In this document: positions 1 to 64,000 of the stretch, piece by piece
Numbering within the stretch: the first letter of the stretch is position 1
How the letters are laid out: each line of letters starts with the position of its first letter
Source: Isoetes taiwanensis
Taxonomy: Eukaryota > Streptophyta > Lycopodiopsida > Isoetales > Isoetaceae
Assembly: GCA_021234155.1 (NCBI GenBank)
Contig: JAJEKV010000001.1
Coordinates: 25,469,189-25,533,188 of the forward strand
Direction of reading: 5' to 3'
Length of the DNA stretch: 64,000 bases
The notes under the pieces: generated by a model
Database searches by the model: none
What the model was told of the DNA's origin: nothing
The model's input: only the letters and a program-made list of their open reading frames with translations
Made by a program: the position numbers and the translations under genes

Positions 1-583
1 AATAAAACCATTAAGAATTTGATGGAGATACCATAACCAATTGCATCTTCTAAATAGAAATGGTTTTTAGGTTCAATATCTCTTATTATGTTTAGTAAAC
101 AAACATTAATTGCATTTTCTAGAACAACATGGGTTTCTCAGTAATACCAAGTAGGCTCATGATACAAGCCTTTAGTATCTTGATGGAAAAACCATTAACA
201 GTTACCTATACTTCTTTGATAAAAGATTGAGACCTTTTATCTTATGGAGCAACATTGGTTTGTATGAAAAGATATGGATAACTTTATTAGACAACCCGTT
301 TAAGTTGCATAAATAGAACCATTAATGGTTTTTGTCCTTTAGTATAACTGGACCACATACTTAAAACATAGGATTAAAGCACTATTAAAACTATGATGTT
401 AAACCAAAACTACCTTAAAAAAAACCATGATGGTGAACTATCATAATAAACTAGAATAAAATATCATAAGAGAGAACCATGCTATGTAACTGTTCGTGGT
501 TATTCAACATATTAACCCACAAAGTAACATTGTTTTATTATACTTGTTTTGTGTAAAAAGTATCACGAAAAACTGATAGTATT
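1..583. other. AT-rich stretch with no recognised gene
   Basis: No reading frame with recognisable homology is present. Short related words around 'aaaccatta' and 'tggttttt' recur, which suggests decayed repeat sequence. The gypsy integrase frame of the next element stops making sense at about 584-600, so this stretch lies beyond the truncation point of that element. Confidence 0.5.
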
Positions 584-2020
584 TTATTTTTGGGGGCCTT
601 GTGTATCACTGACCAGCTCCGTGGGGCAGCCAAAACGCGTGATGATTTGCTGATAGATGACCTTGGCTGTGCTTGCCGCAGTGTTGTCTAGAAGTGCGCA
701 AGCTTCCGCCCATTTGGTAGCGTAGTCAGTGAGAACCAGAATGTAGCGGGCACGGGTGTGCCGCGCAAGAGGATCAATGGGTCCCACAAAATCCATCCCC
801 CATTTGCTAAAAGGAAGTGGCGTGGCGACCGGCGTCAATGGAAGAGCGTCACGGGCCGTGGGCCTTCCCACACGCTGACAAGCATCACACGTGCGGGCGT
901 GGGCGTGAGCGTCTTTGAAGAGCGTTGGCCAAAAATAACCTGCAAGAAGGATTTTGCGTGCCGTGGTGTCACCATGAAAATGACCACCACCTAGCCCTTC
1001 ATGGGCTTCTCGGACAATATCTGGGACCTCATGAGGGAGAACACAACGTCGAAGGACGGTATCCTTGCCCCTTTTGTACAGATGGCCTGCAACTATGGTG
1101 TAGTCACGGACCTCGCAGAGAAATTGGTGTCGACGGGATTGACGCTTGGCTGGAGAGAGCGTGGCGTCCTCTGGTGGAAGAGCACCTGTGAGGAGATACT
1201 GCTGAAAGTTGTGGAACCAATGTGGTGTTGCCGTGACCAGAAAGAGTTGAGCATCAGGAAAGGCGTCTGAGACTCCCGTGGAGGGATCATCTGTGTGGAT
1301 GCGTGAAAGATAATCCGGGACAACATGAGATTTGCCTGCCTTGTGAACAATTTCAAAGGGTGCAAATTCTTGCAGAAGGAGGACCCAACGAGCAATGCGG
1401 CCTGTAGGCGTGGATTTGTTGATCAAATAAAGGAGGGCTTGGTGATCAACAAAGAATTTGATCTGACTGCCTAAAAGATAGTGACGGAAGCGTTGGACAC
1501 AGAAAATTAAACCCAAGGCTTCACGCTCTGTGGCAGAGTAGTTGCGCTCAGCAGGATTGAGTTTTCTGCTGGCATATCGATTTGGTTTGTCAGTGTGCGC
1601 ATCATATTCTTGAGAAAGAACAGCTCCAATAGCGAACGCCCAGACATCGACATGGACATGAAAGGGCTTGTCCCATTGAGGAGGAACAAGTACCGGGGCC
1701 TGAGTAAGCAAAAGCTTCAACTGTTGGAAAGCAGCATCCGCCTGGGAATTCCAAGCCCAGGTGGATTCATCACCCGTGAGTTTATGAATGGGATGCGCAA
1801 TGGCCGCAAGTCCGTGAATGAAGGTGGAGTAATAATTAACCTTACCCGTGAAAGAGCGTGTCTCCTTGATATTGGTCGGTGCTTGAGCCTTGAGCACACA
1901 ATCGATTTTGGCGGGATCCGTGGTGATACCGCTTTGGCGACAACGTGTCCTAACAGAAACACCGGTGATGCAAAAGGTGCATTTCTGATTGAGACTAATA
2001 CCGGACTCATCGCATTTCAT
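584..2020 (-). pseudogene. gypsy RT end, RNase H and truncated integrase
   Basis: A 478-residue open frame. Residues about 40-90 carry the RT connection (TRSFTGKVNYYSTFIHGLA). RNase H follows, with DVWAFAIGAVLSQ, YSATEREALG and FFVDHQALLYL supplying acidic residues. The integrase zinc-binding module has H-X-H and TCDACQRVGRP near residues 345-385. The core has the first Asp in KWGMDFVGPID and the second in ELVSDTQGPQK. The frame stops right there, so the third catalytic residue (Glu) is missing. This is the best preserved part of the element. Confidence 0.88.
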
Positions 2021-3104
2021 CGAAAGACGAGTTCCAATTTATCCAAATGGTCAGCCATGGAATCAGAGGGCGAGAAGTCATCTTGAAAAATTTGCAAGAA
2101 GGGATTTTCCTTCATAAAATCATGAAAAACCCGATAGCATTATTCGTTGAAACGTTGATGGAGAGTTTGATAATCCAAAAGGAACCACCTTGTAGGCAAA
2201 AAGTGCCCCGCCGGGTGGTGAAAGTTGTCTTGAGTTGATCGTGATTCTTTGATTGAGATCCGATTGTAGCCGTAAAAACCATCCATGAAGGAGTACATCT
2301 CATGTCCGGCGACCTCTTCCGAACCTCAGTCCGTGAAGGGAAGTGGAAAATGATCACGCCCGTGGCTTTGATTTAGTTTCCTAGTCCACGCAAACACGGA
2401 TCTTTCCATTGTGTTTGAGTGCAATGACAATGGGGCTCACCCATTCGAGAATGTTTGACCTCATAGATCAAACCCGCGGCAAGGAGTTTGTCAATTTACG
2501 CCCTTGACGCGATCCGCGGTAATTGGGGTTGAGCCCGCATCGTTGCTATCTTTAATCGGCGTGCATCGGATTTGGTAGGAATGGTGAGTTCCCCAAGGTT
2601 TTGTTGATCCCCGGAAGGTCTCTCAGTAGCTCCGGGCGAAAATGTGTTTGAACTTTTGAAAAGCGTGGCGGTCCCCGCGGACGATAGGGTGTCGGAAGAT
2701 TGGCGGCAATGCGACGGTGATTGTTGCCCATGTCCACAATCTCGACTTGAGAGTTTGAATATGTGGGATAACTTCCGTGTCTTTGACAATATGAGCGGGA
2801 GGTTGAAGCATGATAGGATGAGTGGCGCTTCTGCGGGTGAAAAAAGAGAGGTTGCTGATTTTCATCAAGCAAAGGTTGCTTCATGACAGGCGTGTACATC
2901 AACGGGAGCGGGAGGAGGAAGTTCGGATCCGAAAAGTGATCAACACGTTGGATGCGATTGCAAGGGAGCGGTAGGGGTCAAGCAAGGCAGCCACGGCTGT
3001 CCCGATCAAGAGTCATTTCTCCCCAAGGATCAAGATATTCGGGGTAGGATGACAGAGGCGCTTCGGCAGTGGAGCCCGAACTTGATAGATATTCTCGGGC
3101 GCCC
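2021..3104 (-). pseudogene. gypsy reverse transcriptase, heavily frameshifted
   Basis: No single long frame covers this part. Fragments in different minus-strand frames match the gypsy RT order: a start motif near 2455-2405 (EWVSPIVIALKHNGK), then pieces resembling the palm and fingers region (DHFPLPF-like, QLKTTFTT and GTFCLQG) between 2400 and 2120. The catalytic YVDD segment is not readable with confidence. Position between protease and RNase H supports the call. Confidence 0.65.
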
Positions 3105-4064
3105 CTAAGTCGGTTCGGAGAGAGAGGGTTCAGCATTGTCGACCGAAATGATTTTACCTGTTTCCAAGTCCATAGTGGCATTGAGGTGACCATCGGTGAT
3201 GACTAACTGATCCGTGGCCCAATAATGGATACTCTTGGCCTGGCGGAGAAAAGGTCTGCCGACCAACATTTCATAATCACACGGATCTTCTCCAAATTTC
3301 CAAACACCAAATTCTAAGGGGAATCGGAGATCACCAATGTTGATGTGAAGAAGAGGTGTGACGCCTTGAGGTCTCGTGATGTGGCCATTAGCCAATTTGA
3401 TGTCATATGGGGCACGATAGAGTTGTTTGATGCCCATTTGTTTGCGGAGTTTATCCGTGATGAGATTGACAGCGCTACCTCCGTCAATTTGAACATGATT
3501 GACTTGTTGATTGCCCACCGTGGCATGTACCGTGGGTGTAGAGGTAGCGACGGCCCAACCAAAACAAATGGGAGTGGTAACCGGTCCTTGAGAGCAGGAC
3601 ATAGTTTCAAAATTGTTGCCAGACTTAAGGGAATTTTGATTTTTGCCAGCTCCTCTTGGAGTTCCAGAGGCACATGAGAAAAAGGATCTGCTTTGATCCA
3701 CGGGTCTTTGGGAGTGCGTGGTAATGAAGCAAAGAAACTTCTTTTTAGTAGGTCGACCTCTGCAGCAATATTCTGGATATGTCCGAGAGCGTGGAGGTTG
3801 AGATATGGAAGGTGCATCTTGTCTTTGCCGAAGCTCGTGGTGGCATGAACATTTGCCAACGTCGCGGCCTTCGCCAGCTTTGCATGAGGTTCGAATGCTT
3901 TGGCGTGCTTTAGGCATGACATGAGGCATGAGTTTTTCCAAGTCGGTAAAGTGAACCTTTTGTCCCGCGGCATGAGGGATTGTGTCGACCGCAAAGGTAG
4001 GTTGCGTGCCATTAGGAATAATGGTTAAGGGGACGTGACGCCTGGTCAGTCGGCGTGAAACCAA
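3105..4064 (-). pseudogene. gypsy aspartic protease region
   Basis: The frame contains a retropepsin-type region. The flap-side motif VQIDGGSAVNLI has the catalytic Asp in a D-G-G context (usual DSG/DTG), and the downstream hydrophobic motif is YEMLVGRPFLRQA. It lies between gag and the reverse transcriptase remains, as expected for a Ty3/gypsy polyprotein. The N-terminal third has no recognisable domain and is probably a gag-pol linker. The link to gag is broken by a frame change at about 4070. Confidence 0.75.
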
Positions 4065-4079
4065 ACCAGCCCAATTTGA

Positions 4080-5848
4080 CTACCGGACCGGAGGATTAAG
4101 AGCCTGAAAAATTTCTTCCCCGTGCTTGTTGATCCATCCGAGGTTGATTGGCGTGGAGCTGGTTGATAGCGTGATTGCCGAGGCGCCGCCTTGAGGTGGC
4201 TTCCGAAGAACGGGACGCTGGCCTTGTTTGCCATTGGCAATCCAAAGTTGGTAAGCCGTGAGGCGGACCGAGGTGGTCCGATTGGTGCCGTGAAGCCGCA
4301 CCAACTTGTGGAAGTTGAGGACATCTTTGTGGTGGTATGACCCCATTCGTGATGCTGATAACACCGAAGCTTTAGAAGGATCAAAAGAGGGGCGTGTGTT
4401 GGGTCCCCTTTGTTGCCTCAGGTCTTGATAGAGTTGATTGGTTTGAGCCCGCAAAGTTGGTTGCGGCTGATATTGCGATTGTTGCTGAGTTGTTGTTTGC
4501 ACTTGATAAACCAGCTTGTTGCGGAAAGGTGTAGGATGAGTGCGAGTGCACTCTTCCGTTGCATGATTGCACATGTTGCATCTTTTACAATGAGGCGGGC
4601 CATTGGTGGAGTTGCACTCATTCGCCAAGTGGCCTTGATGTTTGCAGATATGGCACCAGATCTGACTGCGCTGCGGATTGGCATGTTGAGGTTGGACAGC
4701 AGTCTGTGGAACCATGACTGGTGGTATGAAAGGGAGCTCCTGAAGAGCCACGCCATGGGAGGAAACATTGACGGAGTGATTGACAAGGTCGATAGCCTGC
4801 TCCAAGGTCTTCGGGCGCAGGTATTTAGTCATGAGTCGGATAGCTGGAGGAAGTCCTTGGAGAAACCAGACCAAGATCTGGCTCTGTGTCGGGTACTCCT
4901 TGAGTTTGCTGAGCAGGATGTGAAGTCGATCCGCAAAATCCCTGGCGGACTCCGTGGGCTCTTGTTGAAGGTCATTGAGTTGCTTGAGATGAAGTTGATC
5001 ATCATCCGTGGTTCCATAGTGAGAAAGAAAAGCATTTTTTCATTTCTGACCAATCTTGTTTCCAGTGGCTTTTGTTGGACATAAGCCATTGATGAGGAGA
5101 GCCACGCAGTGTGGTGGAAAAGATATGGAATTTCAGTTGAGGTTGTGCATGACCATTTAGGATAGCCAGAGCCTCAAATTCTTCCATGTGGGCCTGAGCA
5201 CTTTGGTCTAATGATTTGCCTTTCGTGTTGCCAAAGGTGGGATAAGTCAACTTAAGGGTCTGAAAGGTAGAGGTGAAAGTGCTTGGCTGGACAGGAACTG
5301 GATAGGGAGTATATTGAGGTGGAGTTGGAGGTGGCATGGTGCCTGAAAGACCCTGATGAAGGGGTGACTGAGGGGGAGGTACTGGAGGTGCTTGATCATT
5401 GGTTTTGAGGTCGGTAAGGTTGTAAACAGGAAGAGCAGTGGAAAATGTAGGGAAGGGAAATTCCTGGGGAGGAGCAAAAGAGACATGTGGATATCCCTGT
5501 CCGCCCGGAGGAGATGATGGTTGTGAAGGCAGAGGCGTATGGCCAGAAGAATGATGGATGTAAGCATGTTCTGGGGTATGAAAGTAAGGTTGAGAAGGTT
5601 GAGCCTGATAGGGCTCCGGATAGTGATGAGGTGATTGAGGCTGTGAGCAATGTTTGCACGCTTGAGGCGGGGAACTGGGACGAGAAAGGCACGAGGGGTG
5701 GGTGGCGCCGACTGAGCCATAGACCGAATGTGGCCTCCCTCAATGCAGATCCATACATGTCGCGAACAACTTCCCTTCGATGATGGCGCTCCAAGCGAGA
5801 CGCCATCTGGGAAAGGAGTTCTTCTGGCGTGAAGTTTCGGGCAGACAT
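4080..5848 (-). pseudogene. gypsy gag (broken into three frames)
   Basis: The likely start is the Met at 5848 (MSARNFTPEELLSQMASRLE). A proline-rich stretch follows, then the retrotransposon gag domain between about 5250 and 4800 (motifs AHMEEFEALAILNGHA and LVWFLQGLPPAIR), then two CCHC zinc knuckles near 4650-4550: CHICKHQGHLANEC and CKRCNMCNHATEEC. Both keep C-X2-C-X4-H-X4-C spacing. The C-terminal part is Gln-rich. Frame changes at about 5400 and 5000-4870 break the gene. Gag would form the particle and bind the element RNA through the knuckles. Confidence 0.82.
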
Positions 5849-6486
5849 GGCGACAGAAGAAAGGAAAATCGAATCAGACCCGGCAGCGGCGACAGTGTTT
5901 GGGGTCTGGGTTCGGGAACTCCTGCAAGACAGCCCTCTGTGAGGACCCTTGGATCTAACAGGAGAATCCGGGGACTATGTCACGCGGGATTTGCAAGAAA
6001 ACAAAGGAAAGGGAAAAGAAAACAAAGAACAATGAGACAACAAAGATAAGCTTCCTTGATATCAATGGTGATGATACATGAGCTCTCGCAACCGAGAGAA
6101 AACTGAAGTGAGACAAGACTCAAAACTCCTCTAAAAACTCATGTGCTAGCTCTACTCATATATATAGTACAATGGCCTTTGGCCCAATATAGACACTCTG
6201 ACTGATTTCGGTGCCGACTCCTGGAAGGAGGCCTGATTTGCAGGAATGCTGGCGGTGCCTCTTGAAAAGCCTGAAATTACGCTGACGCTGACGCGGGCGG
6301 TGACGGGCCGTCACTTGTCTGAGCGGCGCCTCTTGGTAGCAGACCCAGGCTTTGACTGCGTGGTCTGCTGCTTGGTCTTCTGCTGGGCCTTTGACGACTG
6401 ACCCGTGCCCGACTGTGGATCCTTGGACCTGACGTGGTCCGTCGTATGCATGAATAGTCCTGTACCAGGAGGCACAGGACTAACAA
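5849..6486 (-). other. Probable leader and 5' LTR remains of the gypsy element
   Basis: This lies immediately upstream of gag on the minus strand. A TATA-like sequence (tactatatatatgag on the minus strand, about 6158-6172) followed by untranslated sequence up to the gag Met fits an LTR promoter and leader. I could not find a clear TG...CA pair or primer-binding site, so this is inferred from position. Confidence 0.35.
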
Positions 6487-6514
6487 TAAGGAAGGAAGGA
6501 AGGAAGGAAGGAAG
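6487..6514. repeat. GGAA/GAAG microsatellite
   Basis: About six to seven tandem copies of a four-base aagg unit, directly readable in the sequence. Confidence 0.85.
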
Positions 6515-6748
6515 AAAATTTTAACGTCCACAGAACCCAATCGGGTTATGGGACCAGAACAAACAAAGGGGGCATAAGCCCTAACAGATCAGAGGGCCGA
6601 AGCCCAAAAAAGTAGCACATGGGGTCCAAGCCCCGTTTCAACACAGAAATAACGAAACCAGAACGAAACAACAAAAAAAATACAGAGCTATACAGTAAGT
6701 GCCCATGGATCAGATGACCACTGATCTCGAATGATAGGTTGACCTCCC

Positions 6749-7725
6749 CTATAAACAGCCCACTTCCGCTGTAGGCGAGCCTCTCGCCACGACATAACTC
6801 TTCTTTCCGCCTACGAGAGTCAGGCTTTGAGTCAAGTCTTCATGGACGAAGAAGGTGGTTCCTTTCAAATGGTTGCCATGTCGCAGGATGTGCAATCGGG
6901 AAAGAGCATCTTGAAAGCGCACCAAGAGGTGACGAGGGCCGGTCGATCCGCCTTGCTCCAACCCGGCCGGGCGAGACAATACCATGTGCTTGGATATGCA
7001 TCACTTGGGTAAAAAACTGTGCGGCTTCATCTGTAGCAAGAGAATCACCCGTCTCCTGAATACCCACAATACGTAGGTTCAAGTATGCATCCTCAGGCAA
7101 AGTATGTGTGGATCCTCGTCTTTGGCATCATCTTTAGGCATATCATTCACATGGTCGGGCCCGGTATCGTGGATCCATGTACTCTGTTATCAGCCTGCGT
7201 GCCTATCATTCACATGCTCAAAAGGGCATTGTGCTAGACACCCGCGGCGAAGACTATGATCTACCGGTGGGCCCACGATTGTAGCAACAACTCTAGAAGC
7301 TGCACCCAGCTTTGTAAGGGTAACTGAGCGCATTCTTGCCGCGGATGGCGATGAAAGAGCATACCGCCAGTATCTTTGGCTAGGATATCTGGATGCAGGC
7401 AGTTCATCTGAGCATGAAGCCTATCTAGCGCGGCATTCGGGGACGATCGAGAACCGGGTTGTGGATCCTACCCGACGTAAATAGGACGTTGGGGCCCAAA
7501 AGAAGGGGCTGCCTGGAGATAGGGCTCTATCGTGGGATCATAAGGCTTATCAGATGATACAGGTACCGTGATAAGGTTCTTTGCCTTGCGGGTCTCTCTG
7601 GCTATACGTTTGATTGTACGGGTCATGTTGAACACCTTTTGGGGGTGCCAAAGTTTGAGGGGTCTCTGGCTGCCTGAAGGGTGCTTAGAATCCAATTTGG
7701 GGACTCCAAAAAGCGGGCAGAGCAC
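6749..7725 (-). pseudogene. LINE ORF1-like remnant
   Basis: Minus-strand pieces run in the order expected for an L1-type ORF1 product: a basic N-terminal part (7725-7468), then around 7100-6749 motifs LRIVGIQETGDS, RHLLVRFQDALSRLHIL and LKGTTFFVHEDLTQSL. In L1-like ORF1 proteins the RRM and C-terminal domains carry similar strings (RIVGIPE, an R-x-x-x-V-x-F strand, KG-x-x-x-x-x-x-ED). The frames are interrupted between 7100 and 7468. No reverse transcriptase follows at lower coordinates, so only the 5' part survives. GA-rich sequence at 7740-7790 may be its 5' UTR. Confidence 0.5.
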
Positions 7726-9229
7726 CTTTTGGGCGTTTGGGGGTTTTGGGGCTAGAGAGAGATTGTAAACCCTAGAGAGAGGAAACCGGAAAGGGGCAAA
7801 TCAAGGGGGTCTATGCAAGGGCAGTGAGGGCGCAGTGCTAAGAGCAATACTGGGACACAAAACAGGCCAAAATAATTCAAAGCAATCCAAAACCTGGTAC
7901 CTATGACCGATGCTGTGGATGGAAATCCTTGCTGGCCGGAGGCTTGGGCTGGTAACCTCGGAGTAGAACGGAACCAGATCCGATTCTGTAACTTGATGCT
8001 AACTCTCTGGTACGGAGTTACATGAGCATGGCCTCAAGGCCTTCAGAGCTTAGGCGCACAGCTTAGAAGATACTAAGGCAAAATCCATGAGAGGAAACAT
8101 GGCAAACGAAGGGTTTGGAAAAGGGTGCACATGTAGTAAACATGGTCATAATGATGTATTATATCCAGTTGTTTTGTCTAAATTACGACTTTTGCATAGG
8201 AGAGAGACTGAGAAAAATCAACAATGTGTATCTATATAGGAGTGAGAGGAGAACCTGGATATGTTATGCTGGACAGGATGTATAAAACTCAAGTTTCCCA
8301 TGAAATATGAACATGCAAACTTGAGAATATGTGAAAGCAAATGGTGTTTTAAGTTCAATTGCAAAATATCACATGCACATACACTCCAAGGCTGCAAAAT
8401 AAATAATATTTTACAATATCATGATCAGGACGAAGACAGATCTGCGCTACAAAAATAAACCGATGAATCTAAATAGAAAAAACAGGGCTCACATATTAAG
8501 ACAGATATCTTTATATGCAACAAATAATGTGTGTACCAGCGCATATGGTGCATCAGCATTCCCAAATGATGAGCTTGTCTTATCTCCAAACAATTTAATA
8601 ACAGTAGATTGCAACAGACATGCTATGTAGAATATTGGGCCGGCTTAAATAGAGCAATTGCATCTTCTTGGACACCGCATCACATTAGCTGCAGCAACTT
8701 CAACAACATCCAAAGAACCAATGCATCACATCTCTAGCATAGAAACAGAAGTAATCTAGTTATAGCTTGCAACTCTAAAGACTCTAAAACCGTTCCTCTA
8801 CAACAGATGTTAAGCCATATTACATTATTAGAAGACCGTGCCAGACTGTAGCATCCCAAATAAAGAAAAGGACCTGAAAGATTCGAAAAAGGACGAAGCA
8901 AACCAGGAAATCTATTCCTGTCGTAAATATCCATCAAAAAAATTCAACCCCAATAGATGTACTGCCAGATCCGAAAAAGTAAAACCTTCTCTGTATATGC
9001 TCACCGCCAAGCCAAGCAGGAAAGCAAGCAGTCCTAGCATGCACCTGGGATACAAAAAATATTGTTATATGATGGAGCACCGTAAAACTGCCAGAAGAAT
9101 GGATTAAAAGCATACTACATACTTACAGAAAAACCTTGAACTTGGGCATGGCATGCATGCATATCTGCAATCAGATAAGAAGAGGAATCCCATCGAAAAT
9201 CGGGTAGAAGGAGATACGCCTGCCGGAAT
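7726..9229. other. No recognised gene
   Basis: Mostly AT-rich, with short incidental frames and no homology I can name. The first 100 bases may still belong to the 5' UTR of the LINE remnant. Confidence 0.5.
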
Positions 9230-10744
9230 TGTGACGTCCCCTACTCATATACGGTGCCCGCACCGTATACAAACAGGAGTTCATCCCCCATACCAGCTCC
9301 ATACTGATACAGGGCCCTCCACGTATCATTGCAATCTTGATGAGTTCCAGTGGGAAGAATGAAGGGGTCATTTACCCTGTCTTCCTTAGGGCCTACCTAG
9401 CTGCGGAAGCGTAAACATACATGTCAGTATACAACTTCAACATCACATAACCATCTCGAAGGATGGCTCATCACATATCTGCATAGACAAAGAGCAGTAC
9501 ATCACATGGGGAATCCTACCCAAGGCTCAGACTCAAAGGAATGACTGACGGCTTGGGTCTCCAGAGTTCATTGCAGACAGAATTCATGGCAATGGATTTG
9601 GCTGGCATGAGAACATGGCTTAGGGTAGTCCACTCCATCCGTCCCTCCTGTGCACACTTTGCAGAGTAGGTTGAAGAGTGTTGGGACCTGACTGTAGCCC
9701 GCCGAATGCATAGCCAAAGGGGCTATTCCTGGGTTGCATCTCCCCAGTTCCGATGGGGCAGGTAGGGATCACTCCCTCCAGAGATCTACATGCTGACTCA
9801 AGGTGACTAGAGGGCCACCGCCCTTATTCGACTTGAACCCAATGGAGAGTGACGCATCACTCCACGGGTGTCGAGCCCATGCCTTACCCACACTCAGTGG
9901 CAAGCCATTAGACCTAGTCCACAGTGATCCCCTGTAGACTTTACACACCAGGGGGATCGTTCAAGAGTCAGAACACGAACCTCCTTATGAGGCAGTCTGG
10001 CCCCTTCACCCACAACCAGGTGTGGTTCTTGTACACAGGCCGAATACTAGTAATGCACTAAAGGGACTAGCTAGGAGTATCAACTACTAGGCTATAGGTC
10101 TCTACCCCCCTTCCCAATACAATGAGTCCACAGAGATCGTCCATACATCAGTATCATCACAAAACTAAAGAATAATATCTAATCTATATCATAGAAGTTA
10201 TGTTCTTTAGTTAGGGCTCGCTATCTAGGGTTCTATGTGGCTGCTATGGGCAATTCAATAGGCTAAACCTGCTAACTCTGTGCCCGGAAGGCGGATTAGG
10301 CTATTGAATTGATGAAATACCTGGTCCTTGGTTCGCTCCTCTTGCTCCGAATGCGTCCATGTCGCTATCTTGCTTCGAGATGCGGTCGGAAAGGAAATCT
10401 GACGAGCTAGGGCGCTCAGGCAGATCTTGGGAGTCGGGATTGACTCTTGAGACGCGCGAAACGGAGCTCGGAAGGTTCGTGGGCGAAAAAGGGAAAGTTA
10501 GGGTTTGGTGGCCTTATGTAGGCTATCAGTTAGGGTTAGGGTTTCCATGACCCTTGGTATGCCTCTTAATGGTTAGAGGTCTAAAGTGCGCACATTGATA
10601 AATGTGTGCACACTTGCAAGTTGCCCCCTAGGGCGCTACTTGCTTGGCTATACGTCGGCGTACACGTCAATCGGGATGGCGTGTATGCGTGACGGTGCAG
10701 TACGGTATACGTCTTGAGACCGTATATCATACTGGAACGTCACA
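9230..10744 (-). repeat. Long terminal repeat (3' LTR, minus-strand element)
   Basis: The segment begins TGTGACGTCC and ends GGAACGTCACA, giving an 8-base perfect terminal inverted pair (TGTGACGT/ACGTCACA). On the minus strand it is preceded by a purine-rich tract (aaggtggggagaa, 10757-10745) joined directly to TGTGACGT. That is the polypurine-tract/3'-LTR junction of an LTR retrotransposon lying on the minus strand. It is about 1.5 kb long. No second LTR was found in the window. Confidence 0.75.
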
Positions 10745-10830
10745 TTCTCCCCACCTTAAAATGATGTTGTCCGCAGCATCGTGGTTCTCCCCACCTTGGG
10801 ATCTTCTTAACCTGCAATCAACTTGATGCA
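10745..10830 (-). pseudogene. Polypurine tract and last codons of a gypsy pol
   Basis: On the minus strand one frame reads DAADNIILRWGE up to the LTR, resembling the usual end of plant gypsy pol. The polypurine sequence ttctccccacctt (plus-strand view) occurs twice, at 10745-10757 and 10785-10797. After about 10830 the sequence becomes AT-rich and non-coding, so only some 80 bases of the internal region remain. Confidence 0.5.
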
Positions 10831-11989
10831 TACAATTTATTATTATTATACTTACCAATTATTAGAATTACTCTAGGGTAATGTTTAAGACATTACTGTA
10901 CTATTTCATTATCCACTTAACTTATCACTTCATAACTTAATCAACGCAAGGTAATTTTACTTAATACAACATTTAAGTTTATCAAAGTTTATCAAAGTTT
11001 ATCAATTTCATACAAAATTTACACTTCCAAGGTATTCTTCATGCCTTGCAACACGTTATAACAAAATTCGTGTTGCAAGTCTTTGCACCTTAAAATCCTG
11101 CATTAATTTTACAATATCTATAATTATATATTTACTAGCTTACACAAGATTTAGTTTCAATGGTAGAAATCACAACTACTCTAGAACTATCTATACAAGT
11201 GCTCGTGGTGCGGCTCCCTGCCGGTTCTTCGTTCTCATTGGCCTCCTGGATTCACACCACGCTAGAATATTAATGTAAAGTTGGTTATACGGGAACCACC
11301 CCATCTATCTACATGAATGCATGACTAACCTCCCGGCGTAGAAAGAGGATGCTTCTTCCATCGTGGCCGCGGAGACAGCGCCCTATAATGCCTATATGAC
11401 GCTCATGCCTACACCTTTAGTTGCCTGAGACGTGGAGGATAGGGTCCTTCCCGTATTTGGGCGTGAAGGATAGGGTCCTCCCCGTAGGCATTGACTAGAG
11501 GTGCTTTCCTATCAATGCATTCCTGAATGACCTCTTATCTCTCGAGGTCGTCTACTTCCGTGGGACGGAAGTAGACTTTTTAATCTACCTTCCACTCATC
11601 CAAGCAGAACCACGGTCATGCCTGCATTGACATTACACCACGTCCTAGAGATCACCGTAGTGGTCCTATCATCGGTAATTATGCATGCAACCCATACCTG
11701 GCATAGGTTGCATGCGTAGATTAATCTTAACTACACATGAAATTAATCTAAACACAAATCGACATGCCTGAGCCGATTTTTGTTGGCTCCTTTAATGCAT
11801 GTGATTAACATAATTACCCTAAGGTAATATTTATGAATTAACATTATCATAGTATCGGTTACATTACTTCCGATAGTACAATTATATTTACTCTAAGCTT
11901 TGCAATATTTAACGACTTTTAGATCACGATTATTTAAACAATAACCCTAATTTAGACCTATTGTTACATAGACAAGGTTTTAATTATCA
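10831..11989. other. Non-coding interval interrupted by a Helitron
   Basis: AT-rich, then mixed sequence with short local repeats (gatagggtcct twice at about 11420-11480) and a perfect 11-bp hairpin at 11550-11576 followed by T residues. No coding potential recognised. It is continuous with 16051 onward if the Helitron at 11990-16050 is removed. Confidence 0.5.
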
Positions 11990-12017
11990 CTAGTTATGGT
12001 GCCCGGCGTTGCCGGGC
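11990..12017 (-). repeat. Helitron 3' terminus: hairpin plus CTAG
   Basis: The plus strand reads ctagttatggtgcccggc and continues gttgccgggc. On the element strand this is a 7-bp GC stem with a 3-base loop, 7 bases, then CTAG, followed by T. Confidence 0.78.
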
Positions 12018-15000
12018 TTTACTACAATTTGAAATAGTAGTTGTTTCATTGTTGGCTATTATAAAGATTATGGCGATTTTTGTATTTGACAAAAGGTATT
12101 TGTGGGGGTGTCAGTGGCATATTTTGTGTTGATTTGCTGTGCAATAGAATGCTAAAGAGTCGGCTCTAGTTGCATCGTGAAATGTATTATGATACGAAAT
12201 AGATAGAGGCCTTGACTACATGTTATATGGGCAATGGCGTTGTTGGGTTTTAGCGACAATAAGTTATATAGAGGGACATAAATACTAAAAGAAGTGCTTG
12301 TTTAATTTACTACATGGAAGGTGGCAATGTGGATAGCAATGCATGGTGTAAGTGTGAAATGAAGTCCTAAGATGTGGTTGGCCTCGGTTAATTAAGATTT
12401 CCTTAGTTGTATTGGATTGTGAGGGATTGTTTGTTCAACATAAGATACCAATGTTAAGTTTCCCAAGTAATGCTTGTCATTGAGATGTAATTGACGTTTA
12501 TTTTTTGTTCTGTCTTGATTACTTGAACTTTGGATTAAGGAAGCATATTTAGAAAACCTCATGGCATTTGGGGCTTATCTTGGGAGTAAAAAAGCACAAT
12601 TAATTTGTAAAATGTAATGGCATTTAAGCTTAAGCAATCATCACTTAAAAGGGGACTATTACATAAGTAATATGGTTATGGGCAAGTGCATTTAGGATAG
12701 CACTTGGAACATAGAATTTAGGTCGACACTTGGGACATGGACTAATGATAAGATGTAGAGCTACACGAAATTATGGGTTTGGAACCTAGATATGATATGG
12801 ATGACGATGATATCTATATAGTTAGGGGTTTGGACACACATTACACTGAAGTTTTTGTCAAATGTTGGACAAACATGTATTACTTACAGTATAGCAATGG
12901 TATATAATAATCAAAAGGTCTATAGACCATATGAAGTCAAATAAATTGAATTGCATTTGTAACCTTTAAATGAAATGCCAATATATCATATCCATATTGT
13001 GCAATTTAAATGGGCGAGCAACTATTAAATAAATGGACACTTCCTTAGACACCACTTTGTACTGGTAATAAAGCAAAATATATATTATATAAAAGCTAAG
13101 ATCAAATATTTGGAGCTCTTTTGCAAATAGTTGTTGTTCAGCTGCCAACATGAGATCGAACAATCAGTTACAAATGACTTTGGCATAGCTTAGCAGAAGA
13201 GATATGCTCATAAGTTGCCAACTGCTCTGTGAACTCCATTAACATCATGCTCCAAGTAGTGCAAAAAGTTTGTTTGAGAATTCCAAAGAGAGGATCTACA
13301 AATTTCATCAAAATATCTTTTATATGTCAGTCATTAGGACATTCAGAAATGTGAAATAAATATATCTCACAAAAGTTTGCAATTCCAAAGTAACTTGCAT
13401 AATGAGAAAGACCTAAGAACAAAATAGTAAAATGGAACTTCCAAATGGAGAATTACAGAACGCAGCATTTTGTCATCAAAAGATTCCATGAGCAGCAGGA
13501 AAGTTCATTACATACCTTAAGACTACATATCAAATGCAAATGATTTCCTCAAACCCGTTCACACATTAACATCACTGCTGGGAATGGAGGAATATGTTAT
13601 CCCCTCAACCTCATACTTATAAGCATAACGCACCCAGCAAATCCAGATGAAATATCTGAAGTATCAACATGAATCTGTTTGTATTCAAGGTTTCCCGTTG
13701 TAAGATATGAGTTATTCACCTGGAAAATGAGAAGCTATTGGCATAAGAAATATCACAAACTGTCTCAATAAATCAAACTTCAATAATGCAATCTCCTTTT
13801 ATACTCTGTACGTCTTGATATCCATAATGAGATCAAGGATCTTGCTTTCAAAGCTTGAATTTTGTCTTAGTCTTTAGGAGGCAGCACTTTGAAAAGAAGA
13901 AGAGGCCTGAACAAATTGCAACAGACAGTAACAACTTCACCTATTTAAGACGTTACACTTTCTCCATTGTAAAGGTTTAGCATGTAATCCATAATCAAAG
14001 ATGCAAGAAACCTTATCATTTGGCTCTTGTCCTCAGTACCCCTATAATAGTGCATGGCTAAGTGCCTGGCCCATGGTTGCCTGTCAGGATTTATGTATAG
14101 CCTTAATTGCTGCGCTTATTTTCTTACATAATAGAAATTGGTCCTCAATGAGATGATGCTACAGCTTACAACAGTAAAGGAATACGGCATGTCGTTGGCA
14201 TTTGAGCAAAACCAGATACTGTCTATATAGGATGTTATAAACATTCCTATCATGCATATAATGCAAAACATCCATAGCATCTTTTCTGCATCAACCAAAG
14301 GTCCTCATTTAAAAAGGACAATTGCAAATGACAAAATAGCCTAGTATCGCAAATAACTTAGTAAAGGCTTAAATGATTGCATGCCAAGATCCGGTTGCTC
14401 TTTTTCTCTGCCATCCTTTCTACTGCAATTGATAAAGCTTGATTTACTGTGTACCGTCTTGATTTACTTAAGCATACAATCTTACATCAAATAAGCTTAA
14501 AACATGCAGTTAGCTACAAAATAAATACACACTTGACTCATTTCATGTATCATATGACCTACTGCACACATGCAAAGCTACAAAGTAACATCTAACATTG
14601 AACCAACCTGTGAACAAATCTAGCACTGTCCTGCTGCCACGGAGGCAGATGCTCTTATAAATGAACCCTAGGAAAATAAAGGGTGTATCATCTTCAAAAA
14701 TAAAATGGCAGCGTGAGAGTGCATGCTTTGTGCAGGCATAAGAATTGCAGTTTAATGGCAGAGTGATTAGCAAGCAAAATATAGGAAAAGGGCTAACTAA
14801 CCTGATCACATTATTTATAGTCTCCAAATACTTGGAAAGTTAAGTCCAAATCCTTCTAGGACAACGGACCTGTGTGCCTACAATAAGAAAAAGTTAAGCC
14901 ATTTTGATCAAAGCGATTTGCTACAGGACACAAAGCTTGTACATGAAATTGAATTCCAACTTTAAAAGCATCCCACAAATGTTTTATACTTTTCATCAAC

Positions 15001-15204
15001 TCTCGTGGCAATAGATGTTACCATATAGTGCAGCATTTGACATGGAACCTTGCAGCATTAAATACTTAATTTCATAGAAATCTGTATCAATACAGGATGG
15101 AATAGATGCAATGTATCATTGCCAATATGGCAAGCAGAGGTCTGAGTGTAAGAATTAGGAAGATACTTGTGGATTTTCACATGCAAATAGAGAGAGTTTA
15201 AACA

Positions 15205-15345
15205 ATAGATATACAATTACATCAAAACTCAAAAGTTTAACGGTGACCCATAACAGATATTCTCTTAAATAATAGAGAGAGAGAGAGAGAGAGAAAGTTT
15301 AAACAATAGATATAACAGTGACCCATAACAGATATTCTCTCAAAG
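15205..15345. repeat. Tandem duplication with GA microsatellite
   Basis: The words aaacaatagatata and gtgacccataacagatattctct occur twice about 85 bases apart, separated by a (GA)n run at about 15270-15292. Lies inside the first Helitron. Confidence 0.7.
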
Positions 15346-16050
15346 CGTGACCTAGTGCATCCAGAAATGATGTTTTCTTGAAGTTAAAAGGTTTGGAAAA
15401 CTCAAGAATGAAGGAAAACTGTCGGAAGAGACCCATTGTTCGAAGAAATAAGCAAAACACAGAAATCAGAGAAAGATATGACCTAGGCCCTGGCAGTATC
15501 CAAATATAATACCAGTATGGTAGCGTTCCACATGCAGTAAGTATTCCACGGAGAAAAATAAATAAATAAGAAAGTCCGATCAGGTATTATTTAGACTACA
15601 TGATAGAACAAACCCTAACTCACAACTTGAAGCTCTGTATCCATCCCAAGCCACCTGCGAGCGCCTAGATCACCACTGTAAGCATGCATCACTATCATAA
15701 GAATGCCAAAAATGATTATGCTTCAACAAATGGAGCGAAACATACCACGGCAAAGAGGGAGAGCGAAGCATGAAGAATGGATTTTCAACAAAATCTAAGG
15801 TGCCGAGCTCTTGAGAAATCGTGGCATGCATGCCAGGATGCAGCCAGAAAGGGAAACAAATACGAATTGGGATCGGATAACGCAAGCAAGAAAATGTCAA
15901 AATAATCATAGGAAAAGAAAAACATTCGATTTTTGGCAGATCGGAATTGTTTTCCGGCCACCAAAACCATTGAAACCTTAGGAAATCAAATCAAGAAAAA
16001 ATTCCAAAAAATTTTCGGAACCCCGGAAAAACCAAATTTAAACAATAGGA

Positions 16051-17413
16051 TACACAAGAATTAGGTGTGCTTCTTATTCTCTTCCTTGGGTCCTGCATTA
16101 CCCTTGGAAGTATATCCCTAAGATGCATTTAAGTATATCTGAATTCTATTTTCTATTTATATTTATAAGGACCCGAGGTCATATAGCTATCCTTGGAAGG
16201 AATTGCATCCTTGCGAAGGATTAATTAACATGCTACCTCACATTACCATTGTTATTTAACTTATTTCCCTATGATACATATACGTACAGCAAATTCTATG
16301 CAGTTATTAGGATCTATATTTAACTTGTCAATAAGACACATTAAAGCTTATTATACATGGGCACACCTTACCTAAGGCTAGGACGCATCCACCCATTGAG
16401 CCGGCATGGAGTAATTTGGAGATGACTTGGTCGTTGCATTGCTCCCATAGTTTTGCTCCACTTCATTGGTGTAGTTAACTACTATGTCAGTCTCGCACGT
16501 TGAAGGCCTCCTGAGCACTAAGGTATCTATCTATTTTACGCTCTATTCGCTTCGGCCATTGCCGGAGTGAACTCTATTCTACGGGTCGGTCAATTCGATG
16601 CAAGTACATTCAATCATAAGATTGAGCCCTCCCACTTTCTTCGAAAAGAAAATGGTCCTGCACCCCTTCAATGACGTTGTACACAACGTCATATCTATTC
16701 TCTCCCCTTAAGAGGTTATACGCTTCTTACTTAGCGCATTAATTTACTAGCCTTAGCTGACATATATAACCATCTAAAATGGATATACATATGTTATCAT
16801 TTATTTCAATATAGTTATGGGTTACCTACTTAGTTAGAACGATTCTAAACCACAAGATTTTGTCATCATGACAATTCCTTTTGTCTCAAAAGACTATTTG
16901 GTTACTATAATTCTTATTTTAGATGTACCTTACATGTATTATTCTTTTATATTCTAGAGATTCCCCCTTTCTTAGTTATTTAAACTCTTGGAATATTCCT
17001 ACCAATCGAATTGATGTCATCGTAACAAGTTGGCCGGACTTGTTAGATTACTTCTTTTCTTTCAGTTGGATTATTCTTTTGGAGGTACTAGATTTATATA
17101 TGGTCAACAATTATCCTAGTAATGATTCCTTCTTAGCGAGGTGATCAATCTCACCAAGTGGTTTCAATATGTTGGATGTCTGTTAACAATCGTGTATAAT
17201 TTTAGTTACTCCTATGCGTTTCCTTCCCAATCCTTGACGCTTAGCCCAATCTTGGGGCAATCCTTTCAACGAGAATATCTGGAAATGCCTTTTGCCTTGA
17301 TAGTAAGTAAGATCTTGCATTAGTACTCAGTGACTTTCATTGCCATATTTGTGTTTTCATTTCCATATTATAAGGAGGTAGGCAATCATTCTGATGGGGT
17401 GCCTTTTCTGCAG
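16051..17413. other. Non-coding; possibly anoctamin intron
   Basis: No recognised coding sequence. Because the recognisable anoctamin exons begin at 17414 behind a splice acceptor, this stretch (and perhaps the TE-filled DNA further left) may be intron. That is inference from gene order only. Confidence 0.35.
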
Positions 17414-17914
17414 AACAATTTGATGGAGATACGATCTGATTCACTGAAGCTCTTGGTAATGTTCAGGAGACCTGTGCCATATAATGTATCCTCCATTGGT
17501 GCTTGGCTTAACATTTTCATGCTCCTTTGTCCCGAGATAATGAAGTTATTTTACATCTTACAAATGTTCTGTCTAGACAGTACTTGGGTGTGGTGGCAAT
17601 ATGCACGAACTGTGCATTGTTGGTTTGTTTATATGATCAAGTAGGGACATGGAGTTTGGAGCCTGGCTTGGCAGCCATCCTGGTTATAGAACATTTTTTA
17701 TTGCTAGCAAAGTTCGGATTCTCTTGCTTTGTTCCAGAGGTAATTGGAACTCATGTTTTTATTTTTTATGCACAAATCTTGTTCTAACGAAATTAGATGC
17801 CAACTTTTCGATCAGAAACCAGCTTGGGTGAAGGCCAAGAAGGAGAGGAGCGCCCGTTTACAAGAGCATTACTCTGTGCATCTTTTACAAAGCATTTCCA
17901 AGAAACATTTGTAA
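17414..17914 (+). CDS. Anoctamin-like (TMEM16 family), C-terminal exons
   Basis: Three coding blocks match the C-terminus of the single plant anoctamin-like protein, a multi-pass membrane protein of the TMEM16 channel/scramblase family. Block 1 (from 17414, after acceptor tctgcag) has [14 protein letters not shown] and [19 protein letters not shown]. Block 2 (about 17580-17739) has [17 protein letters not shown] and [13 protein letters not shown], ending ...FVPE at donor gtaatt (17740). Block 3 (17816-17914, after acceptor gatcag) starts [16 protein letters not shown] and ends with TAA; phases agree. Between blocks 1 and 2 the frame shifts and no GT donor fits cleanly, so either an unusual intron or a small lesion is present. 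Upstream exons are not visible. Confidence 0.7.
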
Positions 17915-19462
17915 ATTTGGGTGTGTATTATTTTTTTTTTATAAATGTGGACTGAGCTTGTATTGCATAGATGTAAGAATGGTAGAATGTTATCTGTCGT
18001 TTGTTCATTCTGGACTATTGAGTTTGTGTAAATATGCAAATTGCGAGAATATAAGAGTCTGATATTTTCTTATCCATATATTTATCTGTAGCTTCTTTTT
18101 ATTCTTTCCTTCATGCATACAACCAGGCTTCGAAATCCCAGCAAGTTTGCCAATGTTCGGCTATAAATATATCTTTCTTCTGGATAATATGTCAAACTAT
18201 ATAAGCACTGTCTTTTCTACCAGCGTGGAAAAAACTAACCGGATTGTTTCGATTTCATTAAGACTTGGGGAAACATATACATTTCGGAATTCTCCTAAAA
18301 ATCTTAGAAACTAAAGAAAATTTTAGTGAATAAGTGAAGATCAAACTTTTTTTAGTATAATATTTTGTATATGAAATTAAATCATGTATTAAGTGGAAAT
18401 GTTGTGCTAAACAACTTGCATCAATTGTTAAGATATGCCAATGCACTGTGGATTGCACTGTGGATTGTAGGGCTTGTGAATCGGCAATTCTTCTAATAGA
18501 TACAATGTACCACCCCTTAGAATTACATTGCACTTAAAAAGCAATGACAAAGTTACCCTAAACAAAGAGGAAATATATACAATCACAACGTGCAATGGGC
18601 TTAAAACTACCATACAAACATATTACACCGACGACTAATTTTTCAACACGAAGCCATTTATTCCATCTATCCAAACTCAGATAAGTGTAAAGATAACATC
18701 CTTTGGAACCAAATTGAAGCAATTGACATGCGACATAGCTAGTTAGCTTTTATGCTGGGTCTAGCAGATAGTAACGTGACCATTTCACATATACTCCTCA
18801 AACTATTACCACACCAACATCAACCTATAGGATCTGGCTAAACATGACAACCTATTAACACAAACATATCAAGAAGTCCCATTTTTCAGAAACATGAAAC
18901 ATGTGCTACATACCCCATCTGACCAGTGCAAGCTTTCAGTCTAATCCCCTTCTAGACCTGCATGCCCTATTTTACCCATCACCGAAACACCCAACCTTGT
19001 ATGCTCCTCTAGTAGCAACAAGACCCAACTCAAAAGAACGAAACAGAACCCATGAAAACACACTCTCGGGCCATCGGAGGGCAACCCCTCGTGCGCAGCA
19101 TCTTGTATTTCCTTTGCTTTTTTATTTCCTGCTTTTATTTAACCATGCTAAATTCTAATCTAGATTTTAAGGCATATTATATTGTGTTATATATTCTAGG
19201 TAATTATTTTCCAACCTCTAAAACTTAAAACCGGGAATTTGCCGTCTCTACAAAATCACAACATGCAATTTGTCCATTGCACATATTTTTTGCTAGAACC
19301 ACCTCCCGGCACTTTGATGGTCCAAGTGGAAATCTCAAGCATCAAGTGGAATTTTAAGGGCCTAAACCCCCACTTTTTCGAACCCCGACTCGCTGCCTCA
19401 GGATATTCTCTCGAGGAATCTGAGTAGATTCCCTAGCACGTAAGCTTATTAGTAAGCTTATT
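17915..19462. other. Intergenic, PNO1 upstream region
   Basis: AT-rich, with no gene recognised. It must contain the 3' end of the anoctamin transcript and the PNO1 promoter, but I could not identify a convincing TATA element close to the PNO1 start. Confidence 0.5.
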
Positions 19463-20485
19463 ATGGAAGACACGGGTTCCCAAGAGCAAGGGCAAGGGCA
19501 AGGGCAAAGGCGGGTTAGGGCTTTGCTTTTGAGTATGGCACCGGAGCTTATGGATACGGAGCAACCTGCGAAGGAGGCCGTGGTTCCATTGAAGCCCAAG
19601 TTTACCCCACTTACGGCACATGAAATTCATGGTGGTAAGCCTCAGTTTAGAAAACTGTTCGTTTCCCCACATCGTTACACACCGTTAAAGAAGCAATGGA
19701 TGGAGATTTATACTCCGATTTATGAGCAGATGAAGGTTGATATTCGTATGAACCTCAAGGTACTCTTTCTCAAATATGAGGCTTGAAAAAGCGGTCATCT
19801 GAAAATCTTGATTTTTGACTCCAGTCTTAAGTCTTAGGTTTTCCGTAGTTAGAATGATGGATGGTACTGAATGGCAGCTTCTTCCACAGCATTTTTAAGG
19901 GTTCAGAATCCTTTTAATGCTATAATTCTATTTTCGTGGACTGTTAAGATCATCTTGAAGGGCTTCTGTAGTTGTGTTGAAGATTGTTTGTTATTTGGAG
20001 TCTGTTTGGGGAAAAAAAGTATGGCTTATAACTAATCTTAATTTTTAACTGCTGTTTTGCAGTCTCGCAAGGTTGAATTAAAAAGCAGGCGTGATACTCC
20101 CGATGCTGGTGCCTTGCAGAAATGTGCGGATTTTGTTCATGCCTTCATACTTGGTTTTGAAGTTGCTGATGCCATTGCACTGCTGCGTCTAGATGACTTG
20201 TACATAGATTCTTTTGAAATCAAAGATGTAAAGACATTGAAAGGGGACCATCTATCACGTGCTATTGGTAGGTTATCTGGAAAGGGTGGTAAGACCAAGT
20301 TTGCAATTGAAAATTCTACTCGTACTAGAATAGTTATTGCAGAGACTCGAATCCATATTCTCGGCTCCTTTGCAAATATTAGAATAGCTAGGGATGCTTT
20401 GTGCCACTTGATTCTAGGTTCTCCTGCTGGAAAAGTTTATTCAAAATTGAGGACCATGGCAAGCAGGTTAGCCGAGAAATATTGA
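19463..20485 (+). CDS. PNO1: PNO1/DIM2 KH-domain ribosome assembly factor
   Basis: Two exons, 19463-19759 and 20063-20485, joined in phase 0 across a 303-base GT-AG intron (donor AAG/gtactc, acceptor gttttgcag/TCTCGC), give 239 residues. The product matches the PNO1/Dim2/Rrp20 family from HRYTPLKKQWMEIYTPI through KGDHLSRAIGRLSGKGGKTK and HILGSFANIRIARDAL to the end. That range covers the divergent first KH region and the canonical KH domain with its G-rich loop (GRLSGKGG). The family acts in the nucleolus and pre-40S particles: it binds pre-18S rRNA near the 3' end, recruits the dimethylase and partners NOB1 for final cleavage. The N-terminus is short, Gln/Gly-rich and variable, as is usual. 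The gene looks intact; length is close to the animal protein. It is probably the best functional gene in the window. Confidence 0.93.
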
Positions 20486-21526
20486 GTTGTAGTTTTGCAG
20501 TCATTTGTGTTGCAATACAGTACAGTGTTTCATGATTGGAGGAAATGGTAACGAAATACTCATGATGCATGATTTCACAGTTAGAATTGTCATGTGGTAA
20601 TGAGGTAATAGGTGTTTATGACAAATGGTAGGTTTTCTAATTGTGCGTACTGAAAGTAATAGCTTTCTTCTTCTTTATTTTAAAAACTGAACCACTTTCT
20701 TCTATGTGAGCAACTTTCCACTTGATTCCAAGTTTCACTGTTTTCCTAGCCCTTTGGATCACCAGCACTGCATATTAATGCGGGGTAGATTGCCAAATTT
20801 CCCAAGTAATTGATTGGTATTTTTTCTGAGGAAGTTGAGATCTGGAGAAGCAAACTTGTTATTGAAGAAATGAAAAGGTTCATTATTTAAAGGTGCCCTG
20901 GTACAGCGGATGATGTAGGTTTGAAGAGGAAACTGTTATGTGTCCAAACTGCACCTGGGGTTTGATCTTGGCCTCAAGAAGCCCCTGTTAAAATTTGGGT
21001 TTTTTGTTCTATGCTCGCCAAACAAAAAATTGTCGCATCCCCTATCACGTGTTTGCAAGCTATTCCCAGAGTAAAGGCGCCATTCCTTAACTGTCACCTG
21101 TTTCACTTCATTATTTGTCGAAAAGAAAAGAGGGAGGACAGGTTCATAAATTTTAACTTCGCACCTAAGCTAAGGAACGTGGACATGAGCAGCGGGCCTC
21201 CAACTGCCCTCCCATATTTTACACCTGGATAGCTGCTTAAATCTGTTATCAATTGTTTCCAGCTATGTTATTATGCTTAAATCTGTTATCAATTGTTTCC
21301 AGCTATGTTATTATCTGCATATGGTCTTAACAATCTCCAAATTCCATTGCTTTTGTTTTTCTCGATTCTTCCTGCATCAAAGCATTGGCCAGAAAATCTC
21401 TTAAAATTTGTGACAGATCCTTACTTCCTCTCACATTGGAACATGATACAAATACAATGTATTGATCTGCAAAATTGTGTAGAATGTATTGATCATAAAT
21501 GGAAGCATAGAATGATTGGATAGTAG
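20486..21526. other. Intergenic with a 40-bp tandem duplication
   Basis: Contains the PNO1 3' untranslated region, then no gene. At about 21235-21314 the sequence cttaaatctgttatcaattg and what follows it, a 40-base unit, is repeated twice in direct tandem. Confidence 0.6.
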
Positions 21527-21780
21527 TTGATTGGAAATGCCTATGTTTCTGATCAAAATATTAAGATATTAAGACCGATTGATCAAAAATCTGATCAGTC
21601 AATGGCTGGAAGGATAGTAGCAGTGAAGCATGTGCTATGCAACACCCACATCTATGCTTCATCTCTCTTTATAGCTCCATCAAAGAAAGTAAAAGAAATG
21701 GAAGGGACAATTAGGAACTTTGTGTGGGGAGGCAATGAATGAGCACTAATGAAAATGGCACAGTGGAAGATATGAAGATA
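21527..21780 (+). pseudogene. LINE fragment (region downstream of RT)
   Basis: A plus-strand frame contains SMAGRIVAVKHVLCNTHIYA, then APSKKVKEMEGTIRNFVWGG. It matches the conserved segment after the RT domain of plant LINEs (LAGR...VNHVL... and ...RNFIWGG). A stop follows immediately (GGNE*). Only about 250 bases survive. Confidence 0.6.
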
Positions 21781-22339
21781 TTGAAGAGATGACGTTATCA
21801 TGGACGTGTTTTGTATCGGAAAAAAAAAATTGAAACTTTTTGTTTTAGTGTGTTATGGGAGATGTTTTTTTGGTTTGAAAAAAAAAATAAAAATTTAAAA
21901 ATCATTGACAAGTTCATAAATAATATATAAACCATTAAATATAGCTGATATACGATCGAGAGAAAAGCAAGGTTGCCATAAATAGAGATGCTGTGATTAA
22001 AATTTTTTTTATAAGGCCAGATGCTATTTGAACCTGATACTGAAGTAGAAAAGAAGGGGGAAAAGAACCCAAAGCAAACAATGATAGATATTTTAGATGA
22101 TGATGATGTGTTTGATGATGGTAACAAATTTGTTGTAATGCCAAATATCCATGATCAGAAAGTTGCAGTGGAGTAACTAATGTGGAGCACACAGAAACTC
22201 ACTCCGAATCTTCACATTAGACCTACAAGACGAAAACACACGCAAACCTAAATATTGGAGGATGAGTTAAAGGTATGGTAGAGATGCGCATGATAGAAGT
22301 CTAAGGCTAAAAGAAAACGTGAACGTTAACAACGCATAA
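21781..22339. other. No recognised gene
   Basis: AT-rich, with several homopolymer A runs and only incidental short frames. Confidence 0.5.
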
Positions 22340-22650
22340 ACATTGATAACCATGGACACTAATGTCCCAAATTTTTATTTAGAAGCTATAAATGCAGATG
22401 ACTCTGCTAAATGAATAGAAGCAATGGAAAATGAAGTGGACTATAGAAGCAATGGAAAATGAAGTGGACTCTTTTAAAAGGACAGATATCTATGATGTTG
22501 ATTTGTTAGAAGGCAAAAACATTGTAGGAAACAAGTGCATTTTTAAGCTAAAACCAGGGATTGATGGAGCAAATACTAAATATAAAGGAAAACTTGTTGC
22601 TTAGGGGTTTTCTCAGAAAAAGTATGTGGACTAGAACATTATTTTCGCAC
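22340..22650 (+). pseudogene. Ty1/copia RT N-terminal fragment
   Basis: The frame reads EAMENEVDSFKRTDIYDVDL, then GNKCIFKLKPGIDGANTKYK and GKLVA, a stop, GFSQK. This is the beginning of the copia reverse transcriptase domain (W-x-x-A-x-x-x-E..., K-W-V-F-K-x-K, R-x-K-A-R-L-V-A-x-G-F-x-Q). It contains in-frame stops and an exact 28-base tandem duplication at 22415-22470. Confidence 0.7.
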
Positions 22651-22921
22651 ATAGAACAGCGGAAAGAAAAGATCTACATCAGGCAAAGAGAACGAATGGA
22701 TATGCTGGTTTGCAAAACACATATGCAGCTCTCATGATGCAAATTTTCCCTTTAACGGTGGGCCAACACTTGTCTCATAAAACTAATAGACACGCTACCT
22801 CGTAAACAACTATTGCATCACGAGAGCTGTATAGTTGTTTTGCTTACACTTATTTGCATTCTATTGTGATGCATCCATTTATTCTATTGTGCATGTAGTC
22901 GGCAGGTAGCATGAATGACCT

Positions 22922-23169
22922 AAATGGTGCCACGGCGCCATTTGCCTTCTCTACAAGAGCATCACATGTTGAATTAAATATTCTTGCTTGTAAGCGAACA
23001 CAGATGCAACTTATTGAAGGCAAATGGTGCCACGACGCCATTAGACCATCAATAGGCCAACAAATGTCTTACAAAACTGCTAGACAAGTAGTAGCAGCTA
23101 CATGCCTGCTACTTTAATAAGACGGGCGTTGGACAAGCTGTGAAGGCAAGTGGCGCCATGGCGCCGTTT
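22922..23169. repeat. Palindrome family B cluster (three copies)
   Basis: Three AT-flanked palindromes with core ATGGYGCCAYGGCGCCAT lie at 22922-22943, 23022-23043 and 23148-23169. Each has one to three mismatches from perfect symmetry. The same family occurs at 50314-51127 and inside gene copy 2 at 59972-60156. Confidence 0.75.
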
Positions 23170-23234
23170 GTCTTCAGAGAGCTGCATCTGTGTTTGCCCA
23201 CAAAGATGTCCAGTCTACCAATTATGTCTCCAAA

Positions 23235-23290
23235 CCATCATTCAATTAAATTGGGATTATGTCTTGATTTTGGGACAAATTTCATATTGC
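23235..23290. repeat. Shared repeat end (30-mer exact match family)
   Basis: Starting at ccatcattcaattaaattgg, 30 bases are identical to 51130-51159 and, inverted, to 49715-49744. The match to 51130 continues with few differences for about 57 bases. In both places it sits just right of family B palindromes, so it is probably the edge of one repeat family. Confidence 0.75.
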
Positions 23291-23468
23291 AATTTTTTAG
23301 TAACTTGATAAAAGTCACTACACGTTAACATATAATCACACACCTTAATATAAATTCACACCTTAACTTCAAATTACAAAATCATATATCACACTGCTCA
23401 AGTAGTACACAACTTTTATTAACTGTGATTGATACATAGTAATGTAGAAAACATATTTACATAGTTTT

Positions 23469-26427
23469 TCATTTTTCCACCAGCATCCCCAAGGATATGA
23501 TAGCCTTATCCCTTACATCCTGAGGTATTGTAACTCTCGCTGTTTTACTTGGAATAGTTTTTGGAGTCCACGAGTACAATACGGTTTCAATGTCTAGCCA
23601 AAGATCAGGATCACTAGGATTTCTCCTCCACCTCTTTGTCCAACAATCTGAACATCTTTCTTTATCGGTGACATTACTCAACTGATGTACTGGACACCAC
23701 CATTCCACGCACACCTTATTGAAGTTAACATCACCTTCTTCTTTGCAAATATCCGAGATAGTGTATCCCAACCACGCTGGATAGGTCTCTAGATCTGCTA
23801 GTTTTACTTCTACAAATTGGTGGCACTCCACGTCAGTAGAAGGTTCATAACAATCCATGCCTAGATATTTTGGCCTATCCTTCTTAGGACCAACATAGTG
23901 TTTATCAGATTGAGGAGGAGTATATGCCTTAACAATGCTACTAATGGTACCATAATCTTCATCAGCACCAGCTAATGTTTTCCACCTACTTTTAGGGAAG
24001 CACCCTTCTTTCAGCTCTTCTGAGGATGTGTCTACCTCATCCAACAAGTTGATCACCTTCTTCCAATAATCTATCAATGCACGATTAGTCTCATCCGAAT
24101 TAGTTTGCCAATGCTTGATGTAGTCATTGATGCCATCCTTAGTCAATCCCAATTGCTTCACTTCTTCAGTTGGTTTTAGAGCGTTTGGTTGACCAGGAGG
24201 TATCATAGGCTTGCCATTTGCATCCTTGTGCCGAATTTCTGCCCCACCTCTCCACTTCTCCTCTGAAGGTCTCATTTTCCATTGCATGATTGGAATCCCT
24301 TCTCTCACCCAAAAAGTGAATTGAAGAGGTCTAGAATGACCTTCCATGTCGAGAGCATAACCATCTACAAAACTCTTCCAATCACGCACTTCTTCTATGA
24401 GAGATCCTATAGGAGATAGATTTGTACATCCATGAAATATTTCCAATAGCCTGGGAAAGTTGGTAACTGTCTGCTGTCTCAATACATGACTATATTTTTC
24501 AAACAATGCGTCCACATCCTCATGAGTATGTCCGGGCATTAGGAACCCCAAATTGACTCTTTCAAAAATACCCACAGCTGTTAAGTAGGATAGGAAAGAA
24601 AACATCCACCTGTTCTTATTTTGACCAGCACAATTATCTAGTTGCAAGAGGAGCTTTCTGGGCAGATCTCGAGGTTTAGCACGAGATGTTGAAGCTCTAG
24701 CATGTTCATTAGGTCCATGCCTCCTAAACCTGGCCTTGCTAAACTTTTCAATACTATTAGGGGTTCCATCCAACAATGCACTATGTAGTGCCTGGCTAGC
24801 TGTAGGATCCTGGAGGTGACCATTGTAACCATTCTCATAGTTTCTTAAATACCTCATGATACTCCCAATGTAAAAATCTGGACCATCACTCCACAACTCT
24901 AAACTGAAATGGCCATAGTAGGTCTGAGACTACCCATGCAATATTGCCCCAGTCATTGAAAATCTGCAAAGGGTATGATCTTCCACATGACTTAGGAATG
25001 TACTTGAATTGTGGAAGACAAGTCTTCTGTTGGTCCATTTTATCATGTATAATACATAGATAGTTATTAGGTTCCATTGCAGATAAGGTCCTCCACATCC
25101 AATAAGTTGATCTACATGATAGTTGATATGTCATATGGTCCTTCATATGTTCCCTTATCTTTGCCCTTAGACTTGGTTGCAAAGTCTTATCTAGTGTCTC
25201 CTTCAGCTTAGCACATAAATTGCACTTTGCAAAGTTGTTTGAAGTTGCTATGGTCACATGCTTGAAATGCTTATTCCATAGCCTACTAAAATGGGCTGGG
25301 ATATAGAGGCTACTCCAAGTTCCTGAAGCAATGCATTTATTTCCTCTAATATGCTCTTCTGGGTACAATGGGGTGGCAATCTCTTTTAAACAATAACTCT
25401 ACCCTGTTCATCCTTCTTACTCTTATGTGGCATGTTTTTTGCATTGAAATCCACATATCTTTCAAATATTTCCTTTGCAGCTATAGTTCTTGAGGTAGGC
25501 CTTACTAGGCCAGTGTTCCCGTGCAATGCAATTTTACTACCATTTTCATGTCTCTTTTGCCAGTTGTGCCAAGAAGAGGTTGGAATTCCATGTATAGCCA
25601 TCCATGCTTTTGAACATATCCACTTTTCGTTCAATGGGAATCTTTTCTTCTTTGATCTTTCATCCTGAATTGCATAGCCAAATATGGTGTACATGAATTC
25701 CTCCTGTTATCACACTTCTGTTTCTGATATGTAGCTCTTGCTCCCACCATCTCGTCTATTGTGAACATTCTAATATAGGAGGCCCAACAACATTCACTTC
25801 CTCTAACCTTCATCAGGGCTTCAGGAGAACAATCATAATCTGATTTGCATCTTTTGGTGGGATAATGTTTGAAAGTTGGAAGTGGCCTCTTGCTACACTG
25901 TGTGAACATTATTGACAATGGTTCTGCATCTATAGGAAACATGTAGTTCCCCTCCAGTTGAATACTGTCCCTAGGCCATGCAACAATAGTTGGAACCTCT
26001 AGTTGCTTCACACGAGCAAGGGATTCTTGTTTGCCTGAACCCTTTTCCTTCCAATTGTCATATAATTTTGAGATTGCCACACCTAACCTGTCCTCCCCTA
26101 ATCTTTCATCATTGACTGCATTGATAGGATCTGCTAGAACAATAATCCCTTCTCCTACTGCCTCTCCGTTGCATGCATGCAGGATCTTGACCTTCTTGTT
26201 TTTCCAATCGACCTGAGTATAAAGTACAATTTCCTTTCTTTTGGCATCATCCTTTTCATTTGTGGTCTTTTCCTTTCCTTTGGCATCGTTAACATCATTT
26301 GGAGTCTTTTGCTTTCGTTTGCCATCATCAACATCATTTGAGGTATTTTCCTTTCCTTGGGCATCATCTTCATTATTTGGGGATTTTTCCTTGCCTTGAT
26401 CAGCATCATTGGGCGCATTTTTTTAGC
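23469..26427 (-). pseudogene. DUF7869-like gene, frameshifted
   Basis: Minus-strand frames follow each other as 26427-25631, 25694-25386, 25368-24886 and 24896-23469, with frame changes at about 25690, 25385 and 24910. The last frame holds the signature LQLDNCAGQNKNRWMFSFL and, 25-30 residues on, FLMPGHTHEDVDALFEKYS. These are the D-N-C-x-G-Q-N-K and G-H-T-H-x-x-V-D motifs of the DUF7869 family found in many plant, animal and oomycete genomes and widely suspected of being transposase-derived. The preceding frame has a zinc-like C-x-x-C (KCNLCAKLK) and HDKMDQQKT, also typical. A cysteine group (C-P-V-H, C-S-D-C) lies near the C-terminus. The N-terminal part has acidic Lys-rich repeats. No promoter, TIR or target duplication was identified. 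Function is unknown; as it stands the gene is broken unless the three breaks are unrecognised tiny introns. Confidence 0.65.
26230..26427 (-). repeat. Coding minisatellite (acidic repeats)
   Basis: Five imperfect copies of a unit of about 13 codons, each ending in a D-x-x-D-x-K-x-K-E-K-like string (e.g. PNDVNDAKGKEKT), at the N-terminal end of the DUF7869-like frame. The same DNA read in another frame gives a Met/Lys-rich artefact. Confidence 0.65.
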
Positions 26428-26600
26428 ATGTTGCATGCCATTGACCTAAAATGCATAAAAACATAAAGTAAGTTAGCATATCCAAATAACATCACCCTAA
26501 CATGTTCTTAAATGAAAGCATACTTTTCTTAATCAATAAAAGAAAGCATGCTTTGAAAACAATTGAAGAAAACCCTCTAACATCTAACATTCTAACTTTT

Positions 26601-26716
26601 AACCTATAATAACCTTAAATGTTGTAACCTTAGAAACAACTTTTAAGATTATTATAGGTTAGACCTATAATAACCTTAAAAGTTGTAACCTTAGAAACAA
26701 CTTTTAAGGTTATTAT
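26601..26716. repeat. Two tandem hairpin units (AT-rich, about 60 bp each)
   Basis: 26601-26660 begins aacctataataacctt and ends with its inverted partner (attataggtt). A second, slightly shortened copy follows at 26663-26716. Two more copies are at 28390-28510. Each can fold into a stem of about 24 bp with a short loop. Confidence 0.8.
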
Positions 26717-27450
26717 CACAACATATATAATTCAGTTTCTAATTTTCCATTTTTGTCGCAGTTCGAATTTTTCTGCGCCGCAATCTATTCTTTCATTGTA
26801 TTGCCACGTATTTTTTTCGAGATCCGTCGATGCTTAGCGCCTGGAAGAGGAGCCGGATTCTGCCGAGCGAATCTCCCCTTCTCTGGCCGCTTCTGTGGGT
26901 TTGCGGAGTGATTTGATGGGGATTTTGGATGGATTGAAGATTGTGAGGCACAGGAGATTATGCACAGGAGATTTGTGGGTTATCCGGGCCATTTAAAAGC
27001 TGACAGAAATTATGCCTAGAAGCTATTTTGAAAGACAGATCTCTGAAGCCGGTTTTGGCATGGCGAATGTTCCCGGATTTGACAGAGCTCTCAGCTGCTT
27101 CTGGATATGCAGGAGGCACAAAAATCATGGAGGAAGATGCTCGTTATACCCGTAAGCAGCCTAGCATATGGATAATAACTTACCAGTTTCTTTTTAACCT
27201 CAATTTGCCGTTTCGGCGCAGAGCTTCTGCAAGAAGCAAGGTGGAGCTTTGCCTGGCCATTTAAAAGGATCTTGCCAACCAAATCTCGATTTGTGCTGCT
27301 TCAAGATCCACGCAGAACGTGAAACTTTTGTTACTATTTCCGTTATTCTTTCTTTGATTTCCTTTGTGTTCACTGTTTCGTTTCCCTTTTGTTTCATAAA
27401 TTCAGGAAGAATTTTGATACACCGTGTTCATGGGTTGACTCCAGCAAGCG

Positions 27451-27915
27451 GTGGCTTGGTCCCTATTCATTTTCCTGCAAGGATCATCACTTGATACCAG
27501 ATTTTGGTGTCTGCCACAACAAAAATGCTGGGCAGATGATGAGATATGGAGAGCATTTAATAAATCTGTGCAGGGCCGTTTGATTGAGCATCTTCCATCT
27601 GCGTTTCCGTGCCATTATCCTCACCACGATTCTGAGGCTTGTGAAATTGTCAGAACGAACTGGACCAACGGATTCTGGGGGGCATATCAAACAGGGTCAA
27701 CTCAAGCTGCAAATTGGAAGGCGCTTGGGGACCAGAATTGTCTGATTGAGAACGATCCGAGCATCCCCTGTTCTCAAGGTTCGGTACCAAAATACGCAGT
27801 GAGGGTTGGGTCAATAGAAGATGTTCAAAAGAGAAACGGCTTCAGAAAAATCGTGCCCTACTTAAGTACTGCAATTTCGATTTCGATTTCCTCCTCTGTT
27901 TGTTCATCGGCCTGA
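27451..27915 (+). pseudogene. Captured FAD-linked oxidoreductase fragment
   Basis: From about residue 28 the frame reads DDEIWRAFNKSVQGRLIEHL, then FPCHYPHHDSEACEIVRTNW, TQAANWKALGDQNC, IPCSQGSVPKYAVRV and SIEDVQK. This is the N-terminal part of secreted FAD-linked (PCMH-type) oxidoreductases, just before the FAD-binding domain; their usual continuation (VRFA...) is lost by a frame change at about 27830. The FAD-binding motifs are absent, so the product cannot be an active enzyme. It lies between the inverted ends of a DNA element, which suggests capture. Exon-like pieces upstream (27028-27420) could be further captured exons, but I cannot name them. Confidence 0.6.
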
Positions 27916-28339
27916 GCTCCACATCATTTTGTGGTCGACGGCCTTGCTATAGTTCTCAGGGATACCGGACAATGGTATCTCTGCGTTTTTTTTTAGTGTA
28001 TTTTAGTGATTTGAACCATTTGTTTCTTTCTAATTAACTTACTTGATGGTACCCATTGCCTAAAGGCTTTTGTCACTTGCTACCATGGTACCGTAATATT
28101 TCAATTCTCTTCTTGCCATCGTGTCCATGTTTTTCCCCTCAATCCATGCCTAATAATCGACCCCTAGAAACAATAATGCCTAGCATAAAACCATGGTCTA
28201 GAATTCTTGCATAGAATGCATGACTCAAATAGACCCAAAGATCCAAAACCAAGGCTATACCACGACAATGCTCTCAAGCTAGGCATTTCTTACAATATAA
28301 AACTTCCTTGCACTGTCTCGAAAACAAGTTGGGGACAAA

Positions 28340-28788
28340 AGAAATGTTCGCGGCGGCCTTGGCCGCCGCGATAAATTTCTTGTAGGTCTAACCTATAATA
28401 ACCTTAAAAGTTGTAAGCTTAGAAACAACTTTTAAGGTTATTAGAGGTCTAACCTATAATAACCTTAAAAGTTGTAAGCTTAGAAACAACTTTTAAGGTT
28501 ACTATAGGTTAGCATTTTTAAGGTAAAAGTTTAGTATAGGTTTTTGTAGGTTAGAAGTTTTAAGGTTAGAAGGTTATTATAGGTTAAAAGTTTTTAGTTT
28601 AGAAGTTCTAATGTTAGAACTTTTAAGGTTAAAAGTTTTAAGGTTAGAAGTTTTAAGGTTAAAACTTCTAACCTTAAATAAATATAACTTTAAAACTTCT
28701 AAAACTTAAAACTTTTAAATTCTAATTCATAAACTTTAAAACTTACAAGAAATTTATCGCGGCGGCCAAGGCCGCCGCGAACATTTCT
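28340..28788. mobile_element. 449-bp element with 44-bp perfect inverted ends (family D palindromes)
   Basis: 28340-28383 and 28745-28788 are exact inverted copies of 44 bases. Each end itself contains a near-perfect GC palindrome with core GGCGGCCTTGGCCGCC. Inside are two AT-rich hairpin units and a long degenerate array of aaggttagaagtttt. No coding sequence. It looks like a MITE-like foldback element nested in the Pack-type element. Related ends with 'aaatttatcgcg' or 'aaattttcgcggcag' occur at about 29346 and 31240. Confidence 0.75.
28390..28510. repeat. Two tandem AT-rich hairpin units
   Basis: Copies three and four of the hairpin seen at 26601, at 28390-28447 and 28451-28510; the loop carries gtaagcttag instead of gtaaccttag. 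Confidence 0.8.
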
Positions 28789-29719
28789 CTTTACCAAACA
28801 TATTAATTCTGGACATGTGAATCTAAAGCAACGCCTACGCTTGAAGATTTTGAACCGCCATATGTGGCAGAACATCCAAAAGCACACAAGCATTCATTTA
28901 TAAAATTACCTCGATGAAATTAGCTCAAGAGATATAGTAAACATGTGCTTACGACATATAAGGACATGGGTGTAATGGGCTCAATGCAATTCCCCAATGA
29001 GATAGACCTCTTCATTCGGTTTGTGAACTACTGCAGTAATAATTGGGGCTCTATTTAACCTCTCAATATACGCTTCCTAAACCATTTTGTAGTCCTTAGA
29101 ATCATTCTGTTACGTAGCGCTAAGATGATTAAAGCAGCGGTTTTTTAAATATTCACTACAATCTATTAAATTATTTGACAATAAAAATAAGTGCCCAAAA
29201 TTTCAATGCATTGCATAAAGCGTTGCTAGGTTTATTTCTTCATGCAGCCTTGTTAAGAAGCACATAATAAAACTTGGTTTAAATTTCAATAGGATAACAT
29301 TGCAAATCCTCCATGAAGGTGTTTTCTTCATATGATCTAATAACACAAGAAATTTATCGCGTTGGTTCCAAACAATGTCTAAGGTGTGTTTGTTCAAAGT
29401 TTATTGGGTTCATGTTGTGAGGCAAGGGTGATAAATATTTTGAGCTGTAAGGAAAGAAACTCTTCAAGGTGAGAAATCATTTGAGAGTAAGGCTTCCAAT
29501 CTTACATAATGTACCAGTCTCTCTGTTGTATCAGCGGCATATAGTTTGTTTTATTATACAAATCAAGTTGCAGAATGCTCCGTGCGTAGATATGCGGGCT
29601 CCAACAGCCCCAATGCCCATCCCTCTAAGGTCATCCATGGTTAACAATGGTAGCACATCATTATCCACCTCATGAAGCTCAAATATGTCTGCATGCTTAC
29701 CCAATCCAAGCCCATCAAG

Positions 29720-30604
29720 TCATCTTTGCACATTATATTTCAGACTAAAATCCTGCCCCTTGGATGGTTGTATCATATTCTCATGATCCTTTGCTGTCCC
29801 CGTCTCCTCAGTATCAAGACTGTCATCCAACTCATCATCATGCATAGACCCATCATCATTAACTAGACGGTGTTCTTGAGTATCCCATTCTACATCACCA
29901 TGACCACGACCATGGCCATGTGACCTAAGCCCTAACATTTTTCCAGAATCCTCTGCCCTCTTCTCTAAATACTCAAAGCTATGTTTACTAAGTTTCTGAT
30001 TTGCACCCATTAGATCATCTTCCTGCTCTTGCTCTGTAGCATTTCCATTACACAACACTGGACCTAATGTATCACCACCAGCCTTAGATTGATTTTCCTT
30101 TGTCTTGCACTCGCCCGATTGCCCTTTGCCTTGCCTTGAAGGCGGTGGCTGTCACAGTTCTGATGCACGCTTTGCGCTTTCCATATCTACCTCTTTTCAC
30201 ATAAGTTCTTAAAGCTGGTCTCATTGCATTGTTACTTGCATTACGACCCAAGGATAACCCACCCACCTTATCTTCATTTCCGCCCATATCGGACCCATGG
30301 GTGAACCGGTCCCCACCTCCTTCGCATCGTGTCCATTTATGCTTACTTGCTCATAATTACGATCATGTGAAACATCTTCCGTGGAGGATCCGAATTCTCG
30401 GTGGCCTCCCAAACCCTACCCTAGCGGCTGTCGCCTTGGAGGGGCTCGGCGGGCGTGCATCTTCTTGCCGTCTTTTTTTTGCGCTTTGAAGGTCCTTTCC
30501 AACATAAAAGAAATAGATTGATCTCCTATTTCTTCCAATCTAACACTAGGTCGCCATTGTCTCTTTGTGTTGATACCGGCTCTTTGGGGCTTCCAAAGGG
30601 CCAT
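29720..30604 (-). pseudogene. Unknown gene fragment inside the Pack-type element
   Basis: Minus-strand frames at 30604-30416, 30412-30221, 30287-30084 and 30058-29720 have amino-acid composition that looks coding: a basic stretch RTYVKRGRYGKRKAC, an acidic one DDELDDSLDTEETG, and a His/Gly run. I do not recognise a family. Short frames overlap or shift, so this is either a multi-exon fragment or decayed. It may be a second captured gene, opposite in strand to the FAD-oxidoreductase piece. Confidence 0.35.
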
Positions 30605-31059
30605 TTACAACCACCGGCCGGTGCGGCGTCAATTTTGGGCATCTCCTGCTGCAAATCGAGAAAGAAGTGGGTGCTAAACTACGGTGGTTCAAAAGATTTC
30701 TGGAAGTTTGAGAAGCTGGGAAGGCAGAAATGCAAGAACTTAGACTTACACTAGACGCAGCTGCTCTCTGAGAAAAATGCCGACCGATTCCAGACCAAAG
30801 TTGTGCACAAGCTTCACGCCGGACCTGTGCAAAGAAGCTCTTCACAGTTTTTATTCATACTGTGTAGGTTGATTTATGCTCTTGTTGCCGCCATAGCTTC
30901 TCGCCATCGCTGTAGCTTCTCTTGGATCCGGCTTCTCTGCCAGGCGTCGAGATCTTTGAGGAAGAAAAAATACGTGGCAACTAAACATCAAATTAGATTG
31001 CGGCGCAGAAAAAATAAGGAGGCACAAGAACAATGAAAAATAACAAACTGAATTATATA

Positions 31060-31260
31060 TGAAGTGATAACCTTAACTTTTGACCTTTTAACTTCATTTA
31101 TATTAAACCTTCTAACCTTAAAACTATTAACCCTTCTAACTTATAACCTTAACTTCTGACCTATTAACTTCTAAATTCTAATTCCTTATATAACCTTCTA
31201 ACTTCATATTAACCTTCTAACATTTAAATAAATACATGTAATAAATTTTCGCGGCAGTTA
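31060..31260. repeat. Degenerate ctaaccttaaa array and possible element end
   Basis: Words such as aaccttctaac and aaccttaac recur every 15-30 bases. The array ends at about 31240-31275 with aaattttcgcggcag, similar to the family D element terminus. Confidence 0.55.
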
Positions 31261-32400
31261 TTATGGCGCGGTACGATTTTTTTAAAGCAGTTATTATTTC
31301 CAGTTTACAATCCCTTTCAAACTTTTCTCATTCTCTTTCGATTTTTTCTGCTTTCGAACTTGCGCTTCTATCTGCTTTCGAACTCGGCTTCTATCTGCTT
31401 CTATCTGCTTTCAATCTGCTTCAATCTTGGCTATCTGCTTTTCAGCTATTGCAATCTCGGCTATCTGCTTTTCGGCTATTGCAATCTCGGCTTCTCGACT
31501 TCTCCTCTGCTATTCCAAATTCTCGGCTTCTTCTCGGCTTATATTGTAAATCTCGGCTGTTTTCTGAAAAATTGGCTATTGTTTTCGGCTTTTGGCTTCG
31601 GATCAAAGGTTTCGACTCAAATCTCGGGTACAGAAGACAAATAGGTTGGTATTTTCCTAGCTTTCACTTAAAGTCTGCTATTTTGTTCTTATTTTTATTC
31701 TGGTATTTGAAAGAACACATATTTTCTTCTAGTTCTCCTATTCATATCTCTATCTGCTCTTATTCTGCTCTATCTGCTCTCATTCTTATTAAATAATGTG
31801 TATTATATATCTGTTCTATCTGCTCTATCTGTTCTTATTCTATCTGTTCTTTTCTTATTCTATCTGCTCATATTCTATTCATATCTCTTATTCTTATTTC
31901 TTTTCTAGGTATTCTTTTGTTTAGAACAGATACAATCAGAAAATGAACTAAATAATGTGTATTATATATCTGCTCTATCTGCTCTTATTCTATCTGCTCT
32001 ATCTGCTCTTATATCTGCTCTAACTGCTCTTATTCTTATTAAATAATGTGTATTATATATCTGTTCTATCTGTTCTTATTCTATCTGTTCTGTTCTTATT
32101 CTATCTGCTCATATTCTATTCCCCTGGCTTCATATTCTATTTCACTGGCTCTTACTCTATTCTAATGCCTTCATATTCTGTTTCACTGGCTCTTATTCTA
32201 TTTCTCTGGCTCTTATTCTATTCCACTGGCTCTGATTCTATTTCACTGGCTTCATATTCTGCTATTTCGTATCTGCTATTTATTTTGCATTCTGCTCTTA
32301 CTCCATTTCATATATCTATTCATTTTCACTGGCTTCTAGTAATTCATCTTTGCTCTCTGCCTGTAAGTAGACATGTTTTTTTTTATGCTTATTTCTTTTC
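31260..32400. repeat. Pyrimidine-rich simple-sequence region
   Basis: Successive imperfect arrays: ctatctgcttttcggctatt (about 31380-31510), tatctgctcttattct (31740-32110) and ctggctcttattctattt (32120-32270). The long plus-strand frame at 31263-31796 is a translation of this low-complexity DNA and is not called as a gene. Confidence 0.75.
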
Positions 32401-32426
32401 TATAGAATGATATGTTAGAATGGGCG

Positions 32427-32605
32427 AAATCGCGCTTGGCGCATTTCTAGTTTGGCTTTCTATCTCCTACTAGGTTAATCAAATCGCGCTAGGCGCGTTT
32501 CTAGTTTGGCCTTTCTATTTCATACTACTTTATACAAATTGCGCCAGACGCGTGTGAAGTAGATCTTTGAAAAAACACACTATAAAAAATGCGCCTGGCG
32601 CGTTT
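32427..32605. repeat. Palindrome family A cluster (four copies)
   Basis: Four AT-flanked palindromes of about 20 bases with core TCGCGCCAGGCGCGA or close variants start at 32427, 32481, 32536 and 32586, spaced by about 50-55 bases. The second Helitron is inserted 26 bases further on. The other family A copies lie beyond its far end, in and around gene copy 1. Confidence 0.8.
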
Positions 32606-32631
32606 TGAACTATTTTGAATCTTTAGAATTA

Positions 32632-32659
32632 CTAGTTATGGTGCCTGGCGTTGCCGGGC
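32632..32659 (-). repeat. Helitron 3' terminus (copy 2)
   Basis: The plus strand reads ctagttatggtgcctggc and continues gttgccgggc; it differs from the copy at 11990 by one base in the stem. Confidence 0.78.
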
Positions 32660-32934
32660 ATAAATACAATTTTATTGTAGAATGTATGAATAAGATGTAG
32701 GGTTTAGGAACATATGTAGGGTTGTCAATTTTGCTCGTTTAAGTTATTGTCCAAGTTAGTTGTTTAATACTCAAAAAAGATTCGAAGCATAGATTGTGGG
32801 AACAACAATGAAGCACACTTTTTGTATTCCTGCCAGACGTATTTCATATATAAAACTTTGGGCATTTCCACTCTGGCTTGAAGCTCCCAACTACTCGTGT
32901 TTCAACATGCCAAGTAATTTGTAGCCCCCTTCCT

Positions 32935-33128
32935 ATACAAAATAGAATGTAATGTTATGGTTTTCTTTGACACCTATTTGGACAAAGGAAAAGAATGTGA
33001 GCAACCCTGACAATCAACTGATCCCTCTATTGTCCCCTTCCCATGTAAAATAGGATGTAATATTATGGTTTTTCCTCGATATGTATTTGAACATAGGAAA
33101 AGAATATGAGCAACTATGGCAATCAAGG
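32935..33128. repeat. Tandem repeat, two units of about 105-120 bp
   Basis: Both units contain a-t-g-t-aat-tta-tgg-ttt followed by ggaaaagaat.tgagcaac and caatcaa. Inside the second Helitron. Confidence 0.65.
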
Positions 33129-34859
33129 ATGTGTGTTTACAATACCAACGAAAAGAAAGACATTCAATGTACCATTGTACATTGGAGGGAGAGTAAAAAA
33201 TTTCCTACCATTCATTCATATTCAATAAATGGAGTTTAGCAATTCTTGCTCAGGACAAATTTCTTGTAGTTTAGAAAATATAAATTATTAAGAGTTCAAA
33301 ATCTTATATCTTGATTAGGAAAGACACCATGCAAGCAGAGAAATGGAATTTGTAGGTCTTTATATCTTCATAAATTTGAAAAAGATTAATAATATAAATA
33401 GGTAGAAAATTTCAAAGATATATTATTCTGATTTTATTATATCGTGTCATTTGAATGGAGGTGTTTTGGGACATTGACAATGTGGCCAATTGAGAACTGA
33501 AACTTGCATGTAATAGAGGAGTATAATGTTGCACATTAAAGGAATTTTTAAGCACTTTGGATGACACCTTATTAGACATAGCCAAAGTAATGAGCCATAG
33601 AAAGAATAGTGCCACAAAGAAAATTTACATTTGATATACGATGGCACCAAGTGTCATCTTAAATTACCATTCAACTGAATAATACACAATAATGGGCCTT
33701 TGACACTGCTTGCCTATGGAACACACTCCTACTGTATTATTGACTTCTCAAGCTTTTTAAGAAACAATCGTGGATCTAGAGCAACTTGCATATAGGGTAA
33801 CATTTGTCGTTCTGCTGCATATCATCTTCTAGTGTCAATTTCTGAAAATACAGCCATTAGTTAACTAAGTACTTGAGTCGAAATACTTTCTTGCTAATTA
33901 CACTTCATTATCAAGAAAATTAGAGGCCATACGATTTTATTGTAGGAATTGAACTTGATTCCTTGCATCTAAAGTTTTACCCAGCATTGTCACGCTTTGG
34001 CAACAAATTCTTACATTGGTGTTGGTATATGAGGGTGGGAAGGAGATGGAGCGACATCATTTAACTTCCATACTACAATAGTTGTCTTCAAAACTCCAAT
34101 GTGTAATTGTATGGTTATAGAGGACAATCACAATCGTCTTTCATTCATGGTGTTGCACGGTCCCTAGACTACAATGCACAAGGCTTGTGTAAATGATAAT
34201 AAGGTTCTACTATGCCTTTGGAAAAGAAAATAAGTGGTAGCATTTTTTGCACAACTGCTTGATAATAGATGGAAATTCAAAAACATACAAAGACAATGTA
34301 GCAACCCAAGGTCGAAATAATAGTGACATGTTAAAAACGTTACTTATCCTTCAACTTTGTGCTAACATACGTTCATACTCGCCATGACATCACAATGTAT
34401 AGGGAAAGGGGATGCACTCATATGTAGGGGAGGTATGCCATCTGCATTTGAGAGGTGGCAAAAATTACCAGTAATATATTTGTTTGTTATACCTAAGCAT
34501 TAAAGCTTGCTAAGCTATAGAAATGTGCTTGGTACCTAAGCATAAAGTTGCCAAGCTATAGAAATATGTCGGGCATTAGTGGGCAATTTGCTATGTAGAG
34601 ATTCTACTGGGAAAACAAATGAGTAATTGTGTGGAACCCATTTTACAATTCCCATCAATTTGAATGAGTTGCAATGTGGTAAATGCTCATGCTAAGTATC
34701 ATTTCTTTATTGTCGTATGTCAATCCATTCAATAGTATGTCGATCCATCCAATACTGGATGCCTGTAGAGATTTCTACCAATGGATCATCGTATTAGGGC
34801 TAACAAAATATCTCATCACTAACCTAACTGCTAATTGACACAACTCTTGGCATAACTCT

Positions 34860-35243
34860 TGAGATAGTGAAGGCAAAAGGGATAGCATCACCATGTCTAC
34901 ACCCTAAGAAAGTCACCTTGAAGTGCCAATGTTCAGATTACATAAACATGCACAAAGTAATGGAGACCTAACTAATCTATTTGCTATATGGCATGGACCA
35001 TATCAATGGACCGCAAATGGTTGCTATAAAGGTCAATTAAATATACATAAACTTCTAATTGACAGAACTCTTCAGATATTGAAGGCAAAAGGAGATGGCC
35101 TCACTATGTGTAATCTCTAAGCAAGTCGCCTTTGACTGCCATTGTTCAGATTACATATTCAGATATTGAAGGCAAAAGGAGATGGCCTCACTATGTGTAA
35201 TCTCTAAGCAAGTTGCCTTGGAGTGACATTGTTCAAATTACAT
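34860..35243. repeat. Tandem repeat with units of about 86 bp
   Basis: The unit starting tcagatattgaaggcaaaag and ending in ttacatat occurs twice in direct tandem (about 35071-35243), and a more diverged copy lies at about 34862-34945. Flanking words (taatggagacc.a.cta, ctatttgct) recur too, so a larger unit was duplicated earlier. Confidence 0.75.
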
Positions 35244-35490
35244 ATTTGAACATGTATGCACTAATGGAGACCCATCTACTCTATTTGCTTATAACACCAT
35301 ACAAATGGACTGCAAATTGCTGCTATGAAGGGTGCAATTCAATAAGCCACTTATATCTATAAAAATTCGAACTAACTTGCATTTAGGTATGTCAAGACTC
35401 AAAACTCTTAACATCGCCTATCCTGGAATAAACAATCTGACATAGATGGAGCAATAGCAATAGCAATCTCCGTATTGTTAAGAACATTGT

Positions 35491-35618
35491 TTTCATCGAT
35501 ATGAATAATAATCTGATTACCCTCTGCAAGCTGAAAAGCACGTGTTACATAACATTGTTTTTGTCAATATGAACAATAATCTGATTACACTCTGCAAGCT
35601 GAAAAGCATGTGCTACAT
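35491..35618. repeat. Tandem repeat, unit of about 70 bp
   Basis: Word pairs aacattgtttt..tc.atatgaa and aataatctgatta.cctctgcaagctgaaaagca occur twice consecutively. Confidence 0.75.
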
Positions 35619-35809
35619 CCCTCCAAAAATATGTCCGTCAATATGAAATGAGCTTGCAACATTCCTAGCTGCAAATACTAAGCTAGAACTCATGATAGAA
35701 AGCAATATTCTTAAGCACCTAAGCTGCAAATTGTAGCTAGTAGAGCGAGTAGAGGATCGCTCTGGTTCTGGAACACAGGTTGTGCATGGATTTGAGAGGG
35801 ACCAGTGGT

Positions 35810-36060
35810 GGGCAAAAGTATGCTGGTGGGTATCAAAAGCAGGCGTTCGGACACATGCTGACAGCACTCATATAGCACCCCATATGGCAGCTTGTTTAAG
35901 GTGTTACTGGTACTAGCACATGGTAATTAGGTAATCAATAGAAATATGCAACAACTCCAATTAATAACAAGTGGAATACTATGATAGAATAGTACATCCA
36001 GGGTGCTGATCTAAGTGCTGGGGCCGCGTTTTTTTGATACCCACCAGCATACTTTTGCCC
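35810..36060. repeat. 29-bp perfect inverted repeat at the LINE 5' edge
   Basis: 35810-35838 and 36032-36060 are exact reverse complements over 29 bases. The right arm is part of the plus-strand LINE endonuclease frame, so the left arm is a LINE piece in the opposite direction. The similarity extends imperfectly on both sides. Confidence 0.85.
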
Positions 36061-39000
36061 TGGTCTCGTTTGTTGCAGGATTTGGCCTTGGTTGAGGTCC
36101 CTGGGGACTTGTCTTTCACCTATTGTAATAGGCAGATTGGTACGGGCCGGGCGTATGCTAGGCATGACCGGTGTTATGCTTCCCCATGCGCATTGGATGG
36201 TGTGCCCTCTTTGCGCCGGAGTAACATTCTGTCTACCTCCATTTCGATCATTACCCTCGGGTTTTGTCCAGTCGGTGCGGTTTGCCTCTCGGCCCTCTAG
36301 GGCGGTGTTCCGTTTGAACACCCTTACCGGGCCGATGCGGATTTCGGTCCCAAAGGCCGAGTTGTGGCTTGATACCTTTTCATCTCTAAAGGGTATGTCT
36401 GGTATGGTGACTGCCTTGGCCAGGGTGAAGCGTTTTGCCAAGGTCTTTGGTAGGCAGCGTGTGCAGCAGGAGGTGCGGCAGGAGTTGCATGGTCTCTATC
36501 AGGAGTTGGAGAGGATTCGGGCGCAACCTTCGATGGCATTAGGGAGAATGCAAAGTGTTGCAGCGTATTGTTGCTTTCTGAGCAGGTTAAAGTCGCGGGA
36601 GGCACATGTGAAGGCGGCCCCTTACGGTTGAAGGAGGGGGACACAAGTTCGCTTGGTGTTCTTGAGCAGCTAGGCAAATGATATCAAAGATCTATGGCGC
36701 CCCTTGCTTTGCCCGATGGCGGACTTTGGAGGATCCCACTGATTTGCTGAGGTATGTGCATGCCCATTTCTCGGGTTTTTCGCGACAAGACTCTTCCCTA
36801 TGAGCAGGAGATGCAGGAGCTTGTTTTGGGGGCTGTTAAGCCATCTATTCTGCCTCATCAGCGTGAGATCTTGGAGCAGGAGCTCTCCAGAGAGGATTTA
36901 GCTGCGACATGTATGTGCATGGCCAAGGATAAATGTCCTGGGCTGGATGGCATCCCTGTGGAGTTCTTTCAGACTTATTGGGAGTGGGCTGGTGAGTCGG
37001 TGTACCAGGTGTATCTTGAGTTGCTGCAGTCTTTTCAAATGGATAGGATCTTGAATACCGCATGCATTTCCTTGATTCCTAAGGTTAAGCAGCCTTCTAC
37101 TATTAATGATTGGAGGCCTATCTCCTTGTTGTCCTCTGTGTATAAGATTATTGCGAAAGCCCTGGCAGAGAAGTTGAAGCCAGTGTTGACTAGTCTGGGT
37201 TTGTCCCCGGGAGGAACATTTTGACTAATGTTGCCGCAGCTTATGAGGGCCTTTATTGGGCCAGAAGAACAGGTCAAGACATTGCCTATCTTAAGCTTGA
37301 CTTTTCCAAAGCTTACGATAGTGTCCGTTGGGAGTTCTTGTCTGCCATGATGTTAGCATTGGGCTGTGGTCCACGCTTTACAGAGACAGTCATGAATTTG
37401 CATAGGTCAGCACGGGCTACGATGGTGTGCCAGGGTGAACCCTCCGCCTTTTTCTCCTTAGGCAGAGGGGTGCGTCAGGGGTGCCCTTTGGCGCCGTTTT
37501 TGTTTACGATTGTGGCGGAGGCAATTGTCTCCGATTGTTTTTGGCTGCGGTGGAGGAGGGAGTGGTGGATGGGCTTCGGATGCAGGATGGTAGCCAGCAG
37601 ATTATTAACCAGTTTGCCAATGACACTTTCCTCTTCTTGGTGGCAGAAGAGAGGAATTTGCGGAATGTGAAGGGTTTGTTGGATACTTTCTCCTTGGCCT
37701 CAGGCATTCTTCCGAATTGGGGTAAGTGCTCTCGCGATTATGGGCCCAAATGACTCGCCTCCCCTTATTTGGCTCTATTCCCTTGGAAGGTGCTTCCGGT
37801 AATGTGTGTACTAAGTCTGTGGGTATTCCCTTTGGAGGGATGTTTCCATGGGGAGGGTGTGGGATGAGATTTTGCGGGGGCTTGCGTAAACACCTCAATT
37901 GGTGGAAGGGTAGCAAGTTGTCCATGGCGGTAGGATCACTATTGCCAAGTCGAGTTTTGTAGCACTCATGTGTATCGGCATCTGCGATGCTAGCTCCCGA
38001 GGGTAAGATCACGGGCTTTGGATAAGATTGTTCAAATTTTGTGTGGGGCGGGGGATGATGAAGGGGCGGTTGTTAAAGTGGCTTGGTGGAAGTGTCTCCG
38101 CCCGGGAGGATGGGGGCTTGGCCATTCTGGATTTGGCGCTGCATAGTAAGGTGTTGGTCTCCAAGTTTGTTTGGAGCATTCTGCAGGATGGAGCATCTTC
38201 TCCTGGTGCGGCGCTGTTGTTGCAGTCTCTTCGCCATTGTGTGGCATTTGGGAAGCCGCCTCATGCATGTGGAGTTGCCACAGGCCTTTGTTGTATGGTC
38301 TCCGGCCTTTCCCACATGCATCCCCTTTTCTCCGCAGGAGTGTTGCGGGCTTGGGATCATGTCGCGTGCTCTTCAAGCTAGATTATGCCTCGGTTTATCA
38401 CCACTCTTCTCCTTTCTTGTGGGTTCCTCTACCCCTGCACTTGCCCTTGGCTGCCATCGTGCATGCTTTCGGGGCCTTGAGCCCGTTGGAGGCTGAGCTG
38501 CATGCTCACCTTGGAGGATTGGTATTGGGGGTCAGCTAGCTTCGTGGGAGTTCTTTTCGAGCTCGCTTTTCGCTGGGGCGTGGGAGCTATCACGGGAGCA
38601 CGTGGCGGGGAGTATTCCGCTACACATACCTATAGTCCCTCGGGATGATGTGGTGGTGCGGGTTTGGCGGTTCATCCGGATGTTGTGTCTTCTTGCTTTG
38701 TGCGGTCTTCTTCTGGGGTGCTGGCTATTCATGACACCGCCCCCTTCGGGCAAGTGGTCTCTGCAGCTTAGGGTTCTCGATGGCGCTCGGTTTGGACGTG
38801 GACATGGAGCTCACTTCCCCCACCGAAGGTTAGGGTGCTTCTGTGGCAGGTGGTGCACCGCTGTATCAGGGTGAATGCCCTTGTGAGTCGGTTTAGGCCG
38901 GGTGTGAGCCCTCTCTGCCCTTGTTGTGGCCTTCATCATGAGATTGTGGAGCATTGTCCGGTTTTATGCCCCTCACTTGCGCTGCCTCGGGATTGGGTTA

Positions 39001-39455
39001 GGGCCTCTGTTTGGTGAGATTGACTAGCCGCCAGCTTCTTTGCTTCATGTGTATCCTGGTGGTTGGCCGCTCTTGCGGCAGCAAGCCTTGCATCTGTGCG
39101 TGGCTTGGTTGGTGTGGTTGATTTGGAAGCGGCAGCAGTTGTGGATCTTTCAGGGGATTCGGCAGCCTACAGCCTCTCTGATTTCTCGACTCAGGTACAA
39201 GCTATTTCAGAGCTTTCTGGTATTCCCGGGAGTAGTAGAGCGGAAGTTTGCCATTTGGCGGGACTTCTTGGGTGTTATAGATGGTGATGGTCGGTTTGTA
39301 CAGCAGTAGAGTTGCAGTTTTTCTGTGAGTTTGTTGTGGAGTGTCGAGGTATCGCTGTCTCTTTGGGGCAGTTCTCCTTCCTCCTCACTTGCTTTGTAAC
39401 ATTACCATTCTTTTAATATATTGATGACACAGTTCTTCAAAAAACAAAAAACAAA
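36032..39455 (+). mobile_element. 5'-truncated LINE (L1-type), decayed
   Basis: On the plus strand, in order: the C-terminal part of the APE endonuclease (36034-36330, QIGTGRAYARHDRCYASP; DRCY..P is typical), reverse transcriptase (36754-37753), and a C-terminal zinc-binding RT-associated domain (38835-39000, FRPGVSPLCPCCGLHHEIVEHC). It ends in ...tttaatatattgatgac followed by an A-rich tail (39439-39455). The frame changes at least six times. It lies wholly inside the second Helitron. Confidence 0.85.
36754..37753 (+). pseudogene. LINE reverse transcriptase
   Basis: Frames 36754-37224, 37221-37670 and 37481-37753 together show the RT blocks: CPGLDGIPVEFFQTYWEWAG, LIPKVKQP then NDWRPISLL, LKLDFSKAYDSVRWEFL, RGVRQGCPLAPFLFT. 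The active-site block reads QFANDTFLFLV, so the usual F-A-D-D has become F-A-N-D. Losing a catalytic Asp and two frame changes make it inactive. Confidence 0.88.
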
Positions 39456-39484
39456 TATCCACCAAAGAAAATGAAGTCTTGGCA

Positions 39485-39720
39485 CATGCCATGCAGCTAT
39501 GATGAGTGTAACAACAGGCAGTGGCATAGTTAGTGACATGAAGAGAAGAATAAAACCTTCTACCGATTGCAGTTATGCCACTGCTTCATTTGCTTCCTGC
39601 ACGTGCCATGTGGCTATAGGTTAGCATGTAGCAACATGTAGTGACATAATCAAAGAGATCAAGGGAAGAATAAAAGCTTCCACTGATTGCAGTTGCACCA
39701 TTGCCTCATTTGCTTCTTGT
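39485..39720. repeat. Tandem repeat, two units of about 120 bp
   Basis: Both units share cacatgccatg..gcta, gtagtgacat, agggaagaataaaa.cttc and attgcagtt. Located in the second Helitron, beyond the LINE tail. Confidence 0.65.
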
Positions 39721-42423
39721 CACCTAAAGTGTTCCTAGATTCTTGCTCCATTTGCTTGGTGAAACCATGTTTGTTGTAGGTGTTTCAGTCAGACTGCTCT
39801 CAAGTTTACACAGATTTAAAATATTCTAGTGCAATGGGTTCTTGGTCCATATATAAGAGTTCTTTGAACCATAAACTCTCAAGTTGGTTGAGGGTTTAAC
39901 ACTAGCATCAATAGGACATGCATGAGGAGCATATCTTACCTCTCTGGTAGTGATTTAGCCAAGTTGATGTAGAACAATTCAAGGAGGAGCCACACTTGTG
40001 AAGATCTTGCTGCACCCGTATTAGATGACATTACACCAGATCCGAGCAAATAAAGGCAGTGATTAAAAAGAAATACTTACAATTTGAATCAAGCAACTAA
40101 ATTACATGTCATGTTGAATATAAATGGCATGATAGGCTCTTCACAGCTCATGCCAAATATAAATGGCATGCTGCAAGACCCCATAAAAACTGAGCCCCTC
40201 AGCATAGTCACCAGAACATTGGCAATAACATCAATTGGAGATCAATTGAAACATGTCCTGGAGTAAAATACATTTTTCCTAGCAAGATAAAGAAGTGCAA
40301 ATTTTATAATAAGCTTTAGATGTTTGTAACCTAGAATCAGATGTTGCCATCCTGCCAAGGGCTGTTATTTTTGAGAAATAAATCTTTTACACAGAAGTAA
40401 GCAAAAGGAAATAAGCCAGATTTTCAAGTCTTCGGTACATGAAAAATGAATCATGCTGAACTCGCGCTTGCATTCATGTAAGCAAGTTCTAAAAATGGCA
40501 GAAGAATAGACAGAGGGGTCGTTTAAAGATGAAAAGTTAAAACAAAGTTACCTGAGCTAAAGGAAATACCCGAGAGGAAGTCCTGTAAGCCGGGCAGTGA
40601 ACAAAATTGTATGTTAGACAACCTTCTAGACACCAATATTATTTCTTATCTTGAGCAAGAAAAGAAAGAACCTGAGACCATGGCGGCTATATTGCAGAAG
40701 CAATGACACGTTCAGGCAAAATAGCTATAAGTTGGGCCAAATCAACGAATTAGGCTCTGTAAACCCAGGGAGTGGCCGCAAATGTAAGCCAGGACGTAAG
40801 AGAGAAAATCAAATTGAAGGAAGAATTGGATTCAATATCCCTATTTTGTTGCAGCGTATGTCTTGAATGTCAAACAAAGGAATCCATGCAAGATGTCCTG
40901 CACATTCGAAGATAGCTTACCATGACTAAGATCTGAAGCTGAGAGTAGTTGCATGGCTAGCCCTGAGAAACTGTTTTTATACTCACTCCAGAAACTAAAT
41001 CCCGACCTCCTACATAATATAACAATATGTTGCATCAGCTAAGAACATTTATAACCTGTATAAAAAGAAAGATATATAAGATCAAACAGGGAAAGAAAAA
41101 TGACCTTGAGCTGTCGTTTACTAAATGAATCCACCTGAAGCTAGACCTGAAATGGAAAATCGTCTCAAATATTTTCTCTCAGATTTTTTTCATGTAATAT
41201 AGAATGAAATTCAATCAGAAATAAGAGTACCTTCTGAATTTGTTGACTCCTGATGCCCTTGCAGCTCCAGGATCTAGATGAAAAGCTCCAGCTCAAGCTG
41301 AACAATGACTGAAGAATGTAAAGATGAAAAAGGCAATAACAAAATTACCTGTAAGCTAGATAATGGGTCAGAATTATAGTTTAGAAACGGATGTGGGCAT
41401 TCCTCTGTTGCCTCTTTCTTCTAAACTCTATCTTTCTTCTAAACTCTATCTGGCTCATTATAATACCGACGCCTAAGCCGAGAATTAATATAAATCAAAT
41501 CATGGTTAAAAAGGACCAGTAGGCGATTGTAGCATGCAACTCCACCCATTTGCAATCAGATAGGATAGATAGATAGCCCAACTTTTCTTGGCAAAGCTGA
41601 AGACGTAAGGAAGCACTATGGCATGAGTTCTGGCATGCATCTGGCAATAAGGCTTTGTGGTTGCATCTAAGCAATAAGATCCCAGCTCTTGAACACGGCA
41701 ACCAAACTCTCTAAAATGTAGATTCGATTTGTCTAATCATTAATGCGCTTCAGTAAAAACAATACCTGACATGTATCCCCTTTTAGCAATTGTCGAATCC
41801 AGTGTGACCCAGAGTTGATTCGGCTTGTAGAGCTATGTTCTGAAAAATCCAAAGCAAACAAAAAGCCAAAGTTATTCAAACTCCCAAATCAGTAGGTGAA
41901 CAGAAGCGAATTACAAAATGGATTTACCAATCCACAGATCAATAGACCCACAACACTACAGCATCTATTGCAACAAAAAACACCATTTCACATACCCATC
42001 AGCAAAAATATGTGAAATCGCACCTGGTTCGGAGCTAAAAGAAGATCTATCCATTTCGAAATGGATTATACCTGTCGGTGAATAGATGGTGCACACAGAA
42101 AGGGAAAAAATTTCGTGGCAATGCATGCCCGGATGGAAAGGGGCAAAAAAGCAATAAAAACCCCCAAGACCCTCAGCTTTGAAATCATATTAAAAAATTT
42201 GCTAGCGATTTTTGGAAGCACCGGAATATTTTTCGACGACCAAAATGCCAACAATCTTAGGAAATCATGCTTAAAAAAAAACCAAAAACCTTTCTCACCA
42301 AGCCAGAAAATCTCAAATTAACAAGATTGATTTTCTAGGGAGAAGAATATCATTTGCTAATTAGTTAATTTCTCTCGTTCTAGTGCATTACACATAGCTG
42401 ATTCTCGTTCAACTATACTTCCT

Positions 42424-42678
42424 TTGGACGACAATCAACGCTGGACCCTATACAAGATGCTACTTAATTGTGTTGTTTCTATGTGTCATGGTGTTCCTCT
42501 TGGAAACAGTTTCTGTAAGATTTCCATTATAAATTGCAATTATGAAGATGAGGCTCTTCCACGAAGACATCCCGGTGGCGATACAGTTGGGGAAAGCGTG
42601 GGCACATTTGTAGCATGGCCAAAATCTGGAAAAGATATGTATATGAGGATTATAAAAAAAAATATGAATATATCATAA
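42424..42678 (+). pseudogene. DUF8039-like fragment (CACTA/Ulp1-associated)
   Basis: A short frame with HGVPLGNSFCKISIINCNYE and GDTVGESVGTFVAWPK. In plants a domain with V-P-L-P..., then G-E-A-x-G-T-F-V-x-W-P-K, is carried by CACTA-type and Ulp1-linked transposon proteins (DUF8039). Only about 70 residues are present and no neighbouring transposase is visible. It lies just outside the 5' end of the second Helitron. Confidence 0.4.
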
Positions 42679-42803
42679 CATCTGTGTGATGTTGTGAATT
42701 TTGAATTCTTTGATGCTCTTTAGCCAGTCTTATCAACCCCATGAAACCACACATTAATTAAAAAAACATAATAAAATAAGTGTGACATAAAAGTATAAGC
42801 TGC

Positions 42804-42888
42804 AAAATTGCGCCAGGTGCGAGTTTGTATTGTATTCAAAAAATAGATGTACATTTCTTCTTCTGTGAAAATGCGCTAGGCGCGAGTT
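42804..42888. repeat. Palindrome family A (two copies)
   Basis: Copies start at about 42804 (aaaattgcgccaggtgcgag) and 42868 (aaaatgcgctaggcgcgag), upstream of gene copy 1. Removing the Helitron would place them within about 700 bases of the cluster at 32427-32605. Confidence 0.75.
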
Positions 42889-43254
42889 CTTTCTAAACTA
42901 ACATAGGAGGATGTATATATCTCTACAAAATGTCACATAGGCCCACTTCATCGGCTACATACTGAGTCACCTGTACCATTCTGATATGACATCATCCTCC
43001 CATTCATTGGGAATGTCGAGTCTCTAAATCAGAGTGTCCCGTCGATCTTTGGCCTTCCTAATCATAGCCTCATATTTATTTGTTGGCATGAGCTTTACTA
43101 AGAGCATGAGGAGCCGCATAAATCCTGTGATGTGATGGCTGTTAAAAGATAGCATTCAACTAGAATGCTAGAATTGGCATTGGAAAAAAAACAGGACGAA
43201 GGTGTGCATATTCGGAATGGAATCACACTCACCTTAGTTCAGCAGATATCTCGA

Positions 43255-43390
43255 TTGATCTTGGGATTGAAGGCGGGTCGATTGATCTTGGGTCGATGAT
43301 CTTGGGCCCTCAAGACGGGTCGATAATATTCGGATTAAAGACGCTCAAGACGGGTCGATTGAGGGCGCTCAAGACGGGTGAGCTTCTGAG
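43255..43390. repeat. Short tandem array gctcaagacgggtcgatt
   Basis: Five or so imperfect copies of a gacgggtcgatt/gatcttgggtcgat unit lie about 300 bases upstream of the first exon of gene copy 1. Confidence 0.65.
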
Positions 43391-43591
43391 AGTAGGTGGC
43401 CGATTAGATGGTAGTAGCTTGCCACATATGCGTTTCTTGAAAATAAGAATTAATTGTTTTCTTGAAATTGCACTAAAAAGAAAAGCACATTTTAAATTTG
43501 TAAATGAGCGGGGCGGGCGGTTAATTTAGGCGGTATAATTTTAAAATGACGCGAATTTAAATTTACGGTTCTAAATCTGACGGCTTAGATT

Positions 43592-43606
43592 ATCATACAT
43601 ATAAGT
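43592..43606 (+). promoter_or_regulatory. Possible TATA element of gene copy 1
   Basis: The sequence catacatataagttt lies 45-60 bases before the proposed start codon at 43651. Weak evidence on its own. Confidence 0.3.
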
Positions 43607-44073
43607 TTAAACCAAAACTCCAGTCTCATATTATCCGTACTTGCAGTTCTATGGTGTCTAGAGGATCTGGCAGCCGCGGCCGAGGCGCGGGTAGAGGTGG
43701 GTGACAGGCCAAAGCAAGCCTGGAGCTTGCTGAACAAGCAGAAAGCACAAATCCAGCTAGCGCCTCAGGTATTAATCGGTGTTTTCGTTCTGTATTTTAT
43801 TTCTGTGTCCTTCTTTTTGTTAGGTTTTTAGGATGTTTTTCCTTAATAGTAGAGTTATTATCCGATAAGAAGCATATGTCCTGTAATACTTGAGTTCATA
43901 TGTCCCAAAATGTATGCAAATATATGCAAAATGTTATGCATATATATATGTATGTGTTCATGTCGTTTTTCTTTCAATGTTGTATGTGCTGTTTTAATCG
44001 TTTATACTTAGTTGAACAGTATTGAGTAGAGCCTGGTGCTTGTTATAGTTTAAAGCGTTTTAAGATCATTTCT

Positions 44074-44308
44074 AAAGCGCGCCAAGCGCGTATTTGTTGC
44101 ATATTTTCCAAGCGGTAGGGTTAGTTTCTTATCTTTCGATTATGTATTGACAAACTACTTTTGATTCGGACAAAAAGTCCCTGGCGCAGTTTAATAAGTC
44201 AGTACGTTAGTTTCATTTCCTTTGAATCTATATTGACAAAACGCCCCTGGCGCAATTTAATAAATTTATAATCTCTCTTCAGTTTCAAAACGCGCCAAAC
44301 GCGTTTTT
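44074..44308. repeat. Family A palindromes in intron 1 of gene copy 1
   Basis: Copies at 44074-44095 and 44286-44308, a degraded one at about 44238 (acgcccctggcgca) and a half-copy near 44177, all inside the intron 43769-44378 (donor cag/gtatta, acceptor tttgcag). Confidence 0.75.
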
Positions 44309-44378
44309 GATTGCATACGTTGCAAGTTAGCATATATTTTCTCATTAAACGATTAACCCATGTGCTGTAATTTTGCAG

Positions 44379-45501
44379 GAACACAAAAAACAAGCAAAAG
44401 GAAAACCAAACACAGTGAGACCTCTTCAGCCCAGAACAAGCAAAGGACAGTTGAAGATGTTACTGTTACAGACCTGCAGCATGTATTGACGTTAGAAGAT
44501 ACATCTGGAATAATAAAGGCTCATATAGAACCTCCATGTCCAGAAGAAGATCTTATAGAGGGGTCAAAATGGTATGTCGAGATCTTCAAAACTGGTGGGA
44601 AGACAGACCTTATATTCATGTCTAGGGTAAGAGAGACTGATTAAATGAAAAAGCAGGGAATTCTTATCACATGCGAAGAACAGGATGATTCTTCTTGTTC
44701 AATGTTAGTTGAAGTGGGTCAAAAAAATAAGAAGAGCCTGAAGAAGATCAATCGATGCAGTTCTAGCTCTTTTAAAGAGACTACATTAAGATCAGACGAC
44801 AAGGCCAATTCCCTCTTCAAATTTGGCTGGATAGTTGGCGAGCCATTGACGCCTAAAAGAATATGCGAAGGGCTTTCAGCTGTTCGACGAGCCATCAGCA
44901 CGAGGCCCTCGGACAGTGTCTACCTACAGGCAGTGAAGGATAAGGAAGATGCTAGTTCTAGAGGCAGGGACACTACAGAAGTGACAGCAGGCCGTACAAG
45001 TGATGGTGACAAGGCCAGGCAGTTGGAGGCAATGAGCAAACTGAAAAAATGCTGACAAGTATCCACTGGGCCTGAACTTCACCCATCCAGTCCACGTGGA
45101 TAGGCTTTTCAGGTCCACTAAAGCCATTTATATCAGCAGAAGGTACGACAAGCAGCACTCCTTGGAGATAGCTAGCAGTATGATCGAAAATCCAGGGCAG
45201 GTGCCAATGCCTGCAGATGTAGTGCCTTACGATACGAGAACAAAGAAGGTAATCATGTGGAGCAAGCTGGAGGACTTCATCGAGAACCAAGACGTACATT
45301 TCATGATAATAGATGGCCAGCACTCAATTGAAGCCCAGAAGGTTCTGATTAAGAAGGCCGCGAGAATCTTGGAAATCAGCCGTTCTATAAAAGTCGTATT
45401 CTCGCCGAAGCTACCGGTTCTGGCGGCTCAACAACACCTGCCGAGCTAGCCGAAATAAGCGCACTCCTGAATGACCTGGGAAAAACTTTCCTATACAAAA
45501 G
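44379..45501 (+). pseudogene. Gene copy 1 exon 2: basic region and ParB-like domain
   Basis: The second half reads FTHPVHVDRLFRSTKAIYIS, then RRYDKQHSLEIASSMIENPG, VPMPADVVPYD and FMIIDGQHSIEAQKVL. The pattern (SRR.., a helix ending S-M-I-E-N-P, a P-x-x-V-V strand, then I-I-D-G-Q-H-S-x-x-A) follows the ParB/Spo0J N-terminal domain, where the last block is usually D-G-x-H-R-x-x-A; here Arg is Ser. Gene copy 2 shows the same domain with VNGNHSILAAQLV. The ParB helix-turn-helix part is not evident. Bacterial ParB-N domains bind CTP or act as nucleases; activity here cannot be judged. Confidence 0.55.
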
Positions 45502-45537
45502 GTAACTCTCTTCCCTCATTTTTCGTTTTCATATTTG

Positions 45538-46001
45538 CAAATCGTGCCAGGCGCGATTTCCTTACTTCAAATCGCGCCAGGTATGATGAAATTTACTGAA
45601 GAAAAGGCTTCCTAGAATGGTAGCCGTTTCTCTTCAAATAAGCAAATCGCGCCTGGCGCGATTTCATATTAGAATGCAAATCATGCCACGCGCGAGTTGT
45701 CTACTCGGAGGAGAAACGGCTCTCTTGAATAATAGTCGTTTCTCCTCAGAGTAGGCAAATCGCGCGTGGCGCGATTTGCATTCTAATATGAAACTGCGCC
45801 AGGCGCGATTTGTTTATTTGAAGAGAAACGGATACCATTCTAGGAAGCCTTTTCACTTCAGAGTAGGTAAATCGCGCCTGGCGCGATTTGCATTCCAATT
45901 TGAAATCGCGCCAGGCGCGATTTGCCTATTTGAGAAGATACAGCTAGCATTCAATGCAACCGTTTCTCTACAGAGTAGAGAAATCGCGCCTGGCACGATT
46001 T
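45538..46001. repeat. Family A palindrome array in intron 2 of gene copy 1
   Basis: At least nine copies start at 45538, 45578, 45644, 45678, 45758, 45791, 45869, 45903 and 45981. The best are perfect or nearly perfect (core TCGCGCCTGGCGCGA). They lie in pairs within a unit of about 100-110 bases that includes gtttctcttcaaata or its complement. The intron runs 45502-46060 (donor aaaag/gtaact, acceptor tttgcag). Confidence 0.85.
45598..45859. repeat. Foldback: 121-bp inverted arms in intron 2
   Basis: The left arm 45598-45718 and right arm 45737-45859 are inverted copies with few mismatches, separated by about 18 bases. Each arm contains two family A palindromes and the outer word aaggcttcctagaatggta. 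A transcript of this intron would fold into one long hairpin. Confidence 0.85.
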
Positions 46002-46060
46002 CAAACTGAAAGGATTGTTTGAATCCACGATTACTGGAGCTAACAAAGTATTTTTTGCAG

Positions 46061-48035
46061 TCCCTATATAGAGCAACTGCGGCATGCTCGAAACCAGTGG
46101 ATTGAACATGGGAAGCCAATTCCGATTAGACAAGGCCAGTCCAAAAGCGCTGAATTCAAGTTTCTAGAAAGGACACTTTGTCAGACGATAATACAGGACA
46201 AAACTAAGAGCATCAGATCAAAGAAAAAAAAAGGAGATGAAAAGGGAGATGCTTCCGAAGTTCAAACTGTACCCAAGGATGCCTGCAAAATAATTTTTTC
46301 TTCAGATCAGGTATGGGCGAAATGGAATGAATTCTGGGATGCCTACGTGGAGAAGTTGCCAGATTCACAAGACAGATTTCCTCCTGTTGACACATCAATT
46401 TTGATCTCCATACAACAGAGATGAGGAAGGCCCAGGGATTGGACGATGAAGAACTGATCTCAGTTCTGGACGGGTGCATCAGAAAGGAAATCCTTTAAGA
46501 AAACCTCAGCAACAAAGGACAGGGAATCATTTAAAGAGGCATGCGACCAACTTAAAAATATTAGAGTGCTCAAGAAGGTAGTTGGGGAGGAATTACAAAG
46601 GCTTACAGGGGACTGGTCGTTGTCGGAGCTAGGACTCATGCAAAAGTACAACGTCTCCAACGATGACCTGAAGAAGTATGTCTTTTGGTCCAAAGACTTT
46701 GTCAAGCATCAGAAGTTGAAGAACGTTGCAAACCTTAAAGGGATTCACACGAAAGTTGCATCCGACTTGAAAAGAAAAGTCGCGTTGGTGAAGCAGACCC
46801 CGGAGACGGAATCCACATTCTTTTATCACGTGTCCACTGGTTTCAAGTGTGCATTGCCAGATGTGGGTGCAGGTCCCCATGATATCACACTATTCGTGCT
46901 TGATAGCCGAGGCACCAGATGGTCGCTTGAAGATTATAATACGTTCTACAACATATGCAGTGGTTGCACGACGGAAATGAATTACACAATTGTCACTATA
47001 CATATGCCCCTCCGACATGTCCTATGCATATGCTCTAACTGCTGCAAATGACTTAGAATGCGTCAAAGTCATACGACAGGCGATCCTCATAGATGAAAAC
47101 AGGGACAGTGAATTTAGCACAGTAAGTAAAATTTCTCATGTGCTTATCATTATGATAGCTATGATGGATGATAAGGAATATGAAAGGCTTAAGGGAAAAC
47201 CAGATGGAGATAAACTTGCATGGCAGTGCTATCAGCTAGATGAACGCGTCCTGCGAAACGTCTTTTATCTGGAGCAAGAAGATAAGGGGAAGGGTATCAA
47301 AGACGTGGAACAGCTAGAGGAAGAAGAGGAAGAAGAGGAAGAAAACCAAGCCGACCCCGTTCTTGTGGAGCACATTAAGTATGAGCTTCTAACGTCACAT
47401 AGGGGGAAGCTAAACAAGAACGGGTTCTCTATGGCCCTTTCTCATTATCTCATTGAAGCATTTTGCCCATTGGGGACAACTTGCTAGGAGCTTCACGTTG
47501 GAGGTTACATCGGTAGGGAAGCTTTGAAGTTAGCAAGGAAATGCCAGAGCGTCGTCTCCGATGATCGAGCCAAAAATTTCTTGGATCTCTTCTTTGAGAA
47601 AGTGCTAGAGGAAACACCTAGGGGACCAATCGACAGTGCAAAAAACAAAGCTTCTACCTCTAAGGCCGAAATACCTGCAGATTTGGCTAAAGAACGGGAG
47701 GCTATGAGACAGCTCATGGTTGGCATCAGCATGGATGACAACGAAGAGCAGACAGTGGTCCCGGTACCTGTCGACATGCCTGTGAACATCCTTGACGGTG
47801 AAAATATAGAACAGGAAAAAAATAACAAGGATGATGATAATAACAAGGATGATGATGAAGGAGAGTCCAATTCTGAAAGCTCTAGCCAGGTTAGCTTAAA
47901 GAGTAATGAACTATCAAGCATAGTTCAAACTGTATAGATCTCAACTGATGTGGTTGGTGCTTCTAGCAGACCGGAGACAACTCAGAATAAGGATGCAACG
48001 GAAGAAGACACCACGGGGATTGATGAAGAAGAAAG
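46061..48035 (+). pseudogene. Gene copy 1 exon 3: middle domain and acidic linker
   Basis: Begins in phase with exon 2 (YIEQLRHARNQWIEHGKPIP). The block TLFVLDSRGTRWSLEDYNTF matches copy 2 (SLIVLDTRSLTPMWDQLTL), so the V-L-D-x-R string is a family trait. Further on, LIEAFCPLGTTC, a stop, then ELHVGGYIGREALKLARKCQ resemble the D-x-F-x-G-x-G-T-T...A...GR...x-E-x-D end of N6-type DNA methyltransferases. ParB-type domains fused to such methylases are common in phages and plasmids, which makes the idea plausible, but catalytic DPPY is not present. The linker (about 47300-48030) is rich in Glu/Asp. Confidence 0.45.
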
Positions 48036-48097
48036 GTATTATGACAATGCTCGTTTTCTTATGATATCCATGCATTTTACAAACGACAAGCATATAG

Positions 48098-48191
48098 AAA
48101 TCGGGTCTGGCGCGATTTAGAGTTTCCTTGACTTTCATATTTTTAGATTTTGTTGACTTGCATCATTAATGAAATCGCGCCTAGCGCGTTT
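48098..48191. repeat. Family A palindromes in intron 3 of gene copy 1
   Basis: Copies at 48098-48118 (atcgggtctggcgcgat, decayed) and 48172-48191 (aaatcgcgcctagcgcgttt), inside intron 48036-48237. Confidence 0.78.
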
Positions 48192-48237
48192 TCTTGTTCC
48201 ATTTCTTTCATCTCATACGTTATTGTTTGCATTACAG

Positions 48238-48871
48238 ACATGATTCGGCTTCCCCAAAAGTATTGGTCTTCGATTTGAATGGTGTGCTATGTAGAACGTT
48301 ACCTAAAGCAAATTTTGATAAGTCATGGTATGCGCAACAACCATTTGAGACGCGTACCAAATACGTTTACCCCCGCCCTTATCTAAAGGAGATGTTGGAC
48401 CAGGCCTTCAGTCTGTTTCATTGTGCAATTTGGTCATCTATGGAGCATAGAAATATACAGGAAGTTTTGAAAGTAGTGCCTGAGCTAAACAGAGATTGGG
48501 CGTCCATCTGGGATCAAAGCAAATGTGCTTCATTCACAAACCCTAAAGATCCTTCAGGTAAAAAGATATTTGTGAAATGCTTGCGCAACATGATAGATGC
48601 CCTAGGTGTTGAGGAAAAGGAAGGCATGATCATGGTTGATGATGACGCCCTAAAGTGTTGTTTCAATCAGCCACAGTCATTAAATCCGCCATCCTATCAT
48701 CCTGATATGTTCAAGGAAGATGACTTCCTACTTCGTTTTGTCAGTGTCTTGCAAGAAATAGCTTCAGGGAAAATGGTCGAAGAGATACAAACACTATACC
48801 CGCTACTTGATCGGACAGGGGAGATTGACAGGGACCTTGAGAAAATCGTTCTAGAAAGGGAACTCTTTTGA
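48238..48871 (+). pseudogene. Gene copy 1 exon 4: FCP1/NIF-like phosphatase domain
   Basis: An open exon of 210 codons. It carries KVLVFDLNGVLCRTL (motif I), YVYPRPYLKEMLDQAF, CAIWSSMEHRNIQEVL (motif II region, S/T after the strand), SGKKIFVKCLRNM (Lys motif) and GMIMVDDDALKCCFNQP (motif III). This is the order of FCP1/SCP-type HAD phosphatases. Motif I has D-L-N where active enzymes have D-x-D, so the general acid is replaced by Asn; copy 3 has the same change. Several plant FCP1-like proteins are known with D-L-N-G. The exon itself has no stops, but upstream exons do. Confidence 0.78.
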
Positions 48872-49133
48872 TATATATGTATACCGGAAATACACTTTCC
48901 ATAAAAGTTTTGAATATGAAATATACTTTACACCAAAGCTTTTGAATATATATTGTGTTCTTGTAGCAGCATTATTAGTTCTGTGTACGTATTGTATTAT
49001 TATATTATGTGTATGGTTTGCTATACTTGTAATAATTTGTATGTATATACCGTCAATAATTTAGGTGTGTATAAATAAATATGCATGAAATAGCCAAACC
49101 ATCGGCTTTGGCCTCCGCCTGCTTCTTGTTATT

Positions 49134-49355
49134 ATGGCACATTCTATTACCTGCAAGATGAACCATGAGGACCTCTGCAGGTGCCGCCAGCTAGAAATAG
49201 AACTTGAGGACTGGCTGACTGTCGTTGCTATGAATCCCGTCCGCTTCTATCCCGATCCCTTTGATGTTGTAATCCATCTTCTATGGAATCCAGAGCATGG
49301 TTTGTTCATGATTGAGAGGATCTCAGGAGCGCCTGTCGACGATGAATCGGAATAG
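49134..49355 (+). CDS. Small open frame, unknown 73-residue protein
   Basis: An ATG frame of 73 residues (MAHSITCKMNHEDLCRCRQL... ending APVDDESE) with Cys/His near the start and a mixed composition that looks more coding than its surroundings. It lies 260 bases after gene copy 1 on the same strand and just before a family A palindrome, so it may be a further exon or separate small gene of that locus. No family recognised. Confidence 0.3.
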   Translation: MAHSITCKMNHEDLCRCRQLEIELEDWLTVVAMNPVRFYPDPFDVVIHLLWNPEHGLFMIERISGAPVDDESE

Positions 49356-49400
49356 TTTTTGAAGTTTATGTTCTTTGATAATGCTATATTTATGCCAACA

Positions 49401-49421
49401 AAATCGCGCCACGCGCGATTT
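49401..49421. repeat. Family A palindrome
   Basis: A single near-perfect copy (core TCGCGCCACGCGCGA), the right-most member of family A in the window. Confidence 0.8.
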
Positions 49422-49714
49422 GAACCACGAAGATCTCTGTTTTGTGGCAACTTGCTTGCCGTTATTTATTCATAAAGCACTAAAATTCCAATCTATAGAT
49501 TTCGTTGTCGTCCGTGATAGTACGAAATAATAAGCAATTTCCTACTTTTTATATTGCCAACATTCTGTCATAATATGGGTGATTTGCATCGAATATTTGA
49601 ATGCCTTTCCATTTCAACACAAAATACATCTTTCTAGCCCAAAAATGAACTGCAAAAGTGTGGTTAATTCAATATAATGGTCAATAAAAGGCTTATACAC
49701 CGCGATTTTGGAAT

Positions 49715-51159
49715 AGACATAATCCCAATTTAATTGAATGATGGTTTTTACCTTCCAAAAGGCCCCAAAATGGCAAAAATTTGTACAATATGACGCCAGT
49801 TTTGTGGCCATTTTTGTACAATCTGTTCGTTGGGGGACAATTGTTGCTAGGGGTTATATTTTGAAAAGAACGACTCTTCATGGCAAGGATATGAATCCTA
49901 TGAATGTGGAAATAGAAGCATAGTTACAAACGGCCGTATCTGTCGTATGAAACAGAAAATATGGAGATTTAAAAAAATCCATATTAAAAACAAAATACGA
50001 TGAGGGGGAAATACGGGTACCAAATATGCCATTTTTTGTGTTAAATACGCCGTATACATCATTTTTCTTAATGTTTTTGTTAACAGAAAATCAGAGTACA
50101 GTAAAAAACCCACCAAACACGATTTTTCTAGTCCCTCTTCTATTCTCACTAAGTCAGCGACACAAAGCTGAAGCTGTTTGGAATCCAGTTGTTTTAGAAT
50201 CGGTGAGCTTTCTTCTTTCAGCCCCTTTTGATCTTTGGTTGCATTTGTTTATCTTGCTTTTTTCATTTTGCACTGCCTTCTTGACCGGAATGATTTCTAC
50301 TAAAATGATAGGCAAATGGCACTGTGGCGCCATTTAGGTCTTTCACGCTACCTATGGACAATAGCCGACCTACTGAACAATGCTCCAACCTATAAAGATA
50401 ATGCAAACGATAGAGACAATGTCTATGAACCAACCTAAAAGGCAACTCAATATCAAGTAAGTCTATTGCTGTTAATGAATGTGTTGTACAAGTTTTCTTT
50501 CATAATTTGTCTAATGAAGCACTCTGAATTCAGTTCTACTAATGTTGAAAAGAGTACGACACTTAAAATTTCATGATTAATACACACCCTAAAATGAGTA
50601 TCCAGTTTTTCCCCTGGTTGAATCCAAGAAAACCACAAATTTTATGCTGGTAGAGCTAAATTGCGCCATGGCACCATTTGAGAAATAATGGGCTGCCCTT
50701 GTTATGCATACCTGCTCATATTGACACATGTTTATCAATATGATCAAGAAGCACCTCATTCATTGATGTGGTGGTGCCTTTCTACTCTTATTGGGTTATA
50801 TGGCATCGTGTTGCAATTAGAGAATGTTAATGGGGTCCCTTGTTATACATACCTGCTCCTATTAACACATGTTTATCAATATGAGAAAGAATGCATAACA
50901 TAGGCATCTCAAAAATATTCTCCAAAAGAAAATGCTCGTGCCACTTTAAGCACAATCCTCCAAATAGCGCCATGGCGCCATTTGCTTCCGTTCCTGCCTA
51001 AATGGCTAACACGTGCATGTTGGACGTGTCACCTAATGCCATTTTGGATCAAATGGCACCATGGCGCCATTTCGTGGCTGATGTCAACCTGTTGGCGGGG
51101 GAGGTAAATGGCGCCATGGCACCTTTAAACCATCATTCAATTAAATTGGGATTATGTCT
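49715..51159. mobile_element. Possible foldback element with 30-bp inverted ends and family B palindromes
   Basis: 49715-49744 and 51130-51159 are exact inverted 30-mers (agacataatcccaatttaat...). Between them are five family B palindromes at 50314, 50658, 50962, 51051 and 51106, and a duplicated word set (acatacctgctc.tattaacacatgtttatcaatatga at about 50708 and 50850). A third copy of the 30-mer is at 23235, again next to family B palindromes. No coding sequence and no target duplication recognised. Confidence 0.5.
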
Positions 51160-51189
51160 TAATTTTGGGACAAATTTTATATTGCGTGT

Positions 51190-52100
51190 TTTTAATGATA
51201 TATTCAACTTCTCAAAGTCTTATGTGAAAAGCACAAAAATATAATACCATATTACTTTAAGGATAGACAACATTTCATAATATAGCATAATAGCACGCAA
51301 ATGATAGAAGAAAATGATGAAGAAATTTGAGTACGCCAGTGTTATTGTAGAAATATGCACAAAAATAAAATACACAACCGAGTTTCATAAAGTTGTGGAT
51401 CACCAAATAAAAAAAGGCACTCCATGTTACTTTATATAGAACTAGAACTTTTTTCCTCCACCTTCCACATTCCATCTTTTAGAACTACAATGTTTCTCCT
51501 CCACCTTTTGACCTACAAATCCTAATGTAGATCACTTCTTCACTATCCAAAGAGGAATTCATCCTAGCATATTTCTTCTTGTAAGAATCGTGCCATTACG
51601 ACCAAAGCTACGACACTGAAAACACAAAGGATTAGTCCTTCAAAATTCACATGGCAGAAGTTGGAAATGCAAGAAGATTCACATTTTCGAAGTTGGACTC
51701 ATAATAAGAAGCTGAACATGTAAGAAGATACACATTTTCGAATTGACACTACCCACATGAATTATGCTACCAAAATTGCTTTTGTATTCTAAACCAAGAA
51801 CTTTATGGTACCTAACATCGCGAATAAGCTTAGATATAGTCAATATAGCAAACGTAATGGTGGAATACAAAAGTGTTTAGTTTACCTTGAAAATGCGCTG
51901 AAACAGGTGGGTTTTCTCCAAAATAGGCTTACTTATAAACGCATCCCATCACCTAAAAAATTAGCCAAAAAAGACCAATTTATTAAAAGATCGGCTTAAA
52001 CAGAAGCTAGTTATCTAAAAAAAGTTGGATAAGAGCCAAAAAAGAGAGCACACTTGGCGAGGTTTTTCAAGCCCATTTACATGCTAGAACATGCTAAAAC
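51190..52100. other. No recognised gene
   Basis: AT-rich. A word of about 27 bases with agaagattcacattttcgaa is repeated at about 51670 and 51723. No coding homology. Confidence 0.5.
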
Positions 52101-52103
52101 TAA

Positions 52104-54086
52104 GGGTGTGTTCCCATTAGGCCAAAAAAGGCCGGTAACTGTGCCAGCTGGCAAGTTGCAGGTCTGGTTCGTCCATTCCCGTTACATTCACCGGCACTAA
52201 ATTTTGCTGACATGGCAAGGGCCTGGAGTTCGAGTTCGGATGGATTGCGGAGCTTCTGAATTAACCAAACAGTCCCCTTGCTTTGTCGGGTAGTAGAAAC
52301 ACGTCATCATTCTTGTTAGGATTTGGGATGGCACTCCTCCACGAATTTGGCGCCAATAGAGCATGTATTTGGAGGCAGCAAATTTCTTTAAAGAAGCATT
52401 CGTGGAGGCAGCAAATTTCTTCAAAGCAGCATTCGGGAACCTTTCTTGCTGCTCTTATCATGAGAGGCAACAATCGAAACCTCAGTTTTATTAGGCAAAT
52501 GCATGGTTTCAGGTCTTTCTCTGTAAACCAGGTAAGATTTGTATTCTAGGTTATGCTTCCTTCTTATATTTTGAGTTGCTTGATGTATCTTAGAGCTTGA
52601 AGTAGAATAGACAAAGCTAGTGGAAGAGAAATAGAAGTCTGGTATATTTTTATATAAATCCTGATGTAGCAAAAAATTGATATTTGGCTAAAGAAGATGG
52701 ATGGATTGCACATATGGATTGAGACCTTTGTAATAATTTGTAAAGAGAATTTATAATTTGGATGGATTGTGGCAGTTTGATTGCGACAGTTGTAATGATT
52801 TTTTAACTACTTACGTTTACAGGGATCCTTTACTAAGCTGTTACATGATTGTGAAGAGGATGTTGTGTTAGAAACTCAAGGCTTGGATACATAAACTCAT
52901 GGGCAACCTGGTACACAGGATGCAATATCCTTGCCTCAGGCGCAGCGTGCTCCTCAAGTCATGGAACCAAGGCATTATGCCACGACGCATTGGACAGCAC
53001 ATGAACTGATGGTGCTTCAAGCTGCAAAGAAGGAAGATGAGGAGAGACGCTTATTTGGTGGCACAAGAGAGAAACACAAACGAAAAGATGTGAGATGGTC
53101 AGAAATAGAGGACTTTTGTTGGCAGCATGATGTGCGGAGGTCTGCCAAGGCATGTTTAGCAAGGTGGGAGACATTGACACAGGATTTCAAAAAAATTCAT
53201 GATTACATGAAGGAGATTCCAAGTGGACGTGATGGCTACTGGCAGATGACCTCTTCTGAGCGTAAGGATGTCCTCTAAGTTTCTTTTCAGATGTATATGA
53301 AGCCATAGATTGCTGGTATAGCAAGAAGACCGCTGTCAATCCTACTGGATTGGTGACTGAGTCTTCTATTCCTGCTTCATTTTCTACTCCATTATCACAA
53401 CCAGGTTTGTAGATGTTATTATGCATTTTACTTTCCATGTTCCCTTACTTGAATAGTAACTTTTGTGCATGACCTGCAGAGGTTGCACAGGAAGTCGAAG
53501 ATGAGCAAGACAGTCCAGATAGTCCAGATGGTGCTGACATACAGAGTGACAGTACATAATCCTCAAAATGGTACCACCAATGTGTTGATCATGGCCTTAT
53601 ATACCGATGACCATAACTAATTCCTGTCAAGGTTCCTCTGGGCAATGTAACATCAGAGTTAAGCATTGAAAACAATAAAATTCTGGACACGGTATGAGCT
53701 TGGTTTCTTTCAAGGCATGTGGCTTGATGAATATCTGTCTCATCATCTTCTAAAATGGCATTCACTCTTTCTAAATTATCCAGTGCAATTGTCAAAGCTT
53801 GCATAAGAACCATAAGAAGAAGAACCTGTTGTTGATCCATTGGAACAGTATGAGGAGGATCTTACTTGTAAAACGTTTCATGAATTGTTGCAGAGCGCTA
53901 TCAGATGAACAGAGACGTTTTTCCTTCGATTTCGATGGAGATGCTTCCCGTAGAACAATTCTGGGAGGCGATGACGTGGAGACGGTCTAATGGGAATGGA
54001 ACATTGGAAAACCGGTAAAAGGGACCAGCAAATATCTGACGTGGCAAACTCAGAAATACAGGTCGGGTAGTAATGGGAATGCACCC
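52104..54086 (+). mobile_element. PIF/Harbinger-type element, no transposase
   Basis: The ends are inverted: GGGTGTGTTCCCATTA at 52104 and, inverted, taatgggaatgcaccc ending at 54086. They are flanked by a TAA trinucleotide on each side (52101-52103 and 54087-54089), the 3-base target duplication expected of PIF/Harbinger. Subterminal copies of ccattccc.tta lie inside both ends. The 1,983-bp element carries a Myb/trihelix-like gene, the accessory protein type used by this superfamily, but no DDE transposase frame, so it is non-autonomous. Confidence 0.75.
52283..53560 (+). pseudogene. Myb/SANT (trihelix-like) accessory protein of the Harbinger element
   Basis: Exon-like pieces: 52283-52531 (ending at donor aaccag/gtaaga), about 52823-53278, a continuation after a one-base frame change to about 53402 (donor ccag/gtttgt), and 53480-53556 (EVAQEVEDEQDSPD...DST, stop). 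The DNA-binding part reads HWTAHELMVLQAAKKEDEER, VRWSEIEDFCWQHD and ACLARWETLTQDFKKIHDYM, a Myb_DNA-bind_4-like domain. It is followed by SFFSDVYEAIDCWYSKK, another family trait. A stop (LDT*) at about 52890 and the frame change show decay. Such proteins bind the subterminal repeats and help the transposase enter the nucleus. Confidence 0.65.
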
Positions 54087-54089
54087 TAA

Positions 54090-55740
54090 AAGCAGAATAT
54101 AACAAACTTGCTTGCTCGTATTGCTCGTATGTAGAAGAAACGAAGATAAAGAAACAAGGAGAAACTTTGTTGCTATGAATCAGCTAATTAGATGCCCCAA
54201 ACTCATTCCTGACACATACATACCTTAGAAAATGAGCAAAGAAAACCTTCTAATCGGCTATTGCAACCTCAGCACGAAGAACAAGCTTTGAAGAAGAAGA
54301 AAAAAAGGAAGAAGAAGCAATCTCGGCAAGAAGAATAGATTTCTGGCACCATGGCAAGTGGAAAAGGAGTTGCTTAGGCCATTAGAAATGCTGATCAGAG
54401 TGTCCGGCACCGCATCCTTGCTGTAAAATGATGCTCCTGATCATGCTGGAGATATAAAAAATACAGTTAGATTCCCAATATCAGAGAACAACCATGTTGA
54501 ATTTATGTACACCATACCATGTATGGCTTACAATATGCTTTATATCCAAGAAAAGAAAGGGCGAAGCAAAACAAAATTTGGACAAATTTGTAGCCCATAA
54601 AAACCACAGGTTGTTCATGAAAAATTGGTCTATATAATCCATTTCAATATTGCGCATGGTTTGAAGAACCGTTTGAAGACACCCATGTTGGTTCTTCTTA
54701 CATATTTTTGCAAAAATAAGTGCAGAAAGAAGAACACAATGTGCACTTTTGCTAGAATACTCATTCATAGAAGACATAACATAACCCGACTATACTACAT
54801 GAAATACCTTGGTTTGCCCGGTTGAATTATTCTTATACACATCTTTCTGGATTGACCATTCCAAAAACTCCTTTGCCATCCTGGTGGATTCAAATCAATG
54901 GCTTTTAGAACGGGATTTTGTATCCTTGATCCAACATTAGTTGGCAATTTCGCAAATGGCTGTGCAATATACAGATCTTATTTCATCATCAAAACTGACA
55001 GAACCTTCTTCTCTTCCTCCGCCGCCAACTTGCTGCAATGATCATCTGAATTAACAAAATACTACAAGACAATAAGAACTAACGTGGGAATCTGCTTCGG
55101 CATGGCAAACAGTAAAAAACATTCTGCAATAAACATATTCTAACAAAAAAACTGCCACATGGCAAGGCGCCATGGGCTTATACAGCTAATGTAATTTAAG
55201 TTGCTTTTAGATAGAGCTCAGAGCTTTGTGAGGGTCAGCTTTTGCCAAGCTGGGTGGCGAATACCCAGAAACAACCAATATTTGGCTTTATTCGCTCTAG
55301 TCAACTCCTTTGTGAAGCCAATATTTGGATCCATTCGCTCTAGTCAACCAATATGCAGTTCATTTCTTATATCACTAGGCGGCCAACTACATGCAAGCAT
55401 TAACTTAGCCAACTTAAAGCAGGCTTTCTGGCTCATATTCAGGCGTTCTTTGAATCTGAACTGGGCGGTACCAGATTCTTAAGATTTCCTTTCAAACTGG
55501 AGGTTTCCAGGCATCTCATGTGCTTGAAAGCAAAGCAACCGTTTGCTAATAGTAATGGAAACCTGTGCTTAAAAAAAAAAGCGCAGAGCCTTTTTGCCGA
55601 CAATTTTCAGAACTTACAGATTTCGGTGAAAACGTAGAAAGTGTCAAAGAGCGGCTTCGGCAAACGTGGTGCCGCCTTCGAGAGGAAGAATGGTCCGTCC
55701 ATTACACGAGAGAATGGCGGGCACTCAAGTAGCCTATTAA
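54090..55740. other. Intergenic, no recognised gene
   Basis: AT-rich, with GA-rich runs at 54290-54330 and no coding homology. A weak half-palindrome aaggcgccatgg is at about 55163. Confidence 0.5.
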
Positions 55741-55741
55741 G

Positions 55742-55749
55742 TATAAAAG
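55742..55749 (+). promoter_or_regulatory. TATA box of the dirigent gene
   Basis: tataaaag lies 77 bases before the start codon, a normal distance for a plant core promoter with a short leader. Confidence 0.65.
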
Positions 55750-55818
55750 AAGTTTTTGCCCCAACCAAACAAAGTACCCATATATCCTAAACAAGCACAA
55801 TAGCCCATCAAGCAAAAA

Positions 55819-56313
55819 ATGCGCGCCCTTGTCTTTGTGCTCTTGTGTTCTTTCACACTCGCCATCCCAGCCACTAGAGTTTCCAACATAGCATTCTTCA
55901 TCCATGCCAAAGTTAGCAAGCCCAATGCTACCGCGGTCATTGTTGCTGGCCCAAATGGTGACACCACTAGCCTCGCTTTTGGCTCCGTTTATGTTGTTGA
56001 TGATGTGATTACAGCTGCACAATCCAATACCTCTGCCATAATTGGCAGAGCCAAAGGTATGGTGATGGCTACTGAGGAAAATCTCCAATATGCTACCTAT
56101 GTCTTCTCTGTTGTCCTTCAGAATGAAAAGTATAATGGTACCATAGCTTATCAAGGCACTGACCGTGTTGTTAAGGGTGTCAGTGAATTGGCTGTTGTTG
56201 GAGGCACTGGAGATTTCCGTCTAGTCACTGGCTATGCTAGTATCATTCATGTTGAGCTTAACCTGCCAGATTCTACCATTCTGATCAATTCTACCTTGTA
56301 TCACAAAATATGA
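55819..56313 (+). CDS. Dirigent protein
   Basis: A single open frame of 164 residues. A hydrophobic signal peptide (MRALVFVLLCSFTLAIPA) is followed directly by the dirigent domain: NIAFFIHAKVSKPNATAVIV, AFGSVYVVDDVITAAQS, IIGRAKGMVMATEE, YATYVFSVVLQNEKYNGTIA, ELAVVGGTGDFRLVTGYA. The order and the V-V-G-G-T-G-x-F-R block are diagnostic. Dirigent proteins act in the apoplast as eight-stranded barrel trimers that steer coupling of phenoxy radicals from monolignols or related phenols. The gene has no intron, a TATA box and an AATAAA signal at 56360, so it appears intact. The product or substrate cannot be told from sequence. It has TE remains on both sides. Confidence 0.9.
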   Translation: MRALVFVLLCSFTLAIPATRVSNIAFFIHAKVSKPNATAVIVAGPNGDTTSLAFGSVYVVDDVITAAQSNTSAIIGRAKGMVMATEENLQYATYVFSVVLQNEKYNGTIAYQGTDRVVKGVSELAVVGGTGDFRLVTGYASIIHVELNLPDSTILINSTLYHKI

Positions 56314-56359
56314 GTTAGAATATCTAAATCTCTAATTCGCTATATATGTCAAACATTAA

Positions 56360-56365
56360 AATAAA
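56360..56365 (+). terminator. Polyadenylation signal, dirigent gene
   Basis: AATAAA 47 bases after the dirigent stop codon. Confidence 0.55.
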
Positions 56366-56585
56366 ATTGTTCCATCCTATGAATATCTCCTAAAATACAT
56401 TGCAAACCTAGACTTTGGAATGTTGTTTTGATTTAGCTTATCACATCCTAATTTAAGAAAAAAATATTAACCAAAAAGTTGTAGAGCATTCTAGAGGAAA
56501 CTCATTCATATGGTGGTGACATCCACTAGCAATACAAGTGAATACCCAGCATAACTAGTAGTAGGGCAAGCTTGGGACAAAGTTT

Positions 56586-56609
56586 TCTTTCTTTCTTTCT
56601 TTCTTTCCA
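56586..56609. repeat. TTTC microsatellite
   Basis: Five to six tandem ctttct units. Confidence 0.85.
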
Positions 56610-57047
56610 TGTTTTATAGATAAACCTGTGTATTGTAGATTGTTTATGTATCCATCTTAAAACTGTGGTTTTTTGTCATAAGTCTTTTTAAATTTCCAGA
56701 ACATTGTTCCAATAAAGCATCCAACTTAAATCAACATGTTAAGATTTTGAGATCTTGCAGTATATGGTAGTGATGGATTCACAATTAAACGATAGGCAAA
56801 TTTATCAAGAGCATAAAGAGACGGATCTATCAAAGCAAGGTTCGACAGCCAAAAATGGCCGCTTCCAAATTTGGTTCAACAAAAGCACTTGCCGGATTAC
56901 TATTCCGCACAAGTCAATTGCGGCCGCCTCTTTTTCACCATTATACAATGATAAAATAGAAGGCTACATGCATGCATGTGATCATTGCACAACAAGTTCT
57001 AATGTACAATATATACAACAAATAATAGGATATGATATGAATTATCA

Positions 57048-58335
57048 TCATCCCCCTTTCATATCATATTTTGTACAAGACAACGATTTCCTCAACTGCA
57101 CTAACCTTTTTTCTGAGAAAGCTTTGGTTAGGAGATCTGCCAGCGAATGTTCTGTGCTAACATATTTCAACTGTATAAGATTTCTGTTCACAAGATCCTT
57201 GATATAATGCATATGAATTTCGATATGCTTAGACCTCTCATCCAAGACCAAATTTTTGCACATAGCGATGCAACTAAAGTTATCAAAATTAAGAACAAGG
57301 GGATGATCCATGGCTATGCCAAGTTCTTCTAATAGCCTTTTGCACCAAACCATTCCTTTTGCAGATAAAGTGGCTGCTGCATATTCGACTTCTGTTGTAG
57401 ACAAGGCAACTGAGGTTTGCTTCTTGCATTTCCATGAGATATGTGCTCCAGCAAGCATCATAATAAACCCTGATGTTGACTTTCTGCAATCTAAATCACC
57501 TGCCCAGTCAGAATCACAAAATGTTTTTAGTTCAAGGTCCTCTGAACAAAATAATATACCAACATGCTTTGTTCTCTGTAAATATCTGACAATCCGCTCA
57601 GCTGTTGCCTAATAAGCTTTACCTGGATTGTTGTTATATCTGATAAGCGTATTAACAGTAAATGCCACATCTAGTCTTGTGCAATTTGCCAAGTATATCA
57701 AGCAACCAACCAGTTCTCTCTATGGAACACATTCCATTTCTTTTATCGGTTCCTATAACTCTCCTGATATCTTCTGAAGTGGAGTATTGATGGCTTTGAA
57801 ATTGGCCATGTTAAACCTTTTTAGTATAGCATCAACGTATCTACCTTGAGGCAAGAAGAGCTTCTTGTTCTTCTTGTCTCTTTTTACTTCAATCCCAAGG
57901 CATCTTTGTAGCTCCCCCAGATCAATCATTCGAAACCTGCTTCTGAGAATATTTTTATACTTATCAAGTATGGTTAAACCTGTTAAAACCGTCACACAGT
58001 CATCAACATAAAGTGCAATAATACAATATTCCTTTCCTTGTCTGTATACATACAGGTTCCCATCACAATTAAGTTTAATAAAGCCTTGCTTTCTAAAATA
58101 AAAGTCCATATGGAAATACCATTGTCTAAGAGCTTGCTTTAGGCCGTATACTGCTCTCTTTAATTTCCACGCCTTGTTCTTCTCACTCTCAAAGCCTGGA
58201 GCTTCTTTCATGTAAATTTTTTCTTCTAATTTAGCATTGAAAAAAGCAGTAACATCCATGTGATGGATTTCTAAATTTTGTGCATTTGCTAATGCTAGTA
58301 AAATTCTAATACTATCATTTTGACTATAAGACGAG
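57048..58335 (-). mobile_element. Ty1/copia fragment: RT and RNase H
   Basis: The minus strand carries a copia RT (from about 58335, frame 58259-57753) with MDVTAFFNAKLEEKIYMKEA, AVYGLKQALRQWYFHM, IIALYVDDCVTVL (catalytic Y-V-D-D intact) and DLGELQRCLGIEV. Then comes RNase H (57461-57048) with ISWKCKKQTSVALSTTEVEY, HIEIHMHYIKDLV and SLADLLTKAF. The stretch between (57752-57462) is frameshifted. A purine-rich tract (aaagggggatgatgat on the minus strand, about 57062-57047) right after the stop fits the polypurine tract, so 3' LTR remains should lie below 57047, though I could not delimit them. Integrase and gag are missing: the element is cut at about 58335, next to gene copy 2. Confidence 0.85.
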
Positions 58336-58343
58336 CCTAGTGT

Positions 58344-61219
58344 ATGAAGATAATGAGGGTGAGCACTTCTTCTCGTTCGAGTTCAAAGGGTGATACTAGG
58401 AGAGAGGTCTATTTAGTGACAAAGGAGATGTCCGACAAAACAGAAGGAGTTTACCAGTCGGGCATCATCGTTAACATGAGAGCAACTCTCAATAGCGGGC
58501 GGGATGAGAATACAGAAGAAATGAAGCCAAACATATACTATATGGACTGGCGGTTCTATGATCCTACAATGAAGTCCGCGAGTATTTCGAATATCAGTAG
58601 CTCCTCCAAGAGACAGGGATGGGCTCTTTCCTCTTAAGAGCTTCGAAGAGGCAGACATAAAAGGCCCAGCTAAAATTTTAAGGGACTACAACATTCTTCA
58701 GATTCGAATGAACGAGTCTAAGAATTCTCCTTTTTAGTTGTCAAGGCCTTGAACTCGCAAAATGCTCCTCACTTCGTGTACACCAATTGGCTTCGAGCTC
58801 AGAGAAAGGGTAAGCCTCGTGCTGTCAAGGAGGCTATTGCAACTGAGAAGGAATCCTCTTCTGATACGGAAGAAGAGGTTAAAAAATCAGAAGCAAAAGT
58901 AGCAGAGAAACATCAAAAGGAAAAGAAGGACGAGGGGAAGGGAAGCAAGAAGGAAAGAAAAGGAAAGGGAGCAAGAAATCGAGCAAGAAGAAGAAGAAAG
59001 GAAGAGAAGGGATGGAAGGCAGTGTAAGGAAGGGGACGGAAGAGAAAGGAGAGGGAAAAAAAGAGAAAACAAAGAGGCGAAAAACATAGACCTGGCACAT
59101 CTGATGTCGAGGGCACTCCAAAGAAACAATGAAGACGAAGCCCTCGACCAAGTCCTATGCCTAGTCCTCCTGAAATTTCGGTGCCCTCTCCATAGCACGA
59201 GGAGTCCATTAGCAGTGGTCGTGGTGGTGGTGGTGCTTCGCATGCCATTGCAAGCACTGGAGAGAGGGATGGTACCTCGACGCCACAACTCCAGATATTT
59301 GCGCCATCCCAATTGATAAAATGGAGGATAGCCCATCACTTGTTAGAGGTGCCCCAAGGCCTCAAGGTCGAAAGGTCCGAGGAGAAAAAGATGGCCGAAA
59401 CTACTTTGAACAAGATATATGACCATCGTCATCTTTTTCCTCTTGGAATTACCTTCACCGAAAAAATTAATGTGTTCAATTTATACCAGGGCCCTCCAAA
59501 TTTGACTTCAAGGCCAAAAAATATGAAACACGTTAAGACTTTGCTAGAATCTTTCCAGAATGGCCCTCACCCAGTTCCAGTTGTTGTGAACCCATTCAAC
59601 CCCCTCACTAGGAATCTGGTTCCTTAGAAAACCTAAGACGATCTAATGGGGTTGCACTACTATATAGTGAATGGTAATCACTCGATACTTGCAGCGCAGT
59701 TGGTTTGCAGAAAACTAGGCACCACAAAGTCTCAAGAGCTGATGTCTAAAATCTATGCCGAGATGCCGGGTGTTGTCTAGAGATGTGAATGAGCAAGACT
59801 GCCTATAGCCCAGTTGTGAGGTGATTGGCGTTGCGGCAAAGACTATCTTCAAGGAGTCTTTCATGGACAAAATCACCCACCAGAGGCACCAGTACGCACT
59901 TTGTGGCAAGTCCGATCCATCTGATAGTGGGCAGACTCGATCGAAACCTTACAAGATATGTTTTTTATATCAAATGACGTCGCGGCGTCATTTCATATCA
60001 AATGGTGTTGGGGCGCCATTTCAGGTTGAGTAGGCTTGATTGTAGGTTAGGATTATGACGTTATACTCTTGAACTGTCGCGCGCCATTTGAAGTTTCCTA
60101 GGCTTCACATAATGAATTTTATGTTTTACCTTCGAAATGGGGTCACAGTGCCATTCGGATTCCATTACTAACACATGTCTTCTACATTCAGTGGTATCTG
60201 GCTCTGGCAGAAGTTACCATGCATGGTAACCAACCCAAAGACTTCAACTGGTGGGTCTTCATGCCAGAGGATATCTTTCAGCTGTTCCAATCTCTTTGAA
60301 GCTAATGAAAAACTGGCAAGCTGAAAGACAACAGAGACCAGACGATAGTATGTAATTGGGCCAAGGATAGTGACTACTTCTGTCAGACTTATCTGAGGTG
60401 CCTCAGAGGCATGCACTATGCGGACTGTAGGGTCTTATTCCAAGAAGTGCTTGACGAGAAGATATATGTAAAGATCTCTGGTGATTACACAGGTGATCAC
60501 TTCTTCAAGACGAGGGCTAAAACTCTTAAGACATTAGCATTCTTGAAGAAAGAAATATTTGAATATGTCAAGGATATTTGAATATGTCAAGGAGGAAGTT
60601 TACCTCCTTCGAAGACTTCTGTTCCTATGTGCCAGACTTTGACGGTGATAGCTTGAAGGGCATAGGGGCACTGCATAACAAATGGAACAATGATGGCATT
60701 TCCAGGGAGAGAATTTTTGGAAATATACCTTCAGCCTTGGCAAGGGTCATAAGAAATAAAGTTATGCAAAGGGATGACACTGAAGACTTCTGCTACGAGG
60801 TTGAGCTCACTGATAGGAGAGGCCAGATCAAATGCACTCCTATGCCAGCCTCTTTGATTGTTCTAGATACGAGAAGTCTAACTCCAATGTGGGACCAACT
60901 GACACTATCCAAGGTCTTTGACATTGCTGTCAAGAACACCACTATTGAATCTTTCTGGATAGTTTATTTTGCATGCCTAGAACACAATTTTGTTATCTCC
61001 TCAGTATTGGATAACCTGGACTCTAGGTCCATAGTATATATTGGCATGTATGAGGATGAATACAAGAATGCGGCACCAACAGGGGTGTTTGAACCGCATG
61101 CACTCGTCTATGCAACGAAGATCCTGTCTTCTGCCCTAACTGTTGTCGAAGAATTTGACTTGAGGTTTTCCTATGCCGATCACCCAGAGGAGATCCTGCT
61201 CACAACGAAGAAGAGGTAG
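58344..61219 (+). pseudogene. Gene copy 2: ParB-like / middle-domain protein
   Basis: Pieces in order: an N-terminal part (58344-58637, SGIIVNMRATLNSGRDENTE), a Lys/Glu-rich coil (58749-59027), a ParB-like domain (about 59313-59760) and a middle domain (60192-61219). The ParB-like part reads TSRPKNMKHVKTLLESFQNG, HPVPVVVNPFNP and YYIVNGNHSILAAQLV, closer to bacterial ParB-N than copy 1. The middle domain shares LIVLDTR with copy 1 (LFVLDSR). The frame breaks several times (TAG and TAA near 59625-59637, TAG near 59778, breaks near 60298 and 60580). The intron at about 59955-60191 has a normal acceptor (attcag) but its donor reads AAG/atatgt where GT is expected. No FCP1-like exon follows; copy 3 meets it tail to tail. 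A copia fragment abuts its start. Confidence 0.62.
59972..60156. repeat. Family B palindromes in the intron of gene copy 2
   Basis: Copies at 59972-59993 (atgacgtcgcggcgtcat), 60000-60021 (atggtgttggggcgccat) and 60135-60156 (decayed), with a half-copy near 60075. All lie between the coding blocks. Confidence 0.72.
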
Positions 61220-61533
61220 ATGGGGAGACTGAGGCTATGACTAAAAAATTCTTTCATATAAGTCGTATTTAATTAAAGTGGGACTCATTCCATTCCCACT
61301 TTTTTTTCGGAACCCTGTTAATTTACACGAAAAGGAGCACCCTGACCCGAAAACTATCCTTAATTCGAATTTTTGTTGTTATTGTGCATCCAAGCTTTCT
61401 TCCAGTTTTCCTTGGATAGCGAGTCGAGAACAAGAACAATGCAACTAAAACAAAGGAAATTCATTAAAGATTGAAACCAAAGCTCTAGTTGAAAAAGAAT
61501 TTTTATTAATAAATTGAATAGGTACAATGTATT
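61220..61533. other. Intergenic between convergent gene copies 2 and 3
   Basis: About 310 bases, non-coding, AT-rich; holds the 3' flanks of both convergent copies. Confidence 0.5.
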
Positions 61534-64000
61534 TTACATCGGACGCAGAGACCATGGCGGTCTTGCTGTCACTACAGTTACATCATCGTGGTAGGTGGTC
61601 CACCTTAGGGGATTAACTTGCGGCGCTTCTTCACGCCGACTGTAAGCCTTGGGGGCAACCTGAAGAGTGTGGAATGCCTCACGTGGAGGTGCCTCTGGAG
61701 CCACCGGCTGACCTGTCCACCCGACTTCTCCACTCTCCTCCCGCAGCTTTTCATCGAATATGCTCCTTCCCCAACCTCCGTGGATGTTATGCAATGCTTG
61801 CAAGATGCTTTGAGCTTTCTGGACTGTCTCTAATTTCTTCTCCTCTTCTTTATCCCGAGCGTGTGCATGGCGTCTGCATTCACGAGCAACATTATCCCAA
61901 AGGCCGGGCAAGAGTGTAGTGTGAGCGGGATCTGTGCCAGAACGGTATCTCTTCCGCCTTGAGCGGGATCTGTGCCGCCTGGAGCGGTCTCTGTGATGCC
62001 TGAACGGGATCTTTGCTGGTGTCGGATCTGTGCCTGAACCACCTGGAGCAAGGAGAGTCTATGATTAACAATTACGGTGCCATTAGTCAAAACGAAGAAA
62101 AGAATGGTGAAATCAAATTACAATAGAGAACATTCATTCCATATAACGGCATCCAATCACGCGAAAAGTAGTCTTTCTCGACTCGCGAGTCGAGAAAGGC
62201 CCGGAAAAGTCAAAGTACAATCATTCCCATTAGAATATGGTTGCATCCAATCACACATGGAAGCATACAAATGGTTGCGTCAATGAGACAAGCAGTGCCT
62301 TTCTTGACTCGCGAGTCGAGAAAGGCCCAGGAAACCCAATGTACAACCATTATCATAATAGATTATGGCTGCATCCAGTCACACAAACAAACATACAAAT
62401 GGTTTCATCAACAGGACAAGCATGTCTTTCTCGACTCGCGAGTCGAGAAAGCCAGCGAAAACTCAATATACATGTATATTCATTACAAAACATAGTACAT
62501 TTCTTCACGTTTCTTTACAATATTCACACAATTTGACTATCTGAAAGCGGAGGTCACTCTTCTTGATCACCAAAATATTTGTCGTCCATAGCTTTCATGA
62601 TCGCTACTCTGCTCGGATCGGGTTCCTTGAGGCTCGGATAGTTCGTAATCACATCGGCCACAAGAATGGCAAAGAGGGATTCCGCCAAGACAGGACAAAG
62701 TCCGAAAGACAGCCACTATCCGTCTCATACTCTTCTGGTCGATAAGTCTTAGCAATGATTGTATTTTGCGAGTTATGATAGCACTTGTAGGCGGAGTCAT
62801 CTATGATCAGCGTGTTGTGTTTGCCAAAGTCCGGGAATTGTTCATAAACCCTGTCCAGCCTTTTCACCATAATATGCTTCCCCTTTGTGATGGCTGGATC
62901 GAGGTCTGACACATGCTCGACCCTTTCGCTTCCCCAAACAAACTTGAACTTCAAAACTGGAAGGCCGAGAACACCAAGAACATTGACAATATTTTTCTTT
63001 GCCATACAAGACCATATGGCCACTTCGAATCCCCGTTCCAGGCACCATTTAACAATTTCCTTTGCTCTAGGCCTCGGATACACGATTTTATGCTCCGTTT
63101 TCGTCGGGATCTGCGAGGTGTTAAGCTCAGGGACGTCTTTATCGTGGTATACTGCAGCTAATACTCCATTGACGTCAAATATTACAAGCTTGGTTGGACC
63201 AGCTGGATCCCAGTTGGAGTTTGGCTCTGACCATATTTCCGGTTCATCGGGATCCATATGCGGGATCATTATTTTGTCAGCTCCTTTCTGGCTGCCCGCA
63301 ATGTCTTCTTGCTCTTGATTGTCTTTGGGGAGTGCATTGTCCTCCTCGCGACGTGAACCGCCACTAGATATTGTCAATGATCCGGAGTCGTTGACTTCGA
63401 TCTCCCTGAAATGATGAGAGATGTCAGATAGGAAACGAGTTTTCTCGACTCGCGAGTCGAGAATGGAAAAAAAAGTTAGTCCAGAAAGGTTTCTCGACTC
63501 GCGAGTCGAGAAACACCGAGAGAGCAAAGTGAACTCACCTCAATCTCAGATTCTCAAGAATTTGTTCCGCAGCATTCTGGTCTAAACCTTCGACATTCTC
63601 TTCTCCGTCATGTTTCTCTCCTTCGCTCTCAGGTTTGTCTTCGTCATCATCGTCCTTACTGCTTCCATTTGTCTTCCTCCCTTTGAAATGCTCATGAAGC
63701 AGATCCAGGTATGACTGAATGGTTTCAACCATGTCCTTATTTCCAACCACGGATATAGGTTTCATTCCATAAAGCATAGCCCCCTGAGAGAACAGGCCAT
63801 TCATGTACCACTCGCATACAATTTGATCTTCCTCGACCAAGCTGGTTATGAAGTACTTGATAACTCTTGGCCGGATAGGAATTCTATGTATAGGACCTGT
63901 CGCACCATCATTGCTGACTTTGTCCATCGATGGCACATCCTCCATAAATCTGCCGCCCTTCCAGGGTTCCATCTGCTCTTGAGAAATCATGAACCTGTCG
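61534..64000 (-). CDS. Gene copy 3 (partial): linker, FCP1-like domain and RS-rich tail
   Basis: Minus strand, open at the window end. Exon a (64000-63539) reads SLVEEDQIVCEWYMNGLFSQ, then GMKPISVVGNKDMVETIQSY, matching the end of the middle domain in copy 1, and an acidic linker. Intron 63538-63406 has GTGAG/TTCAG borders and phases fit. Exon b (63405 to about 62570) holds the FCP1-like domain: KLVIFDVNGVLAAVYHDKD, YPRPRAKEIVKWCLERGFEV, AIWSCMAKKNIVNVLGVL, KHIMVKRLDRVYEQFP and TLIIDDSAYKCYHN. Motif I is D-V-N, not D-x-D. Exon c (62042-61534) encodes RSRRHRSRSRRKRYRS, LWDNVARECRRHAHARDKEE and a Pro/Ala tail. Near 62700 the frame may shift by one base; otherwise it is open. It is the least damaged copy and may be expressed. 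Confidence 0.6.
62173..62451. repeat. Tandem 126-bp repeats each with a family C palindrome
   Basis: Palindromes (core CTCGACTCGCGAGTCGAG, 26 bases with flanks) at 62173-62198, 62299-62325 (one mismatch) and 62426-62451. The sequence between them is itself repeated: ttatggctgcatcca.tcacac, acatacaaatggtt and gacaagca recur with a 126-127 base period. The array lies in the intron between exons b and c of gene copy 3. Confidence 0.85.
63442..63513. repeat. Two family C palindromes in a 133-bp intron of gene copy 3
   Basis: Perfect copies at 63442-63463 and 63490-63513 occupy about a third of the intron 63406-63538. Confidence 0.88.

Follow-up and report, generated by a model that had tools for sequence, protein, structure and literature searches.

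Why do three related genes in one stretch of quillwort DNA carry different sets of short palindromes in their non-coding sequence? The question arises in a 64,000-nucleotide stretch of the Isoetes taiwanensis genome (the window), for which a preliminary description had proposed that each gene copy (copies 1, 2 and 3) holds its own private family of intronic palindromes (A, B and C, respectively).

Palindromes sort by gene type in the window

As exact 15-18-mers understate the arrays, sites were collected as near-matches on both strands of the window and the next 6 kb (a stretch labelled L025), allowing ≤4 mismatches of 21 for family A, ≤5 of 22 for family B and ≤5 of 24 for family C. The palindromes are CpG-rich perfect dyads of 21-26 bp. 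Of the 19 family A sites found, 16 fall in the copy 1 span and the remaining three lie at 32.4-32.6 kb, away from recognised gene copies; all 16 sites of family C fell within the copy 3 span. Family B yielded 10 sites, two of them in copy 2 and the other eight outside any recognised gene copy (five at 50.3-51.1 kb and three at 22.9-23.15 kb). By the near-match search, the copy 3 span is free of families A and B, and copies 1 and 2 are free of family C; 10 shuffled controls per family gave no site at all. The proposed sorting by gene type is therefore borne out, with one dominant palindrome family at each locus examined. All 34 sites of the three gene spans are non-coding in gene models that rely solely on open frames and splice-like boundaries judged by eye.

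Copy 1 (43651..48871, + strand) is a decayed gene of the A lineage, recognised by open frames and Pfam, with internal stops and frame changes. It comprises a DndB/ParB-like exon (~45045-45503), a middle region (~46060-47937) and a NIF/FCP1-like exon (~48242-48868), with limits set by eye. Family A sites, listed like all palindromes in the window without strand, lie upstream of the gene (42805 and 42868; 42805..42888), in intron 1 (44074, 44238 and 44287; 44074..44307), in the intron after the DndB/ParB-like exon as an array of eight within nested inverted duplications (45539..46001), in the intron before the NIF exon (48098 and 48172; 48098..48192) and downstream (49401..49421). The flanks of A sites at 44.0-44.3 kb, 48.1 kb and 49.4 kb are unrelated to each other.

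Copy 2 (58341..61219, + strand), a decayed gene of the B lineage, was delimited by tblastn matches to its relative L010. Its intron (~59955-60189) contains two degraded family B sites (59972 and 60000; 59972..60021) with 5 mismatches each, and the 18-mer originally quoted for family B does not occur in the window. The five-site B array (50314..51127) lies outside recognised gene copies, and the remaining three sites (22922..23169) adjoin the DUF7869 gene of a related element (23472..26422, − strand; PF25273, E 6.2e-36 over 23472-24929), which has relatives in L009, L066 and L067.

Copy 3 and its element (61260..64000, − strand) extend by homology ~9 kb beyond the window (L025, L066). Two family C sites (63441..63513) occupy an intron of 127 bp (63411-63537) that precedes the NIF exon (~62652-63410), seven lie in the large clear intron at L025:1196-1985, and others flank the gene at L025:5347-5530. 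Three more sit in a 126-127-bp tandem repeat (62174..62450) downstream of the last clear coding sequence. This cluster may be intronic or downstream non-coding DNA; the description of all clear sites within gene spans as intronic holds for their non-coding position and may be too narrow for this cluster.

The cores had also been said to differ completely. Family C is indeed unrelated to A and B, whereas the A and B half-sites (AAATCGCGCC and AAATGGCGCC, respectively) differ at a single base; the dyad centre is 1 base in A and 2 bases in B. Family D (28337-28791), also considered, proved to be a dispersed element of its own and not part of this set. Neither Rfam nor tRNA searches had any match in the window.

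Genes carried by the elements

The copy 3 element, which is the best covered, combines a DUF7869 gene, also present in its C1046 relative, with a divergently transcribed gene that has a weakly DndB/ParB-like exon and a NIF/FCP1-like exon. The NIF exon matches PF03031 in both copy 1 (61.5 bits) and copy 3 (39.3 bits; cut-off 21.8). NIF/FCP1-like (HAD) phosphatases use the catalytic motif DxDx(T/V); the corresponding residues are DLNGV in copy 1 and DVNGV in copy 3, an exchange of the second D for N that departs from the catalytic motif. In copy 2 and L010 a NIF exon was not detected, and in the B lineage the DndB/ParB-like and NIF domains may therefore occur apart.

For the DndB/ParB-like exon, copy 1 gave a sub-threshold match to PF14072 DndB (E 0.0061, 16.1 bits; cut-off 29.1) and copy 3 none. 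Structure prediction of this region returned a poor model (pLDDT 55.3), with which Foldseek found no match at E ≤ 0.001, and PDB sequence searches gave nothing below E 1. A DndB/ParB fold of the exon product is weakly suggested, as a possible rather than an established assignment. Across the frames scanned with Pfam (part of the element's frames), NIF, DUF7869 and at most a weak DndB were detected, and no VANC-type or MULE domain. Outside relatives amounted to five proteins for the DUF7869 frame and a single protein for each of the two exons: P0002 (50% identity) for the DndB/ParB-like exon and a match at E 4.7e-4 for the NIF exon. We regard the DUF7869 protein as a candidate transposase; our literature search found no paper linking DUF7869 with transposition.

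Palindromes mark lineages across the genome

To gain a view beyond the window, the DNA following the DndB/ParB-like exon was examined in 20 relatives each of copy 3 (64-95% protein identity) and copy 1. Family C was present in 19 of 20 copy 3 relatives, with no A or B site (Fisher 3e-10), and family A in 17 of 20 copy 1 relatives, with no C site and a single B-like site with 5 mismatches (Fisher 3e-8). Of 20 control stretches of one contig, 15 could be read (146,857 bases); neither A nor C occurred in any of them, and B occurred in one, which holds a copy 2 relative. Equal density in unrelated DNA, which would have spoken against sorting, was not seen in these control bases. Counting 14-mers by loci, with no palindrome assumed, placed palindrome 14-mers at the top in the C lineage (19 of 20 loci); in the A lineage, a palindrome 14-mer (15 of 20 loci) tied with one exon 14-mer. 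Four loci found via the C pattern (L001-L004) have no DndB/ParB-like exon in 3 kb, yet retain the C array and the element terminus described below.

Evidence for the B lineage, the least tested of the three, shows a like pattern in fewer loci. L010, met by chance, has the matching intron with 4 B sites (1-2 mismatches each). On the contigs covered by the listing of exact B sites, three of six listed copy 2 places have such a site within 5 kb (chance 7e-6 if sites are independent) and the other three have none nearby. Exact matches across the whole 1.658-Gb assembly numbered 3851 for the C core and 957 for the B site, with none in reversed-sequence controls.

The palindrome marks a lineage and not a single gene copy: each of the lineages A and C has a CpG-rich dyad of its own, which is arrayed in introns and in non-coding DNA on either side of the genes and is maintained throughout the lineage. 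The notion of families private to a gene copy has to be given up, and the suggestion that each gene arrived with its own set survives at the level of the lineage.

A high-copy family with a shared terminus

The three genes represent three lineages, now diverged, of a transposon-like family with many copies. At least 104, at least 150 and at least 150 genomic places were scored for the three lineages, the copy 2 lineage being one of those with at least 150. An 11.7-kb span at copy 3 is common to C907 and C1046, matching at 88-91% in three blocks (4.3, 1.0 and 4.7 kb), and the C-lineage element has a shared right-hand terminus (61260..61305, − strand), the point at which homology ends in the window, in L001-L004 (two instances in L004) and in L068. 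To the left, C907/C1046 homology ends at window-equivalent 72969, which does not fix the left end of the element because the DUF7869 match continues in the C1046 copy. No terminal inverted repeat was found with the right terminus as query. Judged by copy number, shared span and shared terminus, the gene family is multicopy and probably mobile.

Array structure and sequence constraint

The arrays are tandem or inverted duplications. Spacing was 59-62 bp in 41 of 78 intervals for family C, and 34 bp (19 of 64 intervals) or 78-79 bp (14 of 64) for family A. For family B, 6 of 22 intervals under 400 bp measured 59 bp among 50 sites listed, while the intronic sites of L010 are 29 bp apart, not 59. 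Tandem duplication alone could suffice to explain array uniformity.

Over five pairs of relatives, differences affected 41 of 618 palindrome positions (39 gapped ones excluded) versus 289 of 2857 other positions, which include some exon; one pair (L050/L052) was reversed, with palindromes differing more (4 of 105 vs 17 of 630). This is consistent with mild constraint on the palindrome sites. The same C core recurs down to 64% protein identity, and on both observations the expectation of a palindrome evolving faster than its gene's coding sequence fails. CpG observed/expected in sites was 2.5 and 2.3 vs 0.6 for the genome. Arm variation is mostly one-sided and consists chiefly of transitions; pairing-preserving changes on both sides reach at most 5 of 97 sites in family C and 3 of 81 in family A at any single base pair, and L061 and L062 carry a variant with both-side changes that keep pairing.

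Possible function of the arrays

The reading that we consider somewhat probable is that the palindromes are predicted cis-acting recognition sites, arranged in arrays for an element-encoded protein, similar to VANDAL/VANC and with different proteins. The dyads would be read by a dimeric DNA-binding protein of the same lineage, presumably the product of the DndB/ParB-like gene and possibly the DUF7869 protein. This protein would act on its own lineage only, and the arrays look like self-recognition tags for the protein that each lineage encodes. Its most likely role would be VANC-like local anti-silencing, in which repressive chromatin or CpG methylation is removed from the element or kept from forming there, with transposase recruitment ranking second. 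New specificities could arise via symmetric half-site changes or an altered centre length, as between A and B, and could spread through arrays by duplication and conversion. A more specific and rather doubtful version follows ParB-parS logic: a DndB/ParB-like protein may load on its lineage's CpG-rich intronic palindromes and mark element chromatin. In at least two lineages this protein would be joined to a CTD-phosphatase-like domain, and symmetric dyad switches (half-site, centre length) would prevent cross-activation between lineages.

Functionless minisatellites, in which a palindrome-bearing unit was amplified in each lineage founder and homogenised by slippage or conversion, would account for the duplicated structure of the arrays and for a constraint at aligned sites that is mild and absent in one of five pairs. 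They fit less well with a dyad that recurs despite diverging surroundings and varying spacing, with similar-sized dyads arrayed across lineages and at several separate introns or flanks of one gene, and with the CpG retained in sites; we hold this explanation to be fairly unlikely. Slightly less credit goes to internal or subterminal transposase-binding repeats, with the dyads read by the DUF7869 protein for excision instead of anti-silencing. A DUF7869 gene present both at copy 3 and in the related element on C1046, together with the one C cluster located between the element's two genes, would suit such a role. However, most copy 3 sites are intronic and kilobases from the known terminus, and the transposase role of DUF7869 is itself conjectural, with no supporting paper found.

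Hairpins in pre-mRNA that steer splicing or feed small RNAs are very unlikely. Many sites are intronic on a strand that could fold on itself, and the few pairing-preserving changes in C and A sites and in L061/L062 point in the same direction, but the predominance of one-sided transitions and the sites upstream and downstream of genes do not. Even more improbable are short palindromes inserting into introns independently, like the mobile GC clusters of yeast mitochondria. Although unrelated flanks within one gene and sites outside gene copies are compatible with such insertion, the families hardly mix between lineages, and the readable controls of the one contig show no sign of it in unrelated DNA (A and C absent from 15 of 15, B from 14 of 15).

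Relation to known systems

Yeast mitochondrial GC clusters share with the quillwort sites the GC-rich palindromes in AT-rich surroundings, whereas the latter are nuclear and tied to one element family. En/Spm-type subterminal repeats, which are bound by a transposon protein, are likewise repeated, family-specific sites inside an element, but the quillwort sites are also intronic and mid-element. In bacterial partition, ParB-parS places clusters of palindromic sites near the gene, which resembles a possible DndB/ParB-like region with palindrome clusters close by; unlike that system, the quillwort genes gave no ParB Pfam match in the frames scanned and belong to a plant element with introns. VANDAL/VANC systems are defined by a MULE transposase and a VANC protein, in contrast to the NIF, DUF7869 and weak DndB of the quillwort frames scanned.

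The arrays had been thought to have no described counterpart, but the VANDALs of Arabidopsis are a system of this general kind (PMC5735166, PMC10398659). There, a multicopy element carries an accessory gene for the anti-silencing protein VANC, and the target motifs of 8-9 bases lie in intronic, intergenic and terminal non-coding DNA and differ between related lineages (PMC5735166, PMC10398659); the lineage-specific motifs are tandemly repeated within introns and elsewhere in the non-coding sequence (PMC5735166). The quillwort family is alike in being multicopy with a shared terminus, as known from sequence, in its motif arrays in non-coding regions including introns, and in lineages with different motifs (A vs C; B on less data). 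It differs in having 21-26-bp perfect dyads instead of short motifs. Lineage-specific anti-silencing motifs as such are already known from Arabidopsis VANDALs, and our literature search, judged mostly by title and abstract opening, recognised no paper describing the present arrays. If the proposed reading is true, they would represent an independent second example, from a lycophyte and built on different proteins, with symmetric sites and half-sites comparable between lineages, and would suggest self-recognising motif arrays as a general transposon strategy. Hundreds of copies with known protein and site would then provide a natural data set for co-evolving DNA-binding specificity.

Palindrome families follow element lineages

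Counted with mismatches allowed on both strands of the window and the next 6 kb (L025), the three families of CpG-rich palindromes (A, B and C) separate according to gene. Sixteen family A sites fall in the span of copy 1 (two upstream; 3, 8 and 2 across the three introns; one downstream) and three elsewhere, while every one of the 16 family C sites lies in copy 3 (three downstream, two in the NIF intron, seven in the large intron, four upstream); copy 2 holds two degraded family B sites, with eight elsewhere, and gene models were drawn by eye throughout. Shuffled sequence gave no sites in any of ten trials for each family. The B string quoted in the preliminary description does not occur in exact form in the window.

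Twenty relatives each of copies 3 and 1 were chosen from hit lists across the identity range, blind to their DNA, and about 1-1.3 kb past the exon was fetched. Family C was present in 19 of the 20 copy-3 relatives, the lone exception (L040) showing degraded C-like sites by eye, and families A and B in none of them. Family A was present in 17 of the 20 copy-1 relatives, the exceptions being L056, which is exon sequence only, and L063 and L064, with degraded A-like sites (by eye); family C occurred in none of the 20 and family B as a single site with five mismatches (L055). The preliminary description, which held that the palindromes sort by gene, had caught a real pattern that is wider than proposed: the families mark transposon-like lineages, not single copies. 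Two copy-1 relatives of 77 and 73% identity (L061:317-337 and L062:332-352) carry a perfect variant palindrome, AAAACGCGCC-T-GGCGCGTTTT, altered symmetrically in both arms, possibly a shift in specificity. Among the copy-2 places listed, three of six lay <5 kb from exact B sites and three did not, on contigs covered by the B listing; the case for B-lineage specificity, drawn from the copy-2 relative L010 and these three places, is thinner.

Controls were twenty 10-kb stretches spaced evenly over the first 25 Mb of contig C907, on which the window occupies 25469189-25533188; five were entirely N and one partly, and the sample is small and from a single contig. Families A and C were absent from the 15 readable stretches (146,857 bases), and family B occurred only in L010, adjoining the copy-2 relative. 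Genome-wide exact counts (1,658,258,908 bases, 1110 contigs) gave 3851 C cores and 957 B, with none for the reversed-sequence controls; the first 50 listed sites of C and of B were clustered. Distant from copy 1, a small A-like cluster spaced at about 50-55 bases lies at 32427-32606, and the A-array intron of copy 1 contains a large inverted duplication (45601-45854; 121-base arms, 92% complementary).

Gene relationships and domains

Between copies 1 and 3, identity is 37% over 101 residues in the DndB/ParB-like exon, 22% over 307 in the middle region and 30% over 175 in the NIF/FCP1-like exon. Copy 2 gave no direct match to either; L010, a relative met by chance, matches copy 2 and also short stretches of the same exons of copies 3 and 1 (55 and 49 residues, E about 1e-5). 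Pfam NIF is clear in copies 1 and 3; copy 2 and L010 yielded no NIF match. The NIF catalytic motif is DxDx(T/V); in copies 1 and 3, N replaces its second acidic residue. The DndB/ParB-like region contains a DGQHS-type motif, which we take to point to a ParB-like identity. This identity is only a lead, because the Pfam DndB score of copy 1 falls short of the cut-off, copy 3 has no DndB match, and the structural model, itself poor, gave no fold match. Also in the window are Ty3-like gag-pol remnants (587-5739), a dirigent-like gene (55804-56313) and, by eye, copia-like reverse transcriptase remnants (57048-58382).

Transposon-like elements

On sequence grounds, copies 1-3 are best placed in multicopy transposon-like elements. 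Their exons have at least 150 (copy 1, 3589 first-look candidates), 152 (copy 2, 150 scored of 1444) and 109 matches (copy 3, 104 scored of 5529), all lower bounds from the scored fraction of candidates. The surroundings of copy 3 match a place on contig C1046 over an 11.7-kb span, made up of three blocks (4.3, 1.0 and 4.7 kb; 88-91% identity) separated by tandem repeats, a comparison that omits the exon on the C1046 side. The span stops at a right terminus common to the window, the C1046 copy and the fetched stretches L001-L004, L004 having two, inverted.

The copy-3 element also carries a DUF7869 gene on the opposite strand (E 1.2e-22), whose product is a candidate transposase. By domain match, a second DUF7869 gene (PF25273) lies at 23472-26422 on the minus strand; such genes are multicopy (also L009, L066 and L067), and one copy is divergent to the DndB/ParB-like gene within the same element. 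A perfect 33-base inverted repeat, which may be an element end, flanks the B array (49715-49747 and 51127-51159) and recurs at DUF7869 copy edges (23232-23264; L009:3082-3114). Upstream of the genes, L025:4116-5273 (C lineage) and L010:650-997 (B lineage) have a tandem repeat in common despite their differing palindromes.

Palindromes as putative recognition sites

The arrays, in introns and flanks of a multicopy element, consist of lineage-specific dyads that persist across divergence. A dimeric protein encoded by the element would read these dyads; that the palindromes are its recognition sites seems to us somewhat probable, a confidence slightly lowered because copy 2 showed no NIF exon. 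Anti-silencing would be the likeliest use of the predicted binding, followed by transposition. Neutral minisatellites, the main alternative, appear less likely.

Of 78 intervals between C sites, 41 measure 59-62 bp; of 64 between A sites, 33 measure 34 or 78-79 bp. Arm changes are mainly one-sided transitions, and for no base pair do two-sided changes that preserve pairing exceed 5 of the 97 C sites or 3 of the 81 A sites. In C palindromes the observed/expected CpG ratio is 2.5 and in their spacers 0.63; the figures for A are 2.3 and 1.02, and the control stretches stand at 0.59. For the 97 C and 81 A sites, core-aligned, information per position is 1.7 and 1.6 bits within the core, figures inflated because sites were selected by core similarity, and about 0.3 in the flanks. 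Of the two fairer tests, a k-mer count by loci comes out for the palindromes, which score in 19 of the 20 C-lineage loci and in 15 of the 20 A-lineage loci, where one exon 14-mer does equally well; pairwise comparison of relatives is mildly in their favour, with one of five pairs against.

For recognition by an element-encoded protein, VANC is a close precedent: the targets of these TE-encoded proteins form tandem repeats within introns and elsewhere in non-coding DNA, and they vary among related TEs (PMC5735166; PMC10398659). The quillwort elements would work like this described kind of system, yet are not members of the VANC family.

A hairpin-like element at 28337-28791 has TCGCGGCGGCC-GGCCGCCGCGA palindromes, unrelated to A, B or C, at either end, and matches two control stretches (L013:5730-5778; L012:9877-9920).
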